A stretch of 64,000 nucleotides of DNA from Amia ocellicauda (taxonomy: Eukaryota; Chordata; Actinopteri; Amiiformes; Amiidae). This document shows, piece after piece, positions 1-64,000 of this stretch. The translations under genes were made by a program, and so were the position numbers. Location: contig NC_089851.1 of the NCBI RefSeq assembly GCF_036373705.1, forward strand, positions 58,595,850 to 58,659,849. Reading direction: 5' to 3'. How positions within the stretch are numbered: the stretch's first letter is position 1; each line of letters begins with the position of its first letter. The notes under the pieces are model-generated. The model did not search any database. It saw only the letters and a program-made list of their open reading frames with translations, and had not been told where the DNA came from.

Positions 1-151
1 ATGGACGGCAAGGCAAGCATCTGATTGACAGTGGTCCGTGATCTGCTGTTATGCTACTATGCTACTGACCATTGGGGGAGCGATAGCAAGTAAGAGAGTT
101 AGATATCGAGAGTCATTGATAGATAGATAGATAGATGGATGGATGGATGGA

Positions 152-2317
152 TGGACGGCAAGGCAAGCATCTGATTGACAGTGGTCCGTGATCTGCTGTT
201 ATGCTACAATGCTACTGACCATTGGGGGAGCGATAGCAAGCAAGAGAGTTAGATATCGAGAGTCATAGATAGTTAGATAGATAGATGGATGGATGGATGG
301 ACGGCAAGGCAAGCATCTGATTGACAGTGGTCCGTGATCTGCTGTTATGCTACTATGCTACTGACCATTGGGGGGGCGATAGCAAGCAAGAGAGTTAGAT
401 ATCAAGAGTCATAGATAGATAGATAGATAGATGGATGGATGGACGGCAAGGCAAGCATCTGATTGACAGTGGTCCGTGATCTGCTGTTATGCTACTATGC
501 TACTGACCATTTGGGGAGCGATAGCAAGCAAGAGAGTTAGATATCGAGAGTCATTGATAGATAGATAGATAGATGGATGGATGGATGGACGGCAAGGCAA
601 GCATCTGAGTGACAGTGGTCCGTGATCTGCTGTTATGCTACTATGCTACTGACCATTGGGGGGGCGATAGCAAGCAAGAGAGTTAGATATCAAGAGTCAT
701 AGATAGATAGATAGATAGATGGATGGATGGACGGACGGCAAGGCAAGCATCTGATTGACAGTGGTCCGTGATCTGCTGTTATGCTACTATGCTACTGACC
801 ATTGGGGGAGCGATAGCAAGTAAGAGAGTTAGATATCGAGAGTCATTGATAGATAGATAGATAGATGGATGGATGGATGGATGGACGGCAAGGCAAGCAT
901 CTGATTGACAGTGGTCCGTGATCTGCTGTTATGCTACAATGCTACTGACCATTGGGGGAGCGATAGCAAGCAAGTGAGTTAGATATCAAGAGTCATAGAT
1001 AGATAGATAGATAGATGGATGGATGGACGGCAAGGCAAGCATCTGATTGACAGTGGTCCGTGATCTGCTGTTATGCTACTATGCTACTGACCATTGGGGG
1101 AGTGATAGCAAGCAAGAGAGTTAGATATCGAGAGTCATAGATAGATAGATAGATAGATGGATGGATGGACGGCAAGGCAAGCATCTGATTGACAGTGGTC
1201 CGTGATCTGCTGTTATGCTACTATGCTACTGACCATTGGGGGAGCGATAGCAAGCAAGAGAGTTAGATATCGAGAGTCATAGATAGATAGATGGATGGAT
1301 GGACGGCAAGGCAAGCATCTGATTGACAGTGGTCCGTGATCTGCTGTTATGCTACTATGCTACTGACCATTGGGGGGGCGATAGCAAGCAAGAGAGTTAG
1401 ATATCAAGAGTCATAGATAGATAGATAGATAGATGGATGGATGGACGGCAAGGCAAGCATCTGATTGACAGTGGTCCGTGATCTGCTGTTATGCTACTAT
1501 GCTACTGACCATTGGGGGAGCGATAGCAAGCAAGAGAGTTAGATATCGAGAGTCATTGATAGATAGATAGATAGATGGATGGATGGATGGACGGCAAGGC
1601 AAGCATCTGAGTGACAGTGGTCCGTGATCTGCTGTTATGCTACTATGCTACTGACCATTGGGGGAGCGATAGCAAGCAAGAGAGTTAGATATCAAGAGTC
1701 ATAGATAGATAGATAGATAGATGGATGGATGGACGGCAAGGCAAGCATCTGATTGACAGTGGTCCGTGATCTGCTGTTATGCTACTATGCTACTGACCAT
1801 TGGGGGAGCGATAGCAAGTAAGAGAGTTAGATATCGAGAGTCATTGATAGATAGATAGATAGATGGATGGATGGATGGATGGACGGCAAGGCAAGCATCT
1901 GATTGACAGTGGTCCGTGATCTGCTGTTATGCTACAATGCTACTGACCATTGGGGGAGCGATAGCAAGCAAGTGAGTTAGATATCAAGAGTCATAGATAG
2001 ATAGATAGATAGATGGATGGATGGACGGCAAGGCAAGCATCTGATTGACAGTGGTCCGTGATCTGCTGTTATGCTACTATGCTACTGACCATTGGGGGAG
2101 CGATAGCAAGTAAGAGAGTTAGATATCGAGAGTCATTGATAGATAGATAGATAGATGGATGGATGGATGGATGGACGGCAAGGCAAGCATCTGATTGACA
2201 GTGGTCCGTGATCTGCTGTTATGCTACTATGCTACTGACCATTGGGGGAGCGATAGCAAGCAAGAGAGTTAGATATCGAGAGTCATAGATAGATAGATAG
2301 ATAGATAGATGGATGGA
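152..2317 (+). repeat. 15-monomer higher-order unit, copy 1
   Basis: The order of variant monomers here is repeated immediately downstream. TAGTTAGATAG at 270 recurs at 2436, and the AGTGATAG marker at 1101 recurs at 3263, giving offsets of 2166 and 2162. The 4 bp difference equals one GATA step. The first monomer of the window (1-151) does not match its counterpart, so the duplicated unit starts near 152. Confidence 0.8.
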
Positions 2318-4475
2318 TGGACGGCAAGGCAAGCATCTGATTGACAGTGGTCCGTGATCTGCTGTTATGCTACAATGCTACTGACCATTGGGGGAGCGAT
2401 AGCAAGCAAGAGAGTTAGATATCGAGAGTCATAGATAGTTAGATAGATAGATGGATGGATGGATGGACGGCAAGGCAAGCATCTGATTGACAGTGGTCCG
2501 TGATCTGCTGTTATGCTACTATGCTACTGACCATTGGGGGGGCGATAGCAAGCAAGAGAGTTAGATATCAAGAGTCATAGATAGATAGATAGATAGATGG
2601 ATGGATGGACGGCAAGGCAAGCATCTGATTGACAGTGGTCCGTGATCTGCTGTTATGCTACTATGCTACTGACCATTGGGGGAGCGATAGCAAGCAAGAG
2701 AGTTAGATATCGAGAGTCATTGATAGATAGATAGATAGATGGATGGATGGATGGACGGCAAGGCAAGCATCTGAGTGACAGTGGTCCGTGATCTGCTGTT
2801 ATGCTACTATGCTACTGACCATTGGGGGGGCGATAGCAAGCAAGAGAGTTAGATATCAAGAGTCATAGATAGATAGATAGATAGATGGATGGATGGACGG
2901 CAAGGCAAGCATCTGATTGACAGTGGTCCGTGATCTGCTGTTATGCTACTATGCTACTGACCATTGGGGGAGCGATAGCAAGTAAGAGAGTTAGATATCG
3001 AGAGTCATTGATAGATAGATAGATAGATGGATGGATGGATGGATGGACGGCAAGGCAAGCATCTGATTGACAGTGGTCCGTGATCTGCTGTTATGCTACA
3101 ATGCTACTGACCATTGGGGGAGCGATAGCAAGCAAGTGAGTTAGATATCAAGAGTCATAGATAGATAGATAGAGAGATGGATGGATGGACGGCAAGGCAA
3201 GCATCTGATTGACAGTGGTCCGTGATCTGCTGTTATGCTACTATGCTACTGACCATTGGGGGAGTGATAGCAAGCAAGAGAGTTAGATATCGAGAGTCAT
3301 AGATAGATAGATAGATAGATGGATGGATGGACGGCAAGGCAAGCATCTGATTGACAGTGGTCCGTGATCTGCTGTTATGCTACTATGCTACTGACCATTG
3401 GGGGAGCGATAGCAAGCAAGAGAGTTAGATATCGAGAGTCATAGATAGATAGATGGATGGATGGACGGCAAGGCAAGCATCTGATTGACAGTGGTCCGTG
3501 ATCTGCTGTTATGCTACTATGCTACTGACCATTGGGGGGGCGATAGCAAGCAAGAGAGTTAGATATCAAGAGTCATAGATAGATAGATAGATAGATGGAT
3601 GGATGGACGGCAAGGCAAGCATCTGATTGACAGTGGTCCGTGATCTGCTGTTATGCTACTATGCTACTGACCATTGGGGGAGCGATAGCAAGCAAGAGAG
3701 TTAGATATCGAGAGTCATTGATAGATAGATAGATAGATGGATGGATGGATGGACGGCAAGGCAAGCATCTGAGTGACAGTGGTCCGTGATCTGCTGTTAT
3801 GCTACTATGCTACTGACCATTGGGGGAGCGATAGCAAGCAAGAGAGTTAGATATCAAGAGTCATAGATAGATAGATAGATAGATGGATGGATGGACGGCA
3901 AGGCAAGCATCTGATTGACAGTGGTCCGTGATCTGCTGTTATGCTACTATGCTACTGACCATTGGGGGAGCGATAGCAAGTAAGAGAGTTAGATATCGAG
4001 AGTCATTGATAGATAGATAGATAGATGGATGGATGGATGGATGGACGGCAAGGCAAGCATCTGATTGACAGTGGTCCGTGATCTGCTGTTATGCTACAAT
4101 GCTACTGACCATTGGGGGAGCGATAGCAAGCAAGTGAGTTAGATATCAAGAGTCATAGATAGATAGATAGATAGATGGATGGATGGACGGCAAGGCAAGC
4201 ATCTGATTGACAGTGGTCCGTGATCTGCTGTTATGCTACTATGCTACTGACCATTGGGGGAGCGATAGCAAGTAAGAGAGTTAGATATCGAGAGTCATTG
4301 ATAGATAGATAGATAGATGGATGGATGGATGGATGGACGGCAAGGCAAGCATCTGATTGACAGTGGTCCGTGATCTGCTGTTATGCTACTATGCTACTGA
4401 CCATTGGGGGAGCGATAGCAAGCAAGAGAGTTAGATATCGAGAGTCATAGATAGATAGATAGATAGATAGATGGA
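2318..4475 (+). repeat. 15-monomer higher-order unit, copy 2
   Basis: This is the direct duplicate of the preceding 2.16 kb. The CTACAATG, GGGGGGGCG, CTGAGTGAC, GTAAGAG and CAAGTGAG variants occur in the same order. Colinearity ends near 4475, where CTACTATG with a GGGGGGGCG monomer replaces the expected CTACAATG monomer. A shorter, partly colinear third stretch starts near 4915, with TAGTTAGATAG at about 5031. Confidence 0.8.
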
Positions 4476-7400
4476 TGGATGGACGGCAAGGCAAGCATCT
4501 GATTGACAGTGGTCCGTGATCTGCTGTTATGCTACTATGCTACTGACCATTGGGGGGGCGATAGCAAGCAAGAGAGTTAGATATCAAGAGTCATAGATAG
4601 ATAGATAGATAGATGGATGGATGGACGGCAAGGCAAGCATCTGATTGACAGTGGTCCGTGATCTGCTGTTATGCTACTATGCTACTGACCATTGGGGGAG
4701 CGATAGCAAGCAAGAGAGTTAGATATCAAGAGTCATAGATAGATAGATAGATAGATGGATGGATGGACGGCAAGGCAAGCATCTGGTTGACAGTGGTCCG
4801 TGATCTGCTGTTATGCTACTATGCTACTGACCATTGGGGGAGCGATAGCAAGTAAGAGAGTTAGATATCGAGAGTCATTGATAGATAGATAGATAGATGG
4901 ATGGATGGATGGATGGACGGCAAGGCAAGCATCTGATTGACAGTGGTCCGTGATCTGCTGTTATGCTACAATGCTACTGACCATTGGGGGAGCGATAGCA
5001 AGCAAGAGAGTTAGATATCGAGAGTCATAGATAGTTAGATAGATAGATGGATGGATGGATGGACGGCAAGGCAAGCATCTGATTGACAGTGGTCCGTGAT
5101 CTGCTGTTATGCTACTATGCTACTGACCATTGGGGGGGCGATAGCAAGCAAGAGAGTTAGATATCAAGAGTCATAGATAGATAGATAGATAGATGGATGG
5201 ATGGACGGCAAGGCAAGCATCTGATTGACAGTGGTCCGTGATCTGCTGTTATGCTACTATGCTACTGACCATTGGGGGAGCGATAGCAAGCAAGAGAGTT
5301 AGATATCGAGAGTCATTGATAGATAGATAGATAGATGGATGGATGGATGGACGGCAAGGCAAGCATCTGAGTGACAGTGGTCCGTGATCTGCTGTTATGC
5401 TACTATGCTACTGACCATTGGGGGAGCGATAGCAAGCAAGAGAGTTAGATATCAAGAGTCATAGATAGATAGATAGATAGATGGATGGATGGACGGCAAG
5501 GCAAGCATCTGATTGACAGTGGTCCGTGATCTGCTGTTATGCTACTATGCTACTGACCATTGGGGGAGCGATAGCAAGTAAGAGAGTTAGATATCGAGAG
5601 TCATTGATAGATAGCTAGATAGATGGATGGATGGATGGATGGACGGCAAGGCAAGCATCTGATTGACAGTGGTCCGTGATCTGCTGTTATGCTACAATGC
5701 TACTGACCATTGGGGGAGCGATAGCAAGCAAGTGAGTTAGATATCAAGAGTCATAGATAGATAGATAGATAGATGGATGGATGGACGGCAAGGCAAGCAT
5801 CTGATTGACAGTGGTCCGTGATCTGCTGTTATGCTACTATGCTACTGACCATTGGGGGAGCGATAGCAAGCAAGAGAGTTAGATATCGAGAGTCATTGAT
5901 AGATAGATAGATAGATGGATGGATGGATGGACGGCAAGGCAAGCATCTGATTGACAGTGGTCCGTGATCTGCTGTTATGCTACTATGCTACTGACCATTG
6001 GGGGAGTGATAGCAAGCAAGAGAGTTAGATATCGAGAGTCATAGATAGATAGATAGATAGATGGATGGATGGACGGCAAGGCAAGCATCTGATTGACAGT
6101 GGTCCGTGATCTGCTGTTATGCTACTATGCTACTGACCATTGGGGGAGCGATAGCAAGCAAGAGAGTTAGATATCGAGAGTCATAGATAGATAGATAGAT
6201 AGATAGATGGATGGATGGACGGCAAGGCAAGCATCTGATTGACAGTGGTCCGTGATCTGCTGTTATGCTACTATGCTACTGACCATTGGGGGAGCGATAG
6301 CAAGCAAGAGAGTTAGATATCGAGAGTCATTGATAGATAGATAGATAGATGGATGGATGGATGGACGGCAAGGCAAGCATCTGAGTGACAGTGGTCCGTG
6401 ATCTGCTGTTATGCTACTATGCTACTGACCATTGGGGGAGCGATAGCAAGCAAGAGAGTTAGATATCAAGAGTCATAGATAGATAGATAGATAGATGGAT
6501 GGATGGACGGCAAGGCAAGCATCTGATTGACAGTGGTCCGTGATCTGCTGTTATGCTACTATGCTACTGACCATTGGGGGAGCGATAGCAAGTAAGAGAG
6601 TTAGATATCGAGAGTCATTGATAGATAGATAGATAGATGGATGGATGGATGGATGGACGGCAAGGCAAGCATCTGATTGACAGTGGTCCGTGATCTGCTG
6701 TTATGCTACAATGCTACTGACCATTGGGGGAGCGATAGCAAGCAAGTGAGTTAGATATCAAGAGTCATAGATAGATAGATAGATAGATGGATGGATGGAC
6801 GGCAAGGCAAGCATCTGATTGACAGTGGTCCGTGATCTGCTGTTATGCTACTATGCTACTGACCATTGGGGGAGCGATAGCAAGTAAGAGAGTTAGATAT
6901 CGAGAGTCATTGATAGATAGATAGATAGATGGATGGATGGATGGATGGACGGCAAGGCAAGCATCTGATTGACAGTGGTCCGTGATCTGCTGTTATGCTA
7001 CAATGCTACTGACCATTGGGGGAGCGATAGCAAGCAAGTGAGTTAGATATCAAGAGTCATAGATAGATAGATAGATAGATGGATGGATGGACAGCAAGGC
7101 AAGCATCTGATTGACAGTGGTCCGTGATCTGCTGTTATGCTACTATGCTACTGACCATTGGGGGAGCGATAGCAAGCAAGAGAGTTAGATATCGAGAGTC
7201 ATTGATAGATAGATAGATGGATGGATGGATGGACGGCAAGGCAAGCATCTGATTGACAGTGGTCCGTGATCTGCTGTTATGCTACTATGCTACTGACCAT
7301 TGGGGGAGTGATAGCAAGCAAGAGAGTTAGATATCGAGAGTCATAGATAGATAGATAGATAGATGGATGGATGGACGGCAAGGCAAGCATCTGATTGACA

Positions 7401-10400
7401 GTGGTCCGTGATCTGCTGTTATGCTACTATGCTACTGACCATTGGGGGAGCGATAGCAAGCAAGAGAGTTAGATATCGAGAGTCATAGATAGATAGATAG
7501 ATAGATAGATGGATGGATGGACGGCAAGGCAAGCATCTGATTGACAGTGGTCCGTGATCTGCTGTTATGCTACTATGCTACTGACCATTGGGGGGGCGAT
7601 AGCAAGCAAGAGAGTTAGATATCAAGAGTCATAGATAGATAGATAGATAGATGGATGGATGGACGGCAAGGCAAGCATCTGATTGACAGTGGTCCGTGAT
7701 CTGCTGTTATGCTACTATGCTACTGACCATTGGGGGAGCGATAGCAAGCAAGAGAGTTAGATATCGAGAGTCATTGATAGATAGATAGATAGATGGATGG
7801 ATGGATGGACGGCAAGGCAAGCATCTGAGTGACAGTGGTCCGTGATCTGCTGTTATGCTACTATGCTACTGACCATTGGGGGAGCGATAGCAAGCAAGAG
7901 AGTTAGATATCAAGAGTCATAGATAGATAGATAGATAGATGGATGGATGGACGGCAAGGCAAGCATCTGATTGACAGTGGTCCGTGATCTGCTGTTATGC
8001 TACTATGCTACTGACCATTGGGGGAGCGATAGCAAGCAAGAGAGTTAGATATCGAGAGTCATTGATAGATAGATAGATAGATGGATGGATGGATGGACGG
8101 CAAGGCAAGCATCTGATTGACAGTGGTCCGTGATCTGCTGTTATGCTACTATGCTACTGACCATTGGGGGAGTGATAGCAAGCAAGAGAGTTAGATATCG
8201 AGAGTCATAGATAGATAGATAGATAGATGGATGGATGGACGGCAAGGCAAGCATCTGATTGACAGTGGTCCGTGATCTGCTGTTATGCTACTATGCTACT
8301 GACCATTGGGGGAGCGATAGCAAGTAAGAGAGTTAGATATCGAGAGTCATTGATAGATAGATAGATAGATGGATGGATGGATGGACGGCAAGGCAAGCAT
8401 CTGATTGACAGTGGTCCGTGATCTGCTGTTATGCTACTATGCTACTGACCATTGGGGGAGCGATAGCAAGTAAGAGAGTTAGATATCGAGAGTCATTGAT
8501 GGATAGATAGATAGATGGATGGATGGATGGATGGACGGCAAGGCAAGCATCTGATTGACAGTGGTCCGTGATCTGCTGTTATGCTACAATGCTACTGACC
8601 ATTGGGGGATCGATAGCAAGCAAGAGAGTTAGATATCAAGAGTCATAGATAGATAGATAGATAGATGGATGGATGGACGGCAAGGCAAGCATCTGATTGA
8701 CAGTGGTCCGTGATCTGCTGTTATGCTACTATGCTACTGACCATTGGGGGAGCGATAGCAAGCAAGAGAGTTAGATATCGAGAGTCATTGATAGATAGAT
8801 AGATAGATGGATGGATGGATGGACGGCAAGGCAAGCATCTGAGTGACAGTGGTCCGTGATCTGCTGTTATGCTACTATGCTACTGACCATTGGGGGAGCG
8901 ATAGCAAGCAAGAGAGTTAGATATCAAGAGTCATAGATAGATAGATAGATAGATGGATGGATGGACGGCAAGGCAAGCATCTGATTGACAGTGGTCTGTG
9001 ATCTGCTGTTATGCTACTATGCTACTGACCATTGGGGGAGCGATAGCAAGTAAGAGAGTTAGATATCGAGAGTCATTGATAGATAGATAGATAGATGGAT
9101 GGATGGATGGACGGCAAGGCAAGCATCTGAGTGACAGTGGTCCGTGATCTGCTGTTATGCTACTATGCTACTGACCATTGGGGGAGCGATAGCAAGCAAG
9201 AGAGTTAGATATCAAGAGTCATAGATAGATAGATAGATAGATGGATGGATGGACGGCAAGGCAAGCATCTGATTGACAGTGGTCCGTGATCTGCTGTTAT
9301 GCTACTATGCTACTGACCATTGGGGGAGCGATAGCAAGTAAGAGAGTTAGATATCGAGAGTCATTGATAGATAGATAGATAGATGGATGGATGGATGGAT
9401 GGACGGCAAGGCAAGCATCTGATTGACAGTGGTCCGTGATCTGCTGTTATGCTACAATGCTACTGACCATTGGGGGAGCGATAGCAAGCAAGTGAGTTAG
9501 ATATCAAGAGTCATAGATAGATAGATAGATAGATGGATGGATGGACGGCAAGGCAAGCATCTGATTGACAGTGGTCCGTGATCTGCTGTTATGCTACTAT
9601 GCTACTGACCATTGGGGGAGCGATAGCAAGTAAGAGAGTTAGATATCGAGAGTCATTGATAGATAGATAGATAGATAGATGGATGGATGGATGGACGGCA
9701 AGGCAAGCATCTGATTGACAGTGGTCCGTGATCTGCTGTTATGCTACTATGCTACTGACCATTGGGGGAGTGATAGCAAGCAAGAGAGTTAGATATCGAG
9801 AGTCATAGATAGATAGATAGATAGATGGATGGATGGACGGCAAGGCAAGCATCTGATTGACAGTGGTCCGTGATCTGCTGTTATGCTACTATGCTACTGA
9901 CCATTGGGGGAGCGATAGCAAGCAAGAGAGTTAGATATCGAGAGTCATAGATAGATAGATAGATAGATAGATGGATGGATGGACGGCAAGGCAAGCATCT
10001 GATTGACAGTGGTCCGTGATCTGCTGTTATGCTACTATGCTACTGACCATTGGGGGGGCGATAGCAAGCAAGAGAGTTAGATATCAAGAGTCATAGATAG
10101 ATAGATAGATAGATGGATGGATGGACGGCAAGGCAAGCATCTGATTGACAGTGGTCCGTGATCTGCTGTTATGCTACTATGCTACTGACCATTGGGGGAG
10201 CGATAGCAAGCAAGAGAGTTAGATATCGAGAGTCATTGATAGATAGATAGATAGATGGATGGATGGATGGACGGCAAGGCAAGCATCTGAGTGACAGTGG
10301 TCCGTGATCTGCTGTTATGCTACTATGCTACTGACCATTGGGGGAGCGATAGCAAGCAAGAGAGTTAGATATCAAGAGTCATAGATAGATAGATAGATAG

Positions 10401-13400
10401 ATGGATGGATGGACGGCAAGGCAAGCATCTGATTGACAGTGGTCCGTGATCTGCTGTTATGCTACTATGCTACTGACCATTGGGGGAGCGATAGCAAGTA
10501 AGAGAGTTAGATATCGAGAGTCATTGATGGATAGATAGATAGATGGATGGATGGATGGATGGACGGCAAGGCAAGCATCTGATTGACAGTGGTCCGTGAT
10601 CTGCTGTTATGCTACAATGCTACTGACCATTGGGGGAGCGATAACAAGCAAGTGAGTTAGATATCAAGAGTCATAGATAGATAGATAGATAGATGGATGG
10701 ATGGACGGCAAGGCAAGCATCTGATTGACAGTGGTCCGTGATCTGCTGTTATGCTACTATGCTACTGACCATTGGGGGAGCGATAGCAAGCAAGAGAGTT
10801 AGATATCAAGAGTCATAGATAGATAGATAGATAGATGGATGGATGGACGGCAAGGCAAGCATCTGATTGACAGTGGTCCGTGATCTGCTGTTATGCTACT
10901 ATGCTACTGACCATTGGGGGAGCGATAGCAAGTAAGAGAGTTAGATATCGAGAGTCATTGATAGATAGATAGATAGATGGATGGATGGATGGATGGACGG
11001 CAAGGCAAGCATCTGATTGACAGTGGTCCGTGATCTGCTGTTATGCTACAATGCTACTGACCATTGGGGGAGCGATAGCAAGCAAGTGAGTTAGATATCA
11101 AGAGTCATAGATAGATAGATAGATAGATGGATGGATGGACGGCAAGGCAAGCATCTGATTGACAGTGGTCCGTGATCTGCTGTTATGCTACTATGCTACT
11201 GACCATTGGGGGAGCGATAGCAAGCAAGAGAGTTAGATATCGAGAGTCATTGATAGATAGATAGATAGATGGATGGATGGATGGACGGCAAGGCAAGCAT
11301 CTGATTGACAGTGGTCCGTGATCTGCTGTTATGCTACTATGCTACTGACCATTGGGGGAGTGATAGCAAGCAAGAGAGTTAGATATCGAGAGTCATAGAT
11401 AGATAGATAGATAGATGGATGGATGGACGGCAAGGCAAGCATCTGATTGACAGTGGTCCGTGATCTGCTGTTATGCTACTATGCTACTGACCATTGGGGG
11501 AGCGATAGCAAGCAAGAGAGTTAGATATCGAGAGTCATAGATAGATAGATAGATAGATAGATGGATGGATGGACGGCAAGGCAAGCATCTGATTGACAGT
11601 GGTCCGTGATCTGCTGTTATGCTACTATGCTACTGACCATTGGGGGGGCGATAGCAAGCAAGAGAGTTAGATATCAAGAGTCATAGATAGATAGATAGAT
11701 AGATGGATGGATGGACGGCAAGGCAAGCATCTGATTGACAGTGGTCCGTGATCTGCTGTTATGCTACTATGCTACTGACCATTGGGGGAGCGATAGCAAG
11801 CAAGAGAGTTAGATATCGAGAGTCATTGATAGATAGATAGATAGATGGATGGATGGATGGACGGCAAGGCAAGCATCTGAGTGACAGTGGTCCGTGATCT
11901 GCTGTTATGCTACTATGCTACTGACCATTGGGGGAGCGATAGCAAGCAAGAGAGTTAGATATCAAGAGTCATAGATAGATAGATAGATAGATGGATGGAT
12001 GGACGGCAAGGCAAGCATCTGATTGACAGTGGTCCGTGATCTGCTGTTATGCTACTATGCTGCTGACCATTGGGGGAGCGATAGCAAGTAAGAGAGTTAG
12101 ATATCGAGAGTCATTGATGGATAGATAGATAGATGGATGGATGGATGGATGGACGGCAAGGCAAGCATCTGATTGACAGTGGTCCGTGATCTGCTGTTAT
12201 GCTACAATGCTACTGACCATTGGGGGATCGATAGCAAGCAAGAGAGTTAGATATCAAGAGTCATAGATAGATAGATAGATAGATGGATGGATGGATGGAC
12301 GGCAAGGCAAGCATCTGAGTGACAGTGGTCCGTGATCTGCTGTTATGCTACTATGCTACTGACCATTGGGGGAGCGATAGCAAGCAAGAGAGTTAGATAT
12401 CAAGAGTCATAGATAGATAGATAGATAGATGGATGGATGGACGGCAAGGCAAGCATCTGATTGACAGTGGTCCGTGATCTGCTGTTATGCTACTATGCTA
12501 CTGACCATTGGGGGAGCGATAGCAAGTAAGAGAGTTAGATATCGAGAGTCATTGATGGATAGATAGATAGATGGATGGATGGATGGATGGACGGCAAGGC
12601 AAGCATCTGATTGACAGTGGTCCGTGATCTGCTGTTATGCTACAATGCTACTGACCATTGGGGGAGCGATAGCAAGCAAGTGAGTTAGATATCAAGAGTC
12701 ATAGATAGATAGATAGATAGATGGATGGATGGACGGCAAGGCAAGCATCTGATTGACAGTGGTCCGTGATCTGCTGTTATGCTACTATGCTACTGACCAT
12801 TGGGGGAGCGATAGCAAGTAAGAGAGTTAGATATCGAGAGTCATTGATAGATAGATAGATAGATGGATGGATGGATGGATGGACGGCAAGGCAAGCATCT
12901 GATTGACAGTGGTCCGTGATCTGCTGTTATGCTACAATGCTACTGACCATTGGGGGAGCGATAGCAAGCAAGTGAGTTAGATATCAAGAGTCATAGATAG
13001 ATAGATAGATAGATGGATGGATGGACGGCAAGGCAAGCATCTGATTGACAGTGGTCCGTGATCTGCTGTTATGCTACTATGCTACTGACCATTGGGGGAG
13101 CGATAGCAAGCAAGAGAGTTAGATATCGAGAGTCATTGATAGATAGATAGATAGATGGATGGATGGATGGACGGCAAGGCAAGCATCTGATTGACAGTGG
13201 TCCGTGATCTGCTGTTATGCTACTATGCTACTGACCATTGGGGGAGTGATAGCAAGCAAGAGAGTTAGATATCGAGAGTCATAGATAGATAGATAGATAG
13301 ATGGATGGATGGACGGCAAGGCAAGCATCTGATTGACAGTGGTCCGTGATCTGCTGTTATGCTACTATGCTACTGACCATTGGGGGAGCGATAGCAAGCA

Positions 13401-16400
13401 AGAGAGTTAGATATCGAGAGTCATAGATAGATAGATAGATAGATAGATGGATGGATGGACGGCAAGGCAAGCATCTGATTGACAGTGGTCCGTGATCTGC
13501 TGTTATGCTACTATGCTACTGACCATTGGGGGGGCGATAGCAAGCAAGAGAGTTAGATATCAAGAGTCATAGATAGATAGATAGATAGATGGATGGATGG
13601 ACGGCAAGGCAAGCATCTGATTGACAGTGGTCCGTGATCTGCTGTTATGCTACTATGCTACTGACCATTGGGGGAGCGATAGCAAGCAAGAGAGTTAGAT
13701 ATCGAGAGTCATTGATAGATAGATAGATAGATGGATGGATGGATGGACGGCAAGGCAAGCATCTGAGTGACAGTGGTCCGTGATCTGCTGTTATGCTACT
13801 ATGCTACTGACCATTGGGGGAGCGATAGCAAGCAAGAGAGTTAGATATCAAGAGTCATAGATAGATAGATAGATAGATGGATGGATGGACGGCAAGGCAA
13901 GCATCTGATTGACAGTGGTCCGTGATCTGCTGTTATGCTACTATGCTACTGACCATTGGGGGAGCGATAGCAAGTAAGAGAGTTAGATATCGAGAGTCAT
14001 TGATGGATAGATAGATAGATGGATGGATGGATGGATGGACGGCAAGGCAAGCATCTGATTGACAGTGGTCCGTGATCTGCTGTTATGCTACAATGCTACT
14101 GACCATTGGGGGAGCGATAGCAAGCAAGTGAGTTAGATATCAAGAGTCATAGATAGATAGATAGATAGATGGATGGATGGACGGCAAGGCAAGCATCTGA
14201 TTGACAGTGGTCCGTGATCTGCTGTTATGCTACTATGCTACTGACCATTGGGGTAGCGATAGCAAGCAAGAGAGTTAGATATCGAGAGTCATTGATAGAT
14301 AGATAGATAGATGGATGGATGGATGGACGGCAAGGCAAGCATCTGATTGACAGTGGTCCGTGATCTGCTGTTATGCTACTATGCTACTGACCATTGGGGG
14401 AGTGATAGCAAGCAAGAGAGTTAGATATCGAGAGTCATAGATAGATAGATAGATAGATGGATGGATGGACGGCAAGGCAAGCATCTGATTGACAGTGGTC
14501 CGTGATCTGCTGTTATGCTACTATGCTACTGACCATTGGGGGGGCGATAGCAAGCAAGAGAGTTAGATATCAAGAGTCATAGATAGATAGATAGATAGAT
14601 GGATGGATGGACGGCAAGGCAAGCATCTGATTGACAGTGGTCCGTGATCTGCTGTTATGCTACTATGCTACTGACCATTGGGGGAGCGATAGCAAGCAAG
14701 AGAGTTAGATATCGAGAGTCATTGATAGATAGATAGATAGATGGATGGATGGATGGACGGCAAGGCAAGCATCTGAGTGACAGTGGTCCGTGATCTGCTG
14801 TTATGCTACTATGCTACTGACCATTGGGGGAGCGATAGCAAGCAAGAGAGTTAGATATCAAGAGTCATAGATAGATAGATAGATAGATGGATGGATGGAC
14901 GGCAAGGCAAGCATCTGATTGACAGTGGTCCGTGATCTGCTGTTATGCTACTATGCTACTGACCATTGGGGGAGCGATAGCAAGTAAGAGAGTTAGATAT
15001 CGAGAGTCATTGATGGATAGATAGATAGATGGATGGATGGATGGATGGACTGCAAGGCAAGCATCTGATTGACAGTGGTCCGTGATCTGCTGTTATGCTA
15101 CAATGCTACTGACCATTGGGGGATCGATAGCAAGCAAGAGAGTTAGATATCAAGAGTCATAGATAGATAGATAGATAGATGGATGGATGGACGGCAAGGC
15201 AAGCATCTGATTGACAGTGGTCCGTGATCTGCTGTTATGCTACTATGCTACTGACCATTGGGGGAGCGATAGCAAGCAAGAGAGTTAGATATCGAGAGTC
15301 ATTGAAAGATAGATAGATAGATGGATGGATGGATGGACGGCAAGGCAAGCATCTGATTGACAGTGGTCCGTGATCTGCTGTTATGCTACTATGCTACTGA
15401 CCATTGGGGGAGTGATAGCAAGCAAGAGAGTTAGATATCGAGAGTCATAGATAGATAGATAGATGGATGGATGGATGGACGGCAAGGCAAGCATCTGAGT
15501 GACAGTGGTCCGTGATCTGCTGTTATGCTACTATGCTACTGACCATTGGGGGAGCGATAGCAAGCAAGAGAGTTAGATATCGAGAGTCATTGAAAGATAG
15601 ATAGATAGATGGATGGATGGATGGACGGCAAGGCAAGCATCTGATTGACAGTGGTCCGTGATCTGCTGTTATGCTACTATGCTACTGACCATTGGGGGAG
15701 TGATAGCAAGCAAGAGAGTTAGATATCGAGAGTCATAGATAGATAGATAGATAGATGGATGGATGGACGGCAAGGCAAGCATCTGATTGACAGTGGTCCG
15801 TGATCTGCTGTTATGCTACTATGCTACTGACCATTGGGGGAGCGATAGCAAGCAAGAGAGTTAGATATCGAGAGTCATAGATAGATAGATAGATAGATAG
15901 ATGGATGGATGGACGGCAAGGCAAGCATCTGATTGACAGTGGTCCGTGATCTGCTGTTATGCTACTATGCTACTGACCATTGGGGGGGCGATAGCAAGCA
16001 AGAGAGTTAGATATCAAGAGTCATAGATAGATAGATAGATAGATGGATGGATGGACGGCAAGGCAAGCATCTGATTGACAGTGGTCCGTGATCTGCTGTT
16101 ATGCTACTATGCTACTGACCATTGGGGGAGCGATAGCAAGCAAGAGAGTTAGATATCGAGAGTCATTGATAGATAGATAGATAGATGGATGGATGGATGG
16201 ACGGCAAGGCAAGCATCTGAGTGACAGTGGTCCGTGATCTGCTGTTATGCTACTATGCTACTGACCATTGGGGGAGCGATAGCAAGCAAGAGAGTTAGAT
16301 ATCAAGAGTCATAGATAGATAGATAGATAGATGGATGGATGGACGGCAAGGCAAGCATCTGATTGACAGTTGTCCGTGATCTGCTGTTATGCTACTATGC

Positions 16401-19400
16401 TACTGACCATTGGGGGAGCGATAGCAAGTAAGAGAGTTAGATATCGAGAGTCATTGATGGATAGATAGATAGATGGATGGATGGATGGATGGACGGCAAG
16501 GCAAGCATCTGATTGACAGTGGTCCGTGATCTGCTGTTATGCTACAATGCTACTGACCATTGGGGGATCGATAGCAAGCAAGAGAGTTAGATATCAAGAG
16601 TCATAGATAGATAGATAGATAGATGGATGGATGGACGGCAAGGCAAGCATCTGATTGACAGTGGTCCGTGATCTGCTATTATGCTACTATGCTACTGACC
16701 ATTGGGGGAGCGATAGCAAGCAAGAGAGTTAGATATCGAGAGTCATTGATAGATAGATAGATAGATGGATGGATGGATGGACGGCAAGGCAAGCATCTGA
16801 GTGACAGTGGTCCGTGATCTGCTGTTATGCTACTATGCTACTGACCATTGGGGGAGCGATAGCAAGCAAGAGAGTTAGATATCAAGAGTCATAGATAGAT
16901 AGATAGATAGATGGATGGATGGACGGCAAGGCAAGCATCTGATTGACAGTGGTCCATGATCTGCTGTTATGCTACTATGCTACTGACCATTGGGGGAGCG
17001 ATAGCAAGCAAGAGAGTTAGATATCGAGAGTCATAGATAGATAGATAGATGGATGGATGGATGGACGGCAAGGCAAGCATCTGATTGACAGTGGTCCGTG
17101 ATCTGCTGTTATGCTACTATGCTACTGACCATTGGGGGAGTGATAGCAAGCAAGAGAGTTAGATATCGAGAGTCATAGATAGATAGATAGATAGATAGAT
17201 GGATGGATGGACGGCAAGGCAAGCATCTGATTGACAGTGGTCCGTGATCTGCTGTTATGCTACTATGCTACTGACCATTGGGGGAGCGATAGCAAGCAAG
17301 AGAGTTAGATATCGAGAGTCATAGATAGATAGATAGATAGATAGATGGATGGATGGACGGCAAGGCAAGCATCTGATTGACAGTGGTCCGTGATCTGCTG
17401 TTATGCTACTATGCTACTGACCATTGGGGGGGCGATAGCAAGCAAGAGAGTTAGATATCAAGAGTCATAGATAGATAGATAGATAGATGGATGGATGGAC
17501 GGCAAGGCAAGCATCTGATTGACAGTGGTCCGTGATCTGCTGTTATGCTACTATGCTACTGACCATTGGGGGAGCGATAGCAAGCAAGAGAGTTAGATAT
17601 CGAGAGTCATTGATAGATAGATAGATAGATGGATGGATGGATGGACGGCAAGGCAAGCATCTGAGTGACAGTGGTCCGTGATCTGCTGTTATGCTACTAT
17701 GCTACTGACCATTGGGGGAGCGATAGCAAGCAAGAGAGTTAGATATCAAGAGTCATAGATAGATAGATAGATAGATGGATGGATGGACGGCAAGGCAAGC
17801 ATCTGATTGACAGTGGTCCGTGATCTGCTGTTATGCTACTATGCTACTGACCATTGGGGGAGCGATAGCAAGTAAGAGAGTTAGATATCGAGAGTCATTG
17901 ATGGATAGATAGATAGATGGATGGATGGATGGATGGACGGCAAGGCAAGCATCTGATTGACAGTGGTCCGTGATCTGCTGTTATGCTACAATGCTACTGA
18001 CCATTGGGGGATCGATAGCAAGCAAGAGAGTTAGATATCAAGAGTCATAGATAGATAGATAGATAGATGGATGGATGGACGGCAAGGCAAGCATCTGATT
18101 GACAGTGGTCCGTGATCTGCTGTTATGCTACTATGCTACTGACCATTGGGGGAGCGATAGCAAGCAAGAGAGTTAGATATCGAGAGTCATTGATAGATAG
18201 ATAGATAGATGGATGGATGGATGGACGGCAAGGCAAGCATCTGAGTGACAGTGGTCCGTGATCTGCTGTTATGCTACTATGCTACTGACCATTGGGGGAG
18301 CGATAGCAAGCAAGAGAGTTAGATATCAAGAGTCATAGATAGATAGATAGATAGATGGATGGATGGACGGCAAGGCAAGCATCTGATTGACAGTGGTCCG
18401 TGATCTGCTGTTATGCTACTATGCTACTGACCATTGGGGGAGCGATAGCAAGCAAGAGAGTTAGATATCGAGAGTCATTGATAGATAGATAGATAGATGG
18501 ATGGATGGATGGACGGCAAGGCAAGCATCTGATTGACAGTGGTCCGTGATCTGCTGTTATGCTACTATGCTACTGACCATTGGGGGAGTGATAGCAAGCA
18601 AGAGAGTTAGATATCGAGAGTCATAGATAGATAGATAGATAGATAGATGGATGGATGGACGGCAAGGCAAGCATCTGATTGACAGTGGTCCGTGATCTGC
18701 TGTTATGCTACTATGCTACTGACCATTGGGGGAGCGATAGCAAGCAAGAGAGTTAGATATCGAGAGTCATAGATAGATAGATAGATAGATAGATGGATGG
18801 ATGGACGGCAAGGCAAGCATCTGATTGACAGTGGTCCGTGATCTGCTGTTATGCTACTATGCTACTGACCATTGGGGGGGCGATAGCAAGCAAGAGAGTT
18901 AGATATCAAGAGTCATAGATAGATAGATAGATAGATGGATGGATGGACGGCAAGGCAAGCATCTGATTGACAGTGGTCCGTGATCTGCTGTTATGCTACT
19001 ATGCTACTGACCATTGGGGGAGCGATAGCAAGCAAGAGAGTTAGATATCGAGAGTCATTGATAGATAGATAGATAGATGGATGGATGGATGGACGGCAAG
19101 GCAAGCATCTGAGTGACAGTGGTCCGTGATCTGCTGTTATGCTACTATGCTACTGACCATTGGGGGAGCGATAGCAAGCAAGAGAGTTAGATATCAAGAG
19201 TCATAGATAGATAGATAGATAGATGGATGGATGGACGGCAAGGAAAGCATCTGATTGACAGTGGTCCGTGATCTGCTGTTATGCTACTATGCTACTGACC
19301 ATTGGGGGAGCGATAGCAAGTAAGAGAGTTAGATATCGAGAGTCATTGATGGATAGATAGATAGATGGATGGATGGATGGATGGACGGCAAGGCAAGCAT

Positions 19401-21818
19401 CTGATTGACAGTGGTCCGTGATCTGCTGTTATGCTACAATGCTACTGACCATTGGGGGAGCGATAGCAAGCAAGTGAGTTAGATATCAAGAGTCATAGAT
19501 AGATAGATAGATAGATGGATGGATGGACGGCAAGGCAAGCATCTGATTGACAGTGGTCCGTGATCTGCTGTTATGCTACTATGCTACTGACCATTGGGGG
19601 AGCGATAGCAAGCAAGAGAGTTAGATATCGAGAGTCATTGATAGATAGATAGATAGATGGATGGATGGATGGACAGCAAGGCAAGCATCTGATTGACAGT
19701 GGTCCGTGATCTGCTGTTATGCTACTATGCTACTGACCATTGGGGGAGTGATAGCAAGCAAGAGAGTTAGATATCGAGAGTCATAGATAGATAGATAGAT
19801 AGATAGATGGATGGATGGACGGCAAGGCAAGCATCTGATTGACAGTGGTCCGTGATCTGCTGTTATGCTACTATGCTACTGACCATTGGGGGAGCGATAG
19901 CAAGCAAGAGAGTTAGATATCGAGAGTCATAGATAGATAGATAGATAGATAGATGGATGGATGGACGGCAAGGCAAGCATCTGATTGACAGTGGTCCGTG
20001 ATCTGCTGTTATGCTACTATGCTACTGACCATTGGGGGGGCGATAGCAAGCAAGAGAGTTAGATATCAAGAGTCATAGATAGATAGATAGATAGATGGAT
20101 GGATGGACGGCAAGGCAAGCATCTGATTGACAGTGGTCCGTGATCTGCTGTTATGCTACTATGCTACTGACCATTGGGGGAGCGATAGCAAGCAAGAGAG
20201 TTAGATATCGAGAGTCATTGATAGATAGATAGATAGATGGATGGATGGATGGACGGCAAGGCAAGCATCTGAGTGACAGTGGTCCGTGATCTGCTGTTAT
20301 GCTACTATGCTACTGACCATTGGGGGAGCGATAGCAAGCAAGAGAGTTAGATATCAAGAGTCATAGATAGATAGATAGATAGATGGATGGATGGACGGCA
20401 AGGCAAGCATCTGATTGACAGTGGTCCGTGATCTGCTGTTATGCTACTATGCTACTGACCATTGGGAAAGCGATAGCAAGTAAGAGAGTTAGATATCGAG
20501 AGTCATTGATGGATAGATAGATAGATGGATGGATGGATGGATGGACGGCAAGGCAAGCATCTGATTGACAGTGGTCCGTGATCTGCTGTTATGCTACAAT
20601 GCTTCTGACCATTGGGGGATCGATAGCAAGCAAGAGAGTTAGATATCAAGAGTCATAGATAGATAGATAGATAGATGGATGGATGGACGGCAAGGCAAGC
20701 ATCTGATTGACAGTGGTCCGTGATCTGCTGTTATGCTACTATGCTACTGACCATTGGGGGAGCGATAGCAAGCAAGAGAGTTAGATATCGAGAGTCATTG
20801 ATAGATAGATAGATAGATGGATGGATGGATGGACGGCAAGGCAAGCATCTGAGTGACAGTGGTCCGTGATCTGCTGTTATGCTACTATGCTACTGACCAT
20901 TGGGGGAGCGATAGCAAGCAAGAGAGTTAGATATCAAGAGTCATAGATAGATAGATAGATAGATGGATGGATGGACGGCAAGGCAAGCATCTGATTGACA
21001 GTGGTCCGTGATCTGCTGTTATGCTACTATGCTACTGACCATTGGGGGAGCGATAGCAAGTAAGAGAGTTAGATATCGAGAGTCATTGATAGATAGATAG
21101 ATAGATGGATGGATGGATGGACGGCAAGGCAAGCATCTGATTGACAGTGGTCCGTGATCTGCTGTTATGCTACTATGCTACTGACCATTGGGGGAGCGAT
21201 AGCAAGTAAGAGAGTTAGATATCGAGAGTCATTGATAGATTGATAGATAGATGGATGGATGGATGGACGGCAAGGCAAGCATCTGATTGACAGTGGTCCG
21301 TGATCTGCTGTTATGCTACTATGCTACTGACCATTGGGGGAGCGATAGCAAGCAAGAGAGTTAGATATCGAGAGTCATAGATAGATAGATAGATAGATAG
21401 ATGGATGGATGGATGGACGGCAAGGCAAGCATCTGATTGACAGTGGTCCGTGATCTGCTGTTATGCTACTATGCTACTGACCATTGGGGTAGCAATAGCA
21501 AGCAAGAGAGTTAGATATCGAGAGTCATAGATAGATAGATAGATAGATAGATGGATGGATGGATGGACGGCAAGGCAAGCATCTGATTGACAGTGGTCCG
21601 TGATCTGCTGTTATGCTACTATGCTACTGACCATTGGGGGGGCGATAGCAAGCAAGAGAGTTAGATATCAAGAGTCATAGATAGATAGATAGATAGATGG
21701 ATGGATGGACGGCAAGGCAAGCATCTGATTGACAGTGGTCCGTGATCTGCTGTTATGCTACAATGCTACTGACCATTGGGGGAGCGATAGCAAGCAAGTG
21801 AGTTAGATATCAAGAGTC

Positions 21819-21868
<50 letters not shown>
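21819..21868 (+). repeat. Expanded (GATA)n tract
   Basis: About 12 uninterrupted GATA units, where neighbouring monomers have 4-6. It is a local slippage expansion of the microsatellite built into the satellite monomer. Confidence 0.9.
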
Positions 21869-24394
21869 GGATGGATGGACGGCAAGGCAAGCATCTGATT
21901 GACAGTGGTCCGTGATCTGCTGTTATGCTACTATGCTACTGACCATTGGGGGAGCGATAGCAAGCAAGAGAGTTAGATATCGAGAGTCATTGATAGATAG
22001 ATAGATAGATGGATGGATGGATGGACGGCAAGGCAAGCATCTGATTGACAGTGGTCCGTGATCTGCTGTTATGCTACTATGCTACTGACCATTGGGGGAG
22101 TGATAGCAAGCAAGAGAGTTAGATATCGAGAGTCATAGATAGATAGATAGATAGATGGATGGATGGACGGCAAGGCAAGCATCTGATTGACAGTGGTCCG
22201 TGATCTGCTGTTATGCTACTATGCTACTGACCATTGGGGTAGCGATAGCAAGCAAGAGAGTTAGATATCGAGAGTCATAGATAGATAGATAGACAGATAG
22301 ATGGATGGATGGATGGACGGCAAGGCAAGCATCTGATTGACAGTGGTCCGTGATCTGCTGTTATGCTACTATGCTACTGACCATTGGGGGAGCGATAGCA
22401 AGCAAGAGAGTTAGATATCGAGAGTCATAGATAGTTAGATAGATAGATGGATGGATGGATGGACGGCAAGGCAAGCATCTGATTGACAGTGGTCCGTGAT
22501 CTGCTGTTATGCTACTATGCTACTGACCATTGGGGGGGCGATAGCAAGCAAGAGAGTTAGATATCAAGAGTCATAGATAGATAGATAGATAGATGGATGG
22601 ATGGACGGCAAGGCAAGCATCTGATTGACAGTGGTCCGTGATCTGCTGTTATGCTACAATGCTACTGACCATTGGGGGAGCGATAGCAAGCAAGTGAGTT
22701 AGATATCAAGAGTCATAGATAGATAGATAGATAGATGGATGGATGGACGGCAAGGCAAGCATCTGATTGACAGTGGTCCGTGATCTGCTGTTATGCTACT
22801 ATGCTACTGACCATTGGGGGAGCGATAGCAAGCAAGAGAGTTAGATATCGAGAGTCATTGATAGATAGATAGATAGATGGATGGATGGATGGACGGCAAG
22901 GCAAGCATCTGATTGACAGTGGTCCGTGATCTGCTGTTATGCTACTATGCTACTGACCATTGGGGGAGTGATAGCAAGCAAGAGAGTTAGATATCGAGAG
23001 TCATAGATAGATAGATAGATAGATGGATGGATGGACGGCAAGGCAAGCATCTGATTGACAGTGGTCCGTGATCTGCTGTTATGCTACTATGCTACTGACC
23101 ATTGGGGGAGCGATAGCAAGCAAGAGAGTTAGATATCGAGAGTCATAGATAGATAGATAGATAGATAGATGGATGGATGGACGGCAAGGCAAGCATCTGA
23201 TTGACAGTGGTCCGCGATCTGCTGTTATGCTACTATGCTACTGACCATTGGGGGGGCGATAGCAAGCAAGAGAGTTAGATATCAAGAGTCATAGATAGAT
23301 AGATAGATAGATGGATGGATGGACGGCAAGGCAAGCATCTGATTGACAGTGGTCCGTGATCTGCTGTTATGCTACTATGCTACTGACCATTGGGGGAGCG
23401 ATAGCAAGCAAGAGAGTTAGATATCGAGAGTCATTGATAGATAGATAGATAGATGGATGGATGGATGGACGGCAAGGCAAGCATCTGAGTGACAGTGGTC
23501 CGTGATCTGCTGTTATGCTACTATGCTACTGACCATTGGGGGAGCGATAGCAAGCAAGAGAGTTAGATATCAAGAGTCATAGATAGATAGATAGATAGAT
23601 GGATGGATGGACGGCAAGGCAAGCATCTGAGTGACAGTGGTCCGTGATCTGCTGTTATGCTACTATGCTACTGACCATTGGGGGAGCGATAGCAAGTAAG
23701 AGAGTTAGATATCGAGAGTCATTGATAGATTGATAGATAGATGGATGGATGGATGGACGGCAAGGCAAGCATCTGATTGACAGTGGTCCGTGATCTGCTG
23801 TTATGCTACTATGCTACTGACCATTGGGGGAGCGATAGCAAGCAAGAGAGTTAGATATCGAGAGTCATAGATAGATAGATAGATAGATGGATGGATGGAC
23901 GGCAAGGCAAACATCTGATTGACAGTGGTCCGTGATCTGCTGTTATGCTACTATGCTACTGACCATTGGGGGAGCGATAGCAAGCAAGAGAGTTAGATAT
24001 CAAGAGTCATAGATAGATAGATAGATAGATGGATGGATGGACGGCAAGGCAAGCATCTGATTGACAGTGGTCCGTGATCTGCTGTTATGCTACTTTGCTA
24101 CTGACCATTGGGGGAGTGATAGCAAGAAAGAGAGTTAGATGTCAAGAGTCATAGATAGATAGATAGATGGATGGATGGATGGACGGCAAGGCAAGCATCT
24201 GATTGACAGTGGTCCGTGATCTGCTGTTATGCTACTATGCTACTGACCATTGGGGGAGCGATAGCAAGCAAGAGAGTTAGATATTGAGAGTCATAGATAG
24301 ATGGATGGATGGATGGATGGCAAGGCAAGAACTTGATTGACAGCGGTCCGTGATCTGCTGTTATTCTACTATCAGCAGCAGCAGCGGCAGATTT

Positions 24395-24468
24395 GGCGCC
24401 GTGGCTTAGTTGGTTAAAGCGCCTGTCTAGTAAACAGGAGGTCCTGGGTTCAAATCCCAGCGGTGCCT
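24395..24468 (+). tRNA. tRNA-Thr(AGT), copy 1
   Basis: This 74 nt tRNA reads ACU and, with inosine at position 34, ACC threonine codons. The acceptor stem GGCGCCG pairs with CGGTGCC, with one G4-U69 wobble. The anticodon stem CCTGT/ACAGG encloses loop CTAGTAA, with anticodon AGT at 24429-24431. The A box TGGCTTAGTTGG and B box GGTTCAAATCC match the Pol III consensus. There is no intron and no encoded CCA. The first downstream T4 run is at 24526-24529, about 58 nt past the gene, so the primary transcript trailer would be long. The sequence is identical in copies 1-8. Confidence 0.96.
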
Positions 24469-24754
24469 TAGGCGGGCTTTCTGTGCTCCTTGCGAAGCTT
24501 GTGCTTCCGCTTTGTCGACCATCAGTTTTAGCAAGATAGGCTTATCGTAAAGCCATCAGAGGACGTAATGAACCGGAAAGCCAACTGGACAGACGCCGGT
24601 TTGTAAAGAAGAACCAGAACCCAAAGGACAAGCGCTACGGCCAACGTCCAATTCCCATTGCCGCCCCTGGACAGTCGCAACAGGGAGCTTGTTGCTCCCG
24701 TCAACCTTACGTTTTCACCTCTGTGTGCTTCCTTTGTTGCAGCCTGCATCCAGA

Positions 24755-24805
24755 TTTTGTTTTGTTTTGTTTTGTTTTGTTTGGTTTTGTTTGGTTTTGT
24801 TTTTT
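24755..24805 (+). repeat. (TTTTG)n tract, copy 1, 51 bp
   Basis: Pentanucleotide tandem repeat between the two Thr tRNA genes, with two GTTTGG interruptions. Each unit contains a T4 run, a minimal Pol III termination signal on +. The reading frames across it give only low-complexity F/C/V/L protein. Confidence 0.97.
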
Positions 24806-24847
24806 GCCTTACGCCTGAGTGTAGGCACTGGGGAATGGGAGAGTCCT

Positions 24848-24921
24848 GGCACCGTGGCTTAGTTGGTCAAAGCGCCTGTCTTGTAAACAGGAAACCCTGG
24901 GGTCGACTCCCAGCAGTGCCT
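24848..24921 (+). tRNA. tRNA-Thr(TGT), copy 1, with T54G
   Basis: This 74 nt tRNA has anticodon TGT at 24882-24884 (loop CTTGTAA) and reads ACA threonine codons. Its body is the same as Thr(AGT) at 65 of 74 positions when compared with an unmutated copy. The acceptor stem GGCACCG/CAGTGCC has a C6-A67 mismatch. At 24902 the T-loop T54 is G, changing the B box from GGTTCG to GGGTCG. This removes the T54-A58 reverse-Hoogsteen pair and may weaken TFIIIC binding, so the gene may be impaired. The next T5 run is at 24974-24978. Confidence 0.8.
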
Positions 24922-25075
24922 TGGTTTATGTTGGCCTAGGCAATGGAAAGGAAGTTTCTAAACGCTCAATACATTTTTGCAAGATGGCCGTCCACAGCAA
25001 GCAGCTTAAGGTTACTGTAGCCACAGTCTGGCAAGCTGTCCGCCAGAAGTAGAAACAATAACAAGGGGCGGGGGG

Positions 25076-25079
25076 AAAA
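25076..25079 (-). terminator. Pol III T4 terminator of tRNA-Asn, copy 1
   Basis: On - the Asn gene is followed after 6 nt by TTTT (AAAA on +), the canonical Pol III stop. The same signal sits 7-10 bp left of the Asn gene in every cassette, at about 27239, 29452, 31334, 33512, 36008, 38231, 40603, 44276, 52936, 55163 and 60959. The two Thr genes have no T4 within about 50 nt. Confidence 0.85.
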
Positions 25080-25085
25080 GTGGGC

Positions 25086-25159
25086 CGTCCCTGGGTGGAT
25101 TCGAACCACCATCCTTTTGGTTAACAGCCAAACGCGCTGAACGATTGCGCCACAGAGAC
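25086..25159 (-). tRNA. tRNA-Asn(GTT), copy 1, with G19T
   Basis: This 74 nt tRNA decodes AAC and AAU. The acceptor stem GTCTCTG pairs with CAGGGAC. The anticodon stem TTTGG/CCAAA encloses CTGTTAA, with GTT on - at 25125-25123. The B box is GGTTCGAATCC. The A box ends CGT rather than CGG because D-loop G19 is T. G19 normally pairs with C56 in the tRNA elbow and belongs to the A-box consensus, so folding and promoter strength may both suffer. It is convergent with tRNA-Thr(TGT). Confidence 0.85.
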
Positions 25160-25259
25160 AGACAGAGGTGTTGTGGTTGCTGCAGTCGTGCAGTTCCTTC
25201 ACAGTTGCCAAAAATCATTTCCAGCACACGATTTTCTTTGTCGTTGAATGCAACATACG

Positions 25260-26520
25260 TGACCATTGGGGGAGCGATAGCAAGCAAGAGAGTTAGATAT
25301 CGAGAGTCATAGATAGATAGATAGATAGATGGATGGATGGACGGCAAGGCAAGCATCTGATTGACAGTGTTCCGTGATCTGCTGTTATGCTACTATGCTA
25401 CTGACCATTGGGGGAGCGATAGCAAGCAAGAGAGTTAGATAACAAGAGTCATAGATAGATAGATGGATGGATGGATGGACGGCAAGGCAAGCATCTGATT
25501 GACAGTGGTCCGTGATCTGCTGTTATGCTACTATGCTACTGACCATTGGGGGAGCGATAGCAAGTAAGAGAATTAGATATCGAGAGTCATTGATAGATAG
25601 ATAGATAGATGGATGGATGGACGGCAAGGCAAGCATCTGATTGACAGTGGTCCGTGATCTGCTGTTATGCTACAATGCTACTGACCATTGGGGGAGCGAT
25701 AGCAAGCAAGAGAGTTAGATATCAAGAGTCATAGATAGATAGATAGATAGATGTATGGATGGACGGCAAGGCAAGCATCTGATTGACAGTGGTCCGTGAT
25801 CTGCTGTTATGCTACAATGCTACTGACCATTGGGGGAGCGATAGCAAGCAAGAGAGTTAGATATCAAGAGTCATAGATAGATAGATAGATAAATGGATGG
25901 ATGGACGGCAAGGCAAGCATCTGATTGACAGTGGTCCGTGATCTGCTGTTATGATACTATGCTACTGACCATTGGGGGAGCGATAGCAAGCAAGAGAGTT
26001 AGATATCAAGAGTCATAGATAGATAGATAGATGGATGGATGGATGGACGGCAAGGCAAGCATCTGATTGACAGTGGTCCGTGATCTGCTGTTATGCTACT
26101 ATGCTACTGACCATTGGGGGAGCGATAGCAAGCAAGAGAGTTAGATATCAAGAGTCATAGATAGGTAGATGGATGGGTGGATGGATGGACGTCAAGGCAA
26201 GCATCTGATTGACAGTGGTCCGTGATCTGCTGTTATGCTACTATGCTACTGACCATTGGGGGAGCGATAGCAAGCAAGAGAGTTAGATGTCAAGAGTCAT
26301 AGATAGATAGATAGATGGATGGATGGATGGACGGCAAGGCAAGCATCTGATTGACAGTGGTCCGTGATCTGCTGTTATGCTACTATGCTACTGACCATTG
26401 GGGGAGCGATAGCAAGCAAGAGAGTTAGATATTGAGAGTCATAGATAGATGGATGGATGGATGGATGGCAAGGCAAGAACCTGATTGACAGCGGTCCGTG
26501 ATCTGCTGTTATTCTACTAT
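25260..26520 (+). repeat. Satellite block S2, 1261 bp, nine monomers
   Basis: Nine monomers, the last cut at CTACTAT. Marker order is ACAGTGTTCC, then AGATAACAAG, GTAAGAG with CATTGAT, CTACAATG, GATGTATGG, TTATGATAC, GATGGGTGG, AGATGTCAAG and ATATTGAG, ending in the cassette-flanking monomer (AAGAACCTG, ACAGCGG, TTATTCTAC). The length and order are shared with S3, S5 and S7. Confidence 0.96.
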
Positions 26521-26542
26521 CAGCAGCAGCAGCGGCAGATTT

Positions 26543-26616
26543 GGCGCCGTGGCTTAGTTGGTTAAAGCGCCTGTCTAGTAAACAGGAGGTCCTGGGTTCA
26601 AATCCCAGCGGTGCCT
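26543..26616 (+). tRNA. tRNA-Thr(AGT), copy 2
   Basis: Identical to copy 1: all stems intact and both internal promoter boxes consensus. Confidence 0.96.
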
Positions 26617-26902
26617 TAGGCGGGCTTTCTGTGCTCCTTGCGAAGCTTGTGCTTCCGCTTTATCGACCATCAGTTTTAGCAAGATAGGCTTATCGTAAAG
26701 CCATCAGAGGACGTAATGAACCGGAAAGCCAACTGGACAGACGCCGGTTTGTAAAGAAGAACTAGAACCCAAAGGACAAGCGCTACGGCCAACGTCCAAT
26801 TCCCATTGCCGCCCCTGGACAGTCGCAACAGGGAGCTTGTTGCTCCCGTCAACCTTACGTTTTCACCTCTGTGTGCTTCCTTTGTTGCAGCCTGCATCCA
26901 GA

Positions 26903-26968
26903 TTTTGTTTTGTTTTGTTTTGTTTTGTTTTGTTTTGTTTTGTTTGGTTTTGTTTGGTTTTGTTTTTT
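26903..26968 (+). repeat. (TTTTG)n tract, copy 2, 66 bp
   Basis: Three units longer than copy 1, with the same two GTTTGG interruptions near its right end. Confidence 0.97.
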
Positions 26969-27010
26969 GCCTTACGCCTGAGTGTAGGCACTGGGGAATG
27001 GGAGAGTCCT

Positions 27011-27084
27011 GGCACCGTGGCTTAGTTGGTCAAAGCGCCTGTCTTGTAAACAGGAAACCCTGGGGTCGACTCCCAGCAGTGCCT
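27011..27084 (+). tRNA. tRNA-Thr(TGT), copy 2, with T54G
   Basis: Same as copy 1, including G26, the C6-A67 mismatch and the T54G change in the T loop and B box. Function is uncertain. Confidence 0.8.
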
Positions 27085-27248
27085 TGGTTTATGTTGGCCT
27101 AGGCAATGGAAAGGAAGTTTCTAAACGCTCAATACATTTTTGCAAGATGGCCATCCACAGCAAGCAGCTTAAGGTTACTGTAGCCACAGTCTGGCAAGCT
27201 GTCCGCCAGAAGTAGAAACAATAACAAGGGGCGGGGGGAAAAGTGGGC

Positions 27249-27322
27249 CGTCCCTGGGTGGATTCGAACCACCATCCTTTTGGTTAACAGCCAAACACGC
27301 TGAACGATTGCGCCACAGAGAC
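27249..27322 (-). tRNA. tRNA-Asn(GTT), copy 2, with G19T and C25T
   Basis: Anticodon GTT and acceptor, anticodon and T stems are intact. G19 is T as in copy 1. In addition C25 is T, turning the G10-C25 pair of the D stem into a G-U wobble. Confidence 0.82.
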
Positions 27323-27422
27323 AGACAGAGGTGTTGTGGTTGCTGCAGTCGTGCAGTTCCTTCACAGTTGCCAAAAATCATTTCCAGCACACGATTTTCT
27401 TTGTCGTTGAATGCAACATACG

Positions 27423-28683
27423 TGACCATTGGGGGAGCGATAGCAAGCAAGAGAGTTAGATATCGAGAGTCATAGATAGATAGATAGATAGATGGATGGA
27501 TGGACGGCAAGGCAAGCATCTGATTGACAGTGTTCCGTGATCTGCTGTTATGCTACTATGCTACTGACCATTGGGGGAGCGATAGCAAGCAAGAGAGTTA
27601 GATAACAAGAGTCATAGATAGATAGATGGATGGATGGATGGACGGCAAGGCAAGCATCTGATTGACAGTGGTCCGTGATCTGCTGTTATGCTACTATGCT
27701 ACTGACCATTGGGGGAGCGATAGCAAGTAAGAGAGTTAGATATCGAGAGTCATTGATAGATAGATAGATAGATGGATGGATGGACGGCAAGGCAAGCATC
27801 TGATTGACAGTGGTCCGTGATCTGCTGTTATGCTACAATGCTACTGACCATTGGGGGAGCGATAGCAAGCAAGAGAGTTAGATATCAAGAGTCATAGATA
27901 GATAGATAGATAGATGTATGGATGGACGGCAAGGCAAGCATCTGATTGACAGTGGTCCGTGATCTGCTGTTATGCTACAATGCTACTGACCATTGGGGGA
28001 GCGATAGCAAGCAAGAGAGTTAGATATCAAGAGTCATAGATAGATAGATAGATAGATGGATGGATGGACGGCAAGGCAAGCATCTGATTGACAGTGGTCC
28101 GTGATCTGCTGTTATGATACTATGCTACTGACCATTGGGGGAGCGATAGCAAGCAAGAGAGTTAGATATCAAGAGTCATAGATAGATAGATAGATGGATG
28201 GATGGATGGACGGCAAGGCAAGCATCTGATTGACAGTGGTCCGTGATCTGCTGTTATGCTACTATGCTACTGACCATTGGGGGAGCGATAGCAAGCAAGA
28301 GAGTTAGATATCAAGAGTCATAGATAGGTAGATGGATGGGTGGATGAATGGACGTCAAGGCAAGCATCTGATTGACAGTGGTCCGTGATCTGCTGTTATG
28401 CTACTATGCTACTGACCATTGGGGGAGCGATAGCAAGCAAGAGAGTTAGATGTCAAGAGTCATAGATAGATAGATAGATGGATGGATGGATGGACGGCAA
28501 GGCAAGCATCTGATTGACAGTGGTCCGTGATCTGCTGTTATGCTACTATGCTACTGACCATTGGGGGAGCGATAGCAAGCAAGAGAGTTAGATATTGAGA
28601 GTCATAGATAGATGGATGGATGGATGGACGGCAAGGCAAGAACCTGATTGACAGCGGTCCGTGATCTGCTGTTATTCTACTAT
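27423..28683 (+). repeat. Satellite block S3, 1261 bp
   Basis: Colinear with S2 and the same length. Single-base differences include GATGAATGG for GATGGATGG near 28345. Confidence 0.96.
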
Positions 28684-28705
28684 CAGCAGCAGCAGCAGCA
28701 GATTT

Positions 28706-28779
28706 GGCGCCGTGGCTTAGTTGGTTAAAGCGCCTGTCTAGTAAACAGGAGGTCCTGGGTTCAAATCCCAGCGGTGCCT
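28706..28779 (+). tRNA. tRNA-Thr(AGT), copy 3
   Basis: Identical to copy 1 with intact cloverleaf and promoter boxes. Confidence 0.96.
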
Positions 28780-29065
28780 TAGGCGGGCTTTCTGTGCTCC
28801 TTGCGAAGCTTGTGCTTCCGCTTTGTCGACCATCAGTTTTAGCAAGATAGGCTTATCGTAAAGCCATCAGAGGACGTAATGAACCGGAAAGCCAACTGGA
28901 CAGACGCCGGTTTGTAAAGAAGAACCAGAACCCAAAGGACAAGCGCTACGGCCAACGTCCAATTCCCATTGCCGCCCCTGGACAGTCGCAACAGGGAGCT
29001 TGTTGCTCCCGTCAACCTTACGTTTTCACCTCTGTGTGCTTCCTTTGTTGCAGCCTGCATCCAGA

Positions 29066-29150
29066 TTTTGTTTTGTTTTGTTTTGTTTTGTTTTGTTTTG
29101 TTTTGTTTTGTTTTGTTTTGTTTTGTTTTGTTTTGTTTTGTTTTGTTTTG

Positions 29151-29181
<31 letters not shown>
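29066..29181 (+). repeat. (TTTTG)n tract, copy 3, 116 bp
   Basis: Pure pentanucleotide array without the GTTTGG interruptions of subfamily A. Confidence 0.97.
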
Positions 29182-29223
29182 GCCTTACGCCTGAGTGTAG
29201 GCACTGGGGAATGGGAGAGTCCT

Positions 29224-29297
29224 GGCACCGTGGCTTAGTTGGTCAAAGCACCTGTCTTGTAAACAGGAAACCCTGGGTTCGACTCCCAGCAGTGCCT
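29224..29297 (+). tRNA. tRNA-Thr(TGT), copy 3
   Basis: Anticodon TGT, consensus B box GGTTCGACTCC and A box TGGCTTAGTTGG. Position 26 is A (G in subfamilies A and C), which is tolerated in eukaryotic tRNAs. The C6-A67 acceptor mismatch is present, as in all copies. Confidence 0.88.
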
Positions 29298-29461
29298 TGG
29301 TTTATGTTGGCCTAGGCAATGGAAAGGAAGTTTCTAAACGCTCAATACATTTTTGCAAGATGGCCATCCACAGCAAGCAGCTTAAGGTTACTGTAGCCAC
29401 AGTCTGGCAAGCTGTCCGCCAGAAGTAGAAACAATAACAAGGGGCGGGGGGAAAAGTGGGC

Positions 29462-29535
29462 CGTCCCTGGGTGGATTCGAACCACCATCCTTTTGGTTAA
29501 CAGCCAAACGCGCTGACCGATTGCGCCACAGAGAC
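29462..29535 (-). tRNA. tRNA-Asn(GTT), copy 3
   Basis: Intact 74 nt cloverleaf with G18G19, A box TGGCGCAATCGG, B box GGTTCGAATCC and a T4 terminator 6 nt past the 3' end. Confidence 0.96.
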
Positions 29536-29635
29536 AGACAGAGGTGTTGTGGTTGCTGCAGTCGTGCAGTTCCTTCACAGTTGCCAAAAATCATTTCCAG
29601 CACACGATTTTCTTTGTCGTTGAATGCAACATACG

Positions 29636-30620
29636 TGACCATTGGGGGAGCGATAGCAAGCAAGAGAGTTAGATATCGAGAGTCATAGATAGATAGATAG
29701 ATAGATAGATGGATGGATGGACGGCAAGGCAAGCATCTGATTGACAGTGGTCCGTGATCTGCTGTTATGCTACTATGCTACTGACCATTGGGTGAGCGAA
29801 AGCAAGTAAGAGAGTTAGATATCAAGAGTCATAGATAGATAGATAGATAGATGGATGGATGGACGGCAAGGCAAGCATCTGATTGACAGTGGTCCGTGAT
29901 CTGCTGTTATGCTACAATGCTACTGACCATTGGGGGAGCGATAGCAAGCAAGAGAGTTAGATATCAAGAGTCATAGATAGATAGATAGATAAATGGATGG
30001 ATGGACGGCAAGGCAAGCATCTGATTGACAGTGGTCCGTGATCTGCTGTTATGATACTATGCTACTGACCATTGGGGGAGCGATAGCAAGCAAGAGAGTT
30101 AGATATCAAGAGTCATAGATAGATAGATAGATGGATGGATGGATGGACGGCAAGGCAAGCATCTGATTGACAGTGGTCCGTGATCTGCTGTTATGCTACT
30201 ATGCTACTGACCATTGGGGGAGCGATAGCAAGCAAGAGAGTTAGATATCAAGAGTCATAGATAGGTAGATGGATGGGTGGATGGATGGACGTCAAGGCAA
30301 GCATCTGATTGACAGTGGTCCGTGATCTGCTGTTATGCTACTATGCTACTGACCATTGGGGGAGCGATAGCAAGCAAGAGAGTTAGATGTCAAGAGTCAT
30401 AGATAGATAGATAGATGGATGGATGGATGGACGGCAAGGCAAGCATCTGATTGACAGTGGTCCGTGATCTGCTGTTATGCTACTATGCTACTGACCATTG
30501 GGGGAGCGATAGCAAGCAAGAGAGTTAGATATTGAGAGTCATAGATAGATGGATGGATGGATGGATGGCAAGGCAAGAACCTGATTGACAGCGGTCCGTG
30601 ATCTGCTGTTATTCTACTAT
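29636..30620 (+). repeat. Satellite block S4, 985 bp, seven monomers
   Basis: It begins with the B-type signature GGGTGAGCGAAAGC in the second monomer. It then joins the common tail (TTATGATAC, GATGGGTGG, AGATGTCAAG, ATATTGAG) and lacks the AGATAACAAG and GATGTATGG monomers of S2. Confidence 0.95.
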
Positions 30621-30642
30621 CAGCAGCAGCAGCGGCAGATTT

Positions 30643-30716
30643 GGCGCCGTGGCTTAGTTGGTTAAAGCGCCTGTCTAGTAAACAGGAGGTCCTGGGTTCA
30701 AATCCCAGCGGTGCCT
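30643..30716 (+). tRNA. tRNA-Thr(AGT), copy 4
   Basis: Identical to copy 1. Confidence 0.96.
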
Positions 30717-31002
30717 TAGGCGGGCTTTCTGTGCTCCTTGCGAAGCTTGTGCTTCCGCTTTATCGACCATCAGTTTTAGCAAGATAGGCTTATCGTAAAG
30801 CCATCAGAGGACGTAATGAACCGGAAAGCCAACTGGACAGACGCCGGTTTGTAAAGAAGAACTAGAACCCAAAGGACAAGCGCTACGGCCAACGTCCAAT
30901 TCCCATTGCCGCCCCTGGACAGTCGCAACAGGGAGCTTGTTGCTCCCGTCAACCTTACGTTTTCACCTCTGTGTGCTTCCTTTGTTGCAGCCTGCATCCA
31001 GA

Positions 31003-31063
31003 TTTTGTTTTGTTTTGTTTTGTTTTGTTTTGTTTTGTTTGGTTTTGTTTGGTTTTGTTTTTT
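31003..31063 (+). repeat. (TTTTG)n tract, copy 4, 61 bp
   Basis: A-type tract with two GTTTGG interruptions. Confidence 0.97.
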
Positions 31064-31105
31064 GCCTTACGCCTGAGTGTAGGCACTGGGGAATGGGAGA
31101 GTCCT

Positions 31106-31179
31106 GGCACCGTGGCTTAGTTGGTCAAAGCGCCTGTCTTGTAAACAGGAAACCCTGGGGTCGACTCCCAGCAGTGCCT
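31106..31179 (+). tRNA. tRNA-Thr(TGT), copy 4, with T54G
   Basis: As copy 1: G26, C6-A67 mismatch and T54G in the B box. Possibly impaired. Confidence 0.8.
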
Positions 31180-31343
31180 TGGTTTATGTTGGCCTAGGCA
31201 ATGGAAAGGAAGTTTCTAAACGCTCAATACATTTTTGCAAGATGGCCATCCACAGCAAGCAGCTTAAGGTTACTGTAGCCACAGTCTGGCAAGCTGTCCG
31301 CCAGAAGTAGAAACAATAACAAGGGGCGGGGGGAAAAGTGGGC

Positions 31344-31417
31344 CGTCCCTGGGTGGATTCGAACCACCATCCTTTTGGTTAACAGCCAAACGCGCTGAAC
31401 GATTGCGCCACAGAGAC
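31344..31417 (-). tRNA. tRNA-Asn(GTT), copy 4, with G19T
   Basis: As copy 1. The D-loop G19T is the only departure from the intact form. Confidence 0.85.
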
Positions 31418-31517
31418 AGACAGAGGTGTTGTGGTTGCTGCAGTCGTGCAGTTCCTTCACAGTTGCCAAAAATCATTTCCAGCACACGATTTTCTTTGTC
31501 GTTGAATGCAACATACG

Positions 31518-32778
31518 TGACCATTGGGGGAGCGATAGCAAGCAAGAGAGTTAGATATCGAGAGTCATAGATAGATAGATAGATAGATGGATGGATGGAC
31601 GGCAAGGCAAGCATCTGATTGACAGTGTTCCGTGATCTGCTGTTATGCTACTATGCTACTGACCATTGGGGGAGCGATAGCAAGCAAGAGAGTTAGATAA
31701 CAAGAGTCATAGATAGATAGATGGATGGATGGATGGACGGCAAGGCAAGCATCTGATTGACAGTGGTCCGTGATCTGCTGTTATGCTACTATGCTACTGA
31801 CCATTGGGGGAGCGATAGCAAGTAAGAGAGTTAGATATCGAGAGTCATTGATAGATAGATAGATAGATGGATGGATGGACGGCAAGGCAAGCATCTGATT
31901 GACAGTGGTCCGTGATCTGCTGTTATGCTACAATGCTACTGACCATTGGGGGAGCGATAGCAAGCAAGAGAGTTAGATATCAAGAGTCATAGATAGATAG
32001 ATAGATAGATGTATGGATGGACGGCAAGGCAAGCATCTGATTGACAGTGGTCCGTGATCTGCTGTTATGCTACAATGCTACTGACCATTGGGGGAGCGAT
32101 AGCAAGCAAGAGAGTTAGATATCAAGAGTCATAGATAGATAGATAGATAGATGGATGGATGGACGGCAAGGCAAGCATCTGATTGACAGTGGTCCGTGAT
32201 CTGCTGTTATGATACTATGCTACTGACCATTGGGGGAGCGATAGCAAGCAAGAGAGTTAGATATCAAGAGTCATAGATAGATAGATAGATGGATGGATGG
32301 ATGGACGGCAAGGCAAGCATCTGATTGACAGTGGTCCGTGATCTGCTGTTATGCTACTATGCTACTGACCATTGGGGGAGCGATAGCAAGCAAGAGAGTT
32401 AGATATCAAGAGTCATAGATAGGTAGATGGATGGGTGGATGAATGGACGTCAAGGCAAGCATCTGATTGACAGTGGTCCGTGATCTGCTGTTATGCTACT
32501 ATGCTACTGACCATTGGGGGAGCGATAGCAAGCAAGAGAGTTAGATGTCAAGAGTCATAGATAGATAGATAGATGGATGGATGGATGGACGGCAAGGCAA
32601 GCATCTGATTGACAGTGGTCCGTGATCTGCTGTTATGCTACTATGCTACTGACCATTGGGGGAGCGATAGCAAGCAAGAGAGTTAGATATTGAGAGTCAT
32701 AGATAGATGGATGGATGGATGGACGGCAAGGCAAGAACCTGATTGACAGCGGTCCGTGATCTGCTGTTATTCTACTAT
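31518..32778 (+). repeat. Satellite block S5, 1261 bp
   Basis: Colinear with S2 and S3. It shares GATGAATGG with S3. Confidence 0.96.
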
Positions 32779-32800
32779 CAGCAGCAGCAGCAGCAGATTT

Positions 32801-32874
32801 GGCGCCGTGGCTTAGTTGGTTAAAGCGCCTGTCTAGTAAACAGGAGGTCCTGGGTTCAAATCCCAGCGGTGCCT
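32801..32874 (+). tRNA. tRNA-Thr(AGT), copy 5
   Basis: Identical to copy 1. Confidence 0.96.
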
Positions 32875-33160
32875 TAGGCGGGCTTTCTGTGCTCCTTGCG
32901 AAGCTTGTGCTTCCGCTTTGTCGACCATCAGTTTTAGCAAGATAGGCTTATCGTAAAGCCATCAGAGGACGTAATGAACCGGAAAGCCAACTGGACAGAC
33001 GCCGGTTTGTAAAGAAGAACCAGAACCCAAAGGACAAGCGCTACGGCCAACGTCCAATTCCCATTGCCGCCCCTGGACAGTCGCAACAGGGAGCTTGTTG
33101 CTCCCGTCAACCTTACGTTTTCACCTCTGTGTGCTTCCTTTGTTGCAGCCTGCATCCAGA

Positions 33161-33210
33161 TTTTGTTTTGTTTTGTTTTGTTTTGTTTTGTTTTGTTTTG
33201 TTTTGTTTTG

Positions 33211-33241
<31 letters not shown>
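33161..33241 (+). repeat. (TTTTG)n tract, copy 5, 81 bp
   Basis: Uninterrupted pentanucleotide array. Confidence 0.97.
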
Positions 33242-33283
33242 GCCTTACGCCTGAGTGTAGGCACTGGGGAATGGGAGAGTCCT

Positions 33284-33357
33284 GGCACCGTGGCTTAGTT
33301 GGTCAAAGCACCTGTCTTGTAAACAGGAAACCCTGGGTTCGACTCCCAGCAGTGCCT
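33284..33357 (+). tRNA. tRNA-Thr(TGT), copy 5
   Basis: A26 and normal T54. Same C6-A67 mismatch as its paralogues. Confidence 0.88.
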
Positions 33358-33521
33358 TGGTTTATGTTGGCCTAGGCAATGGAAAGGAAGTTTCTAAACG
33401 CTCAATACATTTTTGCAAGATGGCCATCCACAGCAAGCAGCTTAAGGTTACTGTAGCCACAGTCTGGCAAGCTGTCCGCCAGAAGTAGAAACAATAACAA
33501 GGGGCGGGGGGAAAAGTGGGC

Positions 33522-33595
33522 CGTCCCTGGGTGGATTCGAACCACCATCCTTTTGGTTAACAGCCAAACGCGCTGACCGATTGCGCCACAGAGAC
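33522..33595 (-). tRNA. tRNA-Asn(GTT), copy 5
   Basis: Intact, same as copy 3. Confidence 0.96.
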
Positions 33596-33695
33596 AGACA
33601 GAGGTGTTGTGGTTGCTGCAGTCGTGCAGTTCCTTCACAGTTGCCAAAAATCATTTCCAGCACACGATTTTCTTTGTCGTTGAATGCAACATACG

Positions 33696-35244
33696 TGACC
33701 ATTGGGGGAGCGATAGCAAGCAAGAGAGTTAGATATCGAGAGTCATAGATAGATAGATAGATAGATAGATGGATGGATGGACGGCAAGGCAAGCATCTGA
33801 TTGACAGTGGTCCGTGATCTGCTGTTATGCTACTATGCTACTGACCATTGGGTGAGCGAAAGCAAGTAAGAGAGTTAGATATCAAGAGTCATAGATAGAT
33901 AGATAGATAGATGGATGGATGGACGGCAAGGCAAGCATCTGATTGACAGTGCTCCGTGATCTGCTGTTATGCTACAATGCTACTGACCATTGGGGGAGCG
34001 ATAGCAAGCAAGAGAGTTAGATATCAAGAGTCATAGATAGATAGATAGATAGATGGATGGATGGACGGCAAGGCAAGCATCTGATTGACAGTGGTCCGTG
34101 ATCTGCTGTTATGCTACTATGCTACTGACCATTGGGGGAGCGATAGCAAGCAAGAGAGTTAGATAACAAGAGTCATAGATAGATAGATGGATGGATGGAT
34201 GGACGGCAAGGCAAGCATCTGATTGACAGTGGTCCGTGATCTGCTGTTATGCTACTATGCTACTGACCATTGGGGGAGCGATAGCAAGTAAGAGAGTTAG
34301 ATATCGAGAGTCATTGATAGATAGATAGATAGATGGATGGATGGACGGCAAGGCAAGCATCTGATTGACAGTGGTCCGTGATCTGCTGTTATGCTACAAT
34401 GCTACTGACCATTGGGGGAGCGATAGCAAGCAAGAGAGTTAGATATCAAGAGTCATAGATAGATAGATAGATAGATGTATGGATGGACGGCAAGGCAAGC
34501 ATCTGATTGACAGTGGTCCGTGATCTGCTGTTATGCTACAATGCTACTGACCATTGGGGGAGCGATAGCAAGCAAGAGAGTTAGATATCAAGAGTCATAG
34601 ATAGATAGATAGATAGATGGATGGATGGACGGCAAGGCAAGCATCTGATTGACAGTGGTCCGTGATCTGCTGTTATGATACTATGCTACTGACCATTGGG
34701 GGAGCGATAGCAAGCAAGAGAGTTAGATATCAAGAGTCATAGATAGATAGATAGATGGATGGATGGATGGACGGCAAGGCAAGCATCTGATTGACAGTGG
34801 TCCGTGATCTGCTGTTATGCTACTATGCTACTGACCATTGGGGGAGCGATAGCAAGCAAGAGAGTTAGATATCAAGAGTCATAGATAGGTAGATGGATGG
34901 GTGGATGAATGGACGTCAAGGCAAGCATCTGATTGACAGTGGTCCGTGATCTGCTGTTATGCTACTATGCTACTGACCATTGGGGGAGCGATAGCAAGCA
35001 AGAGAGTTAGATGTCAAGAGTCATAGATAGATAGATAGATGGATGGATGGATGGACGGCAAGGCAAGCATCTGATTGACAGTGGTCCGTGATCTGCTGTT
35101 ATGCTACTATGCTACTGACCATTGGGGGAGCGATAGCAAGCAAGAGAGTTAGATATTGAGAGTCATAGATAGATGGATGGATGGATGGACGGCAAGGCAA
35201 GAACCTGATTGACAGCGGTCCGTGATCTGCTGTTATTCTACTAT
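33696..35244 (+). repeat. Satellite block S6, 1549 bp, eleven monomers, mosaic
   Basis: The first monomers are B-type (GGGTGAGCGAAAGC, then ACAGTGCTCC and CTACAATG, as in S8). From about 34165 (AGATAACAAG) onward it follows the S2/S5 order. It therefore reads as a join between the two block types and is 564 bp, about four monomers, longer than S4. Confidence 0.9.
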
Positions 35245-35266
35245 CAGCAGCAGCAGCAGCAGATTT

Positions 35267-35340
35267 GGCGCCGTGGCTTAGTTGGTTAAAGCGCCTGTCT
35301 AGTAAACAGGAGGTCCTGGGTTCAAATCCCAGCGGTGCCT
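35267..35340 (+). tRNA. tRNA-Thr(AGT), copy 6
   Basis: Identical to copy 1. Confidence 0.96.
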
Positions 35341-35626
35341 TAGGCGGGCTTTCTGTGCTCCTTGCGAAGCTTGTGCTTCCGCTTTGTCGACCATCAGTTT
35401 TAGCAAGATAGGCTTATCGTAAAGCCATCAGAGGACGTAATGAACCGGAAAGCCAACTGGACAGACGCCGGTTTGTAAAGAAGAACCAGAACCCAAAGGA
35501 CAAGCGCTACGGCCAACGTCCAATTCCCATTGCCGCCCCTGGACAGTCGCAACAGGGAGCTTGTTGCTCCCGTCAACCTTACGTTTTCACCTCTGTGTGC
35601 TTCCTTTGTTGCAGCCTGCATCCAGA

Positions 35627-35706
35627 TTTTGTTTTGTTTTGTTTTGTTTTGTTTTGTTTTGTTTTGTTTTGTTTTGTTTTGTTTTGTTTTGTTTTGTTTT
35701 GTTTTG

Positions 35707-35737
<31 letters not shown>
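35627..35737 (+). repeat. (TTTTG)n tract, copy 6, 111 bp
   Basis: Uninterrupted pentanucleotide array. Confidence 0.97.
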
Positions 35738-35779
35738 GCCTTACGCCTGAGTGTAGGCACTGGGGAATGGGAGAGTCCT

Positions 35780-35853
35780 GGCACCGTGGCTTAGTTGGTC
35801 AAAGCACCTGTCTTGTAAACAGGAAACCCTGGGTTCGACTCCCAGCAGTGCCT
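35780..35853 (+). tRNA. tRNA-Thr(TGT), copy 6
   Basis: B-type: A26, T54 normal, C6-A67 mismatch. Confidence 0.88.
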
Positions 35854-36017
35854 TGGTTTATGTTGGCCTAGGCAATGGAAAGGAAGTTTCTAAACGCTCA
35901 ATACATTTTTGCAAGATGGCCATCCACAGCAAGCAGCTTAAGGTTACTGTAGCCACAGTCTGGCAAGCTGTCCGCCAGAAGTAGAAACAATAACAAGGGG
36001 CGGGGGGAAAAGTGGGC

Positions 36018-36091
36018 CGTCCCTGGGTGGATTCGAACCACCATCCTTTTGGTTAACAGCCAAACGCGCTGAACGATTGCGCCACAGAGAC
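36018..36091 (-). tRNA. tRNA-Asn(GTT), copy 6, with G19T
   Basis: Carries the A-type G19T change, although the left part of its cassette is B-type. Confidence 0.85.
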
Positions 36092-36191
36092 AGACAGAGT
36101 TGTTGTGGTTGCTGCAGTCGTGCAGTTCCTTCACAGTTGCCAAAAATCATTTCCAGCACACGATTTTCTTTGTCGTTGAATGCAACATACG

Positions 36192-37452
36192 TGACCATTG
36201 GGGGAGCGATAGCAAGCAAGAGAGTTAGATATCGAGAGTCATAGATAGATAGATAGATAGATGGATGGATGGACGGCAAGGCAAGCATCTGATTGACAGT
36301 GTTCCGTGATCTGCTGTTATGCTACTATGCTACTGACCATTGGGGGAGCGATAGCAAGCAAGAGAGTTAGATAACAAGAGTCATAGATAGATAGATGGAT
36401 GGATGGATGGACGGCAAGGCAAGCATCTGATTGACAGTGGTCCGTGATCTGCTGTTATGCTACTATGCTACTGACCATTGGGGGAGCGATAGCAAGTAAG
36501 AGAGTTAGATATCGAGAGTCATTGATAGATAGATAGATAGATGGATGGATGGACGGCAAGGCAAGCATCTGATTGACAGTGGTCCGTGATCTGCTGTTAT
36601 GCTACAATGCTACTGACCATTGGGGGAGCGATAGCAAGCAAGAGAGTTAGATATCAAGAGTCATAGATAGATAGATAGATAGATGTATGGATGGACGGCA
36701 AGGCAAGCATCTGATTGACAGTGGTCCGTGATCTGCTGTTATGCTACAATGCTACTGACCATTGGGGGAGCGATAGCAAGCAAGAGAGTTAGATATCAAG
36801 AGTCATAGATAGATAGATAGATAGATGGATGGATGGACGGCAAGGCAAGCATCTGATTGACAGTGGTCCGTGATCTGCTGTTATGATACTATGCTACTGA
36901 CCATTGGGGGAGCGATAGCAAGCAAGAGAGTTAGATATCAAGAGTCATAGATAGATAGATAGATGGATGGATGGATGGACGGCAAGGCAAGCATCTGATT
37001 GACAGTGGTCCGTGATCTGCTGTTATGCTACTATGCTACTGACCATTGGGGGAGCGATAGCAAGCAAGAGAGTTAGATATCAAGAGTCATAGATAGGTAG
37101 ATGGATGGGTGGATGAATGGACGTCAAGGCAAGCATCTGATTGACAGTGGTCCGTGATCTGCTGTTATGCTACTATGCTACTGACCATTGGGGGAGCGAT
37201 AGCAAGCAAGAGAGTTAGATGTCAAGAGTCATAGATAGATAGATAGATGGATGGATGGATGGACGGCAAGGCAAGCATCTGATTGACAGTGGTCCGTGAT
37301 CTGCTGTTATGCTACTATGCTACTGACCATTGGGGGAGCGATAGCAAGCAAGAGAGTTAGATATTGAGAGTCATAGATAGATGGATGGATGGATGGACGG
37401 CAAGGCAAGAACCTGATTGACAGCGGTCCGTGATCTGCTGTTATTCTACTAT
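36192..37452 (+). repeat. Satellite block S7, 1261 bp
   Basis: Same length and monomer order as S2, S3 and S5. Confidence 0.96.
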
Positions 37453-37474
37453 CAGCAGCAGCAGCAGCAGATTT

Positions 37475-37548
37475 GGCGCCGTGGCTTAGTTGGTTAAAGC
37501 GCCTGTCTAGTAAACAGGAGGTCCTGGGTTCAAATCCCAGCGGTGCCT
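37475..37548 (+). tRNA. tRNA-Thr(AGT), copy 7
   Basis: Identical to copy 1. Confidence 0.96.
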
Positions 37549-37834
37549 TAGGCGGGCTTTCTGTGCTCCTTGCGAAGCTTGTGCTTCCGCTTTGTCGACC
37601 ATCAGTTTTAGCAAGATAGGCTTATCGTAAAGCCATCAGAGGACGTAATGAACCGGAAAGCCAACTGGACAGACGCCGGTTTGTAAAGAAGAACCAGAAC
37701 CCAAAGGACAAGCGCTACGGCCAACGTCCAATTCCCATTGCCGCCCCTGGACAGTCGCAACAGGGAGCTTGTTGCTCCCGTCAACCTTACGTTTTCACCT
37801 CTGTGTGCCTCCTTTGTTGCAGCCTGCATCCAGA

Positions 37835-37929
37835 TTTTGTTTTGTTTTGTTTTGTTTTGTTTTGTTTTGTTTTGTTTTGTTTTGTTTTGTTTTGTTTTGT
37901 TTTGTTTTGTTTTGTTTTGTTTTGTTTTG

Positions 37930-37960
<31 letters not shown>
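37835..37960 (+). repeat. (TTTTG)n tract, copy 7, 126 bp
   Basis: Uninterrupted pentanucleotide array. Confidence 0.97.
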
Positions 37961-38002
37961 GCCTTACGCCTGAGTGTAGGCACTGGGGAATGGGAGAGTC
38001 CT

Positions 38003-38076
38003 GGCACCGTGGCTTAGTTGGTCAAAGCACCTGTCTTGTAAACAGGAAACCCTGGGTTCGACTCCCAGCAGTGCCT
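38003..38076 (+). tRNA. tRNA-Thr(TGT), copy 7
   Basis: B-type: A26, T54 normal, C6-A67 mismatch. Confidence 0.88.
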
Positions 38077-38240
38077 TGGTTTATGTTGGCCTAGGCAATG
38101 GAAAGGAAGTTTCTAAACGCTCAATACATTTTTGCAAGATGGCCATCCACAGCAAGCAGCTTAAGGTTACTGTAGCCACAGTCTGGCAAGCTGTCCGCCA
38201 GAAGTAGAAACAATAACAAGGGGCGGGGGGAAAAGTGGGC

Positions 38241-38314
38241 CGTCCCTGGGTGGATTCGAACCACCATCCTTTTGGTTAACAGCCAAACGCGCTGACCGAT
38301 TGCGCCACAGAGAC
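38241..38314 (-). tRNA. tRNA-Asn(GTT), copy 7
   Basis: Intact, same as copy 3. Confidence 0.96.
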
Positions 38315-38414
38315 AGACAGAGGTGTTGTGGTTGCTGCAGTCGTGCAGTTCCTTCACAGTTGCCAAAAATCATTTCCAGCACACGATTTTCTTTGTCGTT
38401 GAATGCAACATACG

Positions 38415-39829
38415 TGACCATTGGGGGAGCGATAGCAAGCAAGAGAGTTAGATATCGAGAGTCATAGATAGATAGATAGATAGATAGATGGATGGATGGA
38501 CGGCAAGGCAAGCATCTGATTGACAGTGGTCCGTGATCTGCTGTTATGCTACTATGCTACTGACCATTGGGTGAGCGAAAGCAAGTAAGAGAGTTAGATA
38601 TCAAGAGTCATAGATAGATAGATAGATAGATGGATGGATGGACGGCAAGGCAAGCATCTGATTGACAGTGCTCCGTGATCTGCTGTTATGCTACAATGCT
38701 ACTGACCATTGGGGGAGCGATAGCAAGCAAGAGAGTTAGATATCAAGAGTCATAGATAGATAGATAGATAGATAGATGGATGGATGGACGGCAAGGCAAG
38801 CATCTGATTGACAGTGGTCCGTGATCTGCTGTTATGCTACTTTGCTACTGACCATTGGGGGAGCGATAGCAAGCAAGAGAGTTAGATGTCAAGAGTCATA
38901 GATAGATAGATAGATGGATGGATGGATGGACGGCAAGGCAAGCATCTGATTGACAGTGGTCCGTGATCTGCTGTTATGCTACTATGCTACTGACCATTGG
39001 GGGAGCGATAGCAAGCAAGAGAGTTAGATAACAAGAGTCATAGATAGATAGATGGATGGATGGATGGACGGCAAGGCAAGCATCTGATTGACAGTGGTCC
39101 GTGATCTGCTGTTATGCTACAATGCTACTGACCATTGGGGGAGCGATAGCAAGCAAGAGAGTTAGATATCAAGAGTCATAGATAGATAGATAGATAGATA
39201 GATGGATGGATGGATGGCAAGGCAAGCACCTGATTGACAGTGGTCCGTGATCTGCTGTTATGCTACAATGCTACTGACCATTGGGGGAGCGATAGCAAGC
39301 AAGAGAGTTAGATATCAAGAGTCATAGATAGATAGATAGATAGATGGATGGATGGACGGCAAGGCAAGCATCTGATTGACAGTGGTCCGTGATCTGCTGT
39401 TATGATACTATGCTACTGACCATTGGGGGAGCGATAGCAAGCAAGAGAGTTAGATATCAAGAGTCATAGATAGATAGATGGATGGATGGATGGATGGACG
39501 GCAAGGCAAGCATCTGATTGACAGTGGTCCGTGATCTGCTGTTATGCTACTTTGCTTCTGACCATTGGGGGAGCGATAGCAAGCAAGAGAGTTAGATGTC
39601 AAGAGTCATAGATAGATAGATAGACAGATGGATGGATGGACGGCAAGGCAAGCACCTGATTGACAGTGGTCCGTGATCTGCTGTTATGCTACTATGCTAC
39701 TGACCATTGGGGGAGCGATAGCAAGCAAGAGAGTTAGATATTGAGAGTCATAGATAGATGGATGGATGGATGGACGGCAAGGCAAGAACCTGATTGACAG
39801 CGGTCCGTGATCTGCTGTTATTCTACTAT
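38415..39829 (+). repeat. Satellite block S8, 1415 bp, ten monomers
   Basis: Starts with GGGTGAGCGAAAGC and ACAGTGCTCC like S6, then a different order with CTACTTTG and TTGCTTCTG monomers. Some monomers read AAGCACCTG. Confidence 0.95.
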
Positions 39830-39851
39830 CAGCAGCAGCAGCGGCAGATTT

Positions 39852-39925
39852 GGCGCCGTGGCTTAGTTGGTTAAAGCGCCTGTCTAGTAAACAGGAGGTC
39901 CTGGGTTCAAATCCCAGCGGTGCCT
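39852..39925 (+). tRNA. tRNA-Thr(AGT), copy 8
   Basis: Identical to copy 1. Confidence 0.96.
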
Positions 39926-40211
39926 TAGGCGGGCTTTCTGTGCTCCTTGCGAAGCTTGTGCTTCCGCTTTGTCGACCATCAGTTTTAGCAAGATAGGCTT
40001 ATCGTAAAGCCATCAGAGGACGTAATGAACCGGAAAGCCAACTGGACAGACGCCGGTTTGTAAAGAAGAACCAGAACCCAAAGGACACGCGCTACGGCCA
40101 ACGTCCAATTCCCATTGCCGCCCCTGGACAGTCGCAACAGGGAGCTTGTTGCTCCCGTCAACCTTACGTTTTCACCTCTGTGTGCTTCCTTTGTTGCAGT
40201 CTGCATCCAGA

Positions 40212-40301
40212 TTTTGTTTTGTTTTGTTTTGTTTTGTTTTGTTTTGTTTTGTTTTGTTTTGTTTTGTTTTGTTTTGTTTTGTTTTGTTTTGTTTTGTTTT
40301 G

Positions 40302-40332
<31 letters not shown>
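40212..40332 (+). repeat. (TTTTG)n tract, copy 8, 121 bp
   Basis: Uninterrupted pentanucleotide array. Confidence 0.97.
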
Positions 40333-40374
40333 GCCTTACGCCTGAGTGTAGGCACTGGGGAATGGGAGAGTCCT

Positions 40375-40448
40375 GGCACCGTGGCTTAGTTGGTCAAAGC
40401 GCCTGTCTTGTAAACAGGAAACCCTGGGTTCGACTCCCAGCAGTGCCT
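40375..40448 (+). tRNA. tRNA-Thr(TGT), copy 8
   Basis: G26 and consensus B box. The only structural flaw is the shared C6-A67 mismatch. It differs from Thr(AGT) at nine positions: 4, 20a, 34, 45, 46, 47, 57, 59 and 67. Confidence 0.9.
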
Positions 40449-40612
40449 TGGTTTATGTTGGCCTAGGCAATGGAAAGGAAGTTTCTAAACGCTCAATACA
40501 TTTTTGCAAGATGGCCGTCCACAGCAAGCAGCTTAAGGTTACTGTAGCCACAGTCTGGCAAGCTGTCCGCCAGAAGTAGAAACAATAACAAGGGGCGGGG
40601 GGAAAAGTGGGC

Positions 40613-40686
40613 CGTCCCTGGGTGGATTCGAACCACCATCCTTTTGGTTAACAGCCAAACGCGCTGACCGATTGCGCCACAGAGAC
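40613..40686 (-). tRNA. tRNA-Asn(GTT), copy 8
   Basis: Intact, same as copy 3. Confidence 0.96.
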
Positions 40687-40786
40687 AGACAGAGGTGTTG
40701 TGGTTGCTGCAGTCGTGCAGTTCCTTCACAGTTGCCAAAAATCATTTCCAGCACACGATTTTCTTTGTCGTTGAATGCAACATACG

Positions 40787-43487
40787 TGACCATTGGGGGA
40801 GCGATAGCAAGCAAGAGAGTTAGATATCGAGAGTCATAGATAGATAGATAGATAGATGGATGGATGGACGGCAAGGCAAGCATCTGATTGACAGTGGTCC
40901 GTGATCTGCTGTTATGCTACTATGCTACTGACCATTGGGTGAGCGAAAGCAAGTAAGAGTGTTAGATATCAAGAGTCATAGATAGATAGATAGATAGATA
41001 GATGGATGGATGGACGGCAAGGCAAGCATCTGATTGACAGTGGTCCGTGATCTGCTGTTATGCTACAATGCTACTGACCATTGGGGGAGCGATAGCAAGC
41101 AAGAGAGTTTGATATCAAGAGTCATTGATAGATAGATAGATAGATGGATGGATGGATGGACGGCAAGGCAAGCATCTGATTGACAGTGGTCCATGATCTG
41201 CTGTTATGCTACTATGCTACTGACCATTGGGGGAGCGATAGCAAGCAAGAGAGTTAGATATCAAGAGTCATAGATAGATAGATAGATAGATGGATGGATG
41301 GACGGCAAGGCAAGCATCTGATTGACAGTGGTCCGTGATCTGCTGTTATGCTACTATGCTACTGACCATTGGGGGAGCGATAGCAAGTAAGAGAGTTAGA
41401 TATCGAGAGTCATTGATAGATAGATAGATAGATGGATGGATGGATGGACGGCAAGGCAAGCATCTGATTGACAGTGGTCCGTGATCTGCTGTTATGCTAC
41501 TATGCTACTGACCATTGGGGGAGCGATAGCAAGCAAGAGAGTTAGATATCAAGAGTCATTGATAGATAGATAGATAGATGGATGGATGGACGGCAAGGCA
41601 AGCATCTGATTGACAGTGGTCCATGATCTGCTGTTATGCTACTATGCTACTGACCATTGGGGGAGCGATAGCAAGCAAGAGAGTTAGATAACAAGAGTCA
41701 TAGATAGATAGATGGATGGATGGATGGACGGCAAGGCAAGCATCTGATTGACAGTGGTCCGTGATCTGCTGTTATGCTACTATGCTACTGACCATTGGGG
41801 GAGCGATAGCAAGTAAGACAGTTAGATATCGAGAGTCATAGATAGATGGATAGATAGATGGATGGATGGACGGCATGGCAAGCATCTGATTGACAGTGGT
41901 CCGTGATCTGCTGTTATGCTACTATGCTACTGACCATTGGGGGAGCGATAGCAAGCAAGAGAGTTAGATATCGAGAGTCATTGATAGATAAATAGATAGA
42001 TGGATGGATGGATGGACGGAAAGGCAAGCATCTGATTGACAGTGGTCAATGATCTGCTGTTATGCTACTATGCTACTGACCATTGGGGGAGCGATAGCAA
42101 GCAAGAGAGTTAGATATCAAGAGTCATAGATAGATAGATAGATAGATGGATGGATGGACGGCAAGGCAAGCATCTGATTGACAGTGGTCCGTGATCTCCT
42201 GTTATGCTACTATGCTACTGACCATTGGGGGAGCGATAGCAAGCAAGAGAGTTAGATATCGAGAGTCATTGATAGATAGATAGATAGATGGATGGATGGA
42301 TGGACGGCAAGGCAAGCATCTGATTGACAGTGGTCCGTGATTTGCTGTTATGCTACTTTGCTTCTGACCATTGGGGGAGCGATAGCAAGCAAGAGAGTTA
42401 GATGTCAAGAGTCATAGATAGATAGATAGACAGATGGATGAATGGACGGCAAGGCAAGCACCTGATTGACAGTGGTCCGTGATCTGCTGTTATGCTACTA
42501 TGCTACTGACCATTGGGTGAGCGAAAGCAAGTAAGAGAGTTAGATATCAAGACTCATAGATAGATAGATAGATAGATGGATGGATGGACGGCAAGGCAAG
42601 CATCTGAGTGACAGTGGTCCGTGATCTGCTGTTATGCTACTATGCTACTGACCATTGGGGGAGCGATAGCAAGCAAGAGAGTTAGATATCAAGAGTCATA
42701 GATAGATAGATAGATAGATGGATGGATGGACGGCAAGGCAAGCATCTGATTGACAGTGGTCCGTGATCTGCTGTTATGCTACTATGCTACTGACCATTGG
42801 GGGAGCGATAGCAAGCAAGAGAGTTAGATATCGAGAGTCATTGATAGATAGATAGATAGATGGATGGATGGATGGACGGCAAGGCAAGCATCTGATTGAC
42901 AGTGGTCCGTGATCTGCTGTTATGCTACTATGCTACTGACCATTGGGGGAGCGATAGCAAGCAAGAGAGTTAGATATCAAGAGTCATTGATAGATAGATA
43001 GATAGATGGATGGATGGACGGCAAGGCAAGCATCTGATTGACAGTGGTCCGTGATCTGCTGTTATGCTACTATGCTACTGACCATTGGGGGAGCGATAGC
43101 AAGCAAGAGAGTTAGATATCAAGAGTCATTGATAGATAGATAGATAGATGGATGGATGGACGGCAAGGCAAGCATCTGATTGACAGTGGTCCATGATCTG
43201 CTGTTATGCTACTATGCTACTGACCATTGGGGGAGCGATAGCAAGCAAGAGAGTTAGATAACAAGAGTCATAGATAGATAGATGGATGGATGGATGGACG
43301 GCAAGGCAAGCACCTGATTGACAGTGGTCCGTGATCTGCTGTTATGCTACTATGCTACTGACCATTGGGGGAGCGATAGCAAGCAAGAGAGTTAGATATT
43401 GAGAGTCATAGATAGATGGATGGATGGATGGACGGCAAGGCAAGAACCTGATTGACAGCGGTCCGTGATCTGCTGTTATTCTACTAT
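40787..43487 (+). repeat. Satellite block S9, 2701 bp
   Basis: About 19 monomers, including GGTCAATG (42046), CTCCTGTT, TTGCTTCTG and AGACTCAT variants that recur in S10 and S12. The block ends with the ATATTGAG monomer and the cassette-flanking monomer. Confidence 0.95.
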
Positions 43488-43509
43488 CAGCAGCAGCACA
43501 GGCAGATTT

Positions 43510-43583
43510 GGCGCCGTGGCTTAGTTGGTTAAAGGGCCTGTCTAGTAAACAGGAGGTCCTGGGTTCAAATCCCAGCGGTGCCT
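43510..43583 (+). tRNA. tRNA-Thr(AGT), copy 9, with C25G
   Basis: Anticodon AGT and other stems are intact. C25 is G, giving a G10-G25 mismatch at the base of the D stem. Likely reduced stability, not clearly dead. Confidence 0.82.
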
Positions 43584-43869
43584 TAGACGGGCTTTCTGTG
43601 CTCCTTGCGAAGCTTGTGCTTCCGCTTTGTCGACCATCAGTTTTAGCAAGATAGGCTTATCGTAAAGCCATCAGAGGATGTAATGAACCGGAAAGCCAAC
43701 TGGACAGACGCCGGTTTGTAAAGAAGAACCAGAACCCCAAGGACACGCGCTACGGCCAACGTCCAATTCCCATTGCCGCCCCTGGACAGTTGCAACAGGG
43801 AGCTTGTTGCTCCCGTCAACCTTACGTTTTCACCTCTGTGTGCTTCCTTTGTTGCAGTCTGCATCCAGA

Positions 43870-43974
43870 TTTTGTTTTGTTTTGTTTTGTTTTGTTTTGT
43901 TTTGTTTTGTTTTGTTTTGTTTTGTTTTGTTTTGTTTTGTTTTGTTTTGTTTTGTTTTGTTTTGTTTTGTTTTG

Positions 43975-44005
<31 letters not shown>
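43870..44005 (+). repeat. (TTTTG)n tract, copy 9, 136 bp
   Basis: Longest pentanucleotide array in the window, uninterrupted. Confidence 0.97.
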
Positions 44006-44047
44006 GCCTTACGCCTGAGTGTAGGCACTGGGGAATGGGAGAGTCCT

Positions 44048-44121
44048 GGCACCGTGGCTTAGTTGGTCAAAGCGCCTGTCTTGTAAACAGGAAACCCTGG
44101 GTTCGACTCCCAGCAGTGCCT
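44048..44121 (+). tRNA. tRNA-Thr(TGT), copy 9
   Basis: Same as copy 8. Confidence 0.9.
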
Positions 44122-44285
44122 TGGTTTATGTTGGCCTAGGCAATGGAAAGGAAGTTTCTAAACGCTCAATACATTTTTGCATGATGGCCGTCCACAGCAA
44201 GCAGCTTAAGGTTACTGTAGCCACAGTCTGGCAAGCTGTCCGCCAGAAGTAGAAACAATAACAAGGGGCGGGGGGAAAAGTGGGC

Positions 44286-44359
44286 CGTCCCTGGGTGGAT
44301 TCGAACCACCATCCTTTTGGTTAACAGCCAAACGCGCTGACCGATTGCGCCACAGAGAC
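44286..44359 (-). tRNA. tRNA-Asn(GTT), copy 9
   Basis: Intact, same as copy 3. Confidence 0.96.
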
Positions 44360-45000
44360 AGACAGAGGTGTTGTGGTTGCTGCAGTCGTGCAGTTCCTTC
44401 ACAGTTGCCAAAAATCATTTCCAGCACACGATTTTCTTTGTCGTTGAATGCAACATACGTGACCATTGGGGGAGCGATAGCAAGCAAGAGAGTTAGATAT
44501 CGAGAGTCATAGATAGATAGATAGATAGATGGATGGATGGACGGCAAGGCAAGCATCTGATTGACAGTGGTCCGTGATCTGCTGTTATGCTACTATGCTA
44601 CTGACCATTGGGTGAGCGAAAGCAAGTAAGAGTGTTAGATATCAAGAGTCATAGATAGATAGATAGATAGATGGATGGATGGACGGCAAGGCAAGCATCT
44701 GATTGACAGTGGTCCGTGATCTGCTGTTATGCTACTATGCTACTGACCATTGGGGGAGCGATAGCAAGTAAGAGAGTTAGATATCGAGAGTCATAGATAG
44801 ATGGATAGATAGATGGATGGATGGACGGGAAGGCAAGCATCTGATTGACAGTGGTCCGTGATCTGCTGTTATGCTACTATGCTACTGACCATTGGGGGAG
44901 CGATAGCAAGCAAGAGAGTTAGATATCGAGAGTCATTGATAGATAGATAGATAGATGGATGGATGGATGGACGGAAAGGCAAGCATCTGATTGACAGTGG

Positions 45001-47721
45001 TCAATGATCTGCTGTTATGCTACTATGCTACTGACCATTGGGGGAGCGATAGCAAGCAAGAGAGTTAGATATCAAGAGTCATAGATAGATAGATAGATAG
45101 ATGGATGGATGGACGGCAAGGCAAGCATCTGATTGACAGTGGTCCGTGATCTGCTGTTATGCTACTATGCTACTGACCATTGGGGGAGCGATAGCAAGCA
45201 AGAGAGTTAGATATCGAGAGTCATTGATAGATAGATAGATAGATGGATGGATGGATGGACGGCAAGGCAAGCATCTGATTGACAGTGGTCGGTGATCTGC
45301 TGTTATGCTACTTTGCTTCTGACCATTGGGGGAGCGATAGCAAGCAAGAGAGTTAGATGTCAAGAGTCATAGATAGATAGATAGACAGATGGATGGATGG
45401 ACGGCAAGGCAAGCACCTGATTGACAGTGGTCCGTGATCTGCTGTTATGCTACTATGCTACTGACCATTGGGGGAGCGATAGCAAGTAAGAGAGTTTGAT
45501 ATCGAGAGTCATAGATAGATAGATAGATAGATGGATGGATGGACGGCAAGGCAAGCATCTGATTGACAGTGGTCCGTGATCTGCTGTTATGCTACAATGC
45601 TACTGACCATTGGGGGAGCGATAGCAAGCAAGAGAGTTAGATATCAAGAGTCATAGATAGATAGATAGATAGATGGATGGATGGACGGCAAGGCAAGCAT
45701 CTGATTGACAGTGGTCCGTGATCTCCTGTTATGCTACTATGCTACTGACCATTGGGGGAGCGATAGCAAGCAAGAGAGTTAGATATCGAGAGTCATTGAT
45801 AGATAGATAGATAGATGGATGGATGGATGGACGGCAAGCCAAGCATCTGATTGACAGTGGTCCGTGATCTGCTGTTATGCTACTTTGCTTCTGACCATTG
45901 GGGGAGCGATAGCAAGCAAGAGAGTTAGATGTCAAGAGTCATAGATAGATAGATAGACAGATGGATGGATGGACGGCAAGGCAAGCACCTGATTGACAGT
46001 GGTCCGTGATCTGCTGTTATGCTACTATGCTACTGACCATTGGGTGAGCGAAAGCAAGTAAGAGAGTTAGATATCAAGACTCATAGATAGATAGATAGAT
46101 AGATGGATGGATGGACGGCAAGGCAAGCATCTGAGTGACAGTGGTCCGTGATCTGCTGTTATGCTACTATGCTACTGACCATTGGGGGAGCGATAGCAAG
46201 CAAGAGAGTTAGATATCAAGAGTCATAGATAGATAGATAGATAGATGGATGGATGGACGGCAAGGCAAGCATCTGATTGACAGTGGTCCGTGATCTGCTG
46301 TTATGCTACTATGCTACTGACCATTGGGGGAGCGATAGCAAGCAAGAGAGTTAGATATCGAGAGTCATTGATAGATAGATAGATAGATGGATGGATGGAT
46401 GGACTGAAGGCAAGCATCTGATTGACAGTGGTCCGTGATCTGCTGTTATGCTACTATGCTACTGACCATTGGGGGAGCGATAGCAAGCAAGAGAGTTAGA
46501 TATCAAGAGTCATTGATAGATAGATAGACAGATGGATGGATGGACGGCAAGGCAAGCACCTGATTGACAGTGGTCCGTGATCTGCTGTTATGCTACTATG
46601 CTACTGACCATTGGGTGAGCGAAAGCAAGTAAGAGTGTTAGATATCAAGAGTCATTGATAGATAGATAGATAGATTGATGGATGGATGGACGGCAAGGCA
46701 AGCATCTGATTGACAGTGGTCCGTGATCTGCTGTTATGCTACAATGCTACTGACCATTGGGGGAGCGATAGCAAGCAAGAGAGTTAGATATCAAGAGTCA
46801 TTGATAGATAGATAGATAGATGGATGGATGGATGGACGGCAAGGCAAGCATCTGATTGACAGTGGTCCATGATCTGCTGTTATGCTACTATGCTACTGAC
46901 CATTGGGGGAGCGATAGCAAGCAAGAGAGTTAGATATCAAGAGTCATAGATAGATAGATAGATAGATGGATGGATGGACGGCAAGGCAAGCATCTGATTG
47001 ACAGTGGTCCGTGATCTGCTGTTATGCTACTATGCTACTGACCATTGGGGGAGCGATAGCAAGTAAGAGAGTTAGATATCGAGAGTCATTGATAGATAGA
47101 TAGATAGATGGATGGATGGATGGACGGCAAGGCAAGCATCTGATTGACAGTGGTCCGTGATCTGCTGTTATGCTACTATGCTACTGACCATTGGGGGAGC
47201 GATAGCAAGCAAGAGAGTTAGATATCAAGAGTCATTGATAGATAGATAGATAGATGGATGGATGGACGGCAAGGCAAGCATCTGATTGACAGTGGTCCAT
47301 GATCTGCTGTTATGCTACTATGCTACTGACCATTGGGGGAGCGATAGCAAGCAAGAGAGTTAGATAACAAGAGTCATAGATAGATAGATGGATGGATGGA
47401 TGGTCGGCAAGGCAAGCATCTGATTGACAGTGGTCCGTGATCTGCTGTTATGCTACTATGCTACTGACCATTGGGGGAGCGATAGCAAGTAAGAGAGTTA
47501 GATATCGAGAGTCATAGATAGATGGATAGATAGATGGATGGATGGACGGGAAGGCAAGCATCTGATTGACAGTGGTCCGTGATCTGCTGTTATGCTACTA
47601 TGCTACTGACCATTGGGGGAGCGATAGCAAGCAAGAGAGTTAGATATCGAGAGTCATTGATAGATAGATAGATAGATGGATGGATGGATGGACGGAAAGG
47701 CAAGCATCTGATTGACAGTGG
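45001..47721 (+). repeat. About 2.72 kb higher-order repeat, unit 1
   Basis: Runs from one GGTCAATG monomer to the next (45001 to 47722, 2721 bp). It contains the CTCCTGTT, CTTTGCTTCTG, AGACTCAT, GGACTGAAGG and GGTCGGC markers in order. Confidence 0.85.
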
Positions 47722-50438
47722 TCAATGATCTGCTGTTATGCTACTATGCTACTGACCATTGGGGGAGCGATAGCAAGCAAGAGAGTTAGATATCAAGAGT
47801 CATAGATAGATAGATAGATAGATGGATGGATGGACGGCAAGGCAAGCATCTGATTGACAGTGGTCCGTGATCTGCTGTTATGCTACTATGCTACTGACCA
47901 TTGGGGGAGCGATAGCAAGCAAGAGAGTTAGATATCAAGAGTCATAGATAGATAGATAGATAGATGGATGGATGGACGGCAAGGCAAGCATCTGATTGAC
48001 AGTGGTCCGTGATCTGCTGTTATGCTACAATGCTACTGACCATTGGGGGAGCGATAGCAAGCAAGAGAGTTAGATATCAAGAGTCATAGATAGATAGATA
48101 GATAGATGGATGGATGGACGGCAAGGCAAGCATCTGATTGACAGTGGTCCGTGATCTGCTGTTAAGCTACTATGCTACTGACCATTGGGGGAGCGATAGC
48201 AAGCAAGAGAGTTAGATATCAAGAGTCATAGATAGATAGATAGATAGATGGATGGATGGACGGCAAGGCAAGCATCTGATTGACAGTGGTCCGTGATCTG
48301 CTGTTATGCTACAATGCTACTGACCATTGGGGGAGCGATAGCAAGCAAGAGAGTTAGATATCAAGAGTCATAGATAGATAGATAGATAGATGGATGGATG
48401 GACGGCAAGGCAAGCATCTGATTGACAGTGGTCCGTGATCTCCTGTTATGCTACTATGCTACTGACCATTGGGGGAGCGATAGCAAGCAAGAGAGTTAGA
48501 TATCGAGAGTCATTGATAGATAGATAGATAGATGGATGGATGGATGGACGGCAACCCAAGCATCTGATTGACAGTGGTCCGTGATCTGCTGTTATGCTAC
48601 TTTGCTTCTGACCATTGGGGGAGCGATAGCAAGCAAGAGAGTTAGATGTCAAGAGTCATAGATAGATAGATAGACAGATGGATGGATGGACGGCAAGGCA
48701 AGCACCTGATTGACAGTGGTCCGTGATCTGCTGTTATGCTACTATGCTACTGACCATTGGGTGAGCGAAAGCAAGTAAGAGAGTTAGATATCAAGACTCA
48801 TAGATAGATAGATAGATAGATGGATGGATGGACGGCAAGGCAAGCATCTGAGTGACAGTGGTCCGTGATCTGCTGTTATGCTACTATGCTACTGACCATT
48901 GGGGGAGCGATAGCAAGCAAGAGAGTTAGATATCAAGAGTCATAGATAGATAGATAGATAGATGGATGGATGGACGGCAAGGCAAGCATCTGATTGACAG
49001 TGGTCCGTGATCTGCTGTTATGCTACTATGCTACTGACCATTGGGGGAGCGATAGCAAGCAAGAGAGTTAGATATCGAGAGTCATTGATAGATAGATAGA
49101 TAGATGGATGGATGGATGGACTGAAGGCAAGCATCTGATTGACAGTGGTCCGTGATCTGCTGTTATGCTACTATGCTACTGACCATTGGGGGAGCGATAG
49201 CAAGCAAGAGAGTTAGATATCAAGAGTCATTGATAGATAGATAGACAGATGGATGGATGGACGGCAAGGCAAGCACCTGATTGACAGTGGTCCGTGATCT
49301 GCTGTTATGCTACTATGCTACTGACCATTGGGTGAGCGAAAGCAAGTAAGAGTGTTAGATATCAAGAGTCATTGATAGATAGATAGATAGATAGATGGAT
49401 GGATGGACGGCAAGGCAAGCATCTGATTGACAGTGGTCCGTGATCTGCTGTTATGCTACAATGCTACTGACCATTGGGGGAGCGATAGCAAGCAAGAGAG
49501 TTAGATATCAAGAGTCATTGATAGATAGATAGATAGATGGATGGATGGATGGACGGCAAGGCAAGCATCTGATTGACAGTGGTCCATGATCTGCTGTTAT
49601 GCTACTATGCTACTGACCATTGGGGGAGCGATAGCAAGCAAGAGAGTTAGATATCAAGAGTCATAGATAGATAGATAGATAGATGGATGGATGGACGGCA
49701 AGGCAAGCATCTGATTGACAGTGGTCCGTGATCTGCTGTTATGCTACTATGCTACTGACCATTGGGGGAGCGATAGCAAGTAAGAGAGTTAGATATCGAG
49801 AGTCATTGATAGATAGATAGATAGATGGATGGATGGATGGACGGCAAGGCAAGCATCTGATTGACAGTGGTCCGTGATCTGCTGTTATGCTACTATGCTA
49901 CTGACCATTGGGGGAGCGATAGCAAGCAAGAGAGTTAGATATCAAGAGTCATTGATAGATAGATAGATAGATGGATGGATGGACGGCAAGGCAAGCATCT
50001 GATTGACAGTGGTCCATGATCTGCTGTTATGCTACTATGCTACTGACCATTGGGGGAGCGATAGCAAGCAAGAGAGTTAGATAACAAGAGTCATAGATAG
50101 ATAGATGGATGGATGGATGGTCGGCAAGGCAAGCATCTGATTGACAGTGGTCCGTGATCTGCTGTTATGCTACTATGCTACTGACCATTGGGGGAGCGAT
50201 AGCAAGTAAGAGAGTTAGATATCGAGAGTCATAGATAGATGGATAGATAGATGGATGGATGGACGGGAAGGCAAGCATCTGATTGACAGTGGTCCGTGAT
50301 CTGCTGTTATGCTACTATGCTACTGACCATTGGGGGAGCGATAGCAAGCAAGAGAGTTAGATATCGAGAGTCATTGATAGATAGATAGATAGATGGATGG
50401 ATGGATGGACGGAAAGGCAAGCATCTGATTGACAGTGG
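47722..50438 (+). repeat. 2717 bp higher-order repeat, unit 2
   Basis: Markers recur at exactly 2717 bp: CTGAAGG monomer 46401 to 49118, GGTCGGC 47404 to 50121, and the CTCCTGTT/TTGCTTCTG pair 45729 to 48446. The early part differs from unit 1 around 47.87-48.4 kb. Confidence 0.85.
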
Positions 50439-51834
50439 TCAATGATCTGCTGTTATGCTACTATGCTACTGACCATTGGGGGAGCGATAGCAAGCAAGAG
50501 AGTTAGATATCAAGAGTCATAGATAGATAGATAGATAGATGGATGGATGGACGGCAAGGCAAGCATCTGATTGACAGTGGTCCGTGATCTGCTGTTATGC
50601 TACTATGCTACTGACCATTGGGGGAGCGATAGCAAGCAAGAGAGTTAGATATCGAGAGTCATTGATAGATAGATAGATAGATGGATGGATGGATGGACGG
50701 CAAGGCAAGCATCTGATTGACAGTGGTCGGTGATCTGCTGTTATGCTACTTTGCTTCTGACCATTGGGGGAGCGATAGCAAGCAAGAGAGTTAGATGTCA
50801 AGAGTCATAGATAGATAGATAGACAGATGGATGGATGGACGGCAAGGCAAGCACCTGATTGACAGTGGTCCGTGATCTGCTGTTATGCTACTATGCTACT
50901 GACCATTGGGGGAGCGATAGCAAGTAAGAGAGTTAGATATCGAGAGTCATAGATAGATAGATAGATAGATGGATGGACGGCAAGGCAAGCATCTGATTGA
51001 CAGTGGTCCGTGATCTGCTGTTATGCTACAATGCTACTGACCATTGGGGGAGCGATAGCAAGCAAGAGAGTTAGATATCAAGAGTCATAGATAGATAGAT
51101 AGATAGATGGATGGATGGACGGCAAGGCAAGCATCTGATTGACAGTGGTCCGTGATCTCCTGTTATGCTACTATGCTACTGACCATTGGGGGAGCGATAG
51201 CAAGCAAGAGAGTTAGATATCGAGAGTCATTGATAGATAGATAGATAGATGGATGGATGGATGGACGGCAAGCCAAGCATCTGATTGACAGTGGTCCGTG
51301 ATCTGCTGTTATGCTACTTTGCTTCTGACCATTGGGGGAGCGATAGCAAGCAAGAGAGTTAGATGTCAAGAGTCATAGATAGATAGATAGACAGATGGAT
51401 GGATGGACGGCAAGGCAAGCACCTGATTGACAGTGGTCCGTGATCTGCTGTTATGCTACTATGCTACTGACCATTGGGTGAGCGAAAGCAAGTAAGAGAG
51501 TTAGATATCAAGACTCATAGATAGATAGATAGATAGATGGATGGATGGACGGCAAGGCAAGCATCTGAGTGACAGTGGTCCGTGATCTGCTGTTATGCTA
51601 CTATGCTACTGACCATTGGGGGAGCGATAGCAAGCAAGAGAGTTAGATATCAAGAGTCATAGATAGATAGATAGATAGATGGATGGATGGACGGCAAGGC
51701 AAGCATCTGATTGACAGTGGTCCGTGATCTGCTGTTATGCTACTATGCTACTGACCATTGGGGGAGCGATAGCAAGCAAGAGAGTTAGATATCGAGAGTC
51801 ATTGATAGATAGATAGATAGATGGATGGATGGAT
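50439..51834 (+). repeat. 2717 bp higher-order repeat, unit 3, partial
   Basis: Colinear with units 1 and 2 (48446 to 51163 is 2717 bp) until about 51.8 kb. There the expected GGACTGAAGG is replaced by a standard monomer. One monomer near 50970 has a shorter GATG tail. Confidence 0.8.
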
Positions 51835-52194
51835 GGACGGCAAGGCAAGCATCTGAGTGACAGTGGTCCGTGATCTGCTGTTATGCTACTATGCTACTGA
51901 CCATTGGGGGAGCGATAGCAAGCAAGAGAGTTAGATATCAAGAGTCATAGATAGATAAATAGATAGATGGATGGATGGACGGCAAGGCAAGCATCTGATT
52001 GACAGTGGTCCGTGATCTGCTGTTATGCTACTATGCTACTGACCATTGGGGGAGCGATAGCAAGCAAGAGAGTTAGATATTGAGAGTCATAGATAGATAG
52101 ATGGATGGATGGATGGACGGCAAGGCAAGAACCTGATTGACAGCGGTCCGTGATCTGCTGTTATTCTACTATCATCAGCAGCAGCAGCAGATTT

Positions 52195-52268
52195 TGCGCC
52201 GTGGCTTAGTTGGTTAAAGCGCCTGTCTAGTAAACAGGAGGTCCTGGGTTCAAATCCCAGCGGTGCCT
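52195..52268 (+). tRNA. tRNA-Thr(AGT), copy 10, with G1T
   Basis: The first acceptor base is T, so the 1-72 pair becomes T-C. Everything else matches copy 1. The terminal mismatch may affect 5' processing or aminoacylation. Confidence 0.82.
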
Positions 52269-52554
52269 TAGGCGGGCTTTCTGTGCTCCTTGCGAAGCTT
52301 GTGCTTCCGCTTTGTCGACCATCAGTTTTAGCAAGATAGGCTTATCGTAAAGCCATCAGAGGACGTAATGAACCGGAAAGCCAACTGGACAGACGCCGGT
52401 TTGTAAAGAAGAACCAGAACCCAAAGGACAAGCGCTACGGCCAACGTCCAATTCCCATTGCCGCCCCTGGACAGTCGCAACAGGGAGCTTGTTGCTCCCG
52501 TCAACCTTACGTTTTCACCTCTGTGTGCTTCCTTTGTTGCAGCCTGCATCCAGA

Positions 52555-52634
52555 TTTTGTTTTGTTTTGTTTTGTTTTGTTTTGTTTTGTTTTGTTTTGT
52601 TTTGTTTTGTTTTGTTTTGTTTTGTTTTGTTTTG

Positions 52635-52665
<31 letters not shown>
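52555..52665 (+). repeat. (TTTTG)n tract, copy 10, 111 bp
   Basis: Uninterrupted pentanucleotide array. Confidence 0.97.
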
Positions 52666-52707
52666 GCCTTACGCCTGAGTGTAGGCACTGGGGAATGGGA
52701 GAGTCCT

Positions 52708-52781
52708 GGCACCGTGGCTTAGTTGGTCAAAGCACCTGTCTTGTAAACAGGAAACCCTGGGTTCGACTCCCAGCAGTGCCT
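52708..52781 (+). tRNA. tRNA-Thr(TGT), copy 10
   Basis: B-type: A26, T54 normal, C6-A67 mismatch. Confidence 0.88.
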
Positions 52782-52945
52782 TGGTTTATGTTGGCCTAGG
52801 CAATGGAAAGGAAGTTTCTAAACGCTCAATACATTTTTGCAAGATGGCCATCCACAGCAAGCAGCTTAAGGTTACTGTAGCCACAGTCTGGCAAGCTGTC
52901 CGCCAGAAGTAGAAACAATAACAAGGGGCGGGGGGAAAAGTGGGC

Positions 52946-53019
52946 CGTCTCTGGGTGGATTCGAACCACCATCCTTTTGGTTAACAGCCAAACGCACTGA
53001 CCGATTGCGCCACAGAGAC
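52946..53019 (-). tRNA. tRNA-Asn(GTT), copy 10
   Basis: G69 is A, converting the usual U4-G69 wobble of the acceptor stem to a U-A pair. C23 is T, giving a G12-U23 wobble in the D stem. G19 is normal. Confidence 0.93.
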
Positions 53020-53119
53020 AGACAGAGGTGTTGTGGTAGCTGCAGTCGTGCAGTTCCTTCACAGTTGCCAAAAATCATTTCCAGCACACGATTTTCTTTG
53101 TCGTTGAATGCAACATACG

Positions 53120-54384
53120 TGACCATTGGGGGAGCGATAGCAAGCAAGAGAGTTAGATATCGAGAGTCATAGATAGATAGATAGATAGATGGATGGATGG
53201 ACGGCAAGGCAAGCATCTGATTGACAGTGTTCCGTGATCTGCTGTTATGCTACTATGCTACTGACCATTGGGGGAGCGATAGCAAGCAAGAGAGTTAGAT
53301 AACAAGAGTCATAGATAGATAGATGGATGGATGGATGGACGGCAAGGCAAGCATCTGATTGACAGTGGTCCGTGATCTGCTGTTATGCTACTATGCTACT
53401 GACCATTGGGGGAGCGATAGCAAGTAAGAGAGTTAGATATCGAGAGTCATTGATAGATAGATAGATAGATGGATGGATGGACGGCAAGGCAAGCATCTGA
53501 TTGACAGTGGTCCGTGATCTGCTGTTATGCTACAATGCTACTGACCATTGGGGGAGCGATAGCAAGCAAGAGAGTTAGATATCAAGAGTCATAGATAGAT
53601 AGATAGATAGATGTATGGATGGACGGCAAGGCAAGCATCTGATTGACAGTGGTCCGTGATCTGCTGTTATGCTACAATGCTACTGACCATTGGGGGAGCG
53701 ATAGCAAGCAAGAGAGTTAGATATCAAGAGTCATAGATAGATAGATAGATAGATGGATGGATGGACGGCAAGGCAAGCATCTGATTGACAGTGGTCCGTG
53801 ATCTGCTGTTATGATACTATGCTACTGACCATTGGGGGAGCGATAGCAAGCAAGAGAGTTAGATATCAAGAGTCATAGATAGATAGATAGATGGATGGAT
53901 GGATGGACGGCAAGGCAAGCATCTGATTGACAGTGGTCCGTGATCTGCTGTTATGCTACTATGCTACTGACCATTGGGGGAGCGATAGCAAGCAAGAGAG
54001 TTAGATATCAAGAGTCATAGATAGGTAGATGGATGGGTGGATGGATGGACGTCAAGGCAAGCATCTGATTGACAGTGGTCCGTGATCTGCTGTTATGCTA
54101 CTATGCTACTGACCATTGGGGGAGCGATAGCAAGCAAGAGAGTTAGATGTCAAGAGTCATAGATAGATAGATAGATGGATGGATGGATGGACGGCAAGGC
54201 AAGCATCTGATTGACAGTGGTCCGTGATCTGCTGTTATGCTACTATGCTACTGACCATTGGGGGAGCGATAGCAAGCAAGAGAGTTAGATATTGAGAGTC
54301 ATAGATAGATAGATGGATGGATGGATGGACGGCAAGGCAAGAACCTGATTGACAGCGGTCCGTGATCTGCTGTTATTCTACTAT
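53120..54384 (+). repeat. Satellite block S11, 1265 bp
   Basis: Same monomer order as S2 with one extra GATA in the last GATA tail (near 54300). Confidence 0.95.
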
Positions 54385-54406
54385 CATCAGCAGCAGCAGC
54401 AGATTT

Positions 54407-54480
54407 TGCGCCGTGGCTTAGTTGGTTAAAGCGCCTGTCTAGTAAACAGGAGGTCCTGGGTTCAAATCCCAGCGGTGCCT
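54407..54480 (+). tRNA. tRNA-Thr(AGT), copy 11, with G1T
   Basis: Same first-base change as copy 10. Confidence 0.82.
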
Positions 54481-54766
54481 TAGGCGGGCTTTCTGTGCTC
54501 CTTGCGAAGCTTGTGCTTCCGCTTTGTCGACCATCAGTTTTAGCAAGATAGGCTTATCGTAAAGCCATCAGAGGACGTAATGAACCGGAAAGCCAACTGG
54601 ACAGACGCCGGTTTGTAAAGAAGAACCAGAACCCAAAGGACAAGCGCTACGGCCAACGTCCAATTCCCATTGCCGCCCCTGGACAGTCGCAACAGGGAGC
54701 TTGTTGCTCCCGTCAACCTTACGTTTTCACCTCTGTGTGCTTCCTTTGTTGCAGCCTGCATCCAGA

Positions 54767-54861
54767 TTTTGTTTTGTTTTGTTTTGTTTTGTTTTGTTTT
54801 GTTTTGTTTTGTTTTGTTTTGTTTTGTTTTGTTTTGTTTTGTTTTGTTTTGTTTTGTTTTG

Positions 54862-54892
<31 letters not shown>
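54767..54892 (+). repeat. (TTTTG)n tract, copy 11, 126 bp
   Basis: Uninterrupted pentanucleotide array. Confidence 0.97.
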
Positions 54893-54934
54893 GCCTTACG
54901 CCTGAGTGTAGGCACTGGGGAATGGGAGAGTCCT

Positions 54935-55008
54935 GGCACCGTGGCTTAGTTGGTCAAAGCACCTGTCTTGTAAACAGGAAACCCTGGGTTCGACTCCCAG
55001 CAGTGCCT
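54935..55008 (+). tRNA. tRNA-Thr(TGT), copy 11
   Basis: B-type, same as copy 10. Confidence 0.88.
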
Positions 55009-55172
55009 TGGTTTATGTTGGCCTAGGCAATGGAAAGGAAGTTTCTAAACGCTCAATACATTTTTGCAAGATGGCCATCCACAGCAAGCAGCTTAAGGTT
55101 ACTGTAGCCACAGTCTGGCAAGCTGTCCGCCAGAAGTAGAAACAATAACAAGGGGCGGGGGGAAAAGTGGGC

Positions 55173-55246
55173 CGTCTCTGGGTGGATTCGAACCACCATC
55201 CTTTTGGTTAACAGCCAAACGCACTGACCGATTGCGCCACAGAGAC
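55173..55246 (-). tRNA. tRNA-Asn(GTT), copy 11
   Basis: Same as copy 10: U4-A69 pair, G12-U23 wobble, G19 normal. Confidence 0.93.
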
Positions 55247-55346
55247 AGACAGAGGTGTTGTGGTAGCTGCAGTCGTGCAGTTCCTTCACAGTTGCCAAAA
55301 ATCATTTCCAGCACACGATTTTCTTTGTCGTTGAATGCAACATACG

Positions 55347-58300
55347 TGACCATTGGGGGAGCGATAGCAAGCAAGAGAGTTAGATATCGAGAGTCATAGA
55401 TAGATAGATAGATAGATGGATGGATGGACGGCAAGGCAAGCATCTGAGTGACAGTGGTCCGTGATCTGCTGTTATGCTACTATGCTACTGACCATTGGGG
55501 GAGCGATAGCAAGCAAGAGAGTTAGATATCAAGAGTCATAGATAGATAGATAGATAGATGGATGGATGGACGGCAAGGCAAGCATCTGATTGACAGTGGT
55601 CCGTGATCTGCTGTTATGCTACTATGGTACTGACCATTGGGGGAGCGATAGCAAGCAAGAGAGTTAGATATCGAGAGTCATTGATAGATAGATAGATAGA
55701 TGGATGGATGGATGGACGGCAAGGCAAGCATCTGATTGACAGTGGTCCGTGATCTGCTGTTATGCTACTATGCTACTGACCATTGGGGGAGCGATAGCAA
55801 GCAAGAGAGTTAGATATCAAGAGTCATTGATAGATAGATAGATAGATGGATGGATGGACGGCAAGGCAAGCATCTGATTGACAGTGGTCCGTGATCTGCT
55901 GTTATGCTACTATGCTACTGACCATTGGGGGAGCGATAGCAAGCAAGAGAGTTAGATATCAAGAGTCATAGATAGATAGATAGATAGATGGATGGATGGA
56001 CGGCAAGGCAAGCATCTGATTGACAGTGGTCCGTGATCTGCTGTTATGCTACTATGCTACTGACCATTGGGGGAGCGATAGCAAGCAAGAGAGTTAGATA
56101 TCGAGAGTCATTGATAGACAGATAGATAGATGGATGGATGGATGGACGGCAAGGCAAGCATCTGATTGACAGTGGTCCGTGATCTGCTGTTATGCTACTT
56201 TGCTTCTGACCATTGGGGGAGCGATAGCAAGTAAGACAGTTAGATATCGAGAGTCATAGATAGATAGATAGATAGATGGATGGATGGATGGACGGCAAGG
56301 CAAGCATCTGATTGACAGTGGTCCGTGATCTGCTGTTATGCTACTATGCTACTGACCATTGGGGGAGCGATAGCAAGCAAGAGAGTTAGATATCAAGAGT
56401 CATTGATAGATAGATAGATAGATGGATGGATGGACGGCAAGGCAAGCATCTGATTGACAGTGGTCCATGATCTGCTGTTATGCTACTATGCTACTGACCA
56501 TTGGGGGAGCGATAGCAAGCAAGAGAGTTAGATAACAAGAGTCATAGATAGATAGATGGATGGATGGATGGACGGCAAGGCAAGCATCTGATTGACAGTG
56601 GTCCGTGATCTGCTGTTATGCTACTATGCTACTGACCATTGGGGGAGCGATAGCAAGTAAGAGAGTTAGATATCGAGAGTCATAGATAGATGGATAGATA
56701 GATGGATGGATGGACGGGAAGGCAAGCATCTGATTGACAGTGGTCCGTGATCTGCTGTTATGCTACTATGCTACTGACCATTGGGGGAGCGATAGCAAGC
56801 AAGAGAGTTAGATATCGAGAGTCATTGATAGATAGATAGATAGATGGATGGATGGATGGATGGACGGAAAGGCAAGCATCAGATTGACAGTGGTCAATGA
56901 TCTGCTGTTATGCTACTATGCTACTGACCATTGGGGGAGCGATAGCAAGCAAGAGAGTTAGATATCAAGAGTCATAGATAGATAGATAGATAGATGGATG
57001 GATGGACGGCAAGGCAAGCATCTGATTGACAGTGGTCCGTGATCTGCTGTTATGCTACTATGCTACTGACCATTGGGGGAGCGATAGCAAGCAAGAGAGT
57101 TAGATATCGAGAGTCATTGATAGATAGATAGATAGATGGATGGATGGATGGACGGCAAGGCAAGCATCTGATTGACAGTGGTCGGTGATCTGCTGTTATG
57201 CTACTTTGCTTCTGACCATTGGGGGAGCGATAGCAAGCAAGAGAGTTAGATGTCAAGAGTCATAGATAGATAGATAGACAGATGGATGGATGGACGGCAA
57301 GGCAAGCACCTGATTGACAGTGGTCCGTGATCTGCTGTTATGCTACTATGCTACTGACCATTGGGGGAGCGATAGCAAGTAAGAGAGTTAGATATCGAGA
57401 GTCATAGATAGATAGATAGATAGATGGATGGATGGACGGCAAGGCAAGCATCTGATTGACAGTGGTCCGTGATCTGCTGTTATGCTACAATACTACTGAC
57501 CATTGGGGGAGCGATAGCAAGCAAGAGAGTTAGATATCAAGAGTCATAGATAGATAGATAGATAGATGGATGGATGGACGGCAAGGCAAGCATCTGATTG
57601 ACAGTGGTCCGTGATCTCCTGTTATGCTACTATGCTACTGACCATTGGGGGAGCGATAGCAAGCAAGAGAGTTAGATATCGAGAGTCATTGATAGATAGA
57701 TAGATAGATGGATGGATGGATGGACGGCAAGCCAAGCATCTGATTGACAGTGGTCCGTGATCTGCTGTTATGCTACTTTGCTTCTGACCATTGGGGGAGC
57801 GATAGCAAGCAAGAGAGTTAGATGTCAAGAGTCATAGATAGATAGATAGACAGATGGATGGATGGACGGCAAGGCAAGCACCTGATTGACAGTGGTCCGT
57901 GATCTGCTGTTATGCTACTATGCTACTGACCATTGGGTGAGCGAAAGCAAGTAAGAGAGTTAGATATCAAGACTCATAGATAGATAGATAGATAGATGGA
58001 TGGATGGACGGCAAGGCAAGCATCTGAGTGACAGTGGTCCGTGATCTGCTGTTATGCTACTATGCTACTGACCATTGGGGGAGCGATAGCAAGCAAGAGA
58101 GTTAGATATCAAGAGTCATAGATAGATAGATAGATAGATGGATGGATGGACGGCAAGGCAAGCATCTGATTGACAGTGGTCCGTGATCTGCTGTTATGCT
58201 ACTATGCTACTGACCATTGGGGGAGCGATAGCAAGCAAGAGAGTTAGATATCGAGAGTCATTGATAGATAGATAGATAGATGGATGGATGGATGGACGGC

Positions 58301-60205
58301 AAGGCAAGCATCTGATTGACAGTGGTCCGTGATCTGCTGTTATGCTACTATGCTACTGACCATTGGGGGAGCGATAGCAAGCAAGAGAGTTAGATATCAA
58401 GAGTCATTGATAGATAGATAGATAGATGGATGGATGGACGGCAAGGCAAGCATCTGATTGACAGTGGTCCGTGATCTGCTGTTATGCTACTATGCTACTG
58501 ACCATTGGGGGAGCGATAGCAAGCAAGAGAGTTAGATATCAAGAGTCATTGATAGATAGATAGATAGATGGATGGATGGACGGCAAGGCAAGCATCTGAT
58601 TGACAGTGGTCCATGATCTGCTGTTATGCTACTATGCTACTGACCATTGGGGGAGCGATAACAAGCAAGAGAGTTAGATAACAAGAGTCATAGATAGATA
58701 GATGGATGGATGGATGGACGGCAAGGCAAGCATCTGATTGACAGTGGTCCGTGATCTGCTGTTATGCTACTATGCTACTGACCATTGGGGGAGCGATAGC
58801 AAGTAAGAGAGTTAGATATCGAGAGTCATAGATAGATAGATAGATAGATGGATGGATGGACGGCAAGGCAAGCATCTGATTGACAGTGGTCCGTGATCTG
58901 CTGTTATGCTACAATGCTACTGACCATTGGGGGAGCGATAGCAAGCAAGAGAGTTAGATATCAAGAGTCATAGATAGATAGATAGATAGATGGATGGATG
59001 GACGGCAAGGCAAGCATCTGATTGACAGTGGTCCGTGATCTCCTGTTATGCTACTATGCTACTGACCATTGGGGGAGCGATAGCAAGCAAGAGAGTTAGA
59101 TATCGAGAGTCATTGATAGATAGATAGATAGATGGATGGATGGATGGACGGCAAGGCAAGCATCTGATTGACAGTGGTCCGTGATCTGCTGTTATGCTAC
59201 TTTGCTTCTGACCATTGGGGGAGCGATAGCAAGCAAGAGAGTTAGATGTCAAGAGTCATTGATAGATAGATAGACAGATGGATGGATGGACGGCAAGGCA
59301 AGCACCTGATTGACAGTGTTCCGTGATCTGCTGTTATGCTACTATGCTACTGACCATTGGGTGAGCGAAAGCAAGTAAGAGAGTTAGATATCAAGACTCA
59401 TAGATAGATAGATAGACAGATGGATGGATGGACGGCAAGGCAAGCATCTGATTGACAGTGGTCCGTGATCTGCTGTTATGCTACTATGCTACTGACCATT
59501 GGGGGAGCGATAGCAAGCAAGAGAGTTAGATATCAAGAGTCATAGATAGATAGATAGATAGATGGATGGATGGACGGCAAGGCAAGCATCTGATTGACAG
59601 TGGTCCGTGATCTGCTGTTATGCTACTATGCTACTGACCATTGGGGGAGCGATAGCAAGCAAGAGAGTTAGATATCGAGAGTCATTGATAGATAGATAGA
59701 TAGATGGATGGATGGATGGACGGCAAGGCAAGCATCTGATTGACAGTGGTCCGTGATCTGCTGTTATGCTACTATGCTACTGACCATTGGGGGAGCGATA
59801 GCAAGCAAGAGAGTTAGATATCAAGAGTCATAGATAGATAGATAGATAGATGGATGGATGGACGGCAAGGCAAGCATCTGATTGACAGTGGTCCGTGATC
59901 TGCTGTTATGCTACTATGCTACTGACCATTGGGGGAGCGATAGCAAGCAAGAGAGTTAGATATCGAGAGTCATTGATAGATAGATAGATAGATGGATGGA
60001 TGGATGGACGGCAAGGCAAGCATCTGATTGACAGTGGTCCGTGATCTGCTGTTATGCTACTTTGCTTCTGACCATTGGGGGAGCGATAGCAAGCTAGAGA
60101 GTTAGATATCAAGAGTCATAGATAGATAGATGGATGGATGGATGGATGGACGGCAAGGCAAGAATCTGATTGAAAGCGGTCCGTGATCTGCTGTTATTCT
60201 ACTAT
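55347..60205 (+). repeat. Satellite block S12, 4859 bp, no tRNA genes
   Basis: About 34 monomers. It contains a stretch colinear with S10 (separate entry) and two further CTTTGCTTCTG monomers near 59200 and 60060. Unlike the other blocks, the monomer before the cassette-flanking monomer reads ATATCAAG rather than ATATTGAG, and the flanking monomer reads AAGAATCTG and GAAAGCGG. Confidence 0.95.
56300..58300 (+). repeat. Displaced segment of the 2717 bp higher-order repeat
   Basis: The TCCATGATC, AGATAACAAG, GGTCAATG (56894), CTCCTGTT, GGCAAGCC and AGACTCAT markers follow the same order as 49.9-51.8 kb, at an offset of 6455-6459 bp. The boundaries are approximate. Confidence 0.75.
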
Positions 60206-60227
60206 CAGCAGCAGCACAGGCAGATTT

Positions 60228-60301
60228 GGCGCCGTGGCTTAGTTGGTTAAAGCGCCTGTCTAGTAAAATGGAGGTTCTGGGTTCAAATCCCAGCGGTGCC
60301 T
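60228..60301 (+). pseudogene. tRNA-Thr(AGT), copy 12, broken anticodon stem
   Basis: The 3' anticodon strand is AATGG instead of ACAGG. This creates G30-A40 and U29-U41 mismatches in a five-pair stem. Position 48 is also T instead of C. The anticodon AGT and the A and B boxes remain, so it could be transcribed, but the product is unlikely to fold into a working tRNA. Confidence 0.7.
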
Positions 60302-60587
60302 TAGGCGGGCTTTCTGTGCTCCTTGCGAAGCTTGTGCTTTCGCTTTGTCGACCATCAGTTTTAGCAAGATAGGCTTATCATAAAGCCATCAGAGGACGTA
60401 ATGAACCGGAAAGCCAACTGGACAGACGCCGGTTTGTAAAGAAGAACCAGAACCCCAAGGACACGCGCTACGGCCAACGTCCAATTCCCATTGCCGCCCC
60501 CGGACAGTTGCAACAGGGAGCTTGTTGCTCCCGTCAACCTTACGTTTTCACCTCTGTGTGCTTCCTTTGTTGCAGTCTGCATCCAGA

Positions 60588-60657
60588 TTTTGTTTTGTTT
60601 TGTTTTGTTTTGTTTTGTTTTGTTTTGTTTTGTTTTGTTTTGTTTTGTTTTGTTTTG

Positions 60658-60688
<31 letters not shown>
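60588..60688 (+). repeat. (TTTTG)n tract, copy 12, 101 bp
   Basis: Uninterrupted pentanucleotide array. Confidence 0.97.
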
Positions 60689-60730
60689 GCCTTACGCCTG
60701 AGTGTAGGCACTGGGGAATGGGAGAGTCCT

Positions 60731-60804
60731 GGCACCGTGGCTTAGTTGGTCAAAGCGCCTGTCTTGTAAACAGGAAACCCTGGGTTCGACTCCCAGCAGT
60801 GCCT
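60731..60804 (+). tRNA. tRNA-Thr(TGT), copy 12
   Basis: Same as copy 8 (G26, T54, C6-A67 mismatch). It is intact although the neighbouring Thr(AGT) is damaged. Confidence 0.9.
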
Positions 60805-60968
60805 TGGTTTATGTTGGCCTAGGCAATGGAAAGGAAGTTTCTAAACGCTCAATACATTTTTGCAAGATGGCCGTCCACAGCAAGCAGCTTAAGGTTACTG
60901 TAGCCACAGTCTGGCAAGCTGTCCGCCAGAAGTAGAAACAATAACAAGGGGCGGGGGGAAAAGTGGGC

Positions 60969-61042
60969 CGTCCCTGGGTGGATTCGAACCACCATCCTTT
61001 TGGTTAACAGCCAAACACACTGACCGATTGCGCCACAGAGAC
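60969..61042 (-). tRNA. tRNA-Asn(GTT), copy 12
   Basis: The D stem carries both T23 and T25, giving two G-U wobbles (G12-U23 and G10-U25). G19, anticodon and B box are normal. Confidence 0.9.
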
Positions 61043-61142
61043 AGACAGAGGTGTTGTGGTTGCTGCAGTCGTGCAGTTCCTTCACAGTTGCCAAAAATCA
61101 TTTCCAGCACACGATTTTCTTTGTCGTTGAATGCAACATACG

Positions 61143-63053
61143 TGACCATTGGGGGAGCGATAGCAAGCAAGAGAGTTAGATATCGAGAGTCATAGATAGA
61201 TAGATAGATAGATGGATGGATGGACGGCAAGGCAAGCATCTGATTGACATTGGTCCGTGATCTGCTGTTATGCTACTATGCTACTGACCATTGGGTGAGC
61301 GAAAGCAAGTAAGAGAGTTAGATATCAAGAGTCATAGATAGATAGATAGATAGATGGATGGATGGACGGCAAGGCAAGCATCTGATTGACAGTGGTCCGT
61401 GATCTGCTGTTATGCTACAATGCTACTGACCATTGGGGGAGCGATAGCAAGCAAGAGAGTTAGATATCAAGAGTCATTGATAGATAGATAGATAGATGGA
61501 TGGATGGATGGACGGCAAGGCAAGCATCTGATTGACAGTGGTCCGTGATCTGCTGTTATGCTACTATGCTACTGACCATTGGGGGAGCGATAGCAAGCAA
61601 GAGAGTTAGATATCGAGAGTCATTGATAGATAGATAGATAGATGGATGGATGGATGGACGGAAAGGCAAGCATCTGATTGACAGTGGTCCGTGATCTGCT
61701 GTTATGCTACTATGCTACTGACCATTGGGGGAGCGATAGCAAGCAAGAGAGTTAGATATCAAGAGTCATAGATAGATAGATAGATAGATGGATGGATGGA
61801 CGGCAAGGCAAGCATCTGATTGACAGTGGTCCGTGATCTGCTGTTATGCTACTATGCTACTGACCATTGGGGGAGCGATAGCAAGTAAGAGAGTTAGATA
61901 TCGAGAGTCATTGATAGATAGATAGATAGATGGATGGATGGATGGACGGCAAGGCAAGCATCTGATTGACAGTTCTCCGTGATCTGCTGTTATGCTACTA
62001 TGCTACTGACCATTGGGGGAGCGATAGCAAACAAGAGAGTTAGATATCAAGAGTCATTGATAGATAGATAGATAGATGGATGGATGGACGGCAAGGCAAG
62101 CATCTGATTGACAGTGGTCCATGATCTGCTGTTATGCTACTATGCTACTGACCATTGGGGGAGCGATAGCAAGCAAGAGAGTTAGATAACAAGAGTCATA
62201 GATAGATAGATGGATGGATGGATGGACGGCAAGGCAAGCATCTGATTGACAGTGGTCCGTGATCTGCTGTTATGCTACTATGCTACTGACCATTGGGGGA
62301 GCGATAGCAAGTAAGAGAGTTAGATATCGAGAGTCATTGATAGATAGATAGATAGATGGATGGATGGACGGCAAGGCAAGCATCTGATTGACAGTGGTCC
62401 GTGATCTGCTGTTATGCTACTATGCTACTGACCATTGGGGGAGCGATAGCAAGCAAGAGAGTTAGATATCGAGAGTCATTGATAGATAGATAGATAGATG
62501 GATGGATGGATGGACGGAAAGGCAAGCATCTGATTGACAGTGGTCCGTGATCTGCTGTTATGCTACTATGCTACTGACCATTGGGGGAGCGATAGCAAGC
62601 AAGAGAGTTAGATATCAAGAGTCATAGATAGATAGATAGATAGATGGATGGATGGACGGCAAGGCAAGCATCTGATTGACAGTGGTCCGTGATCTAATGT
62701 TATGCTACTATGCTACTGACCATTGGGGGAGCGATAGCAAGCAAGAGAGTTAGATATCGAGAGTCATAGATAGATAGATAGATAGATGGATGGATGGATG
62801 GACGGCAAGGCACGCATCGGATTGACAGTGGTCCGTGATCTGATGTTATGCTACAATGCTACAGACCATTGGGGGAGCGATAGCAAGCAAGAGAGATAGA
62901 TATCGAGAGTCATAGATAAATAGATAGATAGATGGATGGATGGACGGCAAGGCAAGCATCTGATTGACAGTGGTCCGTGATCTGCTGTTATGCTACTATG
63001 CTACTGACCATTGGGGGAGCGAAAGGAAGCAAGAGAGTTAGATATCGAGAGTC

Positions 63054-63107
<54 letters not shown>

Positions 63108-64000
63108 GGATGGATGGATGGATGGACGCCAAGGCAAGCATCTGATTGACAGTGGTCCGTGATCTGCTGTTATGCTACTATGCTACTGACCATTGGGGGA
63201 GCGATAGCAAGCAAGAGAGTTAGATATCGAGAGTCATAGATAGATAGATAGATAGATGGATGGATGGACGGCAAGGCAAGCATCTGATTGACAGTGGTCC
63301 GTGATCTGCTGTTATGCTACTATGCTACTGACCATTGGGGGAGCGATAGCAAGCAAGTGAGTTAGATATCGAGAGTCATAGATAGATAGATAGATAGATG
63401 GATGGATGGATGGACGGCAAGGCAAGCATCTGATTGACAGTGGTCCGTGATCTGGTGTTATGCTACTATGCTACTGACCATTGGGGGAGCGATAGCAAGC
63501 AAGAGAGTTAGATATCGAGAGTCATAGACAGATAGATAGATAGATGGATGGATGGATGGATGGCAAGGCAAGCATCTGATTGACAGTGGTCCGTGATCTG
63601 CTGTTATGCTACTATGCTACTGACCATTGGGGTAGCGATAGCAAGCAAGAGAGTTAGATATCGAGAGTCATAGATAGATAGATAGATAGATAGATGGATG
63701 GATGGATGGACGGCAAGGCAAGCATCTGATTGACAGTGGTCCGTGATCTGCTGTTATGCTACTATGCTACTGACCATTGGGGGAGCGATAGCAAGCAAGA
63801 GAGTTAGATATCGAGAGTCATAGACAGATAGATAGATAGATGGATGGATGGATGGATGGCAAGGCAAGCATCTGATTGACAGTGGTCCGTGATCTGCTGT
63901 TATGCTACTATGCTACTGACCATTGGGGGAGCGATAGCAAGCAAGAGAGTTAGATATCGAGAGTCATAGATAGATAGATAGATAGATAGATATATAGATG
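61143..64000 (+). repeat. Satellite block S13, 2858 bp, running off the window
   Basis: About 20 monomers. The first part has the B/C-type start (GGGTGAGCGAAAGC). From about 62.69 kb monomers carry many private changes, such as GATCTAATG, CACGCATCGG, CTACAGACC, GAGATAGATATC, GAAAGGAAGC and GATCTGGTG. No gene is seen. Confidence 0.95.
63054..63108 (+). repeat. Expanded (GATA)n tract
   Basis: About 13-14 GATA units in one monomer, followed by GATG units. It is the longest GATA run in the window. Confidence 0.9.

Follow-up and report, generated by a model that had tools for sequence, protein, structure and literature searches.

Three tRNA genes per cassette

The window (the whole 64,000-bp stretch of DNA that we analysed) contains 36 tRNA genes, between 24395 and 61043, as identified by ARAGORN. 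They are arranged in 12 cassettes that each carry Thr(AGT) and Thr(TGT) on the + strand and Asn(GTT) on the - strand. The first-pass annotation had reported this layout and this number, and both are exact by ARAGORN and by the Rfam tRNA model. It had also allowed that most copies might score as pseudogenes, but all 36 genes score 56.1-73.1 bits, as compared to the model's gathering score of 29. When one cassette unit was scanned for other RNA families, only tRNA reached the gathering score.

All of the cassettes have the same orientation (+ strand) and they are 887-972 bp long (n = 12; 24373-25259 through 60206-61142). We give the genes of each in the order Thr(AGT), Thr(TGT), Asn(GTT). Cassette 1 (24373..25259) has them at 24395-24468, 24848-24921, and 25083-25160; cassette 2 (26521..27422) at 26543-26616, 27011-27084, and 27246-27323; and cassette 3 (28684..29635) at 28706-28779, 29224-29297, and 29459-29536. 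Cassette 3 is free of tRNA defects, except for a C.A mismatch that is common to all of the Thr(TGT) genes. The genes of cassette 4 (30621..31517) are at 30643-30716, 31106-31179, and 31341-31418; those of cassette 5 (32779..33695) at 32801-32874, 33284-33357, and 33519-33596; those of cassette 6 (35245..36191) at 35267-35340, 35780-35853, and 36015-36092; those of cassette 7 (37453..38414) at 37475-37548, 38003-38076, and 38238-38315; and those of cassette 8 (39830..40786) at 39852-39925, 40375-40448, and 40610-40687. Thr(AGT) is damaged in the last four. In cassette 9 (43488..44459; genes at 43510-43583, 44048-44121, and 44283-44360), the D-stem pair 10-26 of this gene is broken. The acceptor pair 1-73 is broken both in cassette 10 (52173..53119; 52195-52268, 52708-52781, and 52943-53020) and in cassette 11 (54385..55346; 54407-54480, 54935-55008, and 55170-55247). 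Cassette 12 (60206..61142; 60228-60301, 60731-60804, and 60966-61043) has two broken anticodon-stem pairs in Thr(AGT), which scores 56.1 bits.

The right end of every cassette adjoins TGACCATTGG, and the left end is directly preceded by ...TTATTCTACTAT (12 of 12 in both cases). A (TTTTG)n repeat inside the cassettes varies in length, from 5 to 26 pure units (in cassette 1, it lies at about 24755-24803). Thr(TGT) and Asn are convergent, tail to tail, with 164 bp between them. A T4 terminator lies 7 nt downstream of Asn in all 12 cassettes, and at 58 nt for Thr(AGT) and 53 nt for Thr(TGT).

Repeats made of tRNA-derived SINEs or tRNA pseudogenes are common in animals, and a Cys-type tRNA repeat on contig C27 (L012) consists mostly of decayed copies. 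We see next to no chance that the cassettes are of this kind. Each unit has three full-length tRNA genes at 56-73 bits with fixed junctions, and the satellite itself contains no tRNA fragment (blastn of cassette 3 against the masked window, E up to 1). The scores and the junctions rule out a pseudogene or SINE satellite.

The cassettes lie within a satellite higher-order repeat

Apart from the cassettes, satellite occupies the whole window (1-64000), and the array runs far past it. The first-pass annotation correctly placed the cassettes inside a satellite of the 142-bp class, but it confined the composite satellite to 24373..61142. The satellite is of the GATA/GATG type, with 368 head-to-tail monomers in the window, mostly of 142, 146, or 150 bp; 128 of the 368 are distinct. 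One pattern for the satellite had no exact match in a collection of viral contigs, and neither did one in a collection of genome contigs.

Consecutive cassettes are separated by 7, 9, 9, 9, 9, 9, 10, 11, 19, 34, or 54 monomers (sorted by number). The nine monomers of the first unit, for instance, lie at 25260..26520 (+ strand), and the ninth is a special junction monomer. Of the 11 complete units, five contain nine monomers each, and the pairwise identities among these five are 99.35-99.95% over aligned bases. By comparison, monomers have a mean p-distance of 0.023-0.032, depending on which of three parts of the window is taken, and the mean p-distance between the 12 cassettes is 0.0107. Taken together, these values indicate that the cassette and the satellite were amplified together. 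The monomers belong to a constant length class and the multi-monomer units are more alike than the monomers are, so a cassette and its nine monomers together qualify as a genuine higher-order repeat. The shared junctions also bear out what the first-pass annotation suggested, a module of three tRNA genes that sits inside a higher-order repeat of the satellite and has multiplied together with it.

The satellite also makes higher-order repeats without cassettes. The cassette-free stretch at 1..24372 (+ strand; 168 monomers, including the junction monomer ahead of cassette 1) has higher-order repeats of 13, 15, and 24 monomers, whose units are 98.3-99.3% identical (three comparisons). At 44460..52172 (+ strand), 54 monomers without a cassette include a higher-order repeat that spans 19 monomers, or about 2.72 kb. 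The range for all cassette-free units is the same, 98.3-99.3%, from five comparisons that were picked for shared monomer runs or period. An identical run of 15 monomers, with cassettes interrupting it, is found again 4,100 bp further on. The satellite at 61143..64000 (+ strand) continues to the end of the window.

It is conceivable that the array is driven by its tRNA genes, with Pol III complexes on the convergent genes stalling replication forks and units with cassettes recombining and spreading as a result. In favor of this are the tail-to-tail placement of Thr(TGT) and Asn, and also the nine-monomer blocks next to cassettes being slightly more alike (99.68-100% in ten comparisons among the five units, with the cassette left out) than the cassette-free units are. 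However, the 168 monomers in the first part of the window build higher-order repeats with no cassette, and across the genome there are about 29 monomer cores for each cassette right end (see below), so we consider this account unlikely.

Genome-wide number and location

We counted pattern matches across the 988-Mb assembly, with a reversed pattern as the control for each. There are 634 cassette right ends (183+451; the backwards-read control had 2+0), 235 left ends of the three-tRNA type (64+171; control 0), 213 left ends of a two-tRNA type with Thr and Asn (106+107; control 0), and 18,624 monomer cores (6,497+12,127; control 0). Among the matches listed, every position is on contig C2, at 51-60.6 Mb of 63.6 Mb. 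The window thus holds 12 of about 235 three-tRNA cassettes. Some right ends, as in L018, have no adjoining tRNA genes, so 634 is not the number of complete cassettes. The assembly has more tRNA arrays on C27 and elsewhere.

The two-tRNA type is represented by seven cassettes with Thr(CGT) and Asn at another locus (L020), of which six are complete and one is truncated where the stretch ends. All seven start at cassette position 271, and the six that are complete share the right junction of the three-tRNA type. A satellite-free relative with Thr and Asn, at 51.05 Mb on C2 (L018), matches unit positions 274-978 at 80% (the cassette ends at unit position 952). This relative also includes the monomer's first 26 bp, followed by DNA that resembles a mobile element. 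Because those 26 bp are present, it may be a derived copy instead of an ancestral one.

We also considered whether the repeats could be an artefact of assembly, with contigs that were collapsed or falsely repeated. Two stretches of C2 that are 382,877 bp apart are base-identical (in three pairs of 5.2-5.3 kb loci, with overlap between two of the pairs), and a false duplication of that segment is possible. But the cassettes vary in substitutions, in (TTTTG)n length, in the number of monomers, and in subfamily, and this variation is graded and nested, which would hardly arise as an artefact. For the array as a whole, we find this explanation very improbable.

Variation in the tRNA genes

Although all of the scores are high, eight of the 12 cassettes in the window are altered at a tRNA position that is paired or otherwise conserved (for the loops, by the generally conserved positions), so a subtler form of the pseudogene objection does hold in part. 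Stem pairs are broken in four of the 12 Thr(AGT) genes, and all 12 Thr(TGT) genes have one C.A mismatch in the acceptor stem.

Nor did we detect purifying selection on the tRNA genes relative to the spacers, in a comparison of 24 distinct cassettes with low power. Variable columns were 18 of 222 in tRNA genes versus 34 of 604 in spacers (p = 0.20); for the cassettes in the window, these were 11 of 222 versus 20 of 613 (p = 0.30). Nine of 20 changes break stems, as compared to an expectation of 8.9. Thr(AGT) is the most variable gene (10 of 74 columns; p = 0.02, uncorrected, in one of three tests). The copies are very young and related, which leaves the test with little power, and selection on a minority of the copies or on their total dosage would not appear in it.

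The genes look mostly like recent copies that would still be competent for Pol III. Their expression is possible, given that all 36 are above the cut-off and that Asn has its terminator 7 nt downstream. It might then be that the array is a selected bank that supplies Thr and Asn tRNAs under special conditions, in the oocyte for example, with the genes switched on tissue-specifically. The SYY tRNA genes of Arabidopsis, which are silent in most tissues and active in root tips (in the cited part of PMC12308677), and the maternal tRNAs proposed for zebrafish Chr4R (in the cited part of PMC11075544), would be precedents. We doubt this explanation for the array: its tRNA genes lack a signal of purifying selection, and Thr(AGT), the gene that distinguishes the three-tRNA type, varies the most. 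Also, unlike zebrafish Chr4R, C2 has none of the 21 matches to FISNA (NLR genes; all 27 candidates were scored) and no 5S rRNA gene among the 47 that were scored, out of 47,274 first-look candidates. The FISNA genes lie elsewhere, so we rejected C2 as an equivalent of zebrafish Chr4R.

A more specific version is a dormant germline bank in satellite heterochromatin, whose genes would be activated jointly in the oocyte or early embryo and whose copy number would be set by satellite recombination. If every cassette were intact, it would number more than a thousand genes for Thr and Asn tRNAs by our estimate (235 x 3 + 213 x 2). A bank that acts by bulk dosage would be expected to show no gene-by-gene selection. 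If this were true, the genes would come on when heterochromatin opens, copy number would not be tuned by selection on single genes, and Thr with Asn would suit egg glycoproteins that are rich in N-X-T. We regard this version as quite a long shot.

A proposed origin for the array

We propose that the array began when a native cluster with genes for Thr and Asn tRNAs fused to the satellite, whose amplification then carried the cluster along as a passenger, and we think that this is probably correct. The tRNA genes mutate as fast as the spacers and their stems are broken as often as expected by chance, which argues for passengers, and the satellite's higher-order repeats without cassettes also count in favor of hitch-hiking. 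We infer that the fusion of the cluster to the 142-bp GATA/GATG satellite took place on one chromosome arm. Every copy examined has the same right junction, which apparently formed once; the two left sides, with the extra Thr(AGT) or without it, would have arisen later. Unequal exchange, or a similar process of tandem duplication that acts on the satellite, could then have copied the cassette and its neighbouring monomers as a unit. This would have led to several hundred copies, grouped into blocks that face either way, with most of the tRNA genes in the array probably silent or redundant.

Comparison to known arrays

In vertebrates, the 3.18-kb tDNA repeat of Xenopus is a tandem repeat of a multi-tRNA unit that is not known to contain satellite monomers. 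The first-pass annotation did not recognise the layout in Amia, but a close parallel exists in the human tRNA VNTR at 1q23.3 (Darrow and Chadwick 2014, PMC4041453). According to the cited part of that paper, its 7.3-kb unit has five tRNA genes on both strands, the units are 98% identical and number 9-43, and internal simple repeats vary in length. The Amia array shares the tandem multi-tRNA unit, the use of both strands, the high identity, and the variable simple repeats. The human unit is described there as mostly unique and GC-rich, with a CTCF site, and it lacks the short-monomer satellite, whereas the Amia unit consists of a sub-kb cassette and a variable number of 142-bp monomers, and the cassettes, in the hundreds, are spread across about 9 Mb.

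Entamoeba has tandem arrays whose units carry 1-5 tRNA genes with short tandem repeats between the genes, and nearly all of its tRNA genes are in such arrays (in the cited part of PMC2652664). In Amia, unlike in Entamoeba, the cassette is hosted by a satellite that has long monomers and a higher-order structure of its own. Arabidopsis SYY is also a three-tRNA module in tandem, located at constitutive heterochromatin; 13 of its 54 clustered Tyr genes yield tRNA-like RNAs only, tissue-specific activity is known, and no satellite host is reported, the word satellite being absent from the main text (PMC12308677). On the long arm of zebrafish chromosome 4, tRNA genes are concentrated on a single arm with a satellite (MOSAT-2), as on C2. 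That arm also has maternal 5S, snRNA, NLR, and zinc-finger genes, and tRNA genes nested in a satellite unit are not described in the cited part (PMC11075544).

Tandem repeats of tRNA genes are therefore already known, from human 1q23.3, Entamoeba, and Arabidopsis SYY. The nesting in a satellite higher-order repeat, the scale, and the two subfamilies that share one junction appear to be new. Among the open-licence papers listed in our searches, no title or opening of an abstract showed a tRNA cassette inside a higher-order repeat of a satellite, and one may still have been published.

Passengers that look intact can inflate genome-wide counts of tRNA genes. The array is also a clean test case, with hundreds of near-identical tRNA genes that have scorable variants, so that tRNA-seq could tell whether they are expressed or silent. 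It unites two kinds of tandem DNA that are usually handled separately, satellites and tRNA gene clusters, and it suggests that satellite recombination can set the number of tRNA genes in a genome.

tRNA genes and satellite of the window

ARAGORN predicted 36 tRNA genes across the whole window, and all 36 are also matched by the Rfam tRNA model (56.1-73.1 bits); no other Rfam family reached its gathering score in a scan of the window. These genes group into 12 cassettes (887-972 bp). In every cassette, Thr(AGT) and Thr(TGT) are read from the + strand and Asn(GTT) from the - strand. Outside the cassettes, the window is a single satellite of 368 monomers, with just 128 distinct monomers among them. 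Most are 142, 146, or 150 bp long, and these steps are the size of the 4-bp GATA/GATG units. Between the two Thr genes is a (TTTTG)n pentanucleotide tract with 5-26 pure copies (for example, 29066-29179), and its copy number differs among cassettes that are otherwise nearly identical.

Cassette edges and co-amplification

The left edge of the cassette follows the same monomer end in all 12 cases, and the right edge directly abuts TGACCATTGG, again in 12 of 12. The monomer ahead of the cassette is a distinctive variant that occurs nowhere else in the window. A 17-bp signature of this variant has 11 matches in the window with at most one mismatch, every one of them ahead of a cassette; at cassette 12 the signature is more diverged. 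Because the junctions are common to all of the cassettes and the preceding monomer is distinctive, the sequences are most simply explained by a single joining event behind all 12.

Neighboring cassettes are separated by 7 to 11 monomers in eight of the gaps and by 19, 34, and 54 monomers in the other three. Runs of identical monomers extend through the cassettes, and the longest (15 monomers) is repeated 4,100 bp further on. Five units with nine monomers each share 99.35-99.95% identity (99.68-100% for the satellite portions alone). For comparison, the mean divergence is 2.3-3.2% for monomers and 1.07% for cassettes. Higher-order repeats are also present in cassette-free parts of the satellite, at 98.3-99.3% identity in five comparisons that were chosen via shared monomer runs or period.

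Two subfamilies and a satellite-free relative

At L020 (a locus at C2:52.06 Mb, on the same contig as the window), units of about 1.55 kb contain Thr(CGT), Asn, and six or seven monomers. Homology to the three-tRNA cassette begins at cassette position 271, and all six complete cassettes share the right junction of the window. Since the first ~270 bp, with Thr(AGT), are missing from this two-tRNA subfamily, the three-tRNA cassette is, by this sequence comparison, a composite. Another relative of the Thr cassette is at L032:687-760 (C2:60.20 Mb), where the gene in the Thr(AGT) position is called as Ala(AGC) with 42 bits, an apparent anticodon change.

L018 (C2:51.05 Mb) contains Leu(CAG), a gene called "Pro", Thr(TGT), and Asn, with no satellite. 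We take the "Pro" to be a Ser-like gene with a deletion. Positions 274-978 of the cassette unit, which take in the initial 26 bp of a monomer, are matched at 80%. Beyond the match is a 1.4-kb tandem repeat with a DUF6729 frame, and DNA_pol_B_2 frames are found further on. L018 could represent either a remnant of the parent cluster or a derived copy.

Mobile-element-like DNA is present at L018 and at L019, L023, and L025 (C2:51.50, 54.10, and 55.20 Mb). L019 has rve and chromodomain frames and L025 has an rve frame; we read the frames of L018, L019, and L025 as Maverick/Polinton-like. In L025, a tRNA-Leu(TAA) gene is 18 bp away from the rve frame. L023 has a tRNA-Leu(TAA) in the same arrangement, and the adjoining candidate frame opens with the same residues as the L025 rve frame.

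Genome-wide scale and layout

We searched the 988-Mb assembly (385 contigs), in which the window occupies C2:58,595,850-58,659,849, for patterns from the cassettes and the satellite. The right junction had 636 matches with at most two mismatches (control 0), and the right end within the cassette had 634 matches with at most one mismatch (2 for the control, which was the pattern read backwards). The left end of the three-tRNA type had 235 matches, near the 228 for a pattern of the initial 44 nt of Thr(AGT), and the left end of the two-tRNA type had 213. By subtraction, the left side belongs to neither type at about 186 of the right ends. Rearranged and truncated cassettes are present in three of the other C2 loci (L021, L031, and L032), and L009 and L010, around L018, have right ends without any tRNA gene. 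If all 235 + 213 cassettes retain their tRNA genes, then by extrapolation there would be about 1,100 of them. Monomer cores had 18,624 matches with at most one mismatch; at 144 bp per monomer, this amounts to about 2.7 Mb.

Among the matches listed (100 per pattern), all are on C2 at 51.06-60.57 Mb; later contigs may carry further copies. In a search with the first spacer, 40 of 648 candidates were scored, and all 40 are on C2. Strand orientation switches blockwise along this arm. The sequence of C2 that we inspected directly amounts to about 0.3 Mb, with the window counted in.

Other repeats and duplications

A separate tRNA array at L030 and L032 (C2:58.30 and 60.20 Mb) is built of repeats about 587 bp long, and each repeat holds a single tRNA-Pro (AGG or TGG). 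Certain copies receive a Leu(GAG) call; in the single copy that we inspected, this is because a base adjoining the anticodon of the Pro gene differs. At L012 (C27:4.46 Mb), the monomer of a 226-bp satellite is a tRNA-Cys gene plus a spacer, with one canonical copy and eleven further blast matches that are 82-89% alike. There are more tRNA matches at C27:4.25-4.55 Mb, and L013 and L014 have one Cys gene apiece. 5S rRNA genes are found at C8:7.4-9.8 Mb and on several small contigs (47 scored of 47,274 first-look candidates), and some of those scored are spaced about 2.36 kb apart.

The locus pairs L001/L002, L003/L004, and L007/L008 (C2:56.32-56.34 versus 56.70-56.72 Mb) are base-identical and 382,877 bp apart. 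L005 and L006 are identical except within the initial 914 bases, which puts a breakpoint there. This repeat is either a recent giant duplication or an assembly duplication.

State of the tRNA genes and selection

Stem pairs are broken in 4 of the window's 12 Thr(AGT) genes, 3 of 12 Thr(TGT) genes (cassettes 1, 2, and 4) have an altered base in the T-loop (B-box), and 4 of 12 Asn genes (cassettes 1, 2, 4, and 6) lack a G in the D-loop. These T-loop and D-loop positions are generally conserved in tRNAs. One C.A acceptor mismatch is common to all 12 Thr(TGT) genes. Apart from this shared mismatch, cassettes 3, 5, 7, and 8 have none of these defects. A T4 terminator is found 7 nt beyond Asn, only at 58 nt for Thr(AGT), and only at 53 nt for Thr(TGT). 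At the locus L028, two Asn genes match just positions 4-67 of the model (59.4 bits).

Across the window, 11/222 columns are variable in tRNA genes versus 20/613 in spacers (p=0.30, leaving out the TTTTG tract and gapped columns). A search of the window plus 17 of 40 loci gave full cassettes at 29 places, 24 of them distinct; for these 24, the counts are 18/222 versus 34/604 (p=0.20). Relative to cassette 3, 9 of 20 distinct tRNA changes break pairs, versus 8.9 expected at random. Thr(AGT) alone exceeds the spacers in variability (10/74 columns, p=0.02, which is uncorrected and one of three tests).

Interpretation and parallels

The human 1q23.3 tRNA VNTR (PMC4041453), the tRNA gene arrays of Entamoeba (PMC2652664), the Arabidopsis SYY cluster (PMC12308677), and the tRNA-rich Chr4R of zebrafish (PMC11075544) are known parallels. 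Taken together, they show that tandem tRNA units, a heterochromatic location, and large scale were each already known separately. Our search of open-licence papers found no tRNA cassette nested within a higher-order repeat of a short-monomer satellite. The assembly has 21 FISNA-domain genes, with none on C2; genes of this kind suggest that the host is a ray-finned fish.

We propose that a satellite captured a tRNA cluster, that the cluster would then have multiplied along with the satellite, and that the tRNA genes would since have decayed neutrally. The data fit this combination of capture, joint multiplication, and neutral decay. Both an exchange mechanism and silencing are steps that we infer. 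The genes may nevertheless function via bulk dosage or in special tissues.
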